A stretch of 64,000 nt of DNA from Roseobacter sp. MED193 (GTDB lineage Bacteria > Pseudomonadota > Alphaproteobacteria > Rhodobacterales > Rhodobacteraceae): positions 98,987-162,986 of the forward strand of contig NZ_CH902583.1 in the NCBI RefSeq assembly GCF_000152965.1, in the 5' to 3' direction. Within the stretch, counting starts at the first letter, position 1; each line of letters opens with the position of its first letter. The notes below the pieces were generated by a model. The model was not told the origin of the DNA, searched no databases, and saw only the letters and a list, made by a program, of their open reading frames with translations. A program made the translations under genes and the position numbers. Of the stretch, positions 1-64,000 are shown in pieces.

Positions 1-1
1 C

Positions 2-2188
2 CTGCGGGGCTATCTTTTGGCCGGGCAGGAACAATATCTAGCACCCTATGAAAACGGCGTCACCGAGACCTTTGCCGCCTTTGATGAGTTGTATGTGACC
101 GTCAGCGATGAGCCTGAGATGATGGAGCGGCTAACGCAGGCGGAGAACATCCTGCGTGCCTGGCAGAATGGGGTTGCTGAGCAGGCCATTCAGCTTCGCC
201 GCGATATAGGGGACGCAATGACCATGAATGATATGGCCGCCGAAGTCAGGAAGGCCAAGGGCGCTGAGTATTTTGATGCTTTCCGTTCGGAGATTGAGAG
301 TTTCATTGATGAGGAAGAAGTGAACCTAAGCAATCGCCGTCAGGCTTTTGTGACCCTGGTGAAGACCGGCATTGCCAGCCCCGAGTTTATGAATAGTTCA
401 CTGGAAGCGGTGGAACGGTCTCATTCAATCATCAGCGACGCCAAAGACCTGCAGACCATCGCAACAGATCTGCAAGCGGGAATGCGTGGTTTCCTCTTGG
501 TTGGTGAAAGCTCCCTTTTGGACTCCTTTAACACTGGTGCAGTTGAGTTCGAACGGCTGGTAGCTGAATTGGAAGTTAAGTCCGTCGATAGCATGATGCA
601 GGAGATCCGGGCGCAAAAGATGGCTAAAATCATCGCCGATTGGCGTGAACAGGCGGTCGAGCCGCTGCTGCAATTGCGTCGAGAGATTGGCGATGCCAAG
701 ACGATGGATGATATGTCTGATTTCGTACGTGAAGGGCGCGGAGCTGCATATTTTGCCGAATTCATGGATATCATCTCTGCTTTTGAGGCGGAGGAGCTGG
801 CCTTGATGCAGGCGCGTCGTGCTGACAACTTGGCGATCTCCGCGCAAGCTCAGACCATGATACCTGTCGCGATCGCAGTGGCTATTCTTCTTGGCGGTGC
901 TTTTGCATTGGTCATCGGCACCGGCCTTGCACGTGCGGTGAACCGCATCACTGGATCTATGAAAGGGTTGGCGGGTGGCGACAATACCGTCGAAATCCTG
1001 GGTCAGGAACGGGGCGATGAGGTCGGCGAGATGGCGCGAGCGCTTGATGTCTTTCGCGATGCTCTGGTTGAGATGCAAGCCTTGGAACAGAAAAAGGCTG
1101 AAGGTCGCGATGCCGAGCTGAACCATGTGGTGGAGCGATTGACAACGGAGCTATCGCAGTTGTCCAAAGGCAATCTCCAGGCGCAGATCAAGGAACAATT
1201 CCCAGAGGATTACGAAAAGCTGCGGAGCGATTTCAATAATACCGTTCAAAACCTGCATAGTATCGTTGGTCAGGTAATGGACACATCCAGCAGTATTGGG
1301 AATGGCGCGGTAGAAATCAGCCAGGCCTCGCAGGATCTGTCACATCGCACCGAAAGCCAGGCGGCTACTCTGGAGGAAACAGCTGCTGCACTGGATGAGC
1401 TGACAGCTTCGGTCAAATCTGCGGCTGAGGGGGCAAAAGCCGTGGAAACGACCATGGAAGCAGCCCGCGTTGAAGCTCAGAGCAGCGATGCAGTGGTTCA
1501 GAAAGCTGTGGCTGCAATGACAGAAATCGAAAGCTCCTCTGAGAGCATTTCGCAGATTATCTCAGTGATTGACGATATTGCCTTCCAGACCAACCTCTTG
1601 GCACTGAATGCCGGTGTCGAAGCCGCCCGTGCTGGCGAGGCGGGACGCGGGTTCGCGGTTGTGGCTAGTGAGGTTCGTGCCCTGGCCCAGCGATCCTCTG
1701 ATGCTGCGATGGAGATCAAAACTTTGATTGATGACAGTAGCAAGCAGGTCGAACGCGGGGTTGATCTGGTGGGCCGGGCAGGCGGCGCGCTGCAAAATAT
1801 CGTAGAGCAAGTGAGCCGGATCTCTGTTCAAATCTCGGGTATTGCCGAAGGCGCAGTTGAGCAGTCCACCGGGTTGAATGAAATCAACTCTGGTATGATG
1901 CAGCTGGACCAGGTGACCCAGCAAAATGCGGCTATGGTCGAAGAGGCCACTGCGGCTAGCATGCTGCTGAAAACGGATGCTGGCAAACTGGTGGAGCTGA
2001 TGGGGAGCTTTGAGATTGAAGACACGCCCCAAACCGCGCCTGTGCCAAGTTTTTCCACGCCTGAAGAAGCACCAGCATTGGATTTGGGGGGCTTTGAGAG
2101 CGAAGAGAACTGGGAGGACCTTGCAGAGGATCAGCCCGCCCTGGCTGCCACCGGCACCGACGGGGTGCGTGGTTGGGAAGATTTCTAA
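2..2188 (+). CDS. Methyl-accepting chemotaxis protein (5' end outside window)
   Basis: Transmembrane chemoreceptor that signals to CheA/CheW. The reading frame is open to the window edge, so the N-terminus is missing; the first in-frame start-like codon (TTG at 17) lies inside a conserved CHASE3-like motif and is not the true start. Counting from base 17, the sensor part covers residues 1-275 and contains two related halves ([13 protein letters not shown] near 61 and [13 protein letters not shown] near 221). A transmembrane helix follows at about 281-303, HAMP at about 303-355, and the MCP signalling hairpin around 520-560 ([20 protein letters not shown]). The tail is acidic and lacks an obvious CheR/CheB docking pentapeptide of the NWETF type, although it ends in WEDF. 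The ligand cannot be told from sequence. Confidence 0.93.
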
Positions 2189-2222
2189 CCTTTAAATCTA
2201 TTCCAGCTGGACAAAGATGAAA

Positions 2223-2259
2223 AAGGGGCCCTGCCAATTGGCGGGCCCCTTAGTTTTTT
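2223..2259 (+). terminator. Rho-independent terminator of the chemoreceptor gene
   Basis: A GGGGCCC/GGGCCCC stem with an inner GCC-AATT-GGC extension is followed by a T-run, 35 bases after the stop codon. Confidence 0.8.
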
Positions 2260-2294
2260 GGGGGGCAGATGACAGCCCCGTAGCGCCAGCGCTG

Positions 2295-4253
2295 TTACAG
2301 CTTGATCCTGAAACGGGCAAATCCCTCTGGTCCTTCGCCCGCCGGTGAAATGGTAACGCCCTGAACATCCTCAACATAGTCGCTTGCCTTGGGGCCGGTG
2401 TCGAACAAAACGCTGGTGCCGGGTAAAGGCGCAAAGCTCCAGTTTGCATCGGCGCGGGGGCTGATGGTGCCCTTTTCCACGATATAGCGAACGATAACAT
2501 CGCGGTTGGTGTCTGGTCCTTCAAAGACGATGGTATCGCCCTCGGCACCCGGGAAGGCCCCCCCGCCGGAGGCCCGGTAGTTGTTTGTGGCCACGATAAA
2601 TTTGGCCTCTGGATCAATGGGGGCGCCGTTGAAGGTCAAATTTATGATGCGATTTGCCTCTGGGTTTTCCAGTGTTCCCTTGCTGTTGAATTTTGAGGGC
2701 TGGCTCAGGTCGATCTGATAGCTCACCCCATCCATCACATCAAAGTTGTAGCTGGGAAATTCGGGGTTGAGCAGCAGCTGATCAGCCTTGCCTGCTTCCA
2801 CCTGATTGAACATGCCCGCAGAGCGCTCCAACCAGTCCTTGACCTGGGCGCCAGTCACCAGAACAGCCCGGGCGGTATTGGGGTAGAGATACAGATCCGA
2901 GACATTTTTGATCGCCACATCACCCTCTGGCACATCGGTGAAATACTCGGGCCCACCACGGCCACCGGCCTTGAACGGGGCCGCCGCGGAAAGAATGGGC
3001 AGGCCTTCATATTCGGTGCCCTTGAGCATCTGAGCAATGTACCAACTCTGCGCGATGGAGACGATCTGCACTGAAGGATCATCCGCAACCAGGGCGAAAT
3101 AGCTGTGCAGCGGCGCATCGGTTTTACCAACGGCACGGCGCACATAGGCCAAGGTCTCGTCATGTTCCTGTTGGACCGAAGCCAGGACCTTGGCGTCGCT
3201 TTCAACCAGCGCGGTGATCGAGCGATCCTCATTTCGTTTTGAAATAGGCCGCGCCTCGGAGGCATGGCCAACAACGCGCCAGCCGCCCGCGTCGCGTTCC
3301 AGCATCAGATCAATCAGACCCAGGTGGCTGCCCCAGTAGCCGCCCATGGTGGCAGGTTTGCCCTGCAACGTGCCTTTGGCTACGTCGATGCCTTCCAACC
3401 CGTCGTATTTTGACGAAGGGAACACCAGGTGGCTGTGGCCGGTCATGATGGCATCAATCCCCTCAACCCCGGCCAGTACAAGCGAGGCGTTCTCCATGCC
3501 CTCGCGTTCCTGTGTCTCACCAATTCCAGAATGCGACAGGGCGATGATAATATCGGCGCCTTTTTCCTTCATTTCAGGTACATAGGCGCGGGCTGTTTGC
3601 AGGATGTCGCGGGCCTGCACATTGCCTTCCAGATGGCGGCGGTCCCAGTTCATCACCTGCGGTGGCACAAAGCCGATGAGACCGATCTTGATCGCATGTT
3701 TTTGTCCGGCGCCATCGGTCAGCTCGCGATCCATCAACACATAGGGGGGCAGCAGGGTTTTGTCCGCCCTCGGGTCGGCGCCTGTCTCTTTGGCGATATT
3801 GGCACAGACCACTGGGAAGGCAGCTCCCGAGAGGGATTTCATCAAGAAATCAAGTCCATAGTTGAATTCGTGGTTGCCCAGGGTCGAGGCGTCAAAACCG
3901 ACAGTATTCATAGCCTGAATTACTGGATGCAGATCGCCTTCGCGCATGCCACGCTCATAGGCGATGTAGTCCCCCATGGGGTTGCCCTGCAAAAAGTCGC
4001 CATTGTCCAGCAGCAGCGCATTGGTGGCTTCAGCCCTTATCTCATTGACAATGGTGGCTGTGCGGGCAAGCCCAACGGTATCGCGCGGTTTGTCGGCGTA
4101 GTAATCATAGGGGAAGACATGCACATGCAAATCCGTGGTTTCCATCAGGCGCAGATGCACCTGATTGGTGGACGCCTGAAGCGAAAAAGGATGCAGCGCG
4201 ATGAGGCCAGCACTACCAGCGAGAAAAGACCGGCGGTCAAGTGAGATCGGCAT
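2295..4253 (-). CDS. cpdB: Periplasmic 2',3'-cyclic-nucleotide 2'-phosphodiesterase/3'-nucleotidase (CpdB-like)
   Basis: Metallophosphoesterase that would hydrolyse 2',3'-cyclic nucleotides and 3'-nucleotides in the periplasm for phosphate and nucleoside salvage. The 652-residue protein begins with a twin-arginine signal (DRRSFLAGSAG). Metal-site motifs follow in order: TTDLHVHV, DNGDFLQGNP, GNHEFNYG, SHSG and GHSH. The YDYYAD insert and the C-terminal NNYRASGGGAFPG motif are the usual marks of CpdB rather than UshA. I chose the ATG at 4253 because GGGAG stands just upstream and the Tat signal starts there; a longer frame reaches 4316 but would bury the signal. It is a single gene, convergent with the chemoreceptor gene. 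A Tat signal instead of a Sec signal is common in this group. Confidence 0.92.
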   Translation of the reverse strand: MPISLDRRSFLAGSAGLIALHPFSLQASTNQVHLRLMETTDLHVHVFPYDYYADKPRDTVGLARTATIVNEIRAEATNALLLDNGDFLQGNPMGDYIAYERGMREGDLHPVIQAMNTVGFDASTLGNHEFNYGLDFLMKSLSGAAFPVVCANIAKETGADPRADKTLLPPYVLMDRELTDGAGQKHAIKIGLIGFVPPQVMNWDRRHLEGNVQARDILQTARAYVPEMKEKGADIIIALSHSGIGETQEREGMENASLVLAGVEGIDAIMTGHSHLVFPSSKYDGLEGIDVAKGTLQGKPATMGGYWGSHLGLIDLMLERDAGGWRVVGHASEARPISKRNEDRSITALVESDAKVLASVQQEHDETLAYVRRAVGKTDAPLHSYFALVADDPSVQIVSIAQSWYIAQMLKGTEYEGLPILSAAAPFKAGGRGGPEYFTDVPEGDVAIKNVSDLYLYPNTARAVLVTGAQVKDWLERSAGMFNQVEAGKADQLLLNPEFPSYNFDVMDGVSYQIDLSQPSKFNSKGTLENPEANRIINLTFNGAPIDPEAKFIVATNNYRASGGGAFPGAEGDTIVFEGPDTNRDVIVRYIVEKGTISPRADANWSFAPLPGTSVLFDTGPKASDYVEDVQGVTISPAGEGPEGFARFRIKL

Positions 4254-4351
4254 GTTGAAACTCCCAGTGTCAATTTTCTGCGTGACTATCCGGTAACGAT
4301 AACAGCAAAATGACAAAGGTGCTGCTGAAACTCGCCAAAGGCCTCGGGCGT

Positions 4352-4840
4352 TTAGTTCACCAATCCGGTCTCTTTTAGCATGCCCCGCCGTTTGGCCTCG
4401 TAATAGTAGCCTCGCGAATAGTGTTTTACGGCTGTGTCATAATCCCCATCCGACAAAAGCCAGGCGCCGCGCAGGTATTTCACGGCAAACTCTAGGTTTG
4501 TATCAGCATCTAGCAGATCCTCTGGCTTGCCGGAAAACCCCATGGACCGCGCAGTGGCAGGCAGGATTTGCAGCAGCCCATAGTAGGGCCGGTTGATGGC
4601 CCAGGGGCGGTGGGTGCTTTCTCGGATCGCCAGCCGGTGCACCAGGGGGCGGGGCACCTCGTAGTAGTCGGCCCAGTAATTGATGCTTTGGCGTAGCTCT
4701 GGGGTTTCGTTGGGATAAAGCGGCAGGGCAGGTTGTCTCTGACCACCGCTGTCGAGGGCCTGACTGCAGGCCATGGTTCCCAACGGAGCCGCCAAAGCAA
4801 TCAAAAGAACAAAAGTCTTATGGCTGATGTTTAGGGGCAA
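4352..4840 (-). CDS. Small lytic transglycosylase (SLT domain)
   Basis: Peptidoglycan lytic transglycosylase of 162 residues. After a hydrophobic export signal (residues 8-24, ending GTMAC, a poor lipobox) comes a compact SLT domain with the catalytic Glu in IREST (about residue 73), then YYGLLQILPATARSMG and a YNAGP-like position replaced by HYSRGYYYEAKR. This corresponds to the short LT family seen in alphaproteobacteria. No in-frame ATG precedes the signal, so a TTG start at 4840 behind GGAG (spacing 11) is the best choice. The gene lies 98 bases upstream of cpdB on the same strand and could be co-transcribed with it. Function in wall turnover or in inserting an envelope machine is inferred. 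Confidence 0.82.
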   Translation of the reverse strand: MPLNISHKTFVLLIALAAPLGTMACSQALDSGGQRQPALPLYPNETPELRQSINYWADYYEVPRPLVHRLAIRESTHRPWAINRPYYGLLQILPATARSMGFSGKPEDLLDADTNLEFAVKYLRGAWLLSDGDYDTAVKHYSRGYYYEAKRRGMLKETGLVN

Positions 4841-4968
4841 AATGGTGAAATCTCCATTCGATCAAGAGAGAGGTCTTAGACCTGCATAGTGGATTCTAGA
4901 GGTTCCTTTTGGAAAGGAAAGAAAGCTCTGCTCGGGTCGGCGGGAAGGCTCTCATGATTGGAGTGGCT

Positions 4969-5003
4969 GCGCCAAAACAGGGGAGATTATCCTGCTTTGG
5001 CGC
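4969..5003. terminator. Long stem-loop after the glycine-zipper lipoprotein gene
   Basis: GCGCCAAA..TTTGGCGC with an inner CAGG/CCTG pairing forms a 12-bp stem. It has no T-run on either side, so it could be a weak terminator or an mRNA 3'-end stabiliser for the gene that ends at 5024. Confidence 0.45.
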
Positions 5004-5023
5004 TCTCTTGGGGCAGGCAGGAT

Positions 5024-5407
5024 CTAGCCGATGACTGGGTGGTCCCGGTTCTGCATGCAGCGAATGATCATTTCCCGCTGCTTTTCCTCCTTGTCCATTG
5101 TGCCTTCAGCCGCGCCTAACAGCCCACCGATGGCTGCGCCGGCAAGGGCTTCTTCGTGGGACTCGGTTGCCCCAGCTGCTGCGCCAAGCAAGGCACCCGC
5201 AATGGCCCCTTCGGAGGTCAGCTCGTTGTCGTATTGCAATGCTATTTGGCGGCATTCCACCAGGTCATTGTTGTAACGCGCATTGATTGGGCCACTGGTG
5301 CGCAGCGGTTCCGCTGTCGGCGATAGGTCGCAGGCGCTCACCACCAGGCCAAGTGCGGTTACGGAAGCGGTCAAAATCAATTTGGTGGTTACCATGTTTA
5401 CGGTCAT
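5024..5407 (-). CDS. Glycine-zipper lipoprotein, copy A
   Basis: Predicted outer-membrane or periplasmic lipoprotein of 127 residues. It has a signal peptide with lipobox LVVSAC, then a glycine/alanine-rich segment (GAIAGALLGAAAGATE and GAAIGGLLGAAEG), the glycine-zipper motif that inserts in or spans membranes, and ends CMQNRDHPVIG. The ATG at 5407 is chosen because GAGG stands 9 bases upstream; a frame open to 5587 has no support before this point. The gene is divergent from the DUF2975 gene at 5599. The protein at 6392-6760 has the same layout and ending, so the two look like paralogues. Exact role unknown. Confidence 0.8.
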   Translation of the reverse strand: MTVNMVTTKLILTASVTALGLVVSACDLSPTAEPLRTSGPINARYNNDLVECRQIALQYDNELTSEGAIAGALLGAAAGATESHEEALAGAAIGGLLGAAEGTMDKEEKQREMIIRCMQNRDHPVIG

Positions 5408-5598
5408 TGCAGTGATCCTCGTTACTGAATTGGAAGGCGAAATGCCTGATGTTGTGATCGGCCTGGAACATAGGGGGCAAATTTCGATCTGCAACAAAAA
5501 ATTTCTGTAAAACAATAAAAAATGACGATCTGACGAAAAACTCTTGCTATCCTCCATGGAGGCTGCGATGACCAGAGAGGAATGCAACAGGAGATGCC

Positions 5599-6108
5599 AT
5601 GGCCTTGGTCGCGAGAATTTTGATGGGGGTGACCAGCGCGTTGATGGTGGCCTATATGGTGTTGATTTTCAGTCTGGTGATCATCGGAGACTATGATGAG
5701 ATCTGGGATCTTGCCGATTTCCCGCCACAGGACTTTGCCCCAGCTGTGCTGGGTATTGTTCTGGGCCTGTTCTTTGCTGTCGTATTTGTTGGCGGAATTC
5801 TGATAACCTTCTGGCAATCACACCTGTTGCTGAAACTCGGGCGCGATCACCTGTTTCGCGCGCTGGCGCATCGGCTGCGCCTGTGTGGCGGGGGCCTGGC
5901 AATGATGTGGCTGGGCCTATATGCCTTTATGAACGTGGTGCCATTGGCAATGTCCATGGGACGGGTCGCGCCCGAACTCATGGAGATCCAATGGGCACCC
6001 TTTGAGATCGAAACAGTGTTTCTGGTGTTGGCAGTGGTGATGATGGCCCTGTCAGAGACCTTGACACGTGCGGCAGAGATCGAAGACGAAAATAACCAGT
6101 TCCTATAA
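5599..6108 (+). CDS. DUF2975-family integral membrane protein
   Basis: Small inner-membrane protein of 169 residues with four hydrophobic helices (about 5-28, 48-72, 94-116 and 132-152) and a polar end. The arrangement and its tight pairing with a short HTH protein 10 bases downstream match the DUF2975/YozG-like pairs found widely in bacteria, in which the small regulator is encoded beside the membrane protein. The start has AGGAG seven bases upstream. Family assignment is from overall pattern, not from a residue-level motif; the molecular function of DUF2975 is not known. Confidence 0.75.
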   Translation: MALVARILMGVTSALMVAYMVLIFSLVIIGDYDEIWDLADFPPQDFAPAVLGIVLGLFFAVVFVGGILITFWQSHLLLKLGRDHLFRALAHRLRLCGGGLAMMWLGLYAFMNVVPLAMSMGRVAPELMEIQWAPFEIETVFLVLAVVMMALSETLTRAAEIEDENNQFL

Positions 6109-6118
6109 GGGGATAGGC

Positions 6119-6334
6119 ATGCCGATCCGGGTGAACCTCGACATGATGCTGGTGCGTCGCAAAGTAAAGTCACGAGAGCTGGCTGCCGCCGTGGGTATTA
6201 CCGAGGCAAATCTGTCCCTGCTGAAATCTGGCAAGGTAAAGGGCGTGCGCTTTGCGACGCTGGATGCGATCTGTCAGTTTCTTGAGTGCCAGCCAGGCGA
6301 TATTCTGGAGTATCTGCCAGAGGAAGAGGCTTAG
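6119..6334 (+). CDS. Short Cro/C1-type HTH regulator (YozG-like)
   Basis: A 71-residue DNA-binding protein consisting of little more than one HTH: the helix-turn-helix is at about residues 17-38 (SRELAAAVGITEANLSLLKS), followed by ATLDAICQFLECQPGDILEY, the hallmark of this short Cro/C1 group. The ATG at 6119 is preceded by AAGGGGA; a longer frame begins inside the upstream gene. It lies 10 bases behind the DUF2975 gene and is probably co-transcribed. It probably regulates its own operon and possibly the neighbouring lipoprotein genes; that is inference. Confidence 0.85.
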   Translation: MPIRVNLDMMLVRRKVKSRELAAAVGITEANLSLLKSGKVKGVRFATLDAICQFLECQPGDILEYLPEEEA

Positions 6335-6391
6335 CTGCCTCCTCCCCCGAAGGACCAGATCGGATCTAGCCGGCCAAAAATCGTGCCAGGG

Positions 6392-6760
6392 TCAGCCAGA
6401 TACGGGGTGGCCGCGCTGCTGCATACATTGCACCAGATAGTTGCGCTGCGCTTCCTTGACCTGAGCATCGCCAATTGCGGCGCCAACGGCGGCACCGACG
6501 ATGGCACCAGCCAGTGCCTTGTCGCCACTCTCAACAGCCCCGCCAATGGCCCCACCTGTGCCACCGATCGCGGCAGTTTTACCGATATGCCCCTGTCCAA
6601 CACGGCGGGCTTCTGCGCGGCATTGGGCCTCATCAGCTGAAAAACTTGAGGAGGGTGTACCGCTCACTTGGAGCGGCGCCTCCAAGGGGATTGTGTTACA
6701 GGCCGCCAGTGCCAGCAAAAGGAAGCTGCCGGTAAGACCTGTCAAAATTCGGCTGTTCAT
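6392..6760 (-). CDS. Glycine-zipper lipoprotein, copy B
   Basis: Lipoprotein of 122 residues with signal and lipobox LALAAC, two conserved-looking Cys (AQCRAE and VQCMQQ), a glycine zipper (GGTGGAIGGAVESGD, AGAIVGAAVGAAIGD) and the ending CMQQRGHPVSG. The last part is nearly superimposable on copy A (CMQNRDHPVIG), so the pair probably arose by duplication. It has a good AAGGAG site 8 bases upstream of the ATG. It is convergent with the HTH gene, leaving copies A and B on either side of the DUF2975/HTH pair. Role unknown; such proteins are often envelope-stress or osmotically regulated. Confidence 0.82.
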   Translation of the reverse strand: MNSRILTGLTGSFLLLALAACNTIPLEAPLQVSGTPSSSFSADEAQCRAEARRVGQGHIGKTAAIGGTGGAIGGAVESGDKALAGAIVGAAVGAAIGDAQVKEAQRNYLVQCMQQRGHPVSG

Positions 6761-6836
6761 ATGCTTTGCTCCTTAAATCCATCGATATCACAGTATCAAG
6801 GTAGGGGGGAGCGGTCCATTGAGCTAGTACTGAATG

Positions 6837-6870
6837 AAAAAAGGCCACACCGCAGGGGCGTGGCCTTTTC
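6837..6870 (-). terminator. Terminator of the rpsF-rpsR-rplI operon
   Basis: On the minus strand an AAGGCCAC/GTGGCCTT stem is followed by six T, 27 bases after the rplI stop codon. Confidence 0.8.
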
Positions 6871-6896
6871 GAATAGATGTCAGATCAACCGGCTGA

Positions 6897-7514
6897 TCAG
6901 GCTGCGGGCTCTTCGTCAGAGGCTGCAGCTGGGGCATCGCCCTCATCGTCGTCAGATGCGGCTGCGCCGATATCGTCAAACAGTTCCGAGATTTCGAATT
7001 CAGCAGCGGCTTCCTCTTCGGCAGCGAGCTCCTGGATCGATTTACCGGAGGCCTGCAGCTCAGCTTCTTCTTCAGAACGGGCTACGTTCATCTTGATCTG
7101 AGCTTCGACTTCGGGGTGCAGTTTAACAACAACGGTGTGCAGGCCGAGGTCTTTGATCGGATCGATCAAGACAACCTGCTTTTTGTCGACCGAGAAACCA
7201 GCTTCGGTTGCGGCTTCAGCTGCGTCACGTGGTGTAACGGAACCGTAGAGCGCACCAGCATCGGAAGCAGAGCGAATCACGATGAACTGTTGACCGTCCA
7301 GCTTTTCAGCCAGAGCAGCAGCTTCTGCTTTGGTTTCCAGATTGCGTGCTTCCAGCTGCGCTTTCTGGGCCTCAAAGGCGGCCAGATTGGCTTCCGATGC
7401 GACCTTGGCTTTCGCCTGAGGCAACAGGAAGTTGCGGGCAAAACCGGGTTTGACGTCTACGACGTCACCCATCTGGCCCAGCTTGGCCACACGTTCAAGA
7501 AGGATAACTTGCAT
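6897..7514 (-). CDS. rplI: 50S ribosomal protein L9
   Basis: Large-subunit ribosomal protein that binds 23S rRNA at the base of the L1 stalk. The N-terminal domain starts [17 protein letters not shown] and contains the family signature [17 protein letters not shown] (about 15-31). The connecting helix and C-terminal domain ([12 protein letters not shown]) follow. At 205 residues it is longer than the roughly 150 of E. coli because of an acidic, alanine-rich tail after residue 150, which is usual in Rhodobacteraceae. Last gene of the rpsF-rpsR-rplI operon, 13 bases after rpsR. Confidence 0.97.
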
Positions 7515-7527
7515 TGCTCAGGTCTCC

Positions 7528-7755
7528 TTACTTAACAGCATAGGGCAGCAGGGCGAGGAAGCGGGCGCGCTTGATAGCACGGGCCAGTTCACGCTGCTTC
7601 TTTGCCGAAACGGCGGTGATGCGCGAAGGTACGATCTTGCCACGCTCAGAGATGTAGCGCTGCAGAAGACGGGTGTCTTTGTAGTCGATCTTTGGCGCGT
7701 TGTCGCCCGAGAAGGGGCAGACTTTACGACGGCGGAAAAATGGTTTGGCTGCCAT
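7528..7755 (-). CDS. rpsR: 30S ribosomal protein S18
   Basis: Small-subunit protein that forms a heterodimer with S6 on the central domain of 16S rRNA. The 75-residue sequence carries the family core [19 protein letters not shown] and [20 protein letters not shown], with the basic end [10 protein letters not shown]. Start FFRRRK-rich N-terminus ([11 protein letters not shown]) is typical. Lies 27 bases downstream of rpsF on the same strand. Confidence 0.97.
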
Positions 7756-7782
7756 GGTTTAGCGTCCTTTTCTCAAGCTAGA

Positions 7783-8136
7783 TCAGCGGCGCTCGCGACG
7801 GGTGTCGCGTTCGTCACGTTTCTGCATCTGGACCGAAGGTCCTTCGGCGTGCTCGTCGACCTTGATGGTCAGTACGCGCATCACGTCATCATGCAGGCGC
7901 ATCAGGCGTTCCATTTCCTGGATAGCCGCTGCAGGTGCATCGGTACGCAGGAAGGCATAGTGGCCCTTACGGTTTTTGTTGATCTTATAGGCCATCGTTT
8001 TGACGCCCCAGTATTCACTGTCAACGAGCTTACCTTCGTTGTCAGCCAATACGGCACCAAAATGTTCGACGAGACCTTCAGCTTGCGAGTTGGACAGATC
8101 CTGACGCGCAATCATAACATGCTCATAGAGGGGCAT
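7783..8136 (-). CDS. rpsF: 30S ribosomal protein S6
   Basis: Small-subunit protein of 117 residues, partner of S18. It begins MPLYEHVMIARQDLS and shows the S6 core (LVDSEYWGVKTMAYKINKNR, GHYAFLRTDAP, then MERLMRLHDDVMRVLTIKVD) and a charged C-terminus. The ATG at 8136 matches the conserved family N-terminus; the frame is open to 8169 but the extra 11 residues do not belong to the family. First gene of the operon; a candidate leader hairpin lies just upstream. Confidence 0.96.
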   Translation of the reverse strand: MPLYEHVMIARQDLSNSQAEGLVEHFGAVLADNEGKLVDSEYWGVKTMAYKINKNRKGHYAFLRTDAPAAAIQEMERLMRLHDDVMRVLTIKVDEHAEGPSVQMQKRDERDTRRERR

Positions 8137-8163
8137 GCGAACTCCAGTTTGTTTCAAGGCGCA

Positions 8164-8200
8164 TTTCATAGACCGGGCGGTTGAGCCTTCCGCTGCCCTG
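8164..8200 (-). promoter_or_regulatory. Candidate S6:S18 autoregulatory leader hairpin
   Basis: Within the rpsF leader the minus strand can fold GGGC-AGC-GG..CC-GCCC, a short stem interrupted by a 3-nt bulge, about 30-60 bases upstream of the start codon. Many bacteria carry an S6:S18-binding leader at this place; the match here is only by eye and I did not confirm the conserved loop. The rest of the 8137-8440 gap shows no gene; it must hold the rpsF promoter. Confidence 0.25.
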
Positions 8201-8440
8201 TCACGAGAGTCTGCGCGGATCGAATGTGTCGCGGAAGGATGGCCTCATATAGCGGCTTTGACGCAAAGCGCAAGGCAAAATGGGTGATCACACATGTTAG
8301 GCGTGCAAAGGCGATCTTCTGAACCGCTTTCTGGGGTGAGCTGGGCTCCGTATACCCATGGAAACGCGAAAAAAGAACCAAAAATCAACAATTCCCGCCA
8401 TTCTGCCCCATTGTTGCCCCATTCTTCGCGTCAACCTTGG

Positions 8441-8455
8441 TTAACAAAAGGTTAA
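8441..8455 (+). promoter_or_regulatory. CtrA-type binding site (TTAA-N7-TTAA)
   Basis: TTAA, seven bases (CAAAAGG), TTAA followed by C: a full match to the alphaproteobacterial CtrA consensus. It ends 41 bases upstream of the ATG at 8497, a normal place for an activator or repressor at the promoter of that gene. It is also a GGTTAAC direct repeat spaced by 11 bases. Regulation by CtrA is inference. Confidence 0.5.
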
Positions 8456-8496
8456 CCCGCGCGAAGTGGGGGCGATTGGGCAGATTGAGGTAGACA

Positions 8497-9048
8497 ATGA
8501 GCATATCCAGCGAGGCAAGCCTGCCTTATGGGCAGCAACATCGTAACAGGTTTGCGGGCAGTACACTTTCTGGTGGAGGCCTCGCAACGGCGATGCCATT
8601 GGTATTGAGTTTTGAGGCGAACTGGCGGCTGCGCACCGTTTTGCTGCGGGGCTTGGGACTTGCCATGATGGTCAGTGCCAGCGGGCTTTGGCTGTTTCCT
8701 GGCAGTGTTGCTGACCCTGAGCTTAACCTGTTGAAGGTTGGGCTGTCGGTGCTGTTCTTTGTGCTCGGTGCCGTGTTGATGACGACGCGTGATCTGCGCA
8801 ACCAGCCGGAGGCTTGTTTTGACCCGGTGCGCCGTGAATTGCGCGTGCTGCGCCGAGATGCGCATGGGCAGCCCAAGACTGTGCTGCGTCGTAGCTATGA
8901 CACTATTGGCGGTGCCCGGTTGAGCAACGGCGCAGTGCAATTGTTTGAAAATGACGGCAGCCTCTTGATCGAGGTGCCTCTTGGTAGTTCCGCCGCCCGT
9001 AGCCAATTGCGGGACCAGCTGAGCGGTGCTGTACAATTGTTCAGCTGA
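8497..9048 (+). CDS. Conserved-type membrane protein of unknown function, two TM helices
   Basis: A 183-residue protein I do not recognise. It has a polar N-terminus (1-40), two close hydrophobic segments (about 50-68 and 80-98) that form a membrane hairpin, and a soluble C-terminal part (about 100-183) beginning RDLRNQPEACFDPVRREL, with a beta-rich look resembling PH-like membrane-associated modules. The ATG has TTGAGG upstream. The gene stands alone between divergent rpsF and yceI, behind a perfect CtrA-type site, so it may be part of the cell-cycle or motility regulon. No enzyme motif is visible. Confidence 0.7.
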   Translation: MSISSEASLPYGQQHRNRFAGSTLSGGGLATAMPLVLSFEANWRLRTVLLRGLGLAMMVSASGLWLFPGSVADPELNLLKVGLSVLFFVLGAVLMTTRDLRNQPEACFDPVRRELRVLRRDAHGQPKTVLRRSYDTIGGARLSNGAVQLFENDGSLLIEVPLGSSAARSQLRDQLSGAVQLFS

Positions 9049-9106
9049 TCCGTTCACTTCCGCGTGATCGGTACTGTTGGGCACACCTAAGATAGTCAGT
9101 AAACAC

Positions 9107-9142
9107 AGGGCTCTGCGTCACCGCGTAGAGCCTTTGTTCTTT
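9107..9142 (+). terminator. Terminator after the two-TM protein gene
   Basis: GGCTCT-GCG..CGC-AGAGCC stem with a small bulge, followed by TTTGTTCTTTT, about 60 bases after the stop at 9048. Confidence 0.6.
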
Positions 9143-9257
9143 TCTCAACAGGTTATGTTGGAAAATGCCGGTTTCATTTTTTTGTCCTAGGTTACAAATT
9201 CAGTTCGTACGGTGAAAACACCTTCAAAACGCATTATCTCCAACGGAGCCTGAACTT

Positions 9258-9833
9258 ATGAAAAATATCCTAGCTGCTGTAGCACTTGTCGGCCTGAGCA
9301 CCACCGCAGCCCTCGCGGCCCCCGAGAAATACGTGCTGGATTCCAGCCACAGCCAGGTTGTGTTCAACTATAACCACCTTGGGTTCTCGACCACCTGGGG
9401 CATGTTCTCTGGTTTCGAAGGCGAGATCATGTTCGATCAGGAAGCCCCTGCAAACTCCAGTGTCTCCGTTTCCATGCCGCTGAGCTCGATGCTGACAGGC
9501 TGGCAGGCCCGTTTCGACCACTTCATGTCCAAAGACTTCTTTGGCGCCGAGGGCGACGAACTGGTCACCTTTAAATCGACCAAGATCGAAGTGACTGGCG
9601 ACACCACCGCCAAGATCACTGGTGATTTGACCCTAAATGGCGTCACCAAGTCGGTGGTGCTGGATGCGACACTGAACCAAGCTGGTGATCACCCGATGGC
9701 AGGTAAGCCCTGGGCTGGTTTCGACGCCACCACAACCTTGGTGCGCAACGACTTTGGCCTGGGCAAATTTGCACCCTATGTGAGCGACGAAGTGGCTTTG
9801 CAGATCTCTGTTGAAGCGATGAAAGCTGACTAA
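9258..9833 (+). CDS. YceI-family periplasmic lipid-binding protein
   Basis: Secreted protein of 191 residues. A Sec signal (residues 1-20, cleaved after AALA-A) precedes a complete YceI beta-barrel (KYVLDSSHSQVVFNYNHLGF, DHFMSKDFFGAE, LTLNGVTKSVVLDATLN, FGLGKFAPYVSDEVALQISVE). The family binds isoprenoid-type lipids such as polyprenyl or quinone-like molecules in the periplasm. GGAG stands 11 bases before the ATG. It is convergent with a cytochrome b561-YceI fusion encoded 0.6 kb downstream on the other strand, so two YceI modules lie close together. Ligand and pathway unknown. Confidence 0.93.
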   Translation: MKNILAAVALVGLSTTAALAAPEKYVLDSSHSQVVFNYNHLGFSTTWGMFSGFEGEIMFDQEAPANSSVSVSMPLSSMLTGWQARFDHFMSKDFFGAEGDELVTFKSTKIEVTGDTTAKITGDLTLNGVTKSVVLDATLNQAGDHPMAGKPWAGFDATTTLVRNDFGLGKFAPYVSDEVALQISVEAMKAD

Positions 9834-10272
9834 CAGCTGCTGAGCAGCTTTGGTGAGCAATAAGGTTGAGGCGCCGCGTCCCACAGGGAGGCGGCGCTTT
9901 TTCATGTATGAGGCCCTGGCGGTAATTCCGCGCTGCTGCCTCGTCGCATAACCCAAAAACCATGGTGACATCTGTGATACCAAACCCCTCATGTCGCAGA
10001 CTATCAGCGAGGGCGTTGAATTGTGGATTTGTGAGCGTGAGGCAATCTATCTGAAATGCCTCAGCCTGTGGGTGGTGATCTTCGACCTCCCACAAAACCC
10101 GCAACAGGCTGTCCTGCGGGCGTTCCGTGCTCTTTAGGTAAAAGAGCGCGCTGCCCTTTGCGAGGTTGCTTTGCTGCGTAAACCACTTGGCGTTTGCGAC
10201 TGACCAAACAAGCCAGAGCGCGCCAGTTGGTGTGCTAGAGTGGCTTACGTCGTAGGAAATGCGGGTCAACAT
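9643..10272 (-). CDS. Doubtful hypothetical frame, partly antisense to yceI
   Basis: An open frame of 209 codons starting with ATG at 10272 behind GAGG. The first 125 codons (10272 to about 9900) lie in otherwise empty sequence and read like an ordinary soluble protein (for example LWLVWSVANAKWF, RVLWEVEDHHPQAEAFQ). The rest runs through the yceI terminator and then antisense through the yceI 3' end, where it reads like a shadow. It may be a real gene whose original stop was lost, a remnant, or noise. No family recognised. Confidence 0.3.
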   Translation of the reverse strand: MLTRISYDVSHSSTPTGALWLVWSVANAKWFTQQSNLAKGSALFYLKSTERPQDSLLRVLWEVEDHHPQAEAFQIDCLTLTNPQFNALADSLRHEGFGITDVTMVFGLCDEAAARNYRQGLIHEKAPPPCGTRRLNLIAHQSCSAAVSQLSSLQQRSAKPLRRSHRVQICPGQSRCAPRLWWRRNQPRAYLPSGDHQLGSVSHPAPPTW

Positions 10273-10370
10273 CGCCTCAAAATGGCGCAGGTAGGCCAGG
10301 CTGTCGATGCTATCCTAACCCCCAATCCATAAATCAGCACTCACGGACCTGGCCCTCGACCCTAGAAACG

Positions 10371-10402
10371 GAAAACCTCCCCAGGTTGCCCTGGAGAGGT
10401 TT
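10371..10402 (-). terminator. Terminator of the cytochrome b561-YceI gene
   Basis: On the minus strand AACCTC-CCAGG..CCTGG-GAGGTTTT forms a near-perfect stem about 33 bases after the stop; the T-run is short. Confidence 0.65.
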
Positions 10403-10434
10403 GGTGAGTGGTGGTTTGTGAGTGGGGCGCGGCG

Positions 10435-11757
10435 TTAGTTGGTTTGTTGAGCGGTCAGGGAAATATCCAGAACAACTTCAAAGCCCAGTGTACCCTCGTC
10501 CTGGGTGCCCGCACCAATGTCAAAGTCGAGCCTGTTCACCACTGCCTGGCCCTGCATCTGGGCGGTGTCGCCATTGATCTGCAGGGTAAAGGGCAGAGTG
10601 AGGGGCTGGGTCTTGTCACGGATCGTCAGCTCTCCGACTGCTTGATAACCGTTCTCCAGCTTTTCCAACTGGGCCTCAAACCGGGCTTTGGGGTAGGTGG
10701 AGCTATCAAAGTAATCCGCCCCCATAGCCTGATCCGTGACGGTCCCAAGGGTAAGTGAGGCAATGTCTATCTCAACCGCAACCTTGCCTGCGGGGCCGGG
10801 TGATTCCGGGTTATCAAAAGTGATAGCTGCTTCCCAGTTGGCAAAAGATCCGCTGACGCCACTGCCCATCTGCTGGATCGTGAGGCCAAGAGTACCCTCC
10901 TGAACCGCCCAATTCCCAGCGCCTGCGGTCTCAGCCATCTCGCTGGAGGCGCCTGCCTCTGCGGTCTGTTCTGTCACCGGGTTCGGCTCGGCATGGCTAT
11001 GACTGCTGTGATCTTGGGCTTCTGATCCCAGCATGGTACCGCCGGTTAGCACTGCAGCCCAGACCACCAATGCAATGCCTGCCGGTGCCATACTGTGCTG
11101 CTGCGCGGGAGGCATTGGCAGATCGCCTGAGTTGGGCAGCATGCGCCGTAGGGTTGCATCGCGGTCGATCACCGCATGTTTCAACGCGCCCGCAACGTGC
11201 AGCCCGAAAGTGACAAGCAGGGCTTTGGTAGAAATCCAGTGCAGCGCTCCAAACAGCCCGGCGGTGGCTTCAGACTTGGCGACAAAGGGCAGATCTTGTC
11301 CAAAGGGCCACCAGATTGGGGCAAAACCTGTGCTGGCAGCATGGTGGATCCAGCCGGTCAAGGGAGTTGCGACCATGGCCCCATAAAGTACCCAGTGCAC
11401 AACCTCTGCCGCCAGCGCTTCAGGTTTGTTTTCAGGGTGCAGTAGGCCTGGCTTGGGCTGAGACAGCGCCCATAGGATACGGGCTAGCCCGGTAAAAAAG
11501 GCTGCAACGCCAATGGTCTTGTGGATCGTAAACAGTAAAACGGCGCGCGATAGCGTCTGCGCAGAGCCATCAAAACTGGGGCTTTGGATTTCGTGTGCCA
11601 GATTGTTGGCAATCAATCCAATCAAAAAGGCCGAAACTAACAACAGAGCTGTAAGCCAGTGAAAGCTCTTGGTGACACTGCCGTAGCTGGAGGTGGTGTT
11701 TTGGGCGGACACTTGGGCGGTTCCTTGTACAGGTAGGGTGCCTTTCAATCTAGCCAT
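10435..11757 (-). CDS. Cytochrome b561-YceI fusion protein
   Basis: A 440-residue protein made of two parts. The first (about 20-200) is a di-haem cytochrome b561 with four membrane helices and the expected histidines (KSFHWL, LFTIHKTIG, VVHWVLYG with WIHH, and FGLHVAGALKH), which moves electrons across the inner membrane. A further helix and a His-rich linker (DHSSHSHAEPN) lead to a YceI domain at about 265-440 (lipid/quinone-type ligand pocket) that would face the periplasm. I start at the ATG at 11757 because the cytochrome begins soon after; the frame stays open to 12039 but would overlap the fabD promoter and start. No clear Shine-Dalgarno. An electron-transfer role using a bound isoprenoid is inference. 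Confidence 0.88.
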   Translation of the reverse strand: MARLKGTLPVQGTAQVSAQNTTSSYGSVTKSFHWLTALLLVSAFLIGLIANNLAHEIQSPSFDGSAQTLSRAVLLFTIHKTIGVAAFFTGLARILWALSQPKPGLLHPENKPEALAAEVVHWVLYGAMVATPLTGWIHHAASTGFAPIWWPFGQDLPFVAKSEATAGLFGALHWISTKALLVTFGLHVAGALKHAVIDRDATLRRMLPNSGDLPMPPAQQHSMAPAGIALVVWAAVLTGGTMLGSEAQDHSSHSHAEPNPVTEQTAEAGASSEMAETAGAGNWAVQEGTLGLTIQQMGSGVSGSFANWEAAITFDNPESPGPAGKVAVEIDIASLTLGTVTDQAMGADYFDSSTYPKARFEAQLEKLENGYQAVGELTIRDKTQPLTLPFTLQINGDTAQMQGQAVVNRLDFDIGAGTQDEGTLGFEVVLDISLTAQQTN

Positions 11758-11954
11758 ACGGCAAAACCATGCAATGGGGGGCAATGTCCGTTTGCGAACA
11801 GCGACTGTGCAGAACGCGGCAACGAGCGCGGTCCCTTCGCCGGGCGCCTTGGCCCTAGGCGAGACAGGCAAAGGAGAACTCTGTCCAGTTCTCTTGTACG
11901 TTGGGTCAGCTGCGGCTAAACCGGGGAAAACGACAGCGAAGGAAGTGACCCTTA

Positions 11955-12890
11955 ATGACGATCGCATTTGTATTTCCGGGGCAGGGCGCCCAGGCCATTG
12001 GAATGGGCCAGGCATTGGCAGAGACTTATCCGGCGGCAAAGGCTGTCTTTGAGGAGGTCGACGCGGCGCTGGAGGAAAACCTCAGCACATTGATCTGGGA
12101 GGGCGACATCGAGACGCTGACCCTGACCCAGAACGCCCAACCAGCCCTGATGGCCACGTCTTTGGCGGCGATGCGCGCGTTGGAGGCCGAGGGCATTGCG
12201 ATTGATCATGCCAAATTTGTAGCGGGTCATTCGCTTGGGGAATATTCGGCGCTGGCCGCTTCTGGTGCGATTTCCATTGCCGATACCGCACGCTTGCTGC
12301 GTACTCGCGGCGAAGCCATGCAAAGTGCGGTTCCCGTCGGTGTGGGCGCTATGGCTGCGCTGTTGGGGCTGGATTTTGCCACCGTAAAAGAGGTCGCCGC
12401 CGAAGCCGCCGCGCCAGGCGAAGTGGTTCAGGCCGCCAATGACAATGATCCTACTCAGGTGGTTGTCTCTGGTCACAAGGCCGCTGTGGAGCGCGCCGCT
12501 GAGATCGCCAAGGGGCGGGGTGCTAAGCGTGCAGTAATGCTGCCGGTCTCGGCTCCGTTTCACTGTGCGCTGATGCAGCCTGCTGCAGATGTCATGGCAG
12601 AGGCCCTGGCTGAGGTCGAGATCAAAGCCCCTGCCGTGCCGCTGATCGCCAATGTACGCGCTGATGCGGTGAGCGATCCGGCTGAAATCCGCCAATTGTT
12701 GGTCGAGCAGGTCACTGGGTCGGTGCGCTGGCGCGAAAGCGTTCAGGTGATGGCTGCCAAGGGCGTCACTGAATTTTGGGAAATCGGCTCTGGCAAGGCG
12801 CTGTCGGGCATGATCCGAAAAATTGAGCGCAGCCTGACCTGTCGCCAGTTTGGCACCCCCGAGGCGGTTGCAGCCGTCAAGGAAGCTTGA
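11955..12890 (+). CDS. fabD: Malonyl-CoA:ACP transacylase
   Basis: Transfers malonate from CoA to acyl carrier protein, supplying fatty-acid elongation in the cytoplasm. The 311-residue sequence has the N-terminal FPGQGAQAIGMGQ, the nucleophile elbow GHSLGEYSAL (Ser about 92), the catalytic His in APFHCALM (about 201) and the C-terminal WEIGSGKALSGMIRK. First gene of the fatty-acid block fabD-fabG-acpP-(hisA-like)-fabF. The 197 bases before it separate it from the divergent b561-YceI gene and must hold both promoters. Confidence 0.97.
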   Translation: MTIAFVFPGQGAQAIGMGQALAETYPAAKAVFEEVDAALEENLSTLIWEGDIETLTLTQNAQPALMATSLAAMRALEAEGIAIDHAKFVAGHSLGEYSALAASGAISIADTARLLRTRGEAMQSAVPVGVGAMAALLGLDFATVKEVAAEAAAPGEVVQAANDNDPTQVVVSGHKAAVERAAEIAKGRGAKRAVMLPVSAPFHCALMQPAADVMAEALAEVEIKAPAVPLIANVRADAVSDPAEIRQLLVEQVTGSVRWRESVQVMAAKGVTEFWEIGSGKALSGMIRKIERSLTCRQFGTPEAVAAVKEA

Positions 12891-12968
12891 GCCCACGCAC
12901 ATGAGATAGGTGTGGCCGGGTGTGGCAGGAATGACCTGGGCCAAGTACCTGAAAACAGAGGAAATGAC

Positions 12969-13706
12969 ATGTTTGATTTGACTGGCAAAAATGCCTTGGT
13001 AACCGGTGCCTCGGGTGGCATCGGCGGCGATATCGCCCGCGCCCTACATGCAGCGGGGGCAACTGTTGCGCTCTCTGGCACCCGCGAAGCCCCGCTGCAG
13101 GAACTGGCAGCTGAACTTGGCGAGCGGGCCCATGTGGTGACCTGCAATCTGAGCGATGCCGAGGCCGTTGAGGCTCTGCCTAAACAGGCGGCTGAGGCCA
13201 TGGGCAGCGTTGATATCCTGGTGAACAATGCCGGGATCACCAAAGACAATCTGTTCATGCGGATGAAGGATGACGAGTGGCAGAGTGTGCTGGAGGTGAA
13301 CCTCACCTCAACCATGCGCCTGTGCCGTGGGGTGATGCGCGGGATGATGAAGGCCCGTTGGGGTCGTATCATTAATATCTCTTCGATTGTTGGCGCCACC
13401 GGCAATCCGGGGCAGGGCAACTATGCCGCTTCCAAAGCGGGGATGATCGGCATGTCGAAATCCATCGCCTATGAGGTCGCAAATCGGGGCATCACGGTGA
13501 ACGCGGTTGCACCTGGTTTCATTGCCACCGCCATGACCGATAAGCTGAACGATGCGCAAAAAGACGCCATCCTGACCCAGATTCCTGCCGCGCGTATGGG
13601 GGATTCGAAAGAAATCGCCGCAGCGGTGCTCTATCTCGCCAGCCCAGAGGCTGCCTATGTGACTGGGACGACGCTGCATGTGAACGGCGGTATGGCGATG
13701 CTCTAG
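12969..13706 (+). CDS. fabG: 3-oxoacyl-[ACP] reductase
   Basis: NADPH-dependent reductase of 3-oxoacyl-ACP, a short-chain dehydrogenase of 245 residues. It shows the cofactor loop TGASGGIGGDIA (about 12-23), NNAG (about 85-88), catalytic Ser in ISSIVGATG, and YAASKAG with Tyr/Lys at about 150/154, plus the FabG-typical APGFIATAMTD. The ATG at 12969 has GAGGAAATGAC before it; an earlier in-frame start at 12912 would add 19 residues not found in the family. Lies 78 bases behind fabD. Confidence 0.97.
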   Translation: MFDLTGKNALVTGASGGIGGDIARALHAAGATVALSGTREAPLQELAAELGERAHVVTCNLSDAEAVEALPKQAAEAMGSVDILVNNAGITKDNLFMRMKDDEWQSVLEVNLTSTMRLCRGVMRGMMKARWGRIINISSIVGATGNPGQGNYAASKAGMIGMSKSIAYEVANRGITVNAVAPGFIATAMTDKLNDAQKDAILTQIPAARMGDSKEIAAAVLYLASPEAAYVTGTTLHVNGGMAML

Positions 13707-13806
13707 CGGTGTTTGTGTTGTGATATTGCCCTAAAACGGAACAGAAAAATGTTGCAGAATCGGGTTGCTCACAGCACAAGTTCCCCCTGGCCGTTGAGAA
13801 TATCAT

Positions 13807-13818
13807 ATTGATATCAAT
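13807..13818. repeat. Perfect 12-bp palindrome upstream of acpP
   Basis: ATTGATATCAAT, in an AT-rich patch about 100 bases after fabG and 300 before acpP. It could be an operator, but has no spacer and is not a normal FNR box. Confidence 0.3.
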
Positions 13819-13934
13819 AGGGTCTTAGAAATACTCGGTGTTGCCCCTTGTCCTTGAGGACGGGCGGCGCCATTTGCTCGACTGGGCCGGTCACTGCAGA
13901 CCATAGGCGTGAACAGCAGATGTAGCGAAACCAT

Positions 13935-13962
13935 TTGCCTCTGCGCTGGTCTGTGCTATAGG
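13935..13962 (+). promoter_or_regulatory. Candidate acpP promoter and long leader
   Basis: TTGCCT, 16 bases, TATAGG looks like a housekeeping promoter. Transcription from here would give acpP a leader of about 150 bases with a GCTCTC/GAGAGC hairpin at 14013-14030. The whole 13707-14117 gap holds no plausible gene. Confidence 0.45.
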
Positions 13963-14117
13963 CGGCCCGTATTCGTCCTGACGTTTCCCTGGGAAGGGGA
14001 AGCGATCGGGTAGCTCTCGTTTCTGAGAGCAGAACCGCCCGCATCGGGCAAAACAATGCCACCCCAAGCGGGAACGGGCAAAACCGGGCAATCTGCCCTG
14101 AAGAACGAGGAAATGAC

Positions 14118-14351
14118 ATGAGCGACGTCGCAGACCGCGTAAAAAAGATCGTTGTAGAGCACCTGGGTGTTGAAGAAGAAAAAGTGACCGAAAACGCGTC
14201 CTTCATCGACGATTTGGGTGCAGACAGCCTCGACACCGTTGAGCTGGTCATGGCATTTGAAGAAGAGTTCGGTATCGAAATCCCCGATGATGCGGCGGAA
14301 ACCATCCAGACATTTGGCGACGCAGTGAAGTTCATCACCGAAGCTTCCTAA
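14118..14351 (+). CDS. acpP: Acyl carrier protein
   Basis: Carries growing acyl chains on a phosphopantetheine arm. The 77-residue acidic protein shows the attachment motif [20 protein letters not shown], with the modified Ser at about residue 37, and helix [16 protein letters not shown]. Preceded by GAGGAAATGAC, the same ribosome site sequence as fabG. It lies between fabG and fabF as in many bacteria, with its own promoter region and its own terminator, consistent with very high expression. Confidence 0.98.
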
Positions 14352-14378
14352 GTTTCAATCACAGTAATGTGATCGACT

Positions 14379-14412
14379 AAACGGCGCTTTCCACCAGGGA
14401 AGCGCCGTTTTG
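14379..14412 (+). terminator. Terminator of acpP
   Basis: AAACGGCGCTT/AAGCGCCGTTTT stem with an 8-base loop, 27 bases after the stop codon. Confidence 0.85.
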
Positions 14413-14508
14413 CGTCTCCCGCCCCTTTCTGTTCTGCCGCAGGCTCGACCTATGGTGCATCGATATGTGCTATCATGCAGAGGTTGAGCAATCAGGAGGA
14501 ACTTCGGG

Positions 14509-15252
14509 ATGCAGATTTATCCAACAATGGAACTGCTAGACGGGCACTGTGTTACCCTGGAAAAGGGGCGCTTGGATGACCCTCTTGTCTGGCATGTGGA
14601 TCCGATCGCAAAGGCGAGAGAATTTGCCGCCTGCGGCGCCGAATGGATGCATCTGACCGATTTCAACGCAGTCCAGGGCGATGACAGCAACCAAGATCTG
14701 GTCAAGGAAATCATCCGCACCGTGGGTATCCCGGTCCAGCTGGGTGGTGGCATGCGGAGCCGAGAAAGCGTCGAATCCTGGATCGACCAGGGAGCGGGCC
14801 GTGTGGTGGTCGGGACACTGGCGGCTTTGGATCCGACTTTGGTCTCTGAGTTGGCGAAACAGCACCCTGATCAAATTGTGCTGGCGGTGGATGTCTGGCA
14901 GGGGCAGGTCATGACTGAAGGCTGGCGAAAAGCAGGGGCTTTTGATCCAGAAACCTATATTTCCGCCTTTGGAACGGCTCCCTTTGCAGGAATCATTGTT
15001 ACAGATATCGACAGCGATATGTCTGATCTAGATGCGCAATTGGGTTTGATCTCGGGTCTGGCTGCGGTCGCGCATGCCCCGGTGATCGCCAGCGGTGTTG
15101 TGCGCAGCGCCGATGATATCTCGCGCCTGAAATATATCAACAATATTGCGGGCACATTGGTCGGTCGGGCGCTGTTCCGTAAGACCTTAACGCTAGAAGA
15201 GGCCTTGGATGTCGCCCAGCCACAGCCCGAGCAAGTCGCTGAATTCATTTGA
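14509..15252 (+). CDS. HisA-like TIM-barrel protein, catalytic Asp altered
   Basis: A 247-residue beta/alpha barrel related to phosphoribosyl-formimino-AICAR isomerase (HisA). Both phosphate-binding loops are present (LGGGMRS near 78 and ASGVVRSADDI with GTLVGRALF further on), and the second acidic residue is kept (LAVDVWQG, Asp128). However the first-strand Asp, which is the catalytic residue 8 in HisA (PAID), is Glu here (PTMELLDG), and the DGT loop after the TDID motif reads SDMSD. It is not in a histidine operon but between acpP and fabF. AGGAGG precedes the start. It may be a HisA paralogue with a changed substrate; a weak HisA is the alternative. A standard hisA is expected elsewhere in the genome. 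Confidence 0.8.
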   Translation: MQIYPTMELLDGHCVTLEKGRLDDPLVWHVDPIAKAREFAACGAEWMHLTDFNAVQGDDSNQDLVKEIIRTVGIPVQLGGGMRSRESVESWIDQGAGRVVVGTLAALDPTLVSELAKQHPDQIVLAVDVWQGQVMTEGWRKAGAFDPETYISAFGTAPFAGIIVTDIDSDMSDLDAQLGLISGLAAVAHAPVIASGVVRSADDISRLKYINNIAGTLVGRALFRKTLTLEEALDVAQPQPEQVAEFI

Positions 15253-15493
15253 TCTAGACCGGCGTTGTTCTTGACCCTGCACGGGCAATGACCGGGTCGT
15301 CCCTCCGCGGGGGGGGAACGGAGCAGCAGTTTTCGTGGTGGGCGCGCGCTGCCCTTTGCCCGGTTGCTCGTTTGTGGCGAAGATCGACTTGTTTTGAAAA
15401 CTCCTCTGCCAAGGTTTTATTGGCGCACTTGCACCTCTTGGGCATTACAAGCTATCTGGGTGAGCGAATTGCCGAGGCAGAGGAGAGCAAGGA

Positions 15494-16759
15494 ATGCGTC
15501 GAGTCGTTGTAACCGGACTGGGATTGGTCACACCATTGGCGACCGGAGTCGAAGAGACTTGGTCGAGCCTGTTGGACGGTCAGTCTGGCGCCGGGCCAAT
15601 TACGCTGTTTGACGCAGAGGCCAGCGGTGTTGCAACCACCTATGCCTGCGAGGTTCCGCGTGGGGATGGCACAGAGGGCACCTTTAATCCCGATGACTGG
15701 GTAATCAAGAAAGATCAGAAAAAGATCGATGACTTTATCCTCTATGGCATCGCCGCCGCCGAAATGGCCGTGCGGGATGCGGCGTGGACTCCAGAAGACA
15801 CAGAAAGCCTGGAGCGCACTGGCGTGATGATCGGCTCCGGTATCGGAGGGCTCAGTTCCATCGCGGATACAGCCGTGATGATCAAGGAAAAAGGCCCGCG
15901 CCGGGTGTCTCCTTTCTTTATTCCGGGTGCCTTGATCAATTTGATCTCTGGCCAGGTTTCCATCCGCTTTGGCTTCAAAGGCCCAAATCACTCGGTTGTG
16001 ACAGCTTGTTCGACGGGGGCCCACGCCATTGGCGATGCGGCCCGGCTGATCAAATCCGGTGATGCCGATGTGATGATTGCAGGCGGAGCCGAAGCGGCGA
16101 TCTGTGAGATTGGCATTGCCGGCTTTAACGCCTGTAAGGCGCTGTCGACCAAACGGGCGGATGACCCCAAATCTGCCTCGCGCCCTTATGATTCCGATCG
16201 TGACGGGTTTGTCATGGGCGAGGGGGCTGGGGTTGTAGTGCTGGAAGACTATGAGCACGCCAAGGCGCGCGGCGCCAAGATCTACGCCGAGGTTCTGGGC
16301 TACGGGTTGTCTGGTGATGCCTACCACATCACCGCGCCATCCGAGACAGGCGAAGGCGGCGAGCGTTCCATGCGTGCCGCGCTGAAGAATGCGGGTCTTG
16401 AGCCCAAGGACGTTGATTATATCAATGCCCACGGCACCTCAACTATGGCCGATACGATTGAACTTGGTGCCGTAGAGCGGATGCTTGGGGATCACGCGGC
16501 CAATGTCACCATGTCCTCGACCAAATCCTCTACCGGCCACCTCTTGGGGGCTGCTGGTGCGATCGAGGCCATCTTTTCGATCCTCGCGATTCGGGATCAG
16601 GTGGCCCCGCCGACCATTAACCTGGACAACCAAGCGGTTGAAACACCGATTGATCTGGCGCCAAATACCAAGCGTGCGCGCAAGATTGATGTGGCCCTGT
16701 CCAATTCCTTTGGCTTTGGCGGCACCAATGCCTCTGTTGTCTTCGGGAAGCCCAAATAG
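15494..16759 (+). CDS. fabF: 3-oxoacyl-[ACP] synthase II
   Basis: Condensing enzyme of fatty-acid elongation, 421 residues. It has the N-terminal RRVVVTGLGLVTPLATG, the nucleophile Cys in TACSTGAHAIGDA (about 174), the two catalytic His in NAHGTSTM and KSSTGHLLGAAG, and the C-terminal NSFGFGGTNASVVF. Lengths and motifs fit FabF and not FabB/FabH. The 241 bases between it and the HisA-like gene contain no gene. mltG begins at the base right after the stop codon, so the two are co-transcribed. Confidence 0.97.
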   Translation: MRRVVVTGLGLVTPLATGVEETWSSLLDGQSGAGPITLFDAEASGVATTYACEVPRGDGTEGTFNPDDWVIKKDQKKIDDFILYGIAAAEMAVRDAAWTPEDTESLERTGVMIGSGIGGLSSIADTAVMIKEKGPRRVSPFFIPGALINLISGQVSIRFGFKGPNHSVVTACSTGAHAIGDAARLIKSGDADVMIAGGAEAAICEIGIAGFNACKALSTKRADDPKSASRPYDSDRDGFVMGEGAGVVVLEDYEHAKARGAKIYAEVLGYGLSGDAYHITAPSETGEGGERSMRAALKNAGLEPKDVDYINAHGTSTMADTIELGAVERMLGDHAANVTMSSTKSSTGHLLGAAGAIEAIFSILAIRDQVAPPTINLDNQAVETPIDLAPNTKRARKIDVALSNSFGFGGTNASVVFGKPK

Positions 16760-17914
16760 ATGTGGCGTAGCCTGGCCTCAAATATGCTGACCGTTCTGGT
16801 GGTGCTGCTGTTCCTTTTGGGCGGTCTCATCCTCTGGGGTAAGTCTCAGTACACCAGCCAAGGTCCCTTGGAGACAGCAATTTGTCTTCAGGTCCGCCCC
16901 GGGTCCAACATGACACGGGTGAGTAACGAACTGGAACGTCAAGGGGCAGTTGCCTCTGGCATGATGTTCCGGCTCAGCGCGAAGTACACGGAAAAGTCCA
17001 GCCAGCTTAAGGCTGGTAGCTTCTTGGTACGACCTGGCACTTCAATGGAAAGCATCCTGGATCAGATCACCCAGGGCGGGGCGAGCACCTGCGGCACCGA
17101 AGTTGTGTACCGCGTTGGCGTTACACGGCTGCGCGCCGAAGTGCGGGAGCTGGATCCTGCCTCTGGAAAATTTGTTGAGCGGGCAGAGTTTGAGCTGGGC
17201 GTTGATGAGGCACCGGAGATCTTTACCGAGCTGAAGTCTGCTGCAGATACCCGCTTTCGCGTGGCTCTTGCGGAGGGTGTGACCAGTTGGCAGGTAATGA
17301 CTGCGTTGCAAAACATCGACATCCTCTCCGGTGACCCCGGTGAGCGCCCGGCAGAGGGCATGTTGGCGCCTGACAGCTACGAGATTATCTCTGGCCAGTC
17401 CCGTGCCGAGGTTCTCGCGCGGATGCAGCAGCGGCAGGAATTGCTGATTGCTGCGGCCTGGGAAAACCGCAGCGAAGAGGCCGCTGTCCAAAGCCCTGAG
17501 GAGATGTTGATCCTGGCCTCAATTATTGAGAAAGAGACTGGTGTTGCCCGTGAACGGGGGCAAGTGGCCAGTGTCTTTACCAACCGTCTGAACCGCGGCA
17601 TGCGACTGCAAACGGATCCAACCGTGATCTATGGGGTCACCAAGGGAGAAGGTGTGCTGGGCCGTGGCCTGCGCCAAAGCGAGCTGCGCAAGGTAACCCC
17701 CTGGAATACCTATGTTATTGAGGGGCTGCCGCCCACCCCCATCGCGAATCCTGGTCAGGCGAGCCTCTTGGCTGCGGTAAATCCGGATGAGACCGATTTC
17801 CTGTTCTTTGTTGCGGATGGCACTGGTGGCCACGCCTTTGCAGAGACGCTACAGCAACACAATCGCAACGTTGCCAAATGGCGTGAGATCGAGGCGCAGC
17901 GCAATAACAACTAA
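16760..17914 (+). CDS. mltG: Endolytic murein transglycosylase
   Basis: Inner-membrane lytic transglycosylase that cuts nascent glycan strands and so limits their length. The 384-residue protein has one N-terminal membrane helix (about 7-24), a LysM-like region, and the YceG domain with the catalytic Glu in LASIIEKETGV (about 257) followed by ASVFTNRLNRGMRLQTDPTVIYGV. The C-terminal end VADGTGGHAFAETLQQHN is typical. It starts directly after the fabF stop with no gap (translational coupling), as in related genomes, and marks the left border of the GTA cluster. Confidence 0.95.
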   Translation: MWRSLASNMLTVLVVLLFLLGGLILWGKSQYTSQGPLETAICLQVRPGSNMTRVSNELERQGAVASGMMFRLSAKYTEKSSQLKAGSFLVRPGTSMESILDQITQGGASTCGTEVVYRVGVTRLRAEVRELDPASGKFVERAEFELGVDEAPEIFTELKSAADTRFRVALAEGVTSWQVMTALQNIDILSGDPGERPAEGMLAPDSYEIISGQSRAEVLARMQQRQELLIAAAWENRSEEAAVQSPEEMLILASIIEKETGVARERGQVASVFTNRLNRGMRLQTDPTVIYGVTKGEGVLGRGLRQSELRKVTPWNTYVIEGLPPTPIANPGQASLLAAVNPDETDFLFFVADGTGGHAFAETLQQHNRNVAKWREIEAQRNNN

Positions 17915-17949
17915 CTGCGCTGCTGCGCGCAAATACCATGAGACATGAT

Positions 17950-17983
17950 CCCGCCCGCGTCGTTTGACGGGGGCGGTTTTTTG
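17950..17983 (+). terminator. Terminator of the fabF-mltG operon
   Basis: CCGCCC/GGGCGG stem followed by six T, 36 bases after the mltG stop. It insulates the fatty-acid/wall operon from the GTA cluster. Confidence 0.8.
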
Positions 17984-18070
17984 TTGTCGTGCCCCTGCCA
18001 CTGCACGTTTCAGAACCCCGTGTGGTTAAGCTTTCCTTTTATTCTCGGACGCTTGGCAACTCCGGCTCAT

Positions 18071-18099
18071 TTGACTTTTGAACGCGCCATGGCCTAATT
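18071..18099 (+). promoter_or_regulatory. Candidate promoter of the gene transfer agent cluster
   Basis: TTGACT, 17 bases, CTAATT, lying about 130 bases before the g1 start and after the mltG terminator, is the only clear promoter-like pair in the 18.0-18.2 kb gap. GTA promoters are known to need the activator GafA in Rhodobacter; I cannot identify such a site. Confidence 0.4.
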
Positions 18100-18227
18100 T
18101 ACCCAGCAGCTGAAAAAAGACCGAAGGTGAATGTTCTGGCGGCTGAAACAAGCTTTCAGCGTCAGCTCTTTAACCTCTGTGTCTTTTATCGTGCTGGGGG
18201 CCCCTTGAATGAAAGGCCCATGCTCAG

Positions 18228-18572
18228 ATGTCACAGACCGAGCCAACCCACCAAACTCAAAACACCCAGGATCTGTTTCGTTCGCTGTCGCGATCAATCC
18301 AACGTCTGCGTCAGGAGGCTGAAGATCTTCAGCAACAGCTTGCCGTATCCGGGGAGGAGGCTCTGAATGGGCCACTTCCCCGGATCGCAAAACTTGAGGG
18401 GCTCATCAGAGATTGCCAGAAAGTGGAGAAAACCCTTGTCGAACACACCGCCCAGGGCCTCGAGGATCAGCAAGGGCGAGATCTCGCCGCAGCCCGAGCT
18501 GAAGTCAGCTGCCGCCTGGATCGCCTGCGCGTCACCGCAGGTGCAGAAAGCACTGATCAACGGCTTAAGTGA
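18228..18572 (+). CDS. GTA small terminase subunit (g1)
   Basis: Homologue by position and layout of RcGTA g1, a small terminase (TerS) that helps the large subunit to start packaging host DNA. The 114-residue protein is charged and mostly helical, with a predicted coiled coil at about 15-45 (RSIQRLRQEAEDLQQQLAV) and a second helical segment with KLEGLIRDCQKVEKTLVE at about 55-72. No DNA-binding HTH is obvious, in line with random packaging by GTAs. It overlaps the start of the large subunit gene. Sequence similarity of g1 proteins is low, so the call leans on context. Confidence 0.78.
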   Translation: MSQTEPTHQTQNTQDLFRSLSRSIQRLRQEAEDLQQQLAVSGEEALNGPLPRIAKLEGLIRDCQKVEKTLVEHTAQGLEDQQGRDLAAARAEVSCRLDRLRVTAGAESTDQRLK

Positions 18573-19842
18573 CAATGCGATCCTCTGCTTGCCCTATCTG
18601 TTTGAGTTCTGGGCGCATGCGCACCAATTGCCCCCGTCGGGAGAGTGGCGCACCTGGGTCATCCTGGGGGGGCGTGGGGCAGGCAAAACCCGCGCTGGCG
18701 CAGAATGGATCCGCACGCAGGTCGAAGGGGCCACCCCCCTTGGCCCTGGACGGGGGCGAAGGCTTGCCCTGATTGGGGAAACCTATGATCAGGTGCGTGA
18801 TGTTATGATCCTGGGCGATAGTGGCATTCTGGCCTGTTCCCCCTCAGACCGCAGGCCACAATGGAAGGCTGGTGAACGTAAACTGATCTGGGCCAATGGT
18901 GCCATGGCTCAGGCCTTTTCTGCGCATGACCCTGAGGCACTGCGCGGGCCGCAGTTTGACACTGCCTGGGCGGATGAACTGGCCAAATGGCGGCGCGCGA
19001 GAGAGGCCTGGGATATGCTGCAGTTTTCGCTGCGGTTGGGGGATGATCCGCGCGTTTGTGTGACCACGACTCCGCGTAACGCAGCCCTGTTGCGGCAACT
19101 GTTGGCAAGCCCATCAACGGTGAAAAGCCACGCAGCCACCGAGGCCAACCGGGCCAATCTGGCGCCGTCGTTCCTGAGCGAAGTCCGCGCCCGCTATGCA
19201 GGGTCCCGACTGGGGCGTCAGGAGCTGGATGGGATTCTACTGAGCGACGTTGAGGGGGCAATTTGGCGGGCCGCTCAATTGGCCGAGTTGCAGGTGCCCA
19301 CAGCCCCTGCGCTGGACCGTATCGTTGTGGCGGTGGATCCGGCTGTAAGTTCGGGGAAGGGTTCGGATGCCTGTGGGATCATTGTTGCGGGGGCCTGCCT
19401 GCAGGGGCCAGTGGAGACTTGGCGCGCCTATGTCTTGGCGGACCGCACAGTTCAGGGGGTCGGCCCGCTGGCCTGGGCCAAGGCGGTGATCGCAGCACAT
19501 CAGGAGTTTGCAGCCGATCGGGTGGTGGCCGAGGTAAACCAGGGGGGCGCGTTGGTGGAAAATCTGTTGCGCCAGATCGACCCATTGGTGGGTTTTCAGC
19601 CAGTTCACGCCAGCCGGGGGAAGGTCGTGCGCGCAGAACCTGTTGCCGCACTTTATGAGCAGCATCGGGTGCATCATTTGCCAGGCCTGGCGGAGTTGGA
19701 AGAGCAGATGTGCCAGATGTCGCAACAGGGCTTTCAGGGGCAGGGCTCTCCGGACCGGGTTGATGCACTGGTTTGGGCGCTGCACCAGCTTATCCTGGAA
19801 CCGAGCCTGCGCAAAGGCCTGCCACGGGCCCGAATGGTCTAG
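18541..19842 (+). CDS. GTA terminase large subunit (g2)
   Basis: ATPase and nuclease that fills GTA heads with DNA. Walker A is GGRGAGKTRAGAEW soon after PYLFEFWAHAHQLPP; Walker B is in DTAWADELAKW. The nuclease domain shows VVAVDPAVSSGKGSD, VVAEVNQGGALV and PDRVDALVWAL with its acidic residues. The start is uncertain: the frame is open from an ATG at 18367, but that would bury it in g1 by 206 bases. Homologues start a few residues before LSDNA, and no ATG is there; GTG at 18541 (32-base overlap with g1, no clear ribosome site) or a CTG at 18499 are the candidates. I report the GTG form, 433 residues. Confidence 0.93.
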   Translation: MQKALINGLSDNAILCLPYLFEFWAHAHQLPPSGEWRTWVILGGRGAGKTRAGAEWIRTQVEGATPLGPGRGRRLALIGETYDQVRDVMILGDSGILACSPSDRRPQWKAGERKLIWANGAMAQAFSAHDPEALRGPQFDTAWADELAKWRRAREAWDMLQFSLRLGDDPRVCVTTTPRNAALLRQLLASPSTVKSHAATEANRANLAPSFLSEVRARYAGSRLGRQELDGILLSDVEGAIWRAAQLAELQVPTAPALDRIVVAVDPAVSSGKGSDACGIIVAGACLQGPVETWRAYVLADRTVQGVGPLAWAKAVIAAHQEFAADRVVAEVNQGGALVENLLRQIDPLVGFQPVHASRGKVVRAEPVAALYEQHRVHHLPGLAELEEQMCQMSQQGFQGQGSPDRVDALVWALHQLILEPSLRKGLPRARMV

Positions 19843-20017
19843 GCCTATGGGGCGATGCAACATCTCACACAGAGGTATATGCCCTTAAATACAGTGCCAT
19901 AGACTCTCCGTTTCGCGAGGCGAGCACGCTGCCCATCGCGGATCTTTAGATCTCCAGGTCATATCTTTTCTTCTGCAAAGGGCGCGATGCCCGAAGACTT
20001 GATTACAGGAGCGGCCC
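19843..20017. other. 175-base non-coding gap inside the GTA cluster
   Basis: The longest gap in the cluster. It contains a GATCT-TT-AGATC inverted repeat at about 19941-19952 and ends with AGGAGC before g3. No gene seen; an internal promoter or processing site is possible. Confidence 0.4.
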
Positions 20018-21229
20018 ATGAGGTTTGACCTACCTTGGCGCAAGACACAGCCCAGCGAGCCTCTGGCGGTTCCGGCTAATGCAACGCAGTCCAAGTCCAG
20101 TGCCGCCACGCGTGGTATTGCTATTCAGGCCGGTGGGGCATTCCCGCTCAGTGCAAGGGATAACAACTCCTTGACGCGTCTGGGTTACCAGAGCAACCCC
20201 GTCGGCTTTCGCGCGGTGCGTATGGTGATCGAAGCAGCAGCAGCGCTGCCGCTGGTGGTGCAGGACGCTGCGCAGCGGTATGAGACCCATCCGTTGCTCA
20301 CGCTCATCACTCGCCCAAATGCGGCGCAGACCCGACAGGATTTCTTCGAAACTCTGTTTGGCCACCTGATGCTTTCTGGAAACGCCTATGTAGAGGCCGT
20401 GAGCGAGGACGAGAACTGGCCTGCGGAGCTGCACCTGCTGCGCCCCGATCGCATGTCGATTGTCCCTGGGCCAGATGGCTGGCCACAGGCCTATGACTAC
20501 ACGGTGGGCGGGCGCAAGCATCGCTTTGCCTGTGAGGGCGGGCGTGCTGCGATCCTGCATCTGAAGAACTTTCATCCGCAGGATGACCACTATGGGCTAG
20601 CACCGATTCAGGCTGCGGCGCTTTCGTTGGATGTGCATTCAGCAGCGTCTCAATGGTCCAAAGGGTTATTGGACAACGCTGCGCGCCCCTCAGGGGCGCT
20701 GGTTTGGGCGGGCAGTGATGGGCAGGGAGCCCTGTCAGACGACCAGTTTCGCCGATTGAGCGATGAAGTCGAGGCCAATTTTCAGGGGGCGCGTAATGCT
20801 GGGCGACCCATGGTTCTGGAAGGTGGGCTGGACTGGAAACCGATGGGGTTTTCTCCGTCAGATATGGAGTTCCAAAAGACAAAGGAAGCCGCTGCCCGTG
20901 AAATTGCCCTAGCCTTTGGGGTGCCGCCCATGCTCTTGGGCCTTCCCGGAGACACCGCCTATTCAAACTATCAAGAAGCGAACCGGGCCTTCTATCGGCT
21001 GACAGTGGTGCCTTTGGTCGCCCGGATCGCCGCTGGCCTCTCCGATTGGCTCTCTGGTTATGGCGGTGAGTTGATTGAGCTCAAGCCAGATCTTGACCAG
21101 GTATCTGCCCTGTCAGAAGAGCGCGAACGCCAGTGGCGGCGGGTTGCGACGGCCGATTTCCTCAGTCAGGCGGAGAAACGGAAACTGCTTGGCCTGCCGC
21201 CGCTGCCCGAGGGGGAAATGGATGGCTGA
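20018..21229 (+). CDS. GTA portal protein (g3)
   Basis: HK97-family portal that forms the ring at the head vertex through which DNA passes. At 403 residues it has the usual length. Features: LGYQSNPVGFRAVRMVIEAA near the start, the core FETLFGHLMLSGNAYVEAV, the PVHP-like LHLLRPDRMSIVPG, the clip/stem portion with EIALAFGVPPMLLGLPGDT, and YSNYQEANRAFYRLTVVPL, all typical of this family. AGGAG stands 7-8 bases before the ATG. Its end overlaps the next small gene by 8 bases. Confidence 0.95.
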   Translation: MRFDLPWRKTQPSEPLAVPANATQSKSSAATRGIAIQAGGAFPLSARDNNSLTRLGYQSNPVGFRAVRMVIEAAAALPLVVQDAAQRYETHPLLTLITRPNAAQTRQDFFETLFGHLMLSGNAYVEAVSEDENWPAELHLLRPDRMSIVPGPDGWPQAYDYTVGGRKHRFACEGGRAAILHLKNFHPQDDHYGLAPIQAAALSLDVHSAASQWSKGLLDNAARPSGALVWAGSDGQGALSDDQFRRLSDEVEANFQGARNAGRPMVLEGGLDWKPMGFSPSDMEFQKTKEAAAREIALAFGVPPMLLGLPGDTAYSNYQEANRAFYRLTVVPLVARIAAGLSDWLSGYGGELIELKPDLDQVSALSEERERQWRRVATADFLSQAEKRKLLGLPPLPEGEMDG

Positions 21230-21440
21230 ATACCCAATGCCGCCCTTTGACTGCGCGCCAGGACTGCGGCTTTCGGCCCATGAGAAGGTCATTCAGGTCC
21301 AGCTGCAATCCCTGGAACGCCGACATCAGCAGTTGGAGCAACTTTTGGAGCGGCTAGAGCGACGTCTTTGGCTGACGCTATACGGCGTTGCTGCAGTGAT
21401 ACTGATGCGGGCGCTCCAGTCCCTGCTGGCGATAAGTTGA
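21222..21440 (+). CDS. GTA small protein g3.5
   Basis: A 72-residue protein in the place of RcGTA g3.5, between portal and protease. It carries a central amphipathic coiled coil (VQLQSLERRHQQLEQLLERL, about 26-45) followed by a C-terminal hydrophobic helix (LYGVAAVILMRALQSLL), so it could be membrane- or portal-associated. ATG at 21222 overlaps the portal stop and is preceded by GGGGG. The function is not known for any GTA. Confidence 0.72.
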   Translation: MAEYPMPPFDCAPGLRLSAHEKVIQVQLQSLERRHQQLEQLLERLERRLWLTLYGVAAVILMRALQSLLAIS

Positions 21441-21471
21441 CGTACTTTCAATCTGTTAAGTGAGGACTTTC

Positions 21472-22032
21472 ATGAAGGTTGAGACTGGATTTGAACATAA
21501 GTTCTCTCGTTTTGGAGAGATGCTGACGGTTCAAGATGACAACGTGATCCAAGGCTACGCCAGCCTGTTCGGAGAGGCCGATCAAGGTGGCGACATTGTC
21601 GCAGCGGGGGCCTATGGGGCCTCGCTCAAACAGCTCGCAAAGACGGGGTGCCGCGTCAAGATGCTTTGGCAACATGATCCGGCGCAGCCCATTGGTGTTT
21701 GGGAAGAGCTACGTGAGGACGGTCGTGGCCTATGGGTCAAGGGCCGCCTGTTAACGGAGATCTCTCGTGGGGCGGAGGCTGCTGCACTGATCGCAGCCGG
21801 AGCCATTGAAGGCCTGTCGATCGGCTATCGGACCAAGCGAGCCCGCAAAGGCGAGGCTGGTGGGCGCGTGCTTACCGAGGTTGAGCTTTGGGAGGTGTCT
21901 TTGGTGACGTTTCCGATGCTGCCCTCAGCGCGGATCATGGGCCAAAAGGCGGAGGCAGAGGACCGTGAGCTGAGGCAACTGGTGTCTGATCTGCGCCGTG
22001 CCAGCCGCGATATGGGAGGCTTAACCCTTTAA
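21472..22032 (+). CDS. GTA prohead protease (g4)
   Basis: HK97-type (family S78) serine protease of 186 residues that matures the capsid protein by removing its N-terminal scaffold part. It has NVIQGYASLFGEADQGGDIV at the front, the catalytic His in MLWQHDPAQPIG, Ser in IEGLSIGYR, and VELWEVSLVTFPML. The ATG at 21472 is chosen for GTGAGG 6 bases upstream; a GTG start four codons earlier is less likely because it contains the ribosome site. Confidence 0.94.
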   Translation: MKVETGFEHKFSRFGEMLTVQDDNVIQGYASLFGEADQGGDIVAAGAYGASLKQLAKTGCRVKMLWQHDPAQPIGVWEELREDGRGLWVKGRLLTEISRGAEAAALIAAGAIEGLSIGYRTKRARKGEAGGRVLTEVELWEVSLVTFPMLPSARIMGQKAEAEDRELRQLVSDLRRASRDMGGLTL

Positions 22033-22060
22033 CCTTCGATGACCAGAACAGGACAAAAAC

Positions 22061-23242
22061 ATGACTAAGCGGGATACCCCGGATTTGGCCGGACAGGCAG
22101 CCCCTTTGATGCAGGATGTGACCCAGGCAATGTCAGGGTTTCTACGTGAATTCAGAGGTTTTCAGGACGTTGTAAAAGTGAAGTTCAAACAGACGGAAGA
22201 GCGAATGACCATGCTGGATCGAAAGACAAATCGCGCGGGACGCCCGCATCTTGCAGCCGCCACTTCAGCTGAGGCTCCCCATCAAAAAGCTTTTTGCGGC
22301 TACATTCGCACCGGGGATGAGACAGCCCTGCGTAGCCTTTTGCCCGAAAGCAAGGCCCTGTCGACAACGGTCAATAGCGATGGCGGCTACCTGGTGGATC
22401 CGCAGACCTGCGAGACCGTGAAATCGGTACTGCAATCCACCGCGTCCATCCGCGCGGTTGCAACAGTGGTCAGTGTCGAAGCAACCTCCTACGACGTGTT
22501 GATTGATCATGGTGATACTGGCGCAGGCTGGGCGACCGAGACGGATCCCACCGTTGAAAGTGGCACGCCCGTGATCGACCGGATCACCATCCCCCTGCAT
22601 GAGCTCAGCGCCCTGCCAAAGGCGTCGCAGCGTCTGCTTGACGACAGTGCGTTTGATATCGAGGGCTGGCTGGCCGGTCGGATCGCCGACAAATTTTCCC
22701 GCGCCGAAGCCGCCGCCTTTTTGAACGGTGATGGCATCGATAAGCCCACAGGTATTCTGACCCACCCTGTGGTGGAAAACGGTGGCTGGAGCTGGGGTAG
22801 CCTCGGTTACATCGCCTCAGGGGAGGATGGTGGCATTGGTGATGGCGATGCGATCATTGATTTGGTTTACGCCTTGGGGGCGCAATATCGCGCCAACGCC
22901 AGCTTTGTAATGAACTCCAAAACCGCTGGGCTGGTGCGCAAACTCAAGGACGCAGATGGTCGTTTCTTGTGGTCAGACGGTCTGGCCGCTGGTGAACCGG
23001 CCCGGCTGCTTGGTTATCCGGTCTTGATCGCCGAGGATATGCCCGATGCGGGAACGGATAGCCTGTCCTTGGCCTTTGGCGACTTTGCCTCTGGGTACAC
23101 CATTGCAGAACGCCCGGATTTGCGGGTGTTGCGCGACCCCTTTAGCGCCAAACCCCATGTGCTGTTTTATGCCACAAAACGGATCGGCGGCGATGTCAGT
23201 GATTTTGCTGCCATCAAGTTCCTGAAATTCGGCCTGAGCTAG
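22061..23242 (+). CDS. GTA major capsid protein (g5)
   Basis: HK97-fold major capsid protein, 393 residues, close to the RcGTA length. A helical N-terminal scaffold part (about 1-100, with FRGFQDVVKVKFKQTEERM) is expected to be cut by g4; the mature protein would begin around the segment LLPESKALSTTVNSDGGYLV (about 104). Capsid-family features include the E-loop region and DRITIPLHELSALPKASQRL, FLNGDGIDKPTGIL and RLLGYPVLIAEDMPD. A strong hairpin follows the gene within 37 bases. Confidence 0.96.
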   Translation: MTKRDTPDLAGQAAPLMQDVTQAMSGFLREFRGFQDVVKVKFKQTEERMTMLDRKTNRAGRPHLAAATSAEAPHQKAFCGYIRTGDETALRSLLPESKALSTTVNSDGGYLVDPQTCETVKSVLQSTASIRAVATVVSVEATSYDVLIDHGDTGAGWATETDPTVESGTPVIDRITIPLHELSALPKASQRLLDDSAFDIEGWLAGRIADKFSRAEAAAFLNGDGIDKPTGILTHPVVENGGWSWGSLGYIASGEDGGIGDGDAIIDLVYALGAQYRANASFVMNSKTAGLVRKLKDADGRFLWSDGLAAGEPARLLGYPVLIAEDMPDAGTDSLSLAFGDFASGYTIAERPDLRVLRDPFSAKPHVLFYATKRIGGDVSDFAAIKFLKFGLS

Positions 23243-23257
23243 GGCTTTGGCTGAATG

Positions 23258-23279
23258 GGGAACCGGCAGCCCGGTTCCC
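23258..23279 (+). terminator. Strong hairpin immediately after the GTA capsid gene
   Basis: GGGAACCGG, 4-base loop, CCGGTTCCC: a perfect 9-bp G+C-rich stem 15 bases after the capsid stop, without a T-run. More likely an attenuator or an RNA end-stabiliser than a full terminator, since the cluster continues in the same direction. Confidence 0.5.
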
Positions 23280-23406
23280 TGGCGGGTACGCATCTTCTGG
23301 TTTTCTGTCGTCTAGCTGCTCCCCCTCCGTCCGAGCGGCAGAGAGCTTTGCGTGCCCGCTGAACCAGATTGGGACGTTTCGGGGATCAGAGCCTGCGGAG
23401 TTGATG

Positions 23407-24006
23407 ATGATGTTGAGCGAAGTGACACCAGTGCCGGATTCGGCCCTGCCGCTAGAGGCCTTCAAGGCACACCTGCGATTGGGGAGCGGCTTTGGCGAAG
23501 ATGATCTGCAGGACGGTGTTTTGGCCGGATTTTTGCGGGCCTCTCTGAGCGCAATAGAAAACCGAACCAGCAAGGCGCTGTTGCAACGCGACTTCCTTTG
23601 GGTCGTGACGGGCTGGCGGCGAATGGACTATGCACCTGTTCCGATTGCGCCAACCGTCAATCTGACCTCGATCACTCTGTTTGATGGCGATGGCAATCAG
23701 ACAGTTCTGCCCAACGATGGCTTTTGGGTGGAGCCAGATAGTCAGCAACCCCGCCTGCACCCCCGTGGCGCAAGCCTGCCGGTCTTGCAAGGGGGCGCCC
23801 GGTTGGAGATCACATTTGCCGCAGGTTTTGCAGCCACTTGGCAGGGGTTGCCCCATGACTTGGCCCAGGCAGTATTGATGCTTGCCGCCCATTATTATGA
23901 GTACCGAGACGACACGGGCCTGCATGGAGGATGCATGCCCTTTGGCGTTGTCAGCCTGATTGAGCGCTACCGCCTGTTGCGGCTGTCGACCGGAGACACA
24001 GCATGA
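23407..24006 (+). CDS. GTA head-tail adaptor (g6)
   Basis: Phage gp6-type connector (phiE125 gp8 family) that sits under the portal ring. About 199 residues: LEAFKAHLRLGSGFGEDDL near the front, LQRDFLWVVTGWR, then a middle beta part and a C-terminal helix LAQAVLMLAAHYYEYRD, all usual for this family. Three consecutive ATG codons and a TTG lie at 23401-23412 right behind GCGGAG; I take the second ATG (23407) for spacing. The stop overlaps g7 by ATGA. Confidence 0.88.
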   Translation: MMLSEVTPVPDSALPLEAFKAHLRLGSGFGEDDLQDGVLAGFLRASLSAIENRTSKALLQRDFLWVVTGWRRMDYAPVPIAPTVNLTSITLFDGDGNQTVLPNDGFWVEPDSQQPRLHPRGASLPVLQGGARLEITFAAGFAATWQGLPHDLAQAVLMLAAHYYEYRDDTGLHGGCMPFGVVSLIERYRLLRLSTGDTA

Positions 24007-24350
24007 GCAAAAGCGAGGGGCCGCAAACGCTGCGGCGGCTGGTGCTCGAAGATCCGCAGCGGATCAGCGATGGGGCCGGTGGTTACCGGGAGAGTTGGGC
24101 TCCATTGGGGCTGCTCTGGGGGACACTAAAATCGCAAACTGGCCGGACCGCGGGGCAAGAGGGGGGTAGCCTGTCGTTGCAACGCTACAGGATTACTCTG
24201 CGCGCCACACCTCAGGGCAGCCAGTCACGACCACGCCCTGGCCAGCGATTTCGCCAGGATCAGCGCTTTTTCCGTATCGTAGCCGTTGGTGAGGCAGATC
24301 CTGCTGGTCGCTACCTTACCTGTCAATGCATCGAGGAGCTCGCCCAATGA
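24003..24350 (+). CDS. GTA head closure/stopper protein (g7)
   Basis: Head-tail joining protein of 115 residues of the SPP1 gp16/HK97 gp10-like family. Typical pattern: LRRLVLEDPQRISDGAGGY at the front, WGTLKSQTGRTAGQEGG, then RYRITLRATPQG and the end FFRIVAVGEADPAGRYLTCQ. The start overlaps the g6 stop and the stop overlaps the g8 start, both by ATGA, so translation is coupled and stoichiometry probably linked. Confidence 0.85.
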   Translation: MSKSEGPQTLRRLVLEDPQRISDGAGGYRESWAPLGLLWGTLKSQTGRTAGQEGGSLSLQRYRITLRATPQGSQSRPRPGQRFRQDQRFFRIVAVGEADPAGRYLTCQCIEELAQ

Positions 24351-24754
24351 CCTATGCGCTTGCAGCGTCCTTACAGCAGTCGGTGTTTCAACATCTTGCA
24401 GCGGATCCGGCGGTGGTTGCGACCCTGGGCAGTGATCTGTTTGACGCGATGCCGACGGGAACCTTACCGCAGATCTACGGAGTTCTTGGCGCAGAGGAGG
24501 TGCTGGACCGTTCGGATGTCAGCGGCGGTGGCGCGCGTCACCGCTTTATCGTGAGTGTCTTTACCAGCAGCGCCGGTTTTGTTGTTGCCAAGGAAGCTGC
24601 GGCAGCCATATGCGACGCTCTTGTTGATGCGCCGTTGAGCCTGAGCCGCGGGCGTCTGGTGGGCATCTGGTTTGAACGTGCCAGCGCCCAGCGTCTGGAC
24701 GAGGGCGGTCGCAGTATCACTCTGATGTTTGCGGCGCGGGTGGAAGATGACTGA
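24347..24754 (+). CDS. GTA tail terminator (g8, DUF3168)
   Basis: A 135-residue DUF3168 protein that would cap the tail tube where it joins the head. Features: LAASLQQSVFQHLAADPAVV, the conserved PQIYGVLGAEEVLDRSD and RHRFIVSVFTSSAGF, and a C-terminal SITLMFAARVED. The ATG at 24347 overlaps the g7 stop by ATGA and has GAGGAG upstream; an in-frame ATG at 24326 lies inside g7 and is less likely. Confidence 0.87.
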   Translation: MTYALAASLQQSVFQHLAADPAVVATLGSDLFDAMPTGTLPQIYGVLGAEEVLDRSDVSGGGARHRFIVSVFTSSAGFVVAKEAAAAICDALVDAPLSLSRGRLVGIWFERASAQRLDEGGRSITLMFAARVEDD

Positions 24755-24822
24755 CCCATAAGATTCAGACATCGCTAGAAAAACCAACCAACAAAATCAA
24801 ACTTTAGAAAGGGGGCGGTCTC

Positions 24823-25236
24823 ATGGCTACCCAGAATGGTAAGGATCTGTTGATCAAGGTGGATATGACTGGAGATGGGCAGTTCGAAACACTGGCAGGT
24901 CTGCGTGCGACGCGGATCAGTTTTAACGCCGAGAGCGTAGATGTGACCAGTCTCGAAAGCCAAGGCGGTTGGCGGGAACTGCTCGCTGGGGCCGGAGTTC
25001 GGTCGGCTTCGATCTCTGGGTCCGGGGTATTTCGCGATGAAACTACGGATGAGCGGGCGCGGCAATTGTTCTTTGATGGCGTCACACCGGACTGTCAGGT
25101 GGTTGTGCCTGATTTTGGCATCATCGAAGGGCCGTTCCAGGTCACTGCGCTGGACTATGCCGGGAGCCACAATGGTGAGGCCACATATGAGCTCACTCTG
25201 GCCAGTGCCGGTGCGCTCACCTTTACGGCGGTTTGA
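24823..25236 (+). CDS. GTA major tail tube protein (g9)
   Basis: Tail tube subunit of 137 residues. It begins MATQNGKDLLIKVDMTG and contains the family signature RATRISFNAESVDVTSLES and GGWRELLAGAGVRSASISGS, then FQVTALDYAGSHNGEATYEL and the end SAGALTFTAV, all typical of phage major tail proteins of the TIGR02126/HK97-type tube fold. A strong AAGGGGG ribosome site and a 68-base gap before it suit a protein needed in many copies. Confidence 0.93.
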   Translation: MATQNGKDLLIKVDMTGDGQFETLAGLRATRISFNAESVDVTSLESQGGWRELLAGAGVRSASISGSGVFRDETTDERARQLFFDGVTPDCQVVVPDFGIIEGPFQVTALDYAGSHNGEATYELTLASAGALTFTAV

Positions 25237-25239
25237 TCT

Positions 25240-25599
25240 ATGGCTGCGCGGACAGAGAACCCCTGGAGGGGCGAGGTGACCTTGACTGTGAATGGCAGGC
25301 CGTTGCTCCTCCGCCTCAGTCTTGGCGCTTTGGCGCGGCTGGAGAGCCAGTTGCGCGAGGATACTCTGGTGGCGCTGGTGCAGCGCTTTGAAACGGGGCG
25401 CTTTTCGGCAACGGACATTCTCGCCTTGCTGACCGCAGGGCTGGAGGGGGGCGGCCATGACCTGGAAAACCTGGACCTGGGCAAAGCCGAGATTGCCGGG
25501 GGAGCCGTAGAGGCGGCCCGGGTCGCCGCACAGCTTTTGGCGCGCAGTTTTTCCTTGCCGACCGCAACGAGCCAGCCCACCACAAGTGCCTGCGAATGA
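25240..25599 (+). CDS. GTA tail assembly protein (g10)
   Basis: A 119-residue protein of the gene-transfer-agent family that includes RcGTA gp10; it lies between tail tube and tape measure, where tailed phages encode chaperones that hold the tape measure during assembly. Sequence: NPWRGEVTLTVNGRPLLLRL, LGALARLESQLREDTLVALV, FSATDILALLTAGLEGGG. Starts 4 bases after g9 and overlaps the next small gene by ATGA. Chaperone role is from position and family. Confidence 0.85.
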   Translation: MAARTENPWRGEVTLTVNGRPLLLRLSLGALARLESQLREDTLVALVQRFETGRFSATDILALLTAGLEGGGHDLENLDLGKAEIAGGAVEAARVAAQLLARSFSLPTATSQPTTSACE

Positions 25600-25802
25600 G
25601 CGGGCTGGATTGGCCGGGGCTGATGCGGGCTGGCCTGACCAGGCTCCAGATGCGCCCTGATATATTCTGGGACCTCACTCCGATCGAGCTGCATTTGCTA
25701 CTCGGGGCTGCCCATGGGGTGCCCAGCCTGGATCGCAGCGGGTTAGAGGCCTTGATGCGCCGCTTCCCTGACCAGAGGGAGCCTGACCTTGGACTTGGGT
25801 GA
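25596..25802 (+). CDS. GTA small tail chaperone-like protein (g10.1)
   Basis: A 68-residue protein in the place of RcGTA g10.1 (the rcc01693-type small phage protein). It shows the typical WPGLMRAGLTRLQMRPDIFW and LTPIELHLLLG. ATGA overlap with g10 suggests coupled synthesis; the two together resemble the G/GT pair of phage lambda in position, but they are separate frames here and no slip site is seen. A phage tail assembly chaperone function is likely. Confidence 0.83.
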   Translation: MSGLDWPGLMRAGLTRLQMRPDIFWDLTPIELHLLLGAAHGVPSLDRSGLEALMRRFPDQREPDLGLG

Positions 25803-25873
25803 TTGTTCTTGTGGGTCCAGTTTTTCTGGCCCTGACCCACAGGTGGTCAGGCCTTTTCACAAAGGATCGTATC

Positions 25874-26533
25874 ATGGCTGATACACGTGACATTGCCGCT
25901 TTGGAACTGCAAAGCGGGGCGCTTGGCGACACGTTGGGCGATGCCGCAGGGATGGCCGCCAGTTTTGAATCAGAACTGCGCCGGGTGCGCGATGCATTTG
26001 AGGCTACCGGAAAAGATGTGGAGACTCTGGAAAGGGGGCTGTCGCGCGGTTTGCGGCGCTCCTTTGAACAGGTGGTCTTTGATGGGGATAGTCTCTCTTC
26101 AGCGTTGGATGGTTTGGCACGCTCGCTGGTGAAAACCACCTATAACGCTGCAATTCGCCCCATCACCGATCATGTCGGGGGAATGATTTCCAGCGGGGTT
26201 GGGGATCTTATCAGCGGGATTTTGCCCTTTGCAGATGGTGCGGCTTTTTCCCAGGGCCGGGTGGTGCCCTTTGCCCGCGGCGGCGTGGTCAGCGCCCCCA
26301 CCAGTTTTCCCATGCGTGGCGGGATCGGGCTGATGGGGGAGGCCGGCCCTGAGGCCATTCTTCCACTAAGCCGCAGCTCCGACGGCAGCCTGGGGGTGCG
26401 CGCGCCGGGGGGCGGCGGCACCACGGTGGTGATGAATGTCAGCACCCCTGATGTTCAGGGCTTTGAGCGCAGCCGGGGCCAGATTGCCGCCCAGCTGTCG
26501 CGGGCATTGAGCCGTGGCAATCGCAATCGTTAG
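25874..26533 (+). CDS. GTA tape measure protein (g11)
   Basis: Sets tail length. At 219 residues it is very short for a tape measure but fits the short GTA tail. Predicted helices at about 5-60 (with SGALGDTLGDAAGMAASFES) are followed by SLVKTTYNAAIRPITDHVGG, a hydrophobic stretch GMISSGVGDLISGILPF, then glycine-rich GEAGPEAILPLSRSSDG and a final SRGQIAAQLSRALSRG. The ATG at 25874 has AAAGGA at good spacing; a longer frame from 25799 has no support. Confidence 0.9.
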   Translation: MADTRDIAALELQSGALGDTLGDAAGMAASFESELRRVRDAFEATGKDVETLERGLSRGLRRSFEQVVFDGDSLSSALDGLARSLVKTTYNAAIRPITDHVGGMISSGVGDLISGILPFADGAAFSQGRVVPFARGGVVSAPTSFPMRGGIGLMGEAGPEAILPLSRSSDGSLGVRAPGGGGTTVVMNVSTPDVQGFERSRGQIAAQLSRALSRGNRNR

Positions 26534-26547
26534 GAGGGCCTGCGCCC

Positions 26548-27180
26548 ATGAGTTTTCATGAAATCAGATTTCCGGCCTCACTCAGCTTTGGATCTGTCGG
26601 TGGGCCAGAACGGCGTACTGATGTGGTGACCCTGGCCAATGGCTTTGAGGAGCGCAACACCCCCTGGGCGCATTCGCGCCGCCGCTATGATGCAGGACTT
26701 GGACTGCGTTCTTTGGATGATATCGAGGCACTGATTGCTTTCTTTGAGGCCCGCCAGGGGCAGATCTTTGGGTTTCGCTGGAAGGATTGGTCTGACTACA
26801 AATCCGCCCGCCCCACAGCGGAAGTGGATTTTCGAGATCAGGTCATTGGGCTGGGCGATGGGGTGCAAACTGGGTTCCAGCTGCTGAAAAGCTACCGTTC
26901 GGGCGACAGCATCTATCCCAGGCCTATCGCCAAGCCCGTCGACGGCACAGTGCGCCTGGGATTGGGGCAGGAAGAGATCAAGGAAGGCATTGATTTCACG
27001 CTGGATCCGACCACTGGCATGGTCGTGTTGAGCCACCCTCCTGAAAACGGAATTGAGGTGGTTGCAGGATTTGAATTTGATGTCCCCGTGCGGTTCGACA
27101 CGGATCGGATCCTGACCAGCGTGGCCTCTTTTCAGGCTGGGGATGTGCCCAATGTTCCGGTGGTAGAGGTGCGTGCCTGA
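26548..27180 (+). CDS. GTA distal tail protein (g12, DUF2460)
   Basis: DUF2460 protein of 210 residues that forms the ring at the tip of the tail tube. Typical points: SFHEIRFPASLSFGSVGGPE at the front, RYDAGLGLRSLDDIEALIAF, RWKDWSDYK, and the C-terminal VPVRFDTDRILTSVASFQAG. Preceded by TAGGAGGG. Its stop codon overlaps the g13 start (TGATG), so the two are coupled. Confidence 0.94.
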   Translation: MSFHEIRFPASLSFGSVGGPERRTDVVTLANGFEERNTPWAHSRRRYDAGLGLRSLDDIEALIAFFEARQGQIFGFRWKDWSDYKSARPTAEVDFRDQVIGLGDGVQTGFQLLKSYRSGDSIYPRPIAKPVDGTVRLGLGQEEIKEGIDFTLDPTTGMVVLSHPPENGIEVVAGFEFDVPVRFDTDRILTSVASFQAGDVPNVPVVEVRA

Positions 27181-28067
27181 TGGAGCAAGCAGCTCAGGGA
27201 CTATGGGCCCATGCACGCACTGGTGTCACCACTCTGGCACGCTGTTGGGGACTAACACGCCGCGACGGAACCCAGCTCGGCTTTACCGATCATGATCTGG
27301 ATCTGTTCTTTGAGGGCTGGCAATTTGCAGCCGGGTCCGGGCTCAGCGCGCGAAGGTTGTTACAGACAACCGGGCTTTCGGTCGACAACTCCTCGGCCCA
27401 GGGAGCGTTGAGTGACGCCGCCTTGAAAGAGGAGGATATTTTGGCCGGGCGTTTTGACGGGGCGGATTTGAGCTGTTGGCTGGTGAACTGGCAGAACCCT
27501 GATGAGCGTTGGCTGCAATTTCGTGGCACTCTTGGCGAGTTGCAGCGGGCAGGTGGTGCCTTTGAGGCCGAACTGCGCGGCCTCACTGAAGCGCTGAACC
27601 AGCCCCTGGGGCGGATCTATCAGAAACCCTGTACGGCGGTTCTGGGCGATGGCAATTGCCGCTTTGATCTTGCCACCCCGGGCTATGTATTTGAGGGCGT
27701 GGTGGAGACAGTGACGGAACAGGGGGCGTATCAGTGGCAGAGTCTGGAAGGGTTTGAACAGGCCTGGTTCACTGCCGGTCGTCTCTCAGTGCTCAGTGGC
27801 GCGGCCGCAGGGCTGTGGGGCAGCATTAAGCGCGATCAGGACCTCGGGGGCGGGCGCCTTATCACCCTATGGGAGCCCCTGCGCGGTGGGCTGGCGGCGG
27901 GCGATCTTATCCGCCTAGAGCCGGGTTGTGACAAATCCATGCAGAGCTGTCGCCTGAAGTTCAACAACCTGATCAACTTTCAGGGCTTTCCCGACATCCC
28001 AGGAGAAGACTGGGTTATGGCAGTGCCCAAGGCGAGCGGCTCTTTGACAGGGGGAAGCCGCAGATGA
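27180..28067 (+). CDS. GTA baseplate hub protein (g13, DUF2163), Fe-S type cysteines
   Basis: DUF2163 hub protein of 295 residues at the tail tip. It contains LTRRDGTQLGFTDHDLDL and, towards the C-terminus, four cysteines: PCTAVLGDGNC and GCDKSMQSC, followed by KFNNLINFQGFPDIPGEDW. In RcGTA the corresponding hub protein was found to hold an iron-sulfur cluster on such cysteines, so the same is expected here. Start overlaps g12 by one base and the stop overlaps g14 by four. Confidence 0.93.
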   Translation: MEQAAQGLWAHARTGVTTLARCWGLTRRDGTQLGFTDHDLDLFFEGWQFAAGSGLSARRLLQTTGLSVDNSSAQGALSDAALKEEDILAGRFDGADLSCWLVNWQNPDERWLQFRGTLGELQRAGGAFEAELRGLTEALNQPLGRIYQKPCTAVLGDGNCRFDLATPGYVFEGVVETVTEQGAYQWQSLEGFEQAWFTAGRLSVLSGAAAGLWGSIKRDQDLGGGRLITLWEPLRGGLAAGDLIRLEPGCDKSMQSCRLKFNNLINFQGFPDIPGEDWVMAVPKASGSLTGGSRR

Positions 28068-28561
28068 TGGCTCCAGAGCGCCCTGGCGGCGAGATTACGG
28101 GGAGGGATCCCTGTCACCCAGTCGTCGCAGAGGCACGACGATGGATCGGAACGCCATACTTGCATCAGGCCAGTTGCCGAGGCGGGGGCTGTGATTGTTT
28201 GGGCTTGATCCGTGGGATCTGGCGCGCGCGGTTCACCCAAGAGCCTGAAATGCCACCAGCCTATTCGATGGATTGGTCTGAACCGCAAAGAGAAGAGAGG
28301 CTTTGGCAGGCGGCCCGGGCCCATCTTGTGGCGAAGCCTCTGAACGAGGGGGCTTTGGGGGATGTGCTGTTGTTTCGCATGCGGGCCGGAGCAGTGGCGA
28401 AACATCTGGGCGTGCAGTCCCAGCTTAGCCGCGAGAATGGCGCGCGGGGCGCGAGTTTTATTCATGCCTATAGCGGCCACGGCGTGGTGGAAAGCGCTCT
28501 GACCGCCCCCTGGCGACGCCGCATTGTGGCGCGGTTTTCCTTTCCTGAGGAGCAGATCTGA
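28064..28561 (+). CDS. GTA baseplate NlpC/P60 cell-wall peptidase (g14)
   Basis: Peptidase of 165 residues carried at the tail tip, thought to open recipient peptidoglycan. The catalytic Cys is in GGGCDCLGLIRGIWR (about 47), preceded by RRWIGTPYLHQA; His follows in AKHLGVQSQ, and the end has SFIHAYSGHGVVESALTAPW. A DCLGL form in place of the usual DCSGL is common for GTA members. Starts within the g13 stop and its own stop overlaps g15 (TGATG). Confidence 0.93.
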   Translation: MMAPERPGGEITGRDPCHPVVAEARRWIGTPYLHQASCRGGGCDCLGLIRGIWRARFTQEPEMPPAYSMDWSEPQREERLWQAARAHLVAKPLNEGALGDVLLFRMRAGAVAKHLGVQSQLSRENGARGASFIHAYSGHGVVESALTAPWRRRIVARFSFPEEQI

Positions 28562-31500
28562 TGGCAACAATTGTGCTTTCCGCGGCGGGTGCCGCGATTG
28601 GCGGTTCGATTGGCGGTACCGTGGCCGGGCTGTCCAGCGTTGCCATAGGGCGTGCCATTGGTGCCACCCTGGGGCGGGCAATTGATGATCGGCTATTGGG
28701 CACGGGATCTGACGCGATAGAGACCGGGCGGGTGGATCGGTTCCGCCTTACAGAGGCCGGGCAGGGCGCGCCGATCCCGCAGATCTATGGTCGAACCCGC
28801 ATCGGTGGTCAGGTGATTTGGGCCAGTGAATTTGCCGAGAGTGCCACTGTGACTGGGGGCGGAAAAGGGGCCCCAAGCCAGCCCCAGACCACCAGCTACA
28901 GCTATACGGTCTCCCTGGCGATTGCTCTGTGTCAGGGAGAGATCGCCTCGGTGTCCCGTATCTGGGCAGATGGGGAGGAGGTCTCGCCGCGGGATCTGAA
29001 CATGACCCTCTACCGGGGAACCCAGGACCAGAAACCTGATCCTCTGATGGAGGCAGTGGAAGGGGCGGGTGAGGTGCCCGGCTATCGAGGGACAGCCTAT
29101 GTGGTCTTTGAAAACCTCGCGCTGGAGAGCTTTGGTAACCGGGTTCCGCAGTTCTCCTTTGAGGTGGTGCGCCCAGAGCAGGCCAGCAGCCCGGATTATG
29201 ACCTGGACCTTGGCCAGTTGGTGAAAGGGGTGGCGTTAATGCCGGGCACCGGGGAATATGCTCTGGCGACCACAGCTGTGCACTATGGGGTCGGCCCTGG
29301 GCAGTCGGTTGGCGGCAATAGCCATACCGCATCTGGGTCAAGCGATTTTGAGACTTCGCTCTCGGCACTTTCTGCTGAGTTGCCAAGCTGCGATGCAACT
29401 TCTTTGATTGTGTCGTGGTTCGGGGATGACCTGCGCTGTGGGCAGTGCCAGATCAAACCCAAAGTGGAGCAAAGGCAGGCTGAGGGTATTCCCATGCCCT
29501 GGCGGGTCTGCGGCGAAACCCGGGCGAGTGCCGATCTGGTGCCGGTCGATAGTGAGGGGCGGGCGCTTTATGGCGGCACCCCTGCGGATGCAGCGGTGAT
29601 CGAGGCGATTGAGGCGTTTCACGGCGCTGGCAAGCGGGTGATGTTCTACCCCTTTATCTTGATGGACCAGGTCGCGGGTAATGATCTGCCTGACCCCTGG
29701 AGTGATGCAGAGAGCCAACCGCCGCTGCCCTGGCGTGGGCGCATCACGCTGTCAAAGGCACCCGGGCAGGCGGCTACACCGGATCAGACCGCGACAGCGG
29801 ATATTGAACTCGCCGCCTTTATGGGCCACGCCACGGCCGCTGATTATACCGTAACGCCTGGCCAGGTCTCCTACAGTGGCGGGCCGGACTGGGGGATGCG
29901 GCGGTTTATCCTACACAATGCGGCGCTCTGTGCGGCGGCCGGCGGGGTTGCGGCCTTTTGCATTGGCTCCGAGATGCGCGCCCTGACCCAGATCCGCGGG
30001 GCCAACGGGTTTCCTGCTGTCACCGCGCTGCGGGATCTCGCAGCCCAGGTGCGTCTGCTGCTGCCGGAAGCAAAGATTAGCTATGCCGCCGACTGGTCCG
30101 AATATTGGGGCTATCAAAGCCCGGAGGGAAACCGCTACTTCCATCTGGATCCGCTCTGGGCTGATGCCAATATCGACTTTATTGGCATTGATAACTACAT
30201 GCCGCTATCTGACTGGCGCGATGGTGTGGATCATCTGGATCGCGCAGCCGGGGTGCCCAGCATCTATGATTTGGAGTATTTGCGCGCCAATGTGGAAGGC
30301 GGCGAGGGCTATGATTGGTATTACCACTCAGCCGAGGCGGCTGCGGCGCAGATACGAACGCCGATTACCGATGGGGCCCACGATGAGCCCTGGGTCTGGC
30401 GCTACAAAGATCTGAGAAACTGGTGGAGCAACCAGCATTATGAACGCCTAGACGGGGTTCGTCAGGCCCAGCCAACGGCCTGGCAGCCGCAAAAGAAGCC
30501 AATATGGTTCACCGAATTAGGCTGCGCGGCGATTGATAAAGGGACAAACCAGCCCAATAAGTTTCTCGACCCCAAGAGTTCAGAATCGCAACTGCCGCGC
30601 TACTCCAATGGGCAGCGTGATGATCTGATACAGATGCAATATCTGCGGGCAGTGCTGGGCTATTGGGGCGAGGAGGAAAACAACCCTATGTCCAGCGAAT
30701 ATGACGGGCGGATGCTGGATATGAGCAACGCCTATGTCTGGGCCTGGGATGCGCGCCCCTTTCCTGCCTTTCCAAATCTGGATGCGGTCTGGAGCGATGG
30801 CGAGAACTATCTGCGCGGGCACTGGCTCAATGGTCGGGCCGGGCAGCGCAGTCTGGCTTCTGTCGTGCGCGAGATTTGTGCAGAGGCCGGGCAGACCCGG
30901 ATTGATGTCTCCGGGCTTTATGGGATCGTACATGGGTTTGCCCTCAGCGAGGTGGCGCCTGCCCGCGCAGCACTACAGCCGCTGAGCCTTCGATTCGGCT
31001 TTGACACCATTGAGCGCAATGGGGTTCTGGTGTTCCGCCTGCGCCAAGGTGACAGCGATCAGACCCTGACAGCGCAAAACCTGGTTGAAGATGAGGAGTC
31101 GGAAGGCGCGATTGAGCTGATCCGGGAGGCAGAGGCCGAATTGGCCGGGCGGGTGCGCCTGCGGTTCATCGAATGGGGGGCTGGGTATGAAATTGGAGCT
31201 GTGGAAGCGGTCTTACCCGATGAGGATACCCATGCTGTAAACACCAGCGAACTCGCTCTCGTGCTTACACAAAGCGAAGCACGTCAGATTGTTGAACGCT
31301 GGTTGGCGGAGACACGGGTCTCCCGCGATACCGCCAGATTTGTTCTGCCGCCATCGCAGCTGCACCTTGGGGTGGGGGACGTTATCACGCTGCCTGCTGA
31401 CCTCTCTTCTGGATCATCTGCTGAGTCCGGGGCTGGGGCCTTGGAAGGCCCCGCAGGCCCGCAGCGTTACCGGTTGGACCGAATGGAGCTTGGGGCGGCG

Positions 31501-32526
31501 CAGATCGTCGATGCCGTGCGTATCGACCCAGAGGTCTACCTGCCTGCACCGTCGCCTGAAACCCTGCCCAGTGGTCAAGCTTTTGAGCCGCCTCTGCCTG
31601 TTTTGCCGCTGTTTATGGATTTGCCGTTGCTGACCGGCGAAGAGGTGCCCCATGCGCCGCGTCTTGCGGTGACGGCCTCTCCTTGGCCCGGAACCGTGGC
31701 GCTTTATGAATCGGGCAGCGATTCTGACTATCGCCTCGCGCAGATCATTGCAGCGCGTAGGACTATTGGCGTGACAGAAACTGCTCTGGCTTCTGCTGCA
31801 GTGGGACGCTGGGATCTCGGCGCTGACCTGCAGGTGAAACTGATCTCTGGCGCGTTGCAAAGCCGCGATGCGCTGGCGGTGCTGAATGGGGCCAATGCCG
31901 TGGCCATCGGCGATGGCAGCCGCGACAATTGGGAGATCTTCCAATTCCGTGAGGCTGAACTGGTTGCGGAAAACACCTATATGCTGCGCCACCGTCTGCG
32001 CGGTCAGTTGGGCAGCGATGGTTTGATACCTGCTCTGTGGCCGGAAGGATCCTATGTGGTGCTGTTGGATGGAAGTCTTTCCCAGGTGGACCTGACTTTG
32101 GCGCAGCGGCGAATTGCCCGCCATTACCGGATTGGACCGGCACGGCGCGGCTATGAGGATCCGAGTTATGTTCATCGGGTGGAGGCCTTTGATGGCAATG
32201 GATTGCGTCCCTATGCGCCGGTGCATCTGCGGCTGGATGGGAGGCTGGGCGATGATATCTCAATGAGCTGGATCCGCCGCAGTCGGGTAGAGGGTGACAG
32301 TTGGGATCTGGCCGAAATCCCATTGGGGGAGACGCAAGAGGCCTACCGGATCCGAATCTTACGCGGTACCACGCTGTTGCGGGAGCGACAGGTCACTGCC
32401 CCGAGTTGGATCTATAGCACCAGCGACCAAGCCGCAGATGCGGTGCTCAGCGGAGACATTGTGGAAGTGGCCCAGTTGTCGGATCGCTATGGGGCGGGCT
32501 TTGCGGCGCAAAAGCCAATTGTCTGA
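28561..32526 (+). CDS. GTA megatron/baseplate host-specificity protein (g15)
   Basis: The largest GTA protein, 1321 residues, with an alanine/glycine-rich hydrophobic N-terminus (about 5-45), tail-hub modules (FAESATVTGGGKGAPSQPQT, then YSYTVSLAIALCQGEIASVS), a glycoside-hydrolase-like TIM barrel at about 430-750 (AAFCIGSEMRALTQIRG, DWSEYWGYQSP, WFTELGCAAIDKGTNQPN) and C-terminal beta modules. In RcGTA this protein forms the tip that pierces the receiver envelope and closes the tube. Length is close to the RcGTA value and the frame is intact, which argues for a working particle. Confidence 0.94.
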   Translation: MATIVLSAAGAAIGGSIGGTVAGLSSVAIGRAIGATLGRAIDDRLLGTGSDAIETGRVDRFRLTEAGQGAPIPQIYGRTRIGGQVIWASEFAESATVTGGGKGAPSQPQTTSYSYTVSLAIALCQGEIASVSRIWADGEEVSPRDLNMTLYRGTQDQKPDPLMEAVEGAGEVPGYRGTAYVVFENLALESFGNRVPQFSFEVVRPEQASSPDYDLDLGQLVKGVALMPGTGEYALATTAVHYGVGPGQSVGGNSHTASGSSDFETSLSALSAELPSCDATSLIVSWFGDDLRCGQCQIKPKVEQRQAEGIPMPWRVCGETRASADLVPVDSEGRALYGGTPADAAVIEAIEAFHGAGKRVMFYPFILMDQVAGNDLPDPWSDAESQPPLPWRGRITLSKAPGQAATPDQTATADIELAAFMGHATAADYTVTPGQVSYSGGPDWGMRRFILHNAALCAAAGGVAAFCIGSEMRALTQIRGANGFPAVTALRDLAAQVRLLLPEAKISYAADWSEYWGYQSPEGNRYFHLDPLWADANIDFIGIDNYMPLSDWRDGVDHLDRAAGVPSIYDLEYLRANVEGGEGYDWYYHSAEAAAAQIRTPITDGAHDEPWVWRYKDLRNWWSNQHYERLDGVRQAQPTAWQPQKKPIWFTELGCAAIDKGTNQPNKFLDPKSSESQLPRYSNGQRDDLIQMQYLRAVLGYWGEEENNPMSSEYDGRMLDMSNAYVWAWDARPFPAFPNLDAVWSDGENYLRGHWLNGRAGQRSLASVVREICAEAGQTRIDVSGLYGIVHGFALSEVAPARAALQPLSLRFGFDTIERNGVLVFRLRQGDSDQTLTAQNLVEDEESEGAIELIREAEAELAGRVRLRFIEWGAGYEIGAVEAVLPDEDTHAVNTSELALVLTQSEARQIVERWLAETRVSRDTARFVLPPSQLHLGVGDVITLPADLSSGSSAESGAGALEGPAGPQRYRLDRMELGAAQIVDAVRIDPEVYLPAPSPETLPSGQAFEPPLPVLPLFMDLPLLTGEEVPHAPRLAVTASPWPGTVALYESGSDSDYRLAQIIAARRTIGVTETALASAAVGRWDLGADLQVKLISGALQSRDALAVLNGANAVAIGDGSRDNWEIFQFREAELVAENTYMLRHRLRGQLGSDGLIPALWPEGSYVVLLDGSLSQVDLTLAQRRIARHYRIGPARRGYEDPSYVHRVEAFDGNGLRPYAPVHLRLDGRLGDDISMSWIRRSRVEGDSWDLAEIPLGETQEAYRIRILRGTTLLRERQVTAPSWIYSTSDQAADAVLSGDIVEVAQLSDRYGAGFAAQKPIV

Positions 32527-32896
32527 GAAAAGGGCTCAGGCTCAGCCGCCTCAGTTCTTTGGAAAATCCCCTCTGTGCCAGCCAGTTCTGCCCCAGGATG
32601 TCAGCAGTGTGGCCCGCGCATTATTGGCGGTACCGGCCCAGGAGCGTTCAAATTTGTGTCAGACACTGTTTGATCGCGCTGATATGGCGGAGGTGCATGT
32701 TGCGCGGACAGGCGCGCTGCATCCCCTCTGGGGCAATGGCTCTTTGGATGCGGCGGCACGGCACAGTATGGGACGCTTGTATCAAGAGCCACTTTGGAGT
32801 GATGTTCGCTATATCAATTGCTTACGGATCGTTCTTGCGGCCCTGGATCGGCGTCTCACCCGCCCAAAGGGGGCGGCAGGCGGGGATGTAAGGTGA
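32519..32896 (+). CDS. Small trailing GTA-cluster protein (DUF7742-like)
   Basis: A 125-residue protein in the frame overlapping the g15 end by 8 bases. It reads LPQDVSSVARALLAVPAQER, TGALHPLWGNGSLDAAAR and CLRIVLAALDRR, resembling small proteins encoded after g15 in related genomes (DUF7742-type; recognised from memory of pattern). There is no ATG at the front; TTG at 32519, within the g15 stop, is the best start. Role unknown, but the overlap and the position suggest it belongs to the GTA transcript. Confidence 0.6.
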   Translation: MSEKRAQAQPPQFFGKSPLCQPVLPQDVSSVARALLAVPAQERSNLCQTLFDRADMAEVHVARTGALHPLWGNGSLDAAARHSMGRLYQEPLWSDVRYINCLRIVLAALDRRLTRPKGAAGGDVR

Positions 32897-33042
32897 CGGA
32901 AACGGGGGGCGGGGATCTCCTTGGAGGCAGGTAGCGGGCGAGATTTTACCCATTCCATTTGGAAATCCTCTCCATCACGGGTTTGCGCTTGGGTTTTTCT
33001 TCCCTAAATGCGAACCTAGGCGGAAGAAGAGGACGCAATGCC

Positions 33043-33861
33043 ATGATCAAAACGCGTACAGCTGTAACCCCCCTGGACCCGGTCTGGGAACAAATCTCTA
33101 CTGAGGCGCAGGAAGCCGTTGCAAAACAGCCGCTTATGGGCGGGTTGATACATGCCTGCATCCTACATCACCCGACGCTGGAAAAAGCGCTGTCCTACCG
33201 GATCGCAGCCAAACTCTGTTCCAACGAAATGTCGATGGTGATCCTGCGCGAAATTGTTGATACCGCTTTTGCCTCGGATCCCTCCCTGATTGCGGCGGCG
33301 CGGGCCGATTTGATGGCGGTCTATGATCGCGATCCGGCCTGCCACCGCCTGTTGCAACCTATCCTTTACTTCAAGGGGTATCAGGCCGTGCAGGCCTATC
33401 GTATTGCGCATTGGCTGTGGCGGCAGGGAGATCAAGATCTGGCGTTCTTTTTCCAAATGCGAATTTCGGAGATCTTTGGTGTTGATATTCACCCAGGAGC
33501 CCGCATTGGCCGGGGCATTATGATCGACCACGCTCATTCCATCGTCATCGGTGAAACCGCCGTGGTGGGGGACAATGTCTCGATGCTGCATTCGGTGACC
33601 CTCGGCGGAACCGGCAAAGAAGAAGAGGATCGCCATCCCAAGATCGAAGATGGGGTACTGATTGGCGCTGGTGCTAAGGTGTTGGGCAATATTCGTGTGG
33701 GCCATTGTAGTCGCATCGCAGCCGGATCGGTTGTGCTGTCCGAAGTTCCCCCCTGCAAAACTGTTGCAGGTGTCCCCGCAAAGATTGTTGGGGAGGCAGG
33801 TTGCGATCAGCCTTCGATCAGCATGGATCAGGTGCTGACGGAACATAGCACCCCCAAATAG
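33043..33861 (+). CDS. cysE: Serine O-acetyltransferase
   Basis: Makes O-acetylserine from serine and acetyl-CoA, the first step of cysteine synthesis. The 272-residue protein has the helical N-terminal domain (DPVWEQISTEAQEAV, then EMSMVILREIVDTAFASDPS) and the left-handed beta-helix: FGVDIHPGARIGRGIMIDHA with the catalytic His-Asp pair, GDNVSMLHSVTLGGTGKE, and IAAGSVVLSEVPPCKTVAGV. ATG at 33043 matches the family N-terminus. It is convergent with the PDH operon and marks the right border of the GTA cluster. Confidence 0.96.
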   Translation: MIKTRTAVTPLDPVWEQISTEAQEAVAKQPLMGGLIHACILHHPTLEKALSYRIAAKLCSNEMSMVILREIVDTAFASDPSLIAAARADLMAVYDRDPACHRLLQPILYFKGYQAVQAYRIAHWLWRQGDQDLAFFFQMRISEIFGVDIHPGARIGRGIMIDHAHSIVIGETAVVGDNVSMLHSVTLGGTGKEEEDRHPKIEDGVLIGAGAKVLGNIRVGHCSRIAAGSVVLSEVPPCKTVAGVPAKIVGEAGCDQPSISMDQVLTEHSTPK

Positions 33862-33893
33862 ATCGACGGTTGCCCGGAGGTCGCCACAACTAC

Positions 33894-33931
33894 AAAGCCC
33901 GCCTGCAGGAAACTATGCAGGCGGGCTTTTG
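33894..33931. terminator. Bidirectional terminator between cysE and pdhC
   Basis: AAAGCCCGCCTGCA/TGCAGGCGGGCTTTT: a perfect 11-14 bp stem flanked by A and T tracts, serving both convergent genes. Confidence 0.88.
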
Positions 33932-33958
33932 CGTTTTCAGGGGGATGGCCGCGCAGGG

Positions 33959-35263
33959 TCAGGCGAGCATCACCATGGGGTTTTCCAGGTTCTCGACAAT
34001 GGCCTGCAGCAGTTGTGCCCCCAATGCACCATCGATGACCCGGTGATCCACGGACATGGTGACAGACATTACCGTCGCCACTTTCAGCTCGCCATCCGCG
34101 CCAACAACTGGTTTTTTGGCCCCTGCACCCACGGCCAGAATACCGGCATGGGGAGGGTTCACGATGGCATCAAAATTGTCGATGCCAAACATACCGAGGT
34201 TGGAGATTGCAAAGCTGCCGCCCTGATATTCATGGGGGGCCAGCTTGCGATCCCGCGCGCGGGAGGCCAGATCCTTCATCTCGCCGGACAGCGCCGAGAG
34301 GGACTTCAACTCACTGTCCTGCAGGACCGGGGTGAATAATCCCCCCTCAATCGCGACGGCCACGGCCACATCTGAGGCTTTCATCTTCAACACGCGGTCC
34401 CCAGCCCAGACAGCATTGGCATCTGGTACAGCCTGCAGCGCCAGGGCCACGGCTTTGATGATGAAGTCATTGACCGAGAGCTTGACGCCACGCCCTTCGA
34501 GTTGCTTGTTCAACTGCGAGCGGAACTTCAGCAGTGCATCCAGCTGGATATCGCGGCGCAGGTAGAAGTGCGGCACTGTCTGCTTGGCCTCGGTCAAGCG
34601 GGCGGCGATGGTCTTGCGCATGCCGTCCAGAGTGACCTCCTCGTAGGCGCGCCCTTCATACATGCGGGCCACCTGATCGGAAGAGGGGCCTGCCGGGGCA
34701 GGGGCCGCCGCTGCTGGGGCTGAAGCCGCGGCAGGCGCTGCTGCGGCTTTGGGTGCGGCAGTTGCGCTCTCGACATCTGCTTTGACGATCCGCCCGCGTG
34801 GGCCCGAGCCGGTAATGCCGCCCAGGTCCAGGCCTTTGTCGGCCGCGATACGCCGCGCCAGAGGTGAAGCAAAAATGCGGGATCCATCCGCCGCGGCGGG
34901 AGGGGCTGGGGCTGGGGTGGCGGCAGGTGCAGCCGTCTCGGCGGCAAGAGGCGCCACCTCGGCAGCTGCGGCTGCAGGGGCAGCCGGCGCCGCGCTGGCA
35001 CCGATGTCATCGACACTCTCACCGTCTTCGAGCAGGACTGCGATGGCAGTATTGACTTTGACCCCTTCGCTGCCCTCAGCGATCAGGATTTTGCCAACAA
35101 CACCTTCGTCCACGGCTTCGAATTCCATGGTGGCCTTATCGGTTTCGATTTCAGCGATCAGATCACCGGATTGGATGGTATCGCCTTCCTTGACCAACCA
35201 TTTGGCCAGGGTGCCTTCTTCCATTGTCGGGGAGAGGGCGGGCATGAGGACTTCGATGGGCAT
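33959..35263 (-). CDS. pdhC: Pyruvate dehydrogenase E2, dihydrolipoamide acetyltransferase
   Basis: Core of the pyruvate dehydrogenase complex, moving the acetyl group from lipoamide to CoA. The 434-residue protein has one lipoyl domain (residues 1-80, lipoyl-Lys in [12 protein letters not shown]), an Ala/Pro linker, the E1/E3-binding domain at about 130-165 ([20 protein letters not shown]), a second linker, and the catalytic domain ending in the [14 protein letters not shown] motif with the active His. Last gene of the pdhA-pdhB-(unknown)-pdhC operon. Confidence 0.97.
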
Positions 35264-35280
35264 CTTTTAGCTTCCCTTAA

Positions 35281-35715
35281 TCATGCCATGTCCGAAGACA
35301 TGTGTTCGATTTCGAATGCTTTGTGCGCCACAAAGGAAAGCTCGTGCTCCCGTAGCGACAAAAGGAATAGTTTATGATCTTTCACCCTGTCGTCGAATGG
35401 TGCAGGCACTCTATCGCGCACGGCACGGATCGTCGGCGCAGTTGCTGACGACCAAAAGAAGCCGTTCGGCATAACCGCGCCATCGTCTTCTGTGTCAACG
35501 CTTTCGCGGGTGATCTGGTCGCCATTTGATCCAAAGACGTCTTCCGACATCGTCAGGCCAATGACATTGGTGAAAGGGAGCGTGAGGCCATCGCCCGCCC
35601 CCGCGCTACGCAGTCGCACGTTCAGAGTTCCGTTCTGGAAGGAATATCCCTCGAGCAAAACGAAACTCCCGTGCTTTGGTGAAAGCGTGAGCTGGGGTTC
35701 GATGGCCTCAAACAT
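35281..35715 (-). CDS. Protein of unknown function inside the PDH operon
   Basis: A 144-residue soluble protein with no signal, no membrane helix and no motif I recognise. It begins MFEAIEPQLTLSPKHGSFVL, which reads as mostly beta strands (LEGYSFQNGTLNVRLRSAG), and has an acidic second half. It starts 3 bases after pdhB and ends 17 bases before pdhC, so it must be co-transcribed and probably co-translated with the PDH subunits. Its base composition looks less G+C-rich than its neighbours, hinting at insertion. A link to PDH assembly or activity is only guilt by position. Confidence 0.7.
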   Translation of the reverse strand: MFEAIEPQLTLSPKHGSFVLLEGYSFQNGTLNVRLRSAGAGDGLTLPFTNVIGLTMSEDVFGSNGDQITRESVDTEDDGAVMPNGFFWSSATAPTIRAVRDRVPAPFDDRVKDHKLFLLSLREHELSFVAHKAFEIEHMSSDMA

Positions 35716-35718
35716 GTC

Positions 35719-37086
35719 TTACCGGTAAGTCACTTGCTTCACAGCGGCGACCACTTCATCGGTGGTGATCAGAGCGTGGCGTTCCAGGTTGGCGGCGTAG
35801 GGCATGGGCACATCCTTGCCGGTGCAGGTGATCACTGGGGCATCCAGATAGTCAAAGGCCTGCTGCATCACCTCAGAGGCGATGTAGCTGCCAACGGAGC
35901 CCTGGGGCCAGCCTTCCTCTACCGTGACCAGACGGTTGGTCTTCATCACCGATTTGATCACAGTGGGCAGATCCATGGGCCGCAGGGTCCGCAGATCGAT
36001 GACTTCAGCATCAATGCCCTCTTCAGCCAGCTTATCCGCGGCCTCTAGGGCGTATTGCATACCGATGCCAAAGGAAACGATGGTGGCATCCTTGCCTTCC
36101 CGCCAGATCCGTGCCTTGCCAAAGGGAACGGTGAAATCGTCCATTTTGGGCACGTCGAAAGAGCGACCATAAAGGATTTCATTTTCCAGAAAGATCACCG
36201 GGTTCGGATCGCGGATCGCGGATTTCAGCAGGCCTTTGGCGTCTGAAGCGGAGTAGGGCATCACAACCTTGAGGCCGGGCACCTGCATGTACCAGGCGGC
36301 ATAGTCCTGGCTGTGCTGTGCACCAACGCGGGCAGCGGCGCCATTGGGGCCACGGAACACCATGGGCGCGCCCATCTGACCGCCTGACATATACAACGTC
36401 TTGGCGGCGGAGTTGATGATATGGTCGATCGCCTGCATGGCAAAGTTGAAGGTCATGAACTCGACAATGGGGTTCAATCCGCCAAAGGCAGCACCAGTGG
36501 CGATGCCGGCAAAGCCGTGCTCGGTGATGGGGGTGTCGATGACTCGCTTCGGGCCAAATTCGTCCAGCAGGCCTTGGCTGATCTTGTAGGCGCCCTGATA
36601 TTCGGCCACCTCTTCGCCCATCAAAAAGACGTTCTCATTGCCACGCATCTCTTCCGCCATGGCGTCACGCAGGGCTTCGCGCACGGTGGTCTTCACCACT
36701 TCCGTGCCCTCTGGCCAATCGGGGCTGTCGTCCACTTCGGGTGCAGCCACAGCCGCGGAAGCAGCGACGGGGGCTGCGGGCGCCGCAGGTGCCCCGGCCG
36801 CCGGCGCTTCACTGCTCGCCGCAGGCGCTGCATCCAGGCTTTCCCCCTCTTCGACGAGGACGGCAATCGGTGTGTTCACTTTCACGCCTTCGCTGCCTTC
36901 GGCGATCAGGATCTTGCCGATCAAGCCTTCATCAACAGCTTCGAACTCCATCGTGGCCTTATCCGTTTCGATCTCGGCCAGAATATCGCCAGAGCTCACA
37001 GTATCGCCTTCCTTTACCAGCCATTTGGCCAGTGTGCCTTCCTCCATGGTTGGCGACAGGGCGGGCATCAGAATTTCAGTTGCCAT
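35719..37086 (-). CDS. pdhB: Pyruvate dehydrogenase E1 beta subunit with lipoyl domain
   Basis: Beta subunit of the thiamine-diphosphate-dependent E1, 455 residues. Unlike the classical 325-residue form it carries an N-terminal lipoyl domain (1-80, [12 protein letters not shown]) and an Ala-rich linker, then the E1-beta body from about 125 ([55 protein letters not shown]) to [20 protein letters not shown]. This fused form is normal in alphaproteobacteria. The lipoyl domain is nearly the same as that of pdhC. 16 bases behind pdhA. Confidence 0.97.
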
Positions 37087-37102
37087 ATCTTATCTCTTCC
37101 CC

Positions 37103-38092
37103 TCAGGCGTAGATGTCGGTCCAGAGCTCTTCGAGCGCTGGTTCCGGGCTGGTGCGGGCAAATTCAGCGGATTGATTCACCACCTCTTTGATCTCTTTGT
37201 CGATCGCTTTCAGATCGTCTTCGGTGGCATGTTTGCCTGTGAGCAACATATCGCGCACCTGTTCGATTGGGTCACGTTCGCTGCGCATCTTTTGCACCTC
37301 TTCACGGGTGCGGTACTTGGCCGGATCCGACATCGAATGGCCCCGGTAGCGATAGGTTTTGACCTCAAGAATATAAGGCCCTTTTCCTGCTCTGCAGTGG
37401 GCTGTGGCGCGCTCACTTGCTGCCTTGACGGCCAAAACGTCCATACCGTCAACCGCTTCTCCGGGGATGCCAAAGGCCTCGCCGCGCGTATAGATATCCG
37501 GGGTCGAGGTCGAGCGAGCCTGGGCTGTACCCATGGCGTATTGGTTGTTCTCGATGACAAAGATCACCGGCAGATCCCAGATCGCCGCCATGTTGAAGGT
37601 CTCATAGACCTGGCCCTGGTTGGCTGCACCATCACCAAAATAGGTGAAGGTCACGCGGCCATTGCCCTTATATTTGTCAGAGAAGGCCAGACCAGCGCCC
37701 AGCGGCACCTGAGCCCCAACGATACCATGGCCACCGTAGAAATGTTTCTCTTTTGAGAACATATGCATAGAGCCGCCTTTGCCTTTTGACAGGCCACCTT
37801 CGCGTCCTGTTAGCTCAGCCATGACACCGTCTGCATCCATGCCGCAGGCCAACATATGACCGTGATCGCGATAAGAGGTAATGCGCTTGTCGCCTTCCTC
37901 CGCAGCGGCCTCCAGACCGACAACGACCGCTTCCTGGCCGATGTAGAGGTGACAAAAGCCCCCAATCAAACCCATACCATAAAGCTGACCGGCCTTTTCC
38001 TCGAATCGTCGGATCAACAACATGTCGCGGTAGAATTTGGTCAGTTCCTCGGCAGAAACATTTGGTTTCTTTGTGCTTTTTCTAGCTGCCAT
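37103..38092 (-). CDS. pdhA: Pyruvate dehydrogenase E1 alpha subunit
   Basis: Alpha subunit of E1, which decarboxylates pyruvate with thiamine diphosphate. The 329-residue protein shows FYRDMLLIRRFEEKAGQLYG, GGFCHLYIGQEAVVVGLEAA, the ThDP/Mg site GDGAANQGQVYETFNMAAIW and FVIENNQYAMGTAQARST, and the YRYRGHSMSDPAKYRTREEV loop. First gene of the PDH operon; AAGGGGGAG ribosome site. The inverted repeat at 38120-38137 lies 27 bases upstream of the start. Confidence 0.97.
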   Translation of the reverse strand: MAARKSTKKPNVSAEELTKFYRDMLLIRRFEEKAGQLYGMGLIGGFCHLYIGQEAVVVGLEAAAEEGDKRITSYRDHGHMLACGMDADGVMAELTGREGGLSKGKGGSMHMFSKEKHFYGGHGIVGAQVPLGAGLAFSDKYKGNGRVTFTYFGDGAANQGQVYETFNMAAIWDLPVIFVIENNQYAMGTAQARSTSTPDIYTRGEAFGIPGEAVDGMDVLAVKAASERATAHCRAGKGPYILEVKTYRYRGHSMSDPAKYRTREEVQKMRSERDPIEQVRDMLLTGKHATEDDLKAIDKEIKEVVNQSAEFARTSPEPALEELWTDIYA

Positions 38093-38119
38093 CGGTGCGG
38101 GCTCCCCCTTGAGGCTAGA

Positions 38120-38137
38120 TAGTTTAGTGTTAAACTA
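38120..38137. promoter_or_regulatory. 7-4-7 inverted repeat upstream of pdhA (candidate operator)
   Basis: TAGTTTA-GTGT-TAAACTA, a perfect repeat 27 bases upstream of the pdhA start. A near-copy (15 of 18 bases the same when read toward the gene) stands 32 bases upstream of lpdA at 56269-56286. Both look like binding sites of the same regulator. The other parts of the 38093-38335 gap show no gene. Confidence 0.6.
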
Positions 38138-38335
38138 ATTCATAGTTGAATTTGGCGCGGCTGGCGAGACTTTTTGTGACTTCAGGTCATTTCACCGCAG
38201 ATTGGGCGCAGATCGCGGCAAAGATGCCGTGCAAGCAGGCCCGCTCGTACAGGGATTTTCTATCGTTGCATGAGGATCAAACCTGTTCAACAGCCCAGTA
38301 GATTAGCTGTGCCACAGGAGAGGTGCAAAAAGGGT

Positions 38336-38635
38336 TTATCGGATGACGATTTCGTCAGCGCGCAACAGGCCAAGAACCGAACGGGCCTGTTCATCCAGCA
38401 GATCAAGATCCAGGTAATCATCGGAGAGGCGGTGGGTGAGATTTTCGATCTCGGCGATCTCAACCTTCAAACGATCAAGATCCAGACGAAGCTCATCGGC
38501 TTCTGCCTGGATCTCAACCCGTCTGAACAACCCGAAATCACCCTGAACCGCCGCGAAGGTAAAATATGCGCCCAGCGCAAATGCGACGACGAAAAAGGTA
38601 AACGAACCTAGGGAAGGCCTGTTGCTTCGGGTCAA
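38336..38635 (-). CDS. ftsB: FtsB/DivIC-family septum formation protein
   Basis: Single-pass division protein of 99 residues that would join FtsL and FtsQ at the septum. After a short cytoplasmic part comes one membrane helix (about 11-30, FFVVAFALGAYFTFAAVQG), then a coiled coil with heptads (EIQAEADELRLDLDRLKVEI, about 41-60) and the conserved end LDLDLLDEQARSVLGLL. Related proteins begin at this place, so the TTG start at 38635 is accepted although no strong ribosome site is seen. In many bacteria ftsB lies beside glycolysis genes (eno); here pgk and pdhA are the neighbours. Confidence 0.82.
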   Translation of the reverse strand: MTRSNRPSLGSFTFFVVAFALGAYFTFAAVQGDFGLFRRVEIQAEADELRLDLDRLKVEIAEIENLTHRLSDDYLDLDLLDEQARSVLGLLRADEIVIR

Positions 38636-38764
38636 TGGAAGTGCCTGTATGTTTACTGCTCAAGTCTGCTAGCGGGCCAGTTGTTCCAGCCTCTGACCCT
38701 GTTATGGCACAAGTGATTCGCTTTGTGAATCCCCTTTTGTCTCCAAGGGGATAGAATTTTTCCT

Positions 38765-38780
38765 GTTAACACTTTGTTAG
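38765..38780 (-). promoter_or_regulatory. CtrA-like half-perfect site upstream of ftsB-like gene
   Basis: On the minus strand CTAA-N7-TTAAC: one half fits the CtrA consensus, the other has one mismatch. It stands about 130 bases upstream of the ftsB-like start. Weak evidence. Confidence 0.25.
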
Positions 38781-38822
38781 GAAATTTTCGCGCGCGAGCA
38801 GAGGGATAGCCCCAAGAAAAGA

Positions 38823-38857
38823 ACCGCCGACCAAAGAAGATCTCTGATCGGCGGCGT
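38823..38857 (-). terminator. Terminator of pgk
   Basis: CCGCCGA.C/G.TCGGCGG stem about 50 bases after the pgk stop, with T-rich sequence on both sides, so it can act in either direction. Confidence 0.7.
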
Positions 38858-38908
38858 GGTTTTTGGTCCCGTATATGTGGCAGAGGCTCAGCAACGAGCC
38901 CGGAGAAC

Positions 38909-40099
38909 TCAGCTTTCCAGCGCGGCAACACCAGGCAGAGTCTTGCCTTCCATCCATTCCAGAAAGGCACCGCCCGCTGTGGAGATATAAGTGAAGTCCC
39001 CAGCCGCACCAGAAGCATTCAGGGCAGCGACGGTATCGCCTCCTCCTGCAACAGCGATGAGCTGGCCTGCACGGGCCAGGGCGGCGGCTTTGAGAGCGGC
39101 TGCATTGGTGGCCGCATCAAAGGGCTCGAATTCAAACGCGCCAAGCGGCCCATTCCAGATCAGGGTTTTGCTCTGTTCAAAGATTTCATTGATCACTTTC
39201 ACGCTCTCCGGACCTGCGTCTAGGATCATGCTATTGTCTGGGCATTGATCTGTTGGCAGGACTTGATGCGGCGCGTGGGATTCAAATTTTTCTGTGACGA
39301 CGACGTCGCTGGGCAGTATGATCTTGCAGCCCGTGCTTTCGGCCTTGGCCATGATCTTGGCCGCAGTATCTTTCATCAGCCGTTCTGCCAGAGAGACGCC
39401 CACCGATAGGCCTTTCGCCACCAGGAAGGTATTGGCCATACCGCCGCCGATGATCAGGTAATCTACCTTCTCCACCAGATTGCCCAAGAGCTCCAGCTTG
39501 GTAGAAACCTTGGCGCCGCCGACAACGGCCGTTACGGGGCGTTTAGGGGCGCCAAGGGCGCTTTCCAAGGCCTGAAGTTCGGCCTGCATCAGGCGGCCGG
39601 CACAGGCGGGGAGCAGGCGTGCCAGGGCCTCGGTGGAGCTATGGGCGCGATGGGCCGCAGAAAAGGCGTCATTACAGTAAACGTCGCCCAGCTCAGCCAT
39701 GCCGGCGGCCAGAACCGGATCGTTCTTGGTTTCGGCCGCGTGGAAGCGGGTGTTCTCCAGCAGCAGCACTTCGCCGGGTTGCAGGGCGCTTGCGGCCTCC
39801 TTGGCGCCTTCGCCTACGCAATCGGCAGCAAAGCGCACAGGGGTTTCAAAGGCGCGCTCCAGCGTCGGGACCAACTGGTTCAGCGACAGGTTCTCGCGGC
39901 GTTCCCCGCCAGGACGGCCAAAATGCGCCAGCAGGATCGGGCGGCCTCCGGCGGCCAGGATGTCGCGTACGGTGGGGGCAATGCGACGGATCCGAGTGGA
40001 ATCGGTGACCACACCGTCGACAAGCGGTACGTTGATGTCCACACGCACCAGGACGCGTTTGCCTTTGAGATCCATGTCGTCGAGTGTTTTCCAGCCCAT
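38909..40099 (-). CDS. pgk: Phosphoglycerate kinase
   Basis: Glycolytic enzyme that moves phosphate between 1,3-bisphosphoglycerate and ADP. The 396-residue protein has the signature [15 protein letters not shown] (about 15-29), [11 protein letters not shown], the substrate basic patch ([12 protein letters not shown]), [20 protein letters not shown], and the nucleotide site [15 protein letters not shown] and [12 protein letters not shown]. Appears to be a one-gene unit upstream of the ftsB-like gene, separated by a terminator. Confidence 0.97.
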
Positions 40100-40236
40100 C
40101 AGAGGCTCCTCTGTGCAAATATCGCAGGTAATTACGCTGTTCTTTCAGCGCTTTTTAGCCATCAGTCAATGCTCCCTTGGCAATTGCGAGCGCTACCCTT
40201 AACTATCGTTGCAAATTTTGCAGACAGGAGGGCCTC

Positions 40237-40743
40237 ATGGCCGAGTACAAAGATCCAGAAAACACCGTCATCATCGAGCTGAAAGATGGCAATGTTGTCA
40301 TCGAGCTGCTGGCCGATGTGGCCCCTAAACATGCTGAGCGCATGAAAGAGCTGGCACGCGGCGGTGAATACGACAACGTCTGCTTCCACCGTGTAATCGA
40401 CGGCTTTATGGCGCAGACCGGTGATGTGGCCAATGGCGACATGGAAGACGGGTTCAACCTACGCTCAGCCGGCACCGGTGGCTCCAGCCTGCCCAACCTG
40501 CCTGCTGAATTCTCCAGCCTGCCACATGATCGCGGCACCCTGGGTGCTGCGCGCTCTGCCAACCCGGATTCGGCCAACTCGCAGTTCTTTATCAACTTCA
40601 ACGACAACCACTTCCTGAACGGTCAGTACACCGTCTATGGTCGCGTCATTGAAGGCATGGAGCACGTCGACGCAATCACCCGTGGCGAGCCCCCTGCGAG
40701 CCCCGACCGCATGATCAGCGTCAAGGTGGCCGCAGATGTTTAA
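40237..40743 (+). CDS. ppiB: Cytoplasmic peptidyl-prolyl cis-trans isomerase, cyclophilin type
   Basis: Cyclophilin that speeds proline isomerisation in folding proteins. At 168 residues without a signal it is the cytoplasmic form. Motifs include APKHAERMKELARGGEYD, the active-site FHRVIDGFMAQTGD (Arg near 48) and ANPDSANSQFFINFNDN. ATG at 40237 has CAGGAGG upstream; a longer frame from 40177 would pass through that site. It overlaps the next cyclophilin gene by 8 bases. Confidence 0.94.
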   Translation: MAEYKDPENTVIIELKDGNVVIELLADVAPKHAERMKELARGGEYDNVCFHRVIDGFMAQTGDVANGDMEDGFNLRSAGTGGSSLPNLPAEFSSLPHDRGTLGAARSANPDSANSQFFINFNDNHFLNGQYTVYGRVIEGMEHVDAITRGEPPASPDRMISVKVAADV

Positions 40744-41281
40744 GCTCGCAGCCGCATTTTCCCTGCTGGCCAGCTCTACGCTGGCTGCGGGTCTGGAAAT
40801 TCAGATCGAAGGCGAGGCCAATGGCACCGTCAAAATCGATCTGTTTGAGGATCTGGCACCTAAACACGTGGAACAGATCACGGCCTTGGCGGCAGAAGGC
40901 AAATATGACGGGGTGGTTTTCCACCGCGTGATCGAAGACTTCATGGCGCAGACTGGCGATGTTCAGTATGGGCTGATGGGCGGCGACATGAGCCGTGCCG
41001 GCATGGGCGGATCTGAGCTTTCCGACCTGCCTGCCGAATTCTCTGAGCACCCCTTTGATCGTGGTGTCGTTGGCATGGCGCGCTCATCCAATCCGAATAG
41101 CGCCAATTCCCAGTTCTTCATCATGTTCAAGCCAGGGCATTTCCTCAACGGGCAATACACTGTTGTGGGTGAGGTCACCGAAGGCATGGATGTTGTTGAC
41201 GCGATCAAGTTGGGCACTGGCGGTAATGGCTCTGTAGTGGGCAAGCCCGACATGATGAGCAAAGTCACCGTTACTGACTAA
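40736..41281 (+). CDS. Periplasmic cyclophilin-type peptidyl-prolyl isomerase
   Basis: Second cyclophilin, 181 residues, with a Sec signal (MFKLAAAFSLLASSTLAAG, cleavage about 18) and the same core as the gene before it: APKHVEQITALAAEGKYDGV, VFHRVIEDFMAQTGD, NPNSANSQFFIMFKPGHFLN. It would act in the periplasm on outer-membrane or secreted proteins. The 8-base overlap with ppiB shows a two-gene operon born from duplication, with the products sent to different compartments. Confidence 0.93.
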   Translation: MFKLAAAFSLLASSTLAAGLEIQIEGEANGTVKIDLFEDLAPKHVEQITALAAEGKYDGVVFHRVIEDFMAQTGDVQYGLMGGDMSRAGMGGSELSDLPAEFSEHPFDRGVVGMARSSNPNSANSQFFIMFKPGHFLNGQYTVVGEVTEGMDVVDAIKLGTGGNGSVVGKPDMMSKVTVTD

Positions 41282-41288
41282 ACTCAGA

Positions 41289-41315
41289 TTTCCCCAGCGG
41301 TTTTTGCTGGGGAGA
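41289..41315. terminator. Stem-loop between convergent cyclophilin and TerB-like genes
   Basis: TCCCCAGC, loop GGTTTTT, GCTGGGGA. The stem is strong but the following T-run is poor. It could serve either gene. Confidence 0.5.
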
Positions 41316-41324
41316 TTTGACATA

Positions 41325-41855
41325 TCAGCGAATTTTCAAACCGTGCTGGACATCCTCCAGCGCGGTTTTTTGCGACTGACTGAGCGTGCCATTTCCGTAT
41401 TTGACGATGGATTGGATAAGACTGACCAGCGTATTGAAATGGGTTTGTTCGCTTAGTTTGTAGAGACGTCTGCTCAAACGCGATATGGCCTGCTGTGCCC
41501 CACCGCATTCCCCCATGATCCAACGTCCCAGCAAGACCAGCTCTTCGGCTTCTTCGTGGGGAATTTTCAGCTCTTCGCGCAGGCCCCGTATCAGGGCTTC
41601 TTTTTGTTCGGCGGTTGGAAAGTCGTCGAGTTCCAGGAAGCTGGCACCCAGCGCCGCGAGTGCGATTTTTGGGTCGTCAATGGTTTCCGCTGGGTGCAGG
41701 TTGTTTCGGCGGCGAAACCCGAACCTCCGGGCGGCGAGGCGGATATCATTTGCGACATCAAGCAGTTCGTGCCCCATCTCCGCTGCGTTTCGTGCCCGCT
41801 GGATCCAAAAATATGCGGCAGCGATGACCGCGACGGCGCCAAGAATAAATGGCAT
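41325..41855 (-). CDS. Membrane-anchored protein with TerB-like helical domain
   Basis: A 176-residue protein with one N-terminal membrane helix (about 2-19, PFILGAVAVIAAAYFWIQ) and a helical cytoplasmic part. The segment from about 62 (DPKIALAALGASFLELDD, then EEAEELVLLGRWIMGECG and LIQSIVKYGNGTLSQ) has the look of a TerB/DUF-type all-helical domain, but no metal-binding acid pairs are certain. ATG at 41855 starts at the helix; an in-frame start at 41915 is not supported. Function unknown. Confidence 0.6.
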   Translation of the reverse strand: MPFILGAVAVIAAAYFWIQRARNAAEMGHELLDVANDIRLAARRFGFRRRNNLHPAETIDDPKIALAALGASFLELDDFPTAEQKEALIRGLREELKIPHEEAEELVLLGRWIMGECGGAQQAISRLSRRLYKLSEQTHFNTLVSLIQSIVKYGNGTLSQSQKTALEDVQHGLKIR

Positions 41856-41932
41856 GTAGTGCTCCAAATTGATTCTATCAATAGGTGAATATTGTACACC
41901 TTTGAGCCGTGTCATGGATAGGCTGTGAAGGT

Positions 41933-41964
41933 AAAAAGCCGCACCAAGCAGGCTTGGCGCGGCT
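41933..41964 (-). terminator. Terminator of the RTX protein gene
   Basis: On the minus strand a near-perfect AGCCGC-CCAAGC/GCTTGG-GCGGCT hairpin followed by five T, about 60 bases after the stop at 42022. Confidence 0.8.
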
Positions 41965-42021
41965 GAAGCATGATCTAGCCCAAAACGCAGCTGTCAGGAC
42001 CGCGACCTGGGTCGAAACGAC

Positions 42022-43257
42022 CTAGAACAGGAAGTTATCCGCGTCTTGAATCTCTGCCAGTGTCACGTTTTCGACCAGGATCGTCACATCGGAGAAGGAC
42101 ACCAATACGTCATCGCCCTGCTGCGCAAAATCCAGCTGGCCAAACCAAGAGGCCCCGCGACCGATGACGATTTTGTCCTGGCCGATTGCAAAGTCCAGAA
42201 TTGTGTCATCCCCATGCCCCCGGTGGAACACAAAGCGATCTGCACCCGCACCACCGTGCAAAATATCGTTGCCGACCTGTCCATTCAGGGTGTCGTGGCC
42301 CTTGCCGCCATAGAGCTGATCCCAGCCGTGGCCACCGATAAGCTCATCGCTGCCACTGCGTCCGAACAAACGATCCGCGCCCAGATCGCCAAACATTGTG
42401 TCCCTGCCAACACCGCCAAGCAAACGGTCATTGCCATTGCCGCCCTTCATCAGATCATCGCCGAGGTCACCGACCAAGAGGTCGCGCCCTGTGCCGCCGA
42501 GCAGGCTGTCATTGCCATCCCCACCAAACAGTTTATCGCTGCCGTGGTTGCCTTGGATGGTGTCATTGCCGCTTTGGCCCCAGAGGGTGTCATTGCCTGA
42601 CATCCCGGCAACCGCATCGTTGCCGCTCCCGGCAAAGATGAAGTCATCTATGACGCCCGATCTAACATTGCCGGTTAAGATGTTTGTACCAGAAGATCCG
42701 CTTTGCACGGAGATGGTTTTATCCTGAAATTCAATAAGTTCAACCGACAGGAGCCGGTCAATGCCATCCGCAGAGTCTACTTGGAGAAAGGATCCCAACA
42801 TAGAAATTTCAGCATCAGCGAATTGATCATCAATAATGACCTTATCAACACCGGTTCCACCGTTAATGGTGTCATTGCCGCTGCCAACGTTGATGGTGTC
42901 ATTCCCGCCATAGGTGAAGTATGTACTGCCGGCCAACATGTTTGAAATAATGCTGTCGTCTCCGGTGAACATTGCACTGGACCCAAGTTTGGAATCCAGT
43001 TCCCAGTACCGCAAGCTGAAATCAGAAATAGTGTATTTTGCAACACCATATTCACTGACGGAAATCGAGTTAACTGTCCAGATTTGATAGTAGCTGGAAG
43101 TAAAGTTCCCTGTCAGCGTCATGGCTGCGCCATTGCTACCAGAGATGACTAAGGTGGTTGCAGACCGATACGTCAGAGTAGGGGAGGCAAAATCTGAGCT
43201 GTTGACAAAGTTAGATGTCCAGTAACCGCTGGGATCATTGATGACAATGTTGGTCAT
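42022..43257 (-). CDS. RTX calcium-binding repeat protein (type I secreted)
   Basis: A 411-residue secreted protein. The N-terminal 95 residues are rich in Ser/Thr/Tyr and of no known family; then come GGNDTINVGSGNDTINGG (about 107-124), an intervening segment, and a long run of GGxGxDxLxG nonapeptides at about 215-345 (for example GGDGNDSLLGGTGRDLLVG), which form calcium-binding beta rolls. The C-terminal end ADNFLF after FSDVTILVENV is typical of type I secretion signals. No ABC/MFP secretion genes are in the window, so it would use a system encoded elsewhere. ATG at 43257 preferred to a TTG at 43284. Confidence 0.88.
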   Translation of the reverse strand: MTNIVINDPSGYWTSNFVNSSDFASPTLTYRSATTLVISGSNGAAMTLTGNFTSSYYQIWTVNSISVSEYGVAKYTISDFSLRYWELDSKLGSSAMFTGDDSIISNMLAGSTYFTYGGNDTINVGSGNDTINGGTGVDKVIIDDQFADAEISMLGSFLQVDSADGIDRLLSVELIEFQDKTISVQSGSSGTNILTGNVRSGVIDDFIFAGSGNDAVAGMSGNDTLWGQSGNDTIQGNHGSDKLFGGDGNDSLLGGTGRDLLVGDLGDDLMKGGNGNDRLLGGVGRDTMFGDLGADRLFGRSGSDELIGGHGWDQLYGGKGHDTLNGQVGNDILHGGAGADRFVFHRGHGDDTILDFAIGQDKIVIGRGASWFGQLDFAQQGDDVLVSFSDVTILVENVTLAEIQDADNFLF

Positions 43258-43375
43258 TTTGAAAATTCCAAAAGTTTGTGTCAAAACGTTAACGTATCAA
43301 TATCATCTTCACCGATGGTGTAAAGGTATGGAAACCCTTCTGGGTTGTTCTCCCCTGGGCGAGAATGGAAGCCAC

Positions 43376-43410
43376 AAAAAAAGGCACCGAAACAGGTTTC
43401 GATGCCTTTT
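43376..43410 (-). terminator. Terminator of the M23-bactofilin operon
   Basis: Minus-strand stem AAAAGGCA-CGAAAC/GTTTCG-TGCCTTTT followed by seven T, 45 bases after the bactofilin stop. Confidence 0.85.
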
Positions 43411-43452
43411 CAAAATTTGACTGTCAATTGGCATGGCCAATCGATCGTTGGC

Positions 43453-44001
43453 TTAGCCTTCGGCCTTTGCAGCGGCTGTGGCGGCTTTCACGGCAGCGGA
43501 GGGCGCGGCAGCGGCGGCTGGCGCTGCGGCAGGCATGGCTTTTTTGCCGCCTGGGGTCAGCGGGTCATCCTGACGCTGGACCGAGCCCTCAAAATGGGCG
43601 CCGCTCTCAATTGCGATGGTCTTGTGGATGATGTCGCCTTCCACACGGGCGGTGGCGGTCAGACGTACCTTCAGGCCACGAACCCGGCCAACAACCCGGC
43701 CATTGACCACAACGTCATCAGCGATCACTTCGCCTTTGATGGTTGCGGTTTCGCCAACTGTCAGAAGATGAGCGCGGATATCGCCTTCAACGGTGCCTTC
43801 GACCTGGATATCGCCTGAGGTTTTCAGATTGCCGGTAATGTGCAGATCTGAGCTGAGCAGCGATGCGGGTGGTTTTGCCTTTGGAGCAGAGGGCTTGTAG
43901 TCGCTGGCAGGGGCAGCAGGCGTCGAGGAAGCCGCCGGGGCCGCTGTTGGTGTTGCCTCGGCTTTAGGTCCGGGCTCATTGATTTTGCTCTTAGAAAACA
44001 T
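43453..44001 (-). CDS. Bactofilin (polymer-forming cytoskeletal protein)
   Basis: Bactofilin of 182 residues that would polymerise without nucleotide and place wall-shaping enzymes. The beta-helix core is at about 50-145 (SLLSSDLHITGNLKTSGDIQ, EGDIRAHLLTVGETATIKGE, VVNGRVVGRVRGLKVRLTA) flanked by Ala/Pro-rich unstructured ends, the usual plan. It overlaps the upstream M23 peptidase gene by 11 bases. Linked bactofilin and M23 genes are a known pairing in shape control (for example in Helicobacter and Caulobacter). Confidence 0.93.
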   Translation of the reverse strand: MFSKSKINEPGPKAEATPTAAPAASSTPAAPASDYKPSAPKAKPPASLLSSDLHITGNLKTSGDIQVEGTVEGDIRAHLLTVGETATIKGEVIADDVVVNGRVVGRVRGLKVRLTATARVEGDIIHKTIAIESGAHFEGSVQRQDDPLTPGGKKAMPAAAPAAAAAPSAAVKAATAAAKAEG

Positions 44002-45322
44002 TTCTTGCAGCCTTGATATAGATCATCGGGTTTACGGGTTTGCCATTGACCCTTACCTCATAGTGGAGGTGGGTGCCGGTGGACCGTCCGGTGGTACCCA
44101 TATCAGCAATGTGATCGCCGCGCGAGACCCTTTGGCCAACCTTAACGCGCAGATTTGAGTTATGAGCGTATTTCGTCTCAATCCCAAAGGCATGCTGAAT
44201 GGTAACAAGTTTGCCATACCCGGATTGCCAGCCGGCATGGGTGACGATGCCATCGGCGGTGGCAAAGATATCGGTGCCGGTACGGCCAGCAAAATCGGAG
44301 CCCTTATGCAGGCGACGGCCACCTGTTTTGGGATCGCGCCGGTAGCCATATCCTGATGACTGGCGCACATGATTGAGATTAACTGGGCTGGCAAAAGGCG
44401 CCTGCTGCGCTGCCATCCGATAGAGGTTCAACTGGTTCAACTGATTGAGAATCTGGTTGGCACGCAGCTCATCCGCGGAGGGTTCTTCACCGCGGGTGGA
44501 CAGGGCTAAAGGGGTGAGCGGCCCGCCCTGACCGCTATAGCCGCGTCGCACCTGCTCCAGAATACGGTCTGGCGGCATGCCAGCATTTTTGAACATCTTG
44601 TCCAGCGGCGCTACCGAAACGGCGACGGCCTCTTCAAGCTGGCGGAAGATCTGGTCGTTGCGCTCGTTCAGCAACTCCAGTTCCAGCTCCATTTCGGCGC
44701 GCTGTTGCAGGGCATCTTGTGCGTCTGCTTCTATCTGGTCGCGCTCGGTCGCGGTTTCAGACAGAACCGTAGAGAGGAAATCCATCTGCAGGGGTGCGGC
44801 GGCCGCTGCCAGCGGCGTAGACCATTCTTCTTTGGTGCTTTCTCGGAGCTCTTCTAGTTCCGCCCGGGTGCCGTCCCGCTGGGTCATGGTCTGGCGCAGG
44901 GTGGCCTGGATCACTTCAATACCCGTTTCCAGCTCTTGGCGCCGGGTCTCAGAGGTGAGCAGTTCTGATTGCATCATCGAGATCTGCGCGAGAGCAGCAT
45001 TAAACCGCTGCTGAGCTGCAAGAGCTTCCTCGGCGCGCGAGTCGCGTTCATTGGAAATCTCATTCAAACGGGCGCGATAGGTCATTTGGTCCCGTTTGGC
45101 CTGTTCACGGAAATTGCCCGCGCCAATGCTGTCCATCAAAACAATAGCAGTGGCAACGATGGCCCAGGCCACAAACAGGACCACACCACCAATGGCCACC
45201 AACTGTGTTCCGGGTCTCAACCGCACAAAGCGGGTATCAGTATCAGATTTCAAAAAGACCCGACGTTCCGGAAAGCGTCTCTCCAGAAACGCATGTATCT
45301 TAATAGCCAGACGTGTCCGCAC
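43991..45322 (-). CDS. M23 metallopeptidase (murein hydrolase) with coiled coil
   Basis: Envelope-attached endopeptidase of 443 residues for peptidoglycan crosslinks. A membrane helix (about 38-63, LVAIGGVVLFVAWAIVATAI) is followed by long coiled coils (about 72-235) and the M23 domain: RLHKGSDFAGRTGTDIFATA with the zinc His/Asp, and GTHLHYEVRVNG. I start at GTG 45322 because AAGGA lies 7 bases upstream and relatives begin there (RTRLAIKIHAFLERRFPER); the frame is open to 45412. It overlaps the bactofilin gene by 11 bases, implying a two-gene operon. Confidence 0.92.
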   Translation of the reverse strand: MRTRLAIKIHAFLERRFPERRVFLKSDTDTRFVRLRPGTQLVAIGGVVLFVAWAIVATAIVLMDSIGAGNFREQAKRDQMTYRARLNEISNERDSRAEEALAAQQRFNAALAQISMMQSELLTSETRRQELETGIEVIQATLRQTMTQRDGTRAELEELRESTKEEWSTPLAAAAAPLQMDFLSTVLSETATERDQIEADAQDALQQRAEMELELELLNERNDQIFRQLEEAVAVSVAPLDKMFKNAGMPPDRILEQVRRGYSGQGGPLTPLALSTRGEEPSADELRANQILNQLNQLNLYRMAAQQAPFASPVNLNHVRQSSGYGYRRDPKTGGRRLHKGSDFAGRTGTDIFATADGIVTHAGWQSGYGKLVTIQHAFGIETKYAHNSNLRVKVGQRVSRGDHIADMGTTGRSTGTHLHYEVRVNGKPVNPMIYIKAARNVF

Positions 45323-45831
45323 GTTCTGATCCTTGTCCCATCCCCATCGCAGAGCCGCCGCCATCCCCAGCCGCTGAACTCTGCGCAAAATCTTTAGCCA
45401 TGCAGCCCGCACCGGGCAAGTGGGAAGGCGATTTTTGGTCGTTGTTCCATCCGTTTGCCTGGGTCAACGAACATTTTGAGCGAAATACCGCCAATAATCG
45501 CGACCTGGCCCATTCGGGAAACCTCCGCAACTTTTCCCTCTCCACCGGGCGCTTTGCAGTAGGTGCAACAAAGGGTCTTTCCAAATCGTGCTGCTGAGCC
45601 CGGCCTCAGCTCGACGGTCCAATCCTCAACGAATAGGGCCAAGTCAACAGTTCAAGGGGGGAATACGCCCTAACAGCGAATGAAAAATGCGAAAGTTTCG
45701 CCGCCACTTTCGCCGCAACCCGCTCCGACAGCTCACATCCGGGCCAAGATTCCATTTCGAAAGACCTTGATGCCCAGGCCCGAAAGTGTAGCACTGTGGC
45801 TCAAGTTTTACTTGAACCGAGGGTCTTTCGA
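45323..45831. other. Gene-poor stretch with nested inverted repeats
   Basis: About 500 bases with no convincing gene on either strand. Near its right end an imperfect inverted repeat (45752-45766 with 45822-45835, core TCGAAAGACC/GGTCTTTCGA) encloses a perfect TCAAGT-TTT-ACTTGA repeat at 45801-45815. The right arm runs into the start of the damaged dehydrogenase gene. Confidence 0.5.
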
Positions 45832-46660
45832 ATGGGCTTGCTAGCAGGAAAGACAGCCATCGTGACCGGAGCCTCGGCACCCCAAGGCATTGGCAGGGCG
45901 ATAGCTCTTCGGTTGGCTCAAGACGGTGCAAGTGTCGTTGTTGGGGACATTGACGGAACCCTAGAGATCAATGACGAGCGGCGGACCAGAAGGGAGCTGC
46001 TCGATGAGCTCGTCTCGGAAATCCAAGCGGCGAATGGCCGGGCGCTCGCCGTAAAATTGGACGTGACCTGTCAAGAAGATGTGGATGCGTGCATTGAAAA
46101 AAACAGTCTCGCAGTTCGCTCGCGTCGACGTGCTGGTCAATAATGCTGGTTCGTTGGCTGGGTCGGACAACTTCCTTTCCACAACGCCTGATCAGTGGGA
46201 AAGTAGCTTTCGCGTCAATATTTTAGGTCCGATGATGCTGTCAAAAGCCGCCATTCCTGAAATGCGCAAGGTTGGTGGCGGAAGGATCATCAATATCGGG
46301 TCAACCGGCAGCCTTGGCGCAGAGCCCGGGTTTGGGGCCTATACCGCAATGAAGCACGGGCTGGTTGGCCTGTCGAAAACACTAGCTGCGGAATTCGGCG
46401 CCGATGGCATTCTCTGTAACACTGTCTGCCCCGGCTATATAGCCACGGATATGCACAACGCCGCCAACGCGAGGCTGGCGGAGGAAAATCATGTCTCTCT
46501 CGAAGAAATCAAGGCGCAACGTTATGCCAATGTCGCTTTACGGGAGGCTGGCCTTCCAGTTGATGTGGCGAACGCTGTTGCTTACCTCGCAGGTCCGCAA
46601 TCGAACTACGTAACAGGCATAAATCTCCCCGTTACCGGAGGCGTCCCTGCCGGAATTTAG
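45832..46660 (+). pseudogene. Short-chain dehydrogenase, frameshifted in an A7 run
   Basis: The first half (45832 to about 46097) encodes a Rossmann front with TGASAPQGIGRAIALRLA and GDIDG; the second half, in the next frame, continues directly with VDVLVNNAG, GGGRIINIGSTGSLG, YTAMKHGLVGLSKTLAAEFG and the end LAGPQSNYVTGINLPVTGG. The two frames join at a run of seven A at 46097-46103; removing one A would restore one 276-residue SDR. No -1 slip site fits, since the shift needed is +1. It is either a pseudogene, an assembly error in the run, or a gene rescued by polymerase slippage. Confidence 0.8.
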
Positions 46661-47148
46661 GGTCGAACAATCGTAAATTTGGGCTCTTTGCTAGCCGTTG
46701 GTTGCGTTTCGCATCCAGGTCAGAGTTTGCAGAAAAATATTATTTATCATATGTTTGTTGCTGACACTGTTGTAGATCGTGGTCTGCCTCGCGCCGTTAT
46801 CCCACCGGCTCACTGACCGTCTAAAGGCTCATCTCGATGGGCTGTCTCTAACAGAGGGCCTCGCCCTGACTGAAGTCAAGGGGGCGCGGGTGAACCACCC
46901 TATCCTCGCCGAGGCAATGCGCCCCATCAAAAACAAAATGAAGCACCAAAGACCCGCTCATAAAGTACATGAGTTCAGGAAGAATGCGACGATCGAGCCC
47001 TATTGGGCAGGACGCAAGACAGAGGCGCAAGGCCGAGAGGTAAAGGGTTCAACTGCGATTTCAAAACTGCAGTGAGAGGGTGGGGGCGCAGGGTATTGAT
47101 TTTATTGGATGAGCGGGCAAAAGGGAACCGGTGTGCGCAGATTTTAAG
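46661..47148. other. Gap without recognised gene
   Basis: About 490 bases, with an AT-rich patch at 46725-46765. A frame of 98 codons (46779-47075, +) has no ribosome site and no family resemblance, so I do not call it. With the frameshifted dehydrogenase and the stretch to its left, this forms a scar of about 1.8 kb. Confidence 0.4.
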
Positions 47149-47988
47149 TCAGACACCGGCGATTGGCTTGATTTGATCCGCGAGCGGCCAGTAGAAATCG
47201 GGTGGTATGCCGGCATCTGCGCGTTTCTCCTCGTTAAAGGGCGGCTTCAATGGGCTGCGGAAATACTTGCTGACAAGCGCATGAAAGACCTCCTTAGGGT
47301 CAAGATTGTCTCGGCCACACAGAAAGTAAAACCACTTGGAGCCATAAGCGACATGGCTGACTTCCTCAGCATAAATCACCTGCAAAGCTTCAACGGCCTG
47401 GGTGAGTTTGGCTTGTTGGAACAGCTTGATCATACCTGGGGTTACGTCCAGGCCACGGGCCTCCAGTACCATCGGGACCACCGCCAGGCGACCCATCAGG
47501 TCATCCACGGTATCCTCGGCTGCCTGCCACATGCCACGGTGTGCCGGCAGCGCACCGTAGTAGCTGCCCAGGCTTTCCAAACAATCACACATCAGGCCAA
47601 AGTGTTTTGACTCCTCATCCGCGGCCTTGACCCAGTCGTCAAAGAAGCCAATCGGCAGCGGCACATGCGAAAACCTGGCAATGATATCCCAATGCAGATC
47701 CACCGCATTCAGCTCGATATGGGCCACTGCATGTAGCATGGCAATGCGCCCGGCCTCACTGCCGGCTTTGCGCTTGGGCACGTCGCGCGGGTTCAGCAAT
47801 TCTGGCTTTTCTGGGCGGGCTGGATGCAGCGGCGGTTTGGCTGTGCCAATCTCGATGGGACAAGGATCTTGCTTTCGCGCCTCGAACCAGGCTGCGGCAT
47901 GGCGGCGTGATAGGGCAACCTTAGCAGCGCCGTCTGCGGTGGTGAGCACTTCGTTGGCCATCTGGGCAAGGGAGAGCGGTGGGTTCAT
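47149..47988 (-). CDS. DUF455-family ferritin-like protein
   Basis: A 279-residue protein with a ferritin-like four-helix di-metal core: helix with HAVAHIELNAVDLHWDII (about 86-103), ADEESKHFGLMCDCL (about 122-136), and IYAEEVSHVAYGSKWF (about 205-220) supply Glu and His ligands. The C-terminal YFRSPLKPPFNEEKRADAG is usual for DUF455. It belongs to the wider group with MiaE-type enzymes, but the substrate is not known. Encoded upstream of a peroxiredoxin on the other side; both could deal with oxidative or iron stress, which is inference. Confidence 0.88.
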   Translation of the reverse strand: MNPPLSLAQMANEVLTTADGAAKVALSRRHAAAWFEARKQDPCPIEIGTAKPPLHPARPEKPELLNPRDVPKRKAGSEAGRIAMLHAVAHIELNAVDLHWDIIARFSHVPLPIGFFDDWVKAADEESKHFGLMCDCLESLGSYYGALPAHRGMWQAAEDTVDDLMGRLAVVPMVLEARGLDVTPGMIKLFQQAKLTQAVEALQVIYAEEVSHVAYGSKWFYFLCGRDNLDPKEVFHALVSKYFRSPLKPPFNEEKRADAGIPPDFYWPLADQIKPIAGV

Positions 47989-48102
47989 GGAGGATCCTCA
48001 TCCTAGCAGGAAAAAGTTGACACAGAAGGCGGGCGGGGCGGCTCTGCGCCCAAAAACGCAGAGCTCAGTGCGCCCCGTGCCCCGGCTTCTCTTTCACTTT
48101 TC

Positions 48103-48136
48103 CAAAAATATTCCGGAGTGTGAGGCAGAGCCTCAC
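48103..48136 (-). terminator. Terminator of bcp
   Basis: Perfect GTGAGGC-AGA-GCCTCAC repeat at 48120-48136 with ATATTTTT further on, on the minus strand about 40 bases after the bcp stop. Confidence 0.6.
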
Positions 48137-48176
48137 TGATGTCCGTGCAGTCTCAGAAAAACAAAACGGGGTGATC

Positions 48177-48650
48177 TTACCCCTTGGCCGCCAGGGTTTG
48201 GGCCGCCTCCAGGACCTCTTCCACATGACCGGGCACCTTAACCTTACGCCAGAGGCGCGCAATGTGCCCTTCGGCGTCAATCAAAAAGGTCGAGCGCTCA
48301 ATACCCCAGTGTTTCTTGCCATACATGTTTTTCTCTTTCCAAACCCCATAATCCTCGCAGGTGCTGCCCTCTGCATCAGACAACAGCGGCACGGTTAGGT
48401 CGTGCTTTGCGATGAATTTATCGTGCTTTGACATCGGGTCTTTTGAAATACCAAACACAGAAGTCCCGGCATCGGCAAAGGCTTGCAGATGGGCGGAAAA
48501 CCCGATGGATTCTTTGGTGCATCCCGGGGTATCATCGCGGGGGTAGAAAAACAAAACAACGGCTTGGCCTTTCAGCTCTGCAAGAGAGATTTCACCGCCG
48601 CCATCCCGGGGCAGGCAAAACAGAGGGGCCTGATCAGTTGCATCGAGCAT
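48177..48650 (-). CDS. bcp: Thioredoxin-dependent peroxiredoxin, Bcp/PrxQ type
   Basis: Thiol peroxidase of 157 residues that reduces hydrogen peroxide and organic peroxides. The peroxidatic Cys is Cys44 in YPRDDTPGCTKES. The usual resolving Cys five residues later (TPGCTxEAC) is replaced here by isoleucine (TPGCTKESI); another Cys at 98 (GSTCEDYG) might take that part, as in PrxQ forms that resolve from helix 3, or the enzyme may be of 1-Cys type. Rest of the fold: VFGISKDPMSKHDKFI, ERSTFLIDAEGHI. Confidence 0.93.
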   Translation of the reverse strand: MLDATDQAPLFCLPRDGGGEISLAELKGQAVVLFFYPRDDTPGCTKESIGFSAHLQAFADAGTSVFGISKDPMSKHDKFIAKHDLTVPLLSDAEGSTCEDYGVWKEKNMYGKKHWGIERSTFLIDAEGHIARLWRKVKVPGHVEEVLEAAQTLAAKG

Positions 48651-48823
48651 TTATGTGGTCTCCTGAAAGGTTTAGTCCCAAACGGCTGGCGCTCAGAGCA
48701 TTGAACACGAACTGTTTGGCAAGGGCTATCTGATATTGTTATGCCATCGTGGCCAAAGGATAAACACTGATCGAACCGGTTAGGGAAAATGAGGACCTCG
48801 TCGCGCACCAGGTCGATGAGCTG

Positions 48824-51800
48824 GTGGGCAAGCCTACGCCACGGCGCGGGCGCAGGTCTTTGCGTGCGTTACGGTGGTCCATCCGTTTGCTGGCAGTCCT
48901 CTGTTTCCTTGGCGCGGGGGGGATCTATTTTGGCATTGGCACAAGGATGGATGCACCACAGTGGCTGCGCCAGCGTCTGGAGGCCCGGATCGAGCAGGAG
49001 CTTAAGGGGCTGCAGCTTGAATTTGGTGAAATCAATTTTGTGGTAAATCGGGGCTGGCGTCCCCGCATCGGGATGCGTGACGTCACATTGCTTGCGGCAG
49101 ATGGGTCGCCAATCGTGCAGCTGGCAGATGCGGAAATCTCTATGGCCATGAGGCCTCTTTTGCAGGGCAAGATACAGCCCAAACGCATTTCGTTGAGCGG
49201 GTTATACGCCAATTTGCGCCGCGAATCTGATGGGATTGCCCTCAGCCTCTCTGAGGGTGGATCGCCATTGCGCCAGGCGGCCAACCTGCCGCAGTTGATT
49301 GAGCAATGGGATCGTCAGTTTGAATTGCCGGTGCTCTCCTCGCTGACCGAAGTGGCCACCGATGGGGTCACACTGCGCTACGAGGATGTACGCATCGGGC
49401 GGGTATGGACCCTGGATGGGGGGCATGTGCGCTTCACGCGTGAGGCCCAGTCTTTGACGATTTCCTCTGGGTTCTCGGTGCTGAGCGGTCGCCAGGACGT
49501 TGGCGCTGTTGAGGCCAACTACAAATCGGATATTGGTGATGCCGCTGCTGAGTTTGGGGTTCTCATCAGTGATATTGCCAGTGAGGATATCGCCTTACAG
49601 ACCCCGGCTTTGGGGTGGCTGCAGGTCCTGCGGACCTCGATCTCAGGGTCCCTGCGCGGCGGCATCAACAGTGATGGCGGCCTTTTGCCGCTTTCGGCGA
49701 GCCTCCAGATCGGCAAAGGGGTTATTCAGCCTGCGCCCGAAGCCTTGCCAATTCCGATCCACAGCGCCCACAGCTACTTTACATTTTTTCCGCTTGAGCA
49801 GCGCCTTCAGTTTGACGAGCTGAAGATCAGCAGCGGCTGGGGTTCGGGCACGATGGAGGGCAATGCGGAGCTTGCAGGAATACGCGACGGCCGTCTGACA
49901 GATCTGGTGGGACAGTTGCGGTTCACCGACCTCACTCTCAACCCCCGCGGGCTGTATGCAGAGCCCCAGATTTTCCAAGGTGTTACGGTGGACTTCCGAC
50001 TGCAGCCGGACCCCTTCCGCTTTCAGCTTGGGGAAATGCTGGTCGAGCACGAGGGACGGCAGATTCGTTTGGATGGTAAGCTTGAAATTGGTCCAGAGGG
50101 CTGGGAATACGGGCTGGATGCGCGTTCTGACCGCCTGGATCTGGCGCAAGTGAAATCTCTATGGCCTGCTGGTGCGGCCGAAAAACCCCGCCAATGGGTG
50201 CTGGATAATGTTTTTGAAGCTCAGGCCCAGGACGTGAATTTCGCCCTGCGGGGTAAGGGGCGCGCCAAGCCGTTCTATGCACTGGATGCAAATTTCACTG
50301 GGGCAGAGGTCAAATTCCAAAAGCATATGCCGCGCGTGCGGGGCGGGGCCGGTCATTTCAGCCTTTATAATACGCGGATGGTCGTTGTGGCTTCTGAGGG
50401 CGTGGTCACGGCAGATGACGGTGGTTCCGTGCAGGTGGCGGGGACGTCCTTTATCATTCCAGATACTTCGGTGCGCGATGGCACTCCGGGAATCGCGCGC
50501 GTGGTGGCTCAGGGCTCTGTCACGGCGGGGTTGTCTTTGCTCAATCGTCCACCGCTGTCGATAATGGACAAGGCGCAGCTGCCGGTTGATTTGGCTGCTG
50601 GACAGGTGCGCGTTGTAGGAACTCTTGCATTGCCATTGAAACCAAAGGTCGCGCCAGAGGAAATCTTGTACCACTATCAAGGCACAGTCACTGCGGTGGA
50701 GAGCGCGACCCTGGTCCCCGGACATGAGGTGGCGGCCCAGTCTCTGGCGCTAAGCGGTGATCAGGGGCAGGTGAGACTCTCTGGGGCAGGCAGTCTGTCC
50801 GGTATTCCGGTCAGTGCCACATGGAGCCAGAACGTGGGGCCAAAGGCGAGCCCGGCAAGTTCGGTGACGGGTGAGATCGAAATCAACCAACAGGCCTTGG
50901 ATACCTTTCAGATTGGTCTGCCCCGCGGCACTCTTTCAGGTCAGGGGTTAGGCCGTTACCAGCTTGATCTTGTCCCAGAGAAGCCGCCTCAGTTGCGGTT
51001 CTCCTCTGATTTGGTGGGCACTGATTTGCGCATTCCACAGATTAGTTGGCGCAAACCTCCGCAAACTGCGGGGCGTTTGGACATGGATGTGACTCTGTCC
51101 ACCCCGGTTAAGATCGATCGGCTGGCCCTTGAGGCGCCGGGCCTGCAGGCCCGGGGCTGGGTGAGCACCAAGGAAAACGGCGGGCTTGGTCAGGCCAACC
51201 TGAGCACAGTTACTGTTGGCAACTGGATGCGAGGAGCTGTCAGCTTTATTGGCCTGAACAACGGTTTGGCCGAAACGCGCATCACTGGCGGAACCCTTGA
51301 TCTGCAAAGGGCACCGTTTTCCGGGGAAAGCGGCAGCAGTTCAGGCGACAGCTCGCAGACTGGTCCCATCACCATGCGGCTCGACCGCTTGCAGGTTACC
51401 GAAAGCATTGCCCTGACCAGCTTTCAGGGGAAGTTCTCAACACGCGGCGGGCTGAATGGGCAGTTTACCGGCAATCTCAATGGGGCCACAGCGGTTTCTG
51501 GTGTTGTGGTTCCAAAGCCAGGCGGGATTGCCACCCGGATCCGTTCGGATGATGCCGGCGGAGTCTTTCAGGCCGCAGGCATCCTGCGCCATGGCCGCGG
51601 CGGGAGCTTTGACATGACTTTGCTGCCGTCGAAACAGCCCGGAGAATATGACGGCGAGATCAAAATCAAGAACACCCGGATCAAGAATGCCCCCTCCATG
51701 GCGGCCCTGTTGAATGCGATCAGTGTTATTGGTCTGCTGGATGAGCTGTCTGGCGGAGGCATTTTGTTCACTGGGATGGAGGCAAAGTTCCGGCTCGGCT

Positions 51801-52162
51801 CGACGCATTTGGTGCTCCATGAGAGCAGCGCAGTTGGCCCATCTATGGGGCTGTCGATGGACGGGATTTATGATTTGAAAACCGGCGCGCTAAATATGCG
51901 TGGTGTGATCTCGCCCATCTACATCATCAATGCGATTGGTCGGGTCGTTGCTCGGAAGGGGGAGGGGCTGTTTGGCTTTGCCTTCAAGCTAAGGGGCACC
52001 TCGGATGAACCGAAGGTCAGTGTTAACCCCCTATCGGCCCTCGCCCCCGGAATGTTCCGGGAGATTTTCCGCGGCAAGGCGCCCACCGTTCCAGGTGCGC
52101 CACAGGAAGAAACACAATCCCAGCCAGTTTCGCCGCCCAGCTCCAGAGGCGGGGATCGGTGA
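48824..52162 (+). CDS. Large AsmA/YhdP-like (DUF3971) envelope protein
   Basis: A 1112-residue protein with one N-terminal membrane helix (about 18-37, LLAVLCFLGAGGIYFGIGT), then long repeating beta strands across the periplasm and an AsmA-like C-terminal part (about 900-1080, with IKNAPSMAALLNAISVIGLL and GAKFRLG-type strands). Proteins of this shape (YhdP, TamB, AsmA) form grooves that carry phospholipids between inner and outer membrane. The C-terminus is a polar tail with GAPQEETQSQPVSPP. Start uncertain: GTG at 48824 lacks a ribosome site, while a CTG at 48767 has AAAGGA just upstream and would add 19 residues. Confidence 0.85.
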   Translation: MGKPTPRRGRRSLRALRWSIRLLAVLCFLGAGGIYFGIGTRMDAPQWLRQRLEARIEQELKGLQLEFGEINFVVNRGWRPRIGMRDVTLLAADGSPIVQLADAEISMAMRPLLQGKIQPKRISLSGLYANLRRESDGIALSLSEGGSPLRQAANLPQLIEQWDRQFELPVLSSLTEVATDGVTLRYEDVRIGRVWTLDGGHVRFTREAQSLTISSGFSVLSGRQDVGAVEANYKSDIGDAAAEFGVLISDIASEDIALQTPALGWLQVLRTSISGSLRGGINSDGGLLPLSASLQIGKGVIQPAPEALPIPIHSAHSYFTFFPLEQRLQFDELKISSGWGSGTMEGNAELAGIRDGRLTDLVGQLRFTDLTLNPRGLYAEPQIFQGVTVDFRLQPDPFRFQLGEMLVEHEGRQIRLDGKLEIGPEGWEYGLDARSDRLDLAQVKSLWPAGAAEKPRQWVLDNVFEAQAQDVNFALRGKGRAKPFYALDANFTGAEVKFQKHMPRVRGGAGHFSLYNTRMVVVASEGVVTADDGGSVQVAGTSFIIPDTSVRDGTPGIARVVAQGSVTAGLSLLNRPPLSIMDKAQLPVDLAAGQVRVVGTLALPLKPKVAPEEILYHYQGTVTAVESATLVPGHEVAAQSLALSGDQGQVRLSGAGSLSGIPVSATWSQNVGPKASPASSVTGEIEINQQALDTFQIGLPRGTLSGQGLGRYQLDLVPEKPPQLRFSSDLVGTDLRIPQISWRKPPQTAGRLDMDVTLSTPVKIDRLALEAPGLQARGWVSTKENGGLGQANLSTVTVGNWMRGAVSFIGLNNGLAETRITGGTLDLQRAPFSGESGSSSGDSSQTGPITMRLDRLQVTESIALTSFQGKFSTRGGLNGQFTGNLNGATAVSGVVVPKPGGIATRIRSDDAGGVFQAAGILRHGRGGSFDMTLLPSKQPGEYDGEIKIKNTRIKNAPSMAALLNAISVIGLLDELSGGGILFTGMEAKFRLGSTHLVLHESSAVGPSMGLSMDGIYDLKTGALNMRGVISPIYIINAIGRVVARKGEGLFGFAFKLRGTSDEPKVSVNPLSALAPGMFREIFRGKAPTVPGAPQEETQSQPVSPPSSRGGDR

Positions 52163-52239
52163 AGCCGCTGAGCGCCTTGTTGTGTCTGTCGGACCCGACA
52201 GCCATGGCCAAGCCGGAACAAAGGCCTTAAAGGGGCGCC

Positions 52240-53310
52240 ATGAAACTGAGTGATTTTGATTTCGACCTCCCCGACGCGTTGATCGCCACCCGCCCGGCGA
52301 CACCGCGGAGCTCTGCTCGCCTGCTTGTGGCGACGCCTGACCAGATGACGGATGGGCATATTGGGGATCTTGTTGACCTGTTGCAACCAGGAGACCGACT
52401 GGTTCTGAACGACACGAAGGTCATTCCTGCGCGGCTGTCAGGTCTGCGCCATCGCGATACCGCACAGGGGCGGATGGCTGCCAAGATCGAGGTGACCCTG
52501 CTGGATCCCAAGGCGGATGGCAGCTGGTCGGCCTTGTTGAAGCCTTTGAAGAAGGTCAAAATCGGTGAAACAGTTGCGTTTTCTGACGCTCTGACAGCCG
52601 AATTGGTTGGCGTTACCGAAGGGCAGGGTCTGTTGCGTTTTAACCTTGTAGGGGATGATTTTGATGCGGCGCTCAACGCTGCAGGCGCTATGCCGCTTCC
52701 GCCCTATATTGCGGCCAAACGCGCCGCTGATGATCAGGATAAGGAAGATTACCAAACCGTCTGGGCGCGCCACTCTGGTGCGGTCGCCGCGCCGACGGCC
52801 TCACTGCATTTCGATCAGGACCTGCTGGCGGTGCTGAAGGCAAAGGGCGTGCAGTTCACCTATGTGACCTTGCATGTGGGGGCGGGCACCTTCCTGCCGG
52901 TGAAGGTCGAAGATGTCACCAGCCATAAGATGCATGCGGAATGGGGCCGGGTCAGCGCTGAGGCTGCCGCCGAGATCGCCGCGACCAAAGCCGCCGGAGG
53001 GCGTGTTATCCCTGTCGGCACCACCGCCCTGCGGCTGATTGAAAGTGCGGCGCGTGGCGGCACCGTTCAGCCCTGGGAGGGCGAGACGGATATCTTTATC
53101 TATCCGGGGTTTGTCTTTCACGCGGCAGATGCCCTGATGACCAATTTTCACCTGCCCAAATCCACCCTTTTGATGTTGATCTCGGCATTGATGGGGCAGG
53201 ATCGTGTGCGCGAGATCTACGAGCACGCGGTAAATAGTCGGTATCGTTTCTTTTCTTATGGCGATGGGTCGCTTTTATTGCCCCAAGAGACGAATACGCC
53301 GCAGAAGTGA
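52240..53310 (+). CDS. queA: S-adenosylmethionine:tRNA ribosyltransferase-isomerase
   Basis: Enzyme of queuosine synthesis, moving the ribosyl part of SAM onto preQ1 in tRNA to give epoxyqueuosine. The 356-residue protein begins [20 protein letters not shown] and shows [36 protein letters not shown], the signature [13 protein letters not shown] and [21 protein letters not shown]-like segment, and [16 protein letters not shown]. Lies 77 bases behind the AsmA-like gene. Confidence 0.96.
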
Positions 53311-53345
53311 CGCGAATGAAGGTAGACAAGCAAGGATACGATCCG

Positions 53346-53359
53346 CTCTGATCAGAGCA
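53346..53359. repeat. Perfect 14-bp palindrome between queA and an MFS gene
   Basis: GCTCTGATCAGAGC, 36 bases after queA and about 150 before the MFS start. It may be an operator or part of a terminator; no T-run follows. Confidence 0.4.
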
Positions 53360-53507
53360 GGATACCGTGCTTTGTTCGTATCTCACATCAACCGACACTT
53401 GCCTCTGAAATCCGGGGCACCCCCGTCACTAACACCAGACGGGCCAATGCTGCTGCTGTAACATCTGTTTCGCCAGCCCCGTGCCCGACCACAAAGGAGA
53501 GACCGCA

Positions 53508-54782
53508 ATGCTCCAGGTTTTGTCGAGCGCTTGGGCGCTGCTTTTGGGCATGGGCATGCTGATGATCGGCAATGGCATGCAGGGCACCATTCTAGGTGTG
53601 CGGGGCGCGTTAGAGGGGTTTTCAACCCTTGAGATGTCTTTTGTGATGTCGGCCTATTTTATCGGCTTTCTCGGAGGCTCGCGGCTCGCGCCTGAAATGA
53701 TCCGCCGAGTTGGTCATGTGCGGGTCTTTGCGGCGCTGGCTTCGCTGATCTCTGCCGTCATGATCCTGTACCCGGCCGTGGCCAACCCGATCGCCTGGAT
53801 GCTAGGGCGTGCCCTGATCGGTTTTTGCTTCTCCGGGGTGTATGTGACAGCTGAAAGCTGGCTCAATAACGCTTCGGACAATGCCAACCGCGGCAAGGCG
53901 CTGTCTCTTTATATGATCGTGCAGACGATGGGCATCGTAACGGCCCAGGCTCTGATGCTTGTCGGCGATCCGGCAGGCTATGAGACCTTTGTCATCGCGT
54001 CTGTGGTCATTTCGGTTTCTTTCGCGCCGATCCTGCTGTCGATCTCACCGACCCCGGCCTTTGAAACCACGAAACCGATGTCCCTGCGCGAACTGATGAA
54101 TGTCTCTCCACTTGGTTGTGTCGGTATGTTCCTGTTGGGGGGGATCTTTTCCGCCCAATTTGGGATGAGTGCTGTTTATGCGGCTGAGGCAGGGTTGAGC
54201 CTGTCGCAGATCTCTATCTTCATTGCGACGTTTTATGTCGGGGCACTTATCTTGCAGTATCCGCTGGGCTGGATGTCGGACTGGATGGATCGTCGCGTTT
54301 TGGTCCTTGCAGTCTCTGCTCTGGGTTGTGGTGCCGCGATCCTGGCAATGATTATGGGAGGCAATTACAGCTTTTTGCTGTTGGGGGCCTTCTTGATCGG
54401 TGGCATGTCCAACCCGCTCTATTCTCTCCTGATTGCCCATACAAACGACTATCTGGACCATGATGACATGGCGGCGGCCTCTGGCGGGCTGGTCTTTATC
54501 AACGGGCTGGGCGCCATTGCTGGTCCGGTCATCACGGGTTGGATCATGAGCGATGCCATCTTTGGCCCTTCGGGGTATTTCCTGTTTATGGCTGTGCTGC
54601 TGGGGGCTTTGGCCGTCTATGCACTTTACCGGACTACACAGCGGGCGGCGATTCCCTCCGATGAGACCGGTATTATGTCGCCGATGACCCCCACTGGCTC
54701 ACCTGTGGTGGTCGAGTTTGCCCAGGAATATGCCATTGAAACGGAGATCGAGGAGCAAGAAGCCGCCAATGAGGCCGGTTGA
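53508..54782 (+). CDS. MFS transporter
   Basis: Inner-membrane transporter of 424 residues with 12 predicted helices. The loop 2-3 region reads FIGFLGGSRLAPEMIRRVGH and the start of the second half LGWMSDWMDRRVLVL gives the MFS D-R/K motif. The family resembles the YcaD/YfkF group of small-solute permeases. The ATG at 53508 is preceded by AAAGGAGAG; a GTG at 53481 would include this ribosome site. C-terminal cytoplasmic tail is acidic (EIEEQEAANEAG). Substrate unknown. Confidence 0.85.
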   Translation: MLQVLSSAWALLLGMGMLMIGNGMQGTILGVRGALEGFSTLEMSFVMSAYFIGFLGGSRLAPEMIRRVGHVRVFAALASLISAVMILYPAVANPIAWMLGRALIGFCFSGVYVTAESWLNNASDNANRGKALSLYMIVQTMGIVTAQALMLVGDPAGYETFVIASVVISVSFAPILLSISPTPAFETTKPMSLRELMNVSPLGCVGMFLLGGIFSAQFGMSAVYAAEAGLSLSQISIFIATFYVGALILQYPLGWMSDWMDRRVLVLAVSALGCGAAILAMIMGGNYSFLLLGAFLIGGMSNPLYSLLIAHTNDYLDHDDMAAASGGLVFINGLGAIAGPVITGWIMSDAIFGPSGYFLFMAVLLGALAVYALYRTTQRAAIPSDETGIMSPMTPTGSPVVVEFAQEYAIETEIEEQEAANEAG

Positions 54783-54920
54783 TTGCGCTAACCCTATGGG
54801 GCTGTGAGGAATATTTCAGCAAACTGACCGAAATGTTGCAAATAGTGACCCTGCGTCACTTGAAAAGAACGGGCGAATGGGGCTGAACTCAACCTCAGTA
54901 TAAATACGTGGAGATGGACC

Positions 54921-55499
54921 ATGCAGGGCCCCGAAGATATCCTCAAGTTTTGGCTGGATGAGGTAGGCGAAAAAGGTTGGTATCTCGCCGACGATGCGCT
55001 GGATGAGACAATTGTTACCCGGTTTAAGGAGACCTGGGACGCGGCCTGTGAGGGAAAATTTTCCCTATGGCTGACCTATCCGTCGGGAACACTGGCCTAT
55101 ATCATCCTGATGGACCAGTTCCCACGCAATATGTTCCGTGGAACCGGAGAGGCCTTTTTCTCGGACCGGATGGCGCTGAGCGCGGCTAAGAATGCGATCC
55201 AGAAAAAGTGGGACTTGAAGATCGACGAACCTGCGCGACAGTTCTTCTATCTGCCTTTGATGCATTCCGAAAACCTATGCGACCAGGAGCGCTGTGTTCG
55301 GTTGATGAAAGAACGCATGCCCAAGAGTGGCGCCTCCAATATGTTGCATGCGCGGGCCCACCGGGAGGTGATCCGCCTGTTTGGCCGCTTCCCCTATCGC
55401 AACGAGGTTTTGCTGCGCAACAGCACGGCTCCGGAGAAAGACTATGTCACCGCTGGCGGCTATGGCACCACAGTGCGCAACCTGCAGGCCGCAGGCTAA
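54921..55499 (+). CDS. DUF924-family protein
   Basis: A 192-residue soluble helical protein of the DUF924 family (TPR-like fold). Typical points: ILKFWLDEVGEKGWY at the front, LAYIILMDQFPRNMFRGT, RQFFYLPLMHSENLCDQE, and HREVIRLFGRFPYRNEVLLR. GGAG stands before the ATG. It stands alone after the MFS gene, with a terminator of its own. The molecular function is not known. Confidence 0.92.
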   Translation: MQGPEDILKFWLDEVGEKGWYLADDALDETIVTRFKETWDAACEGKFSLWLTYPSGTLAYIILMDQFPRNMFRGTGEAFFSDRMALSAAKNAIQKKWDLKIDEPARQFFYLPLMHSENLCDQERCVRLMKERMPKSGASNMLHARAHREVIRLFGRFPYRNEVLLRNSTAPEKDYVTAGGYGTTVRNLQAAG

Positions 55500-55513
55500 G
55501 GGCTAACAGATAG

Positions 55514-55542
55514 CAGGGAGCCAGTAGCAGGCTCCCTGTTTT
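55514..55542 (+). terminator. Terminator of the DUF924 gene
   Basis: CAGGGAGCC/GGCTCCCTG stem followed by TTTT, 15 bases after the stop codon. Confidence 0.8.
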
Positions 55543-55631
55543 GGGTCTTATGTTTTGCCCAGGGTGCTGATCCGTTTGGCAGTGATGGCCTCTCTTGGGT
55601 TTGTACTCCCCAAGGGGGCCAAAATTTCGCG

Positions 55632-56063
55632 CTAGTTCAACAGTGTCGCCGCCTTTGTCGTGCAGTTTTGCAGGCGTGGCAGGCGCGTGGACATCTCGGC
55701 CGTTATACTCTGCACGGCAGCCTCCACTGCGGTCGTGACCACTTGGGCTGGCAATGCGCTCATTCTATCGGTCTCTTCATTGATCCTCGATAGCTGCTCC
55801 TCCAATCGCGCAAGCCTGAACCGCATCTCGGCACTGTCCGGGGAGTCATATTCGGTTAGGCTGCGGTTCAAATCTGCGACTTCCGCATTGATCGTTTGCA
55901 GTTGGTCATGGATCGGTGTGAAGCGCGCGCTGATTTTTCCCAGGTCCTCACTTACCCCGCGTGCAGAGGCAAAGAGCTGCCAGCCTAAAAAAAGGCAGAG
56001 CGCCAGTAACAACAATGTTGCGTTAAGCAGGGCTTTGAGGAGGTTCCAAATTGTCTTTGTCAT
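55632..56063 (-). CDS. Small membrane-anchored coiled-coil protein
   Basis: A 143-residue protein with one N-terminal membrane helix (about 12-32, ALLNATLLLLALCLFLGWQL) and a long coiled coil across the rest (LQTINAEVADLNRSL, MRFRLARLEEQLSRINEE). No known family. The ATG at 56063 begins shortly before the helix; the frame is open to 56153 but the added residues do not look native. Divergent from lpdA, with 255 bases between. Confidence 0.6.
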   Translation of the reverse strand: MTKTIWNLLKALLNATLLLLALCLFLGWQLFASARGVSEDLGKISARFTPIHDQLQTINAEVADLNRSLTEYDSPDSAEMRFRLARLEEQLSRINEETDRMSALPAQVVTTAVEAAVQSITAEMSTRLPRLQNCTTKAATLLN

Positions 56064-56268
56064 CCAGGGAGATCTCTTTACGATTCTGGCGGAAATTCTG
56101 GCTAGTATAGGCGAAACTGCAGGGCTATGTTTCCCTAAAGACAAAAAGAGCACCGCCAGGTCTGCTGAGCCTCACGCTGTTTTAGTCCGGCGGGTTAACA
56201 GGAGAAACGCGCAGAGTCGGAGGCGATTTTCATCCAATTTGACTGAGTGTTTGCAGTTTGTCAGAAAG

Positions 56269-56286
56269 TAGTTTAACGGTGAACTA
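56269..56286. promoter_or_regulatory. 7-4-7 inverted repeat upstream of lpdA (candidate operator)
   Basis: TAGTTTA-ACGG-TGAACTA, one mismatch between arms, ending 32 bases upstream of the lpdA ATG. It matches the repeat at 38120-38137 upstream of pdhA at 15 of 18 positions. Confidence 0.6.
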
Positions 56287-56318
56287 AATTATGTTTATCC
56301 TTTTGGTGAGGGAAGACC

Positions 56319-57713
56319 ATGGCCGCACAAACCTATGATGTCATTGTAATTGGCGCAGGACCGGGGGGCTATGTCGCCGCAATCCGTGCGGCTCAGCTGG
56401 GGCTGAAAACCGCGATCGTAGAGCGCGAGAACCTAGGCGGCATTTGCCTCAACTGGGGCTGTATCCCCACCAAGGCGCTGTTGCGCTCTTCCGAAGTGTT
56501 TCACCTGATGGAGCGGGCCAAGGAATTTGGCCTCGGCGCTGAGAATATCACCTATGATCTGGATGCTGTTGTCAAACGCTCCCGCGGGGTCGCAAAGCAG
56601 CTGTCTTCGGGTATTGGTCACCTGATGAAGAAGAACAAGATCACCGTAGTGATGGGCGAGGCGATGATCCCTGCCAAAGGAAAGGTCAGCGTTATAACCG
56701 ATAAAGGGACGCAGGAGCTGACGGGGAAGAATATCATCCTTGCCACCGGTGCACGGGCACGGGAGCTGCCTGGGCTGGAAGGGGATGGCGATTTGGTCTG
56801 GACCTACCGAGATGCGCTGGTTCCGCCCCGGATGCCCAAGAAGCTTCTGGTCATTGGGTCAGGTGCCATTGGCATTGAATTCGCCAGTTTTTACAATACC
56901 CTGGGCGCCGAAACCACTGTGGTCGAGGTCATGGATAGGGTGTTGCCAGTCGAAGATGCTGAGATTTCAGCCTTCGCCAAGAAAGCTTTTGTCAAACAGG
57001 GCATGAAGATCATGGAAAAAGCCATGGTCAAGCAGCTGGACCGGGGTAAGGGCAAGGTCACCGCTCATATTGAGGTTGGCGGTAAGGTCGAGAAGCAGGA
57101 GTTCGACACGGTGATCTCTGCCGTTGGCATTGTTGGCAATGTCGAAGGCCTGGGGCTAGAAGCGCTTGGCGTCAAGGTCGACCGGACCCATGTGGTGACA
57201 GATGAATACTGCCGCACCGGGGTTGAGGGGCTTTATGCCATTGGTGATATCGCCGGTGCGCCCTGGTTGGCCCATAAGGCCAGCCACGAAGGTGTCATGG
57301 TCGCCGATCTGATCGGCGGCAAACATGCTCATCCGGTGAAACCCGAAAGCATCGCAGGCTGCACCTATTGCCAGCCGCAGGTGGCCAGTGTCGGTTATAC
57401 CGAAGCACGCGCCAAAGAGCTTGGCTATGATATCAAGGTTGGCCGCTTTCCCTTTATCGGCAACGGCAAAGCCATCGCTTTGGGGGAGGCCGAAGGACTG
57501 GTTAAGACCGTGTTTGATGCCAAAACCGGGGAACTCCTGGGGGCCCATATGGTCGGGGCGGAAGTTACCGAACTGATCCAGGGCTATGTGGTCGGCCGTC
57601 AGCTGGAAACCACCGAAGAAGACCTGATGAACACTGTCTTCCCGCATCCGACGCTGAGCGAGATGATGCACGAAAGCGTTCTGGACGCCTTTGACCGCGT
57701 TATTCATATGTAG
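56319..57713 (+). CDS. lpdA: Dihydrolipoyl dehydrogenase (E3)
   Basis: FAD flavoprotein that re-oxidises dihydrolipoamide in 2-oxoacid dehydrogenase complexes and makes NADH. The 464-residue sequence has the FAD loop VIVIGAGPGGYVAAIRAAQL, the redox disulfide GGICLNWGCIPTK (about 42-47), the NAD site VIGSGAIGIEFASFY, the FAD-binding YAIGDIAGAPWLAHKASHEG and the active His-Glu near HPTLSEMMHE (about 443). Monocistronic and away from pdhABC; the shared upstream repeat suggests it is the E3 of PDH. Other complexes often have their own lpd. Confidence 0.96.
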   Translation: MAAQTYDVIVIGAGPGGYVAAIRAAQLGLKTAIVERENLGGICLNWGCIPTKALLRSSEVFHLMERAKEFGLGAENITYDLDAVVKRSRGVAKQLSSGIGHLMKKNKITVVMGEAMIPAKGKVSVITDKGTQELTGKNIILATGARARELPGLEGDGDLVWTYRDALVPPRMPKKLLVIGSGAIGIEFASFYNTLGAETTVVEVMDRVLPVEDAEISAFAKKAFVKQGMKIMEKAMVKQLDRGKGKVTAHIEVGGKVEKQEFDTVISAVGIVGNVEGLGLEALGVKVDRTHVVTDEYCRTGVEGLYAIGDIAGAPWLAHKASHEGVMVADLIGGKHAHPVKPESIAGCTYCQPQVASVGYTEARAKELGYDIKVGRFPFIGNGKAIALGEAEGLVKTVFDAKTGELLGAHMVGAEVTELIQGYVVGRQLETTEEDLMNTVFPHPTLSEMMHESVLDAFDRVIHM

Positions 57714-57744
57714 GTTGGCCAGATCAGTGAGATGTTAAATTCAA

Positions 57745-57777
57745 GGCGCGCGTCCCGTAGGGGGCGCGCGTTTTTTC
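57745..57777 (+). terminator. Terminator of lpdA
   Basis: GCGCGCG/CGCGCG stem with a CCGTAGG-type loop followed by six T, 32 bases after the stop. Confidence 0.85.
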
Positions 57778-58098
57778 TGTCAGCACAGAGATGTCGCTAA
57801 AATCTACCTAAAGCCTTTGAAACAATCTCGGCAAATGCGGCGTTCTGGCCGTATTGCTCTCAATTTCTTGCGTAAGTCTGCGGGCCTGTGGATCGGAAAA
57901 TGGAGCCTTTGGAATGAATATTGAAGCTGTTGCAAACACGACATTTTCAACTCTGCGTGCCGTTTTGGGCCTGTCGAGGTGGTCCCATTCTGACAAAATG
58001 GCAGCACTGCGGAGCTGGCACTCCGAGGTGGCCCAGTCTAAAGGTGGGGTCTAAGGGCAGGGCGCAGCTGCCCTCAACCCAAGAGGGAGTCGCAGCCA
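57778..58098. other. Gap before the MFS gene
   Basis: About 320 bases. A frame of 46 codons (57914-58054, +) has TTGGA near its ATG but no recognised family and is not called. Probably the promoter region of the MFS gene at 58099. Confidence 0.4.
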
Positions 58099-59265
58099 AT
58101 GACATCGCAGCGGAGCACCACAGACTGGCCAACTATTTTTGCCATCTGGGCTGCGGGTCTGGGTGTTGCGGCGCAATACGGAAAAATCAGCATCATCTTT
58201 GATCGTATGACGCTGCTCTATCCAGATGCAGGAACTTCTATCAGCTTTACGGTCTCCTTGGTGGGGCTCGTGGGGATCATTTTGGGGTTGGTAGCAGGGC
58301 TGTTTGTCAGCAGCTTTGGCTATCGGCGCAGCCTCGTCTGGGCGCTTTGGGTGGGGGCTGGGATGTCTGCCCTGCAAGCGCTGCATCTGCCCTTTGGCCT
58401 GTTTCTTGCCAGTCGCCTGATTGAGGGGTTATCGCATCTGGGCGTGGTGGTTGCGGGGCCGACATTGATTGCGGCGCTCAGCTCTCACCGCGATCGCGGA
58501 CTAGCGATGACTCTTTGGAGCACCTTCTTTGGCGTCGCATTCACCCTATTGGCCTGGCTTGGTCTGCCGCTTGTTGCCGGGTTTGGCCTCTTGTCGCTTT
58601 TTGCGGCACATGCTGTGATCATGGCTGGCTTGGCGCTCTGGCTTGGATTCGCGCTACGGGATGTGCCGGTGCCACCGCGCACTGCGTTTCCCAGGCTGGG
58701 TAGCCTGCCCGGGATGCACCTGCCGGTTTATCGTAGCCCCTGGATCGTGGCCCCCGCTGCGGGCTGGCTGTTCTATACCTGTTGCTTTGTTTCTATCCTG
58801 ACGGTGATCCCCCCCTATATCGCAGAAGATCTGCGGCGCTTTGTTCTGGCGGCCATGCCACTGGCCAGCATTGCCAGCTCTATGATCCTGGGGGTGTTTT
58901 TGCTTCGCCGGATGTCGGGTGTGAAGGTTGCGCAGCTGGGCTTTGTGCTCTCGGCCTGTGGCGTACTGTGGCTTTGGATCCAGCCTGGCGATCCGATGGC
59001 CTGCATTGCGCTTGCCGCAGCCATGGGGTTGGTGCAGGGGGGGTCTTTCGCCTCGGTGCCCCAGCTCAACCTTGGCGATGCAGAGCGGGCGCAGGCCGGG
59101 GGCGTTCTGGCCCAGGCTGGCAACCTTGGCAATACCATTGGGACGCCCTTGATGGTTCTGACGCTCGGCCTTGCGGGATTTGCGGGGCTGATGACGGTAT
59201 TGCTTTCACTGTTCTTGGGCGGTTTTCTGGTTCACCAGTTCCTAGCGCAGAAGCGAAAGGCGTAA
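58099..59265 (+). CDS. MFS transporter, CynX/NimT-like
   Basis: Inner-membrane transporter of 388 residues with 12 predicted helices. It begins with [12 protein letters not shown]-type helix 1 and has, between helices 2 and 3, [18 protein letters not shown], and between 4 and 5, [19 protein letters not shown]. The layout fits the CynX/NimT group that moves small organic anions or nitro compounds, though substrate residues cannot be judged. AGAGGGAG lies before the ATG. 192 bases upstream of uvrA on the same strand, but uvrA has its own SOS promoter. Confidence 0.83.
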
Positions 59266-59340
59266 ACCCGCTTGCAGGAGGTGTCAGAGCATAGGTACAG
59301 CCACCAGATTTGGGGTGCGGCGGAAAAAATACGGGAAAAT

Positions 59341-59355
59341 GTTCTTCTAACGTTC
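59341..59355 (+). promoter_or_regulatory. LexA (SOS) box upstream of uvrA
   Basis: GTTC, seven bases (TTCTAAC), GTTC: an exact match to the alphaproteobacterial LexA consensus GTTC-N7-GTTC. It stands 103 bases upstream of the uvrA start. uvrA is a classical SOS gene, so the site is very likely real. Confidence 0.85.
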
Positions 59356-59457
59356 TCATTTTTCTGTTGGAGTCTTGCGCGACATTGCCTATCTGTAGGG
59401 CGAAGACTGGCAGCGGTGTGAACCCGTGGTGGCCAGAGTATTTGGCACGAGGGCAGT

Positions 59458-62316
<2,859 letters not shown>

Positions 62317-62322
62317 GCAAAT

Positions 62323-62352
62323 GGCCGGGGGCTCCCCCGGCCGTCGCTTTTC
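62323..62352 (+). terminator. Terminator of uvrA
   Basis: GGCCGGGG-GCTC-CCCCGGCC perfect stem followed by GTCGCTTTT, 6 bases after the stop; it reaches the stop codon of the convergent membrane-protein gene. Confidence 0.7.
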
Positions 62353-62798
62353 TAACCTCGGGCCAGCACTGCTTTCTTGTAGGTCTGGTGGTGAAAGACT
62401 ATCGGCAGAACAAACATGGCCAGGAAAATGGTGTTCAAAACCACATTGAACCAGGCCCCGACCATGTAAGAGCCAAAGCTGTCTGGGAGGTACCATGCAA
62501 AAACACCCAGCAGAATGATACGCCCTCCCACATCTGGCCGCTTGGCATAGAGCTCTTGGGTGATGCCCCAGATCAAAGCACCGAGCCCGACCAATAATCC
62601 GCCAGAAATTGCAGTCAGAACATGGGCACTGTCGCCGCTGAGGCTTTGTTGCCCGTCTAGTGGATAGTGCACCAGATCGAGAAATATCTCAAAGACCGCC
62701 CGAAGTGGGGTGATCAGAGCCAAGACCATAGCCAGCCCAAAGAGCGCAGTCGCAAGCGCAGCAGTTTTCAGCGCCTTGGTTGCAGTGTCATGTGTCAT
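62352..62798 (-). CDS. Four-helix membrane protein of unknown function
   Basis: A 148-residue inner-membrane protein with four predicted helices (about 15-37, 58-82, 93-110, 118-136). It begins MTHDTATKALKTAALATALF and includes HYPLDGQQSLSGDSAHVLTA between helices 1 and 2; no motif recognised. Strong GAGGAG ribosome site. It is divergent from an MmyB-type regulator with a palindrome between, so it is probably the regulator's target. Confidence 0.72.
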   Translation of the reverse strand: MTHDTATKALKTAALATALFGLAMVLALITPLRAVFEIFLDLVHYPLDGQQSLSGDSAHVLTAISGGLLVGLGALIWGITQELYAKRPDVGGRIILLGVFAWYLPDSFGSYMVGAWFNVVLNTIFLAMFVLPIVFHHQTYKKAVLARG

Positions 62799-62854
62799 AG
62801 AAATCTCCTCTTCTGTGATTGCAGGACCCTTTCAATTGCTGCCTCTGAAAACAA

Positions 62855-62869
62855 TTACCTCAGAGGTAA
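62855..62869. promoter_or_regulatory. Perfect 7-1-7 palindrome between divergent genes (candidate operator)
   Basis: TTACCTC-A-GAGGTAA in the 128-base gap between the membrane-protein gene and the MmyB-type regulator gene, 57 bases from each start. Its symmetry and central place make it the likely operator for the regulator. Confidence 0.65.
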
Positions 62870-62926
62870 GTGAACTGGTGATGTGAACGGGATAAGGTTG
62901 CGAGAAGATAGAGGTGAGCGAACTGG

Positions 62927-63688
62927 ATGAGCGGTTTTGGTAAGATCTTAAAAGAGTGGCGCAGTATTCGCCGGATGAGCCAGTTGGACTTGGCGCTTTC
63001 GGCTGAGGTCTCCGCCCGGCATGTTTCGTTCTTGGAAACAGGACGTGCCCGCGCCAGTCGAGACATGGCTTTGCAACTGGGGGCGGTCTTGCAGATGCCG
63101 TTGGTGGTGCAAAATCAGCTATTGCTTGCGGCAGGCTTGGCACCGGCCTTTGGCGGCGATGGTCTCAGGGACCAGGATCGCGCGCCCCTAGAGCAGGCTG
63201 TGACATGGATGTTGGAGCGCCATGCGCCCTTTCCTGCAATGGCAATTGATCATCATTGGGTTCTTAAGGCGACAAATCCACCTGCCGCGGCTCTGCTGAC
63301 CGGCGCTGGGATAGAGCTGGGCGACAATTTGGTTGACGCCTTAGTGGAGAACGAGACCCTGCGCGCAGGTCTGGTCAATCTTGCGGAGGTCGAAGCGCTG
63401 ACACTGTTGCGGCTGCGCAGCGAGCTTGCCCATCTGGGAAAGGCGCCGATTTTGGAACGTGCAATAGCACAATTGCAGCGACGAGTTCGGGCGCATTCCC
63501 ACCCCGTCCTGCAGGACATTCCAGCTGTCATTCCAACCCACTACCGGTTCAATGGGCTGGATCTGAAGCTGTTTTCAACCCTGACCCAGTTCATCTCTAC
63601 GGGTGATCTCGCCATGTCAGAGCTGCGATTGGAAATGATGTTTCCGGCGGATGACGCGACCAAAAACCTCCTTATGGAATTGTTCTGA
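62927..63688 (+). CDS. XRE/MmyB-family transcription regulator
   Basis: A 253-residue regulator. The N-terminal HTH (about 6-60) reads LKEWRSIRRMSQLDLALSAE and VSARHVSFLETGRARASRD. The C-terminal MmyB-like ligand domain is at about 90-250, with ERHAPFPAMAIDHHWVLKAT, HPVLQDIPAVIPTHYRF and the ending FSTLTQFISTGDLAMSELRL, a typical family end. MmyB-type proteins bind fatty-acid-like or other small ligands. Regulates itself and the divergent gene, by inference from the palindrome. Confidence 0.9.
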   Translation: MSGFGKILKEWRSIRRMSQLDLALSAEVSARHVSFLETGRARASRDMALQLGAVLQMPLVVQNQLLLAAGLAPAFGGDGLRDQDRAPLEQAVTWMLERHAPFPAMAIDHHWVLKATNPPAAALLTGAGIELGDNLVDALVENETLRAGLVNLAEVEALTLLRLRSELAHLGKAPILERAIAQLQRRVRAHSHPVLQDIPAVIPTHYRFNGLDLKLFSTLTQFISTGDLAMSELRLEMMFPADDATKNLLMELF

Positions 63689-63696
63689 CGCTCTGA

Positions 63697-64000
63697 TCAA
63701 ACCGCAGTGGAGGTAAGGTAGGTGTTTAACAGTTTCGCTTCGAACTGGCGCAGGGCAGGGCGCACAGCATAGCCGTAGCCGACACCGCGTTTTGGGCACA
63801 GTTCTGGGAACAGGGCAAACAGCTCAGCCTGGGTTTCAGCGTCAAAGCCTGCGGTTGTCTGTGGGCCGGGATGGTAGCTTTCGCTTAAAACCCCATGGGA
63901 GGTTAGGATCTCATGCTGGTCAAACAGCAGATGGTAGTAGTCGACCCTTGCAAGGCTCAGATCGGGGCGAATGCCTGAATCGTTGATCAGATCCTTGGCC
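63697..64000 (-). CDS. Hint-domain protein, C-terminal part only
   Basis: The window ends inside this gene, so only the last 100 residues are present. They read RVDYYHLLFDQHEILTSHGV, SESYHPGPQTTAGFDAETQA, ELFALFPELCPKRGVGYG and end LLNTYLTSTAV. This matches the ending of Hint_2 (Hedgehog/intein-like) domain proteins common in Rhodobacteraceae, in which a YxHLLFDxHE motif precedes the last part. The N-terminal half and any repeats lie outside the window. Some of these proteins are secreted with RTX repeats. Confidence 0.8.
   Translation of the reverse strand, partial: AKDLINDSGIRPDLSLARVDYYHLLFDQHEILTSHGVLSESYHPGPQTTAGFDAETQAELFALFPELCPKRGVGYGYAVRPALRQFEAKLLNTYLTSTAV

What the first reader, a model, noticed from the sequence alone, without database searches (positions are those of the whole stretch)
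38120..56286. Same inverted repeat upstream of pdhA and lpdA, 18 kb apart
TAGTTTA-N4-TAAACTA (38120-38137) and TAGTTTA-N4-TGAACTA (56269-56286) agree at 15 of 18 bases when read toward each gene, with start codons 27 and 32 bases away. Chance is unlikely. The two loci supply all three PDH enzymes, so a common repressor is expected. It is unlike the E. coli PdhR site.
Basis: partly seen in the sequence, partly recalled or inferred. Interest (0 to 1): 0.7.

Follow-up and report, generated by a model that had tools for sequence, protein, structure and literature searches.

The report
MarR-type repressor site for pyruvate dehydrogenase
A short mirror-image DNA sequence in front of the pyruvate dehydrogenase genes, and of a malic enzyme gene, recurs across a large family of mostly marine bacteria and very probably binds one small repressor protein that we could identify, so the control of a central step of their carbon metabolism can now be tested directly.

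Summary
The two inverted repeats are real and beyond chance. They belong to a three-site regulon: the third site in the same genome lies 21 bp upstream of maeB (malic enzyme). Of 97 near-exact sites fetched from family genomes, 91 lie at the start of pdhA, lpdA or maeB; one more is 14 bp upstream of lipA (lipoyl synthase). Outside the family, 2 of 380 genomes have the exact motif, and both have it before an operon of an Acg-type oxidoreductase and a MarR protein. The window's genome has one clear homologue of that MarR, directly downstream of a C-N hydrolase gene. It was present in 40 of 40 tested genomes with two or more sites. Among 25 further genomes with pdhA, the pdhA site was present in 22 of 22 with this MarR and 0 of 3 without. 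Among Acg-linked relatives, recognition helix and operator change together: T[KR]GA[MI]TN with TAGTTTA-N4-TAAACTA, mostly PKT[ST]M[TS]H with TNGTNCGATATCGNACNA. The operators overlap inferred promoter elements, so the best reading is a MarR repressor of the pyruvate to acetyl-CoA node. Ligand unknown; nothing tested at the bench. First-reader idea supported; regulator newly assigned.

The parts
38120..38137 (-). operator upstream of pdhA (TAGTTTAACACTAAACTA read toward the gene)
   Evidence: family profile
38139..38144 (-). inferred -10-like hexamer TATGAA abutting the pdhA operator
   Evidence: T and A at -7/-6 from the operator in 35/43 and 33/43 aligned pdhA contexts; a consensus sigma-70 scan found none
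38163..38168 (-). inferred -35-like hexamer CTCGCC of pdhA
   Evidence: CTCGC at -31 to -27, each base in 26-33 of 43 contexts
37103..38092 (-). pdhA, pyruvate dehydrogenase E1 alpha
   Evidence: PF00676, TIGR03182 over cut-off
35719..37086 (-). pdhB, E1 beta with lipoyl domain
33959..35263 (-). pdhC, E2 acetyltransferase
56251..56256 (+). inferred -35-like hexamer TTGCAG of lpdA
   Evidence: TTG at -18 to -16 from the operator in 27-29 of 30 aligned lpdA contexts; a consensus sigma-70 scan found none
56269..56286 (+). operator upstream of lpdA; the inferred -10 hexamer (56274-56279) lies inside it
56319..57713 (+). lpdA, dihydrolipoyl dehydrogenase (E3)
   Evidence: PF07992/PF02852, TIGR01350 over cut-off

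Best explanation
The repeats are operators for one MarR-family repressor that sits elsewhere in the same genome (locus L061 1498-1935, about C1:2335509-2335949; 146 aa), directly downstream of a carbon-nitrogen hydrolase gene. The dimer binds the 18-bp palindrome TAGTTTAACGTTAAACTA at the core promoters of pdhABC, lpdA and maeB and blocks RNA polymerase. In this way it co-ordinates all three PDH enzymes with the malic enzyme that supplies pyruvate from malate. Release by a small metabolite of the pyruvate/acetyl-CoA node, rather than by thiol oxidation, is inferred. Shown by computation: the sites, their conservation, the regulon, and the co-occurrence and co-variation with the MarR protein. 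Inferred: binding, repression and the ligand.
For: Third site upstream of maeB. Of 97 fetched family sites with at most 1 mismatch, 91 are at the start of pdhA, lpdA or maeB: 28 of 30, 16 of 18, 47 of 49. Reversed-pattern control 0 in the 295 family genomes. Outside the family 2 of 380 genomes have the exact motif; both place two tandem copies before an Acg-type oxidoreductase-marR operon. The window's genome has a single clear homologue (E 3e-30; next best 3e-7). The MarR is present in 40 of 40 tested genomes with two or more sites and 32 of 40 tested with none at 1 mismatch (Fisher p 0.0027). With at most 4 of 14 arm mismatches: pdhA site 22/22 with MarR, 0/3 without; maeB 15/22 and 0/7; lpdA 15/22 and 0/3. 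Helix and operator co-vary: 8 of 8 Acg-linked loci with helix T[KR]GA[MI]TN carry operator A (at most 3 of 14 mismatches); 15 of 15 fetched family paralogues, with other helices, carry operator B and none has A. All 31 PDH-type MarRs examined have [VL]TRGA[MI]TN. MarR fold predicted at pLDDT 94. Operators overlap or abut the inferred -10 and cover the inferred +1. In Rhodobacter capsulatus FnrL and RedB are reported to affect pdhA, pdhB, lpdA1 and maeB2 only indirectly (PMC9603517, passages), which leaves room for a direct regulator.
Against: No binding, expression or mutant data. Co-occurrence rests on 8 genomes without the MarR (one of them, G094, has a weak hit, E 3.6e-15, that I counted as absent), and relatedness is not corrected for; for lpdA p is 0.052. 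The MarR gene has no copy of the motif (0 of 31 loci), so autoregulation gives no direct link within the family. Of 14 MarR homologues outside the family 6 lack the motif at 3 mismatches, one of them with the matching helix (L157, not Acg-linked). 32 of 40 tested genomes without a near-exact site still have the MarR; 7 of 22 lack the lpdA site and 7 of 22 the maeB site. In the genus the reversed control also gives matches at 3 mismatches (14 against 33). Promoter elements are weak and no consensus promoter was found.
Confidence: 0.86

Rival explanations
1. Another, unidentified DNA-binding protein (TetR, XRE or LacI type) uses the palindrome, and the MarR correlation reflects shared ancestry.
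For: Palindromes of this size suit several families (recalled); there is no bench test; the marR gene itself has no operator in the family (0 of 31 loci).
Against: Both out-of-family exact hits are in front of marR operons; helix-operator co-variation over 23 Acg-linked loci; 40/40 and 22/22 against 0/3 co-occurrence.
Confidence: 0.08
2. The MarR binds the site but acts as an activator or as a dual regulator.
For: Some MarR proteins activate (recalled). PhaR activates pdh in Sinorhizobium meliloti (PMC12542648, passages), so activation of this node by other proteins is known.
Against: 159 of 163 sites lie 15-50 bp from the aligned start codon and overlap or abut the inferred -10 and +1, where an activator rarely works.
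Confidence: 0.12
3. The repeat acts in the RNA, as a hairpin near the ribosome binding site.
For: The palindrome lies close to the start codon, in the probable leader.
Against: Over 163 sites changes are mostly on one arm and often break pairing (pair 2-17: 42 one-sided, 31 non-pairing, 6 compensatory; pair 7-12: 19 one-sided, all 19 non-pairing). Tandem copies before the Acg operons and co-variation with a protein helix do not fit an RNA element.
Confidence: 0.02
4. Chance similarity of two AT-rich repeats.
For: At a loose cut-off the genome has more control matches than matches.
Against: 91 of 97 fetched family sites at the same three genes; no control hit in 295 genomes at 1 mismatch.
Confidence: 0.005

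Closest known systems
MarR-family ligand-responsive repressors (MarR, HpaR, MftR)
   Same: Winged-helix fold and Pfam MarR_2/MarR over cut-off; palindromic operator at the promoter; structural neighbours include MftR-, MarR- and HpaR-DNA complexes.
   Different: No NCBIfam model comes near its cut-off (best 28.6 of 230 bits); the targets are central metabolism genes at a distance rather than a neighbouring operon; no site at its own gene in the 31 family loci looked at.
PdhR of Escherichia coli (GntR family)
   Same: Same logic, a repressor of the PDH complex genes (recalled).
   Different: Different protein family and different operator (ATTGGTnnnACCAAT, recalled). Here pdhABC, lpdA and maeB are separate targets at three places in the genome.
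PhaR/AniA of Sinorhizobium meliloti
   Same: Alphaproteobacterial regulator of the pyruvate/acetyl-CoA node; pdh proteins, an LpdA and an NADP malic enzyme (tme) respond (PMC12542648, passages read).
   Different: PHB-binding protein with a YGCR-type motif and a positive effect on pdh; unrelated operator.
FnrL and RedB of Rhodobacter capsulatus
   Same: Affect pdhA, pdhB, lpdA1 and maeB2 in a Rhodobacter species (PMC9603517, passages read).
   Different: RedB is a CRP/FNR-family protein (start of abstract); the effects of both on these genes are reported as indirect.
Acg-linked MarR regulators of other Alphaproteobacteria (no literature name found)
   Same: Closest relatives in sequence; those with helix T[KR]GA[MI]TN and an Acg-type neighbour use the same operator (8 of 8).
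   Different: They sit in and probably regulate their own operon with an Acg-type FMN oxidoreductase, in 6 of the 8 with two operators 21-24 bp apart.

Membership tests
MarR family | MarR winged-helix domain over curated cut-off | tested here: met
   PF12802 43.5 bits (cut-off 27), PF01047 30.5 (24.6)
MarR family | MarR fold (helices, winged HTH, terminal dimerisation helices) | tested here: met
   Monomer model pLDDT 94.3; PDB matches with named families among the top ones are MarR-type proteins, TM up to 0.85. Dimerisation not modelled.
MarR family | Dimer binds a palindromic operator overlapping a promoter | tested here: inconclusive
   Palindrome overlapping inferred promoter elements; binding not shown
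MarR family | Small ligand or thiol oxidation releases DNA | not testable with these tools
   No ligand data; 30 of 31 orthologues have no cysteine, which speaks against thiol sensing
PdhR (GntR family) | GntR-type domain in the regulator | tested here: not met
   The candidate matches MarR_2, MarR and HTH_34, no GntR model
PdhR (GntR family) | Operator of the ATTGGTnnnACCAAT type | tested here: not met
   Base counts over 163 sites give TAGTTTA-N4-TAAACTA; the PdhR site is recalled
PhaR/AniA | YGCR-containing palindrome | tested here: not met
   Published motif from passages of PMC12542648 against the base counts

The most novel reading that the evidence does not exclude
A MarR regulator of Acg-type flavoprotein operons was duplicated in the ancestor of Rhodobacteraceae. 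One copy kept the old operator, lost its neighbour and its autoregulation, and became the dedicated switch of the pyruvate to acetyl-CoA node. The other copy stayed with the Acg gene and changed recognition helix and operator together, which removed cross-talk. The switch is lost together with the E1-alpha/beta PDH in lineages that rely on an AceE-type PDH. The effector would then be a metabolite of the node (pyruvate, acetyl-CoA or lipoate).
Probability: 0.5. Interest if true: 0.72.

Novelty: new member of a known kind. Interest (0 to 1): 0.62.

Why it matters
Members of this family are common marine bacteria (recalled) and pyruvate to acetyl-CoA is a central step. In Rhodobacter capsulatus the redox regulators FnrL and RedB are reported to reach PDH and malic enzyme genes only indirectly (PMC9603517, passages); a direct repressor of PDH, its E3 and malic enzyme would fill that gap. 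Nine searches of an open-access library found no report of one (listings only, and most subscription journals are not held). The paralogues with matched helix and operator changes are also a natural experiment in how regulators acquire new DNA specificity without cross-talk.

Tried and rejected
Autoregulation as the way to find the regulator: no motif at the family's marR gene (0 of 31 loci), so the link came from relatives outside the family. A MarR gene in the same genome with a loose palindrome at its own start (L005, TAGTTCGTATATGAACTA) was considered; it fits the consensus poorly and was not pursued. CtrA and LacI-type readings of the palindrome were considered from recalled motifs only and dropped after the MarR link. 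RNA hairpin rejected. Consensus promoter scans found nothing. Nine paper searches gave no report of this motif or regulator (only parts of the longer lists were shown). I saw passages of PMC12542648 and PMC9603517; all other papers only as listings.

Limits of the counts. Of the 97 sites, 64 come from the list, which said that more matches were not listed, and 33, run on the 11 genomes with three or more sites. Two of the 91 (L041, L042) overlap the aligned start of pdhA, and in the context profiles L041 was represented by a wrong, weaker window. The six other sites: L297 (14 bp before lipA), L310 (between a gene that looks like a thiolase and one that looks like phaB, by eye; Pfam shows a short-chain dehydrogenase), L040 (about 120 bp before a PLP enzyme, PF00291), L051, L289 and L314 (apparently at gene ends). 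G004 of the genus showed only one site at 3 mismatches, not followed up. One search tested 40 of 48 genomes with two or more sites and 40 of 181 with none. Of 19 second MarR copies listed there I fetched 15.
Full report
Observation. In the window they are the only matches with up to 3 arm mismatches, against 0.12 expected. The genes are PDH E1-alpha, E1-beta and E2 on the minus strand and dihydrolipoyl dehydrogenase on the plus strand.

Own genome and genus. In the whole genome a third near-exact site, TGGTTTAACGTTAAACTA, lies 21 bp upstream of a malic enzyme gene (malic enzyme domains and the start of a phosphotransacetylase domain). At a looser cut-off the genome shows no excess over the reversed control (8 against 19 forward), so a scan of one genome alone would not prove the regulon. 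In the genus all 12 genomes searched have at least one site at 3 mismatches and ten have three (G003 two, G004 one). The reversed control gives 14 matches there against 33, so position matters: all 16 newly fetched genus loci are upstream of pdhA, lpdA or maeB.

Family. Of 295 family genomes 114 have a site with at most one mismatch, and the reversed control has none. I fetched 97 such sites: 28 of 30, 16 of 18 and 47 of 49 are at the start of pdhA, lpdA or maeB. One more is 14 bp upstream of lipA, lipoyl synthase (TIGR00510 over cut-off), which makes a cofactor of PDH. In a class-wide search for the exact motif with one free base, 2 of 380 genomes outside the family and 1 of 5 inside it matched. 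Nearest in the MarR are an uncultured Roseobacter sp. (98%), Phaeobacter sp. 11ANDIMAR09 (97%) and Pseudophaeobacter leonis (94%).

Regulator. Both out-of-family hits place two tandem copies of the motif in front of an operon of an Acg-type FMN oxidoreductase and a MarR protein (NF047509 over cut-off for the one tested; the other is its homologue). The window's genome has one clear homologue of this MarR, 49% identical, E 3e-30, against 3e-7 for its next MarR. It lies directly after a carbon-nitrogen hydrolase gene; 30 of 31 family loci looked at have that hydrolase. I tested 80 family genomes: the MarR was present in 40 of 40 (of 48 available) with two or more sites and in 32 of 40 (of 181 available) with none at one mismatch. 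Of the 8 counted as lacking it, 7 have no match at 1e-12 and G094 only a weak one. I then took 30 of the 40 (all 8 without the MarR, 22 of the 32 with it) and looked 200 bp upstream, allowing 4 of 14 arm mismatches. pdhA had a site in 22 of 22 with MarR (two at 4 mismatches, one of these 107 bp from the aligned start) and in 0 of 3 that have pdhA but no MarR. lpdA: 15 of 22 and 0 of 3. maeB: 15 of 22 and 0 of 7. In 12 of the 22 all three genes have it. Fisher p values are 0.0027, 0.0004, 0.052 and 0.0022, without correction for relatedness. The five genomes that lack both the MarR and a close pdhA (E 1e-120) all have an AceE-type PDH (PF17831 at E below 1e-99); so do 4 of the 22 genomes with MarR and pdhA. 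Weaker matches to that family, E 1e-7 to 1e-12 but over its cut-off, in 11 further genomes with MarR and in G094, I took to be other enzymes.

Co-variation. Of 80 genomes outside the family, the two discovery genomes included, 14 have a homologue of the Acg-linked MarR. Eight of these 14 loci carry the motif at 3 mismatches or fewer, always just before the Acg-type gene and nowhere else in the locus; six are tandem pairs. Two of the eight are the discovery loci and three more come from their families, so the independent support is smaller than the count. These eight have the recognition-helix sequence T[KR]GA[MI]TN. L157 has that helix too, but no Acg-type neighbour and no site. L155 (AKGAITN) has a weaker version at 4 mismatches; L150, L158, L159 and L160 have other helices and no such motif. 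In 15 of 19 family genomes with a second, about 40% identical MarR I fetched its surroundings: 15 of 15 are Acg-linked and 0 of 15 have the motif. Their helix is K-T-[ST]-M-[TS]-H in 14 and KNSLTH in one, and 15 of 15 have TNGTNCGATATCGNACNA with at most 3 of 14 mismatches. L149, L150 and L155 also reach that second consensus at 3, 2 and 3 mismatches. Helix class against better-fitting operator gives p 2e-6; the second consensus was read from the same sequences, so that value is generous. A tree puts the 31 PDH-linked MarRs in one clade (100/100) among Acg-linked ones, but the rooting and the nearest sister are weak.

Mechanism. Base counts over 163 distinct contexts give TAGTTTA-N4-TAAACTA with near-invariant GTT and AAC; 159 of 163 lie 15-50 bp from the aligned start codon. 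In 43 pdhA contexts CTCGC at -31 to -27 and TA at -7/-6 from the operator suggest a promoter whose start point falls inside the operator. In 30 lpdA contexts TTG at -18 to -16 puts the -10 inside the operator. The 13 maeB contexts, 8 of them from one genus, allow the same reading. Consensus scans found no promoter. Such positions fit repression by occlusion. 30 of 31 orthologues have no cysteine, so thiol sensing is unlikely. The model has a canonical MarR fold with the recognition helix at residues 65-77. The ligand is unknown.

Literature. In Rhodobacter capsulatus FnrL and RedB are reported to change pdhA, pdhB, lpdA1 and maeB2 indirectly (PMC9603517, passages), and in Sinorhizobium meliloti PhaR raises pdh and has another motif (PMC12542648, passages). 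Nine searches gave no report of a MarR protein for these genes.

Verdict. The finding is right in both parts, and the search gave it a third target and a protein to test. It is a new regulon and regulator of a known kind, not a new kind of system.

Noticed in passing
window 22061-23242: A phage capsid gene (PF05065); in this family that may belong to a gene transfer agent cluster (recalled), which was not examined.
   Followed up: no
window 62927-63688: An MmyB-like helix-turn-helix regulator (PF17765 over cut-off).
   Followed up: no
window 35281-35715: A 144-codon ORF between pdhC and pdhB with no match in Pfam or NCBIfam at E 0.001.
   Followed up: partly
L161-L175: A second operator family, TNGTNCGATATCGNACNA, often apparently in tandem, before Acg-type oxidoreductase-marR operons of the family.
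   Followed up: partly
L297 299-316: Site 14 bp upstream of lipA in one family genome (G150); the regulon may include lipoate synthesis.
   Followed up: partly
L310 1528-1545: Site between a thiolase-like and a phaB-like gene (by eye) in one genome (G137), a possible link to PHB synthesis.
   Followed up: no
L005 1501-1518: A different MarR gene of the same genome has the palindrome TAGTTCGTATATGAACTA at its start, probably its own operator.
   Followed up: no
genomes G058, G065, G077, G082, G105 (no locus fetched for the AceE genes): Five family genomes lack both the MarR and a close pdhA and have an AceE-type PDH instead.
   Followed up: partly
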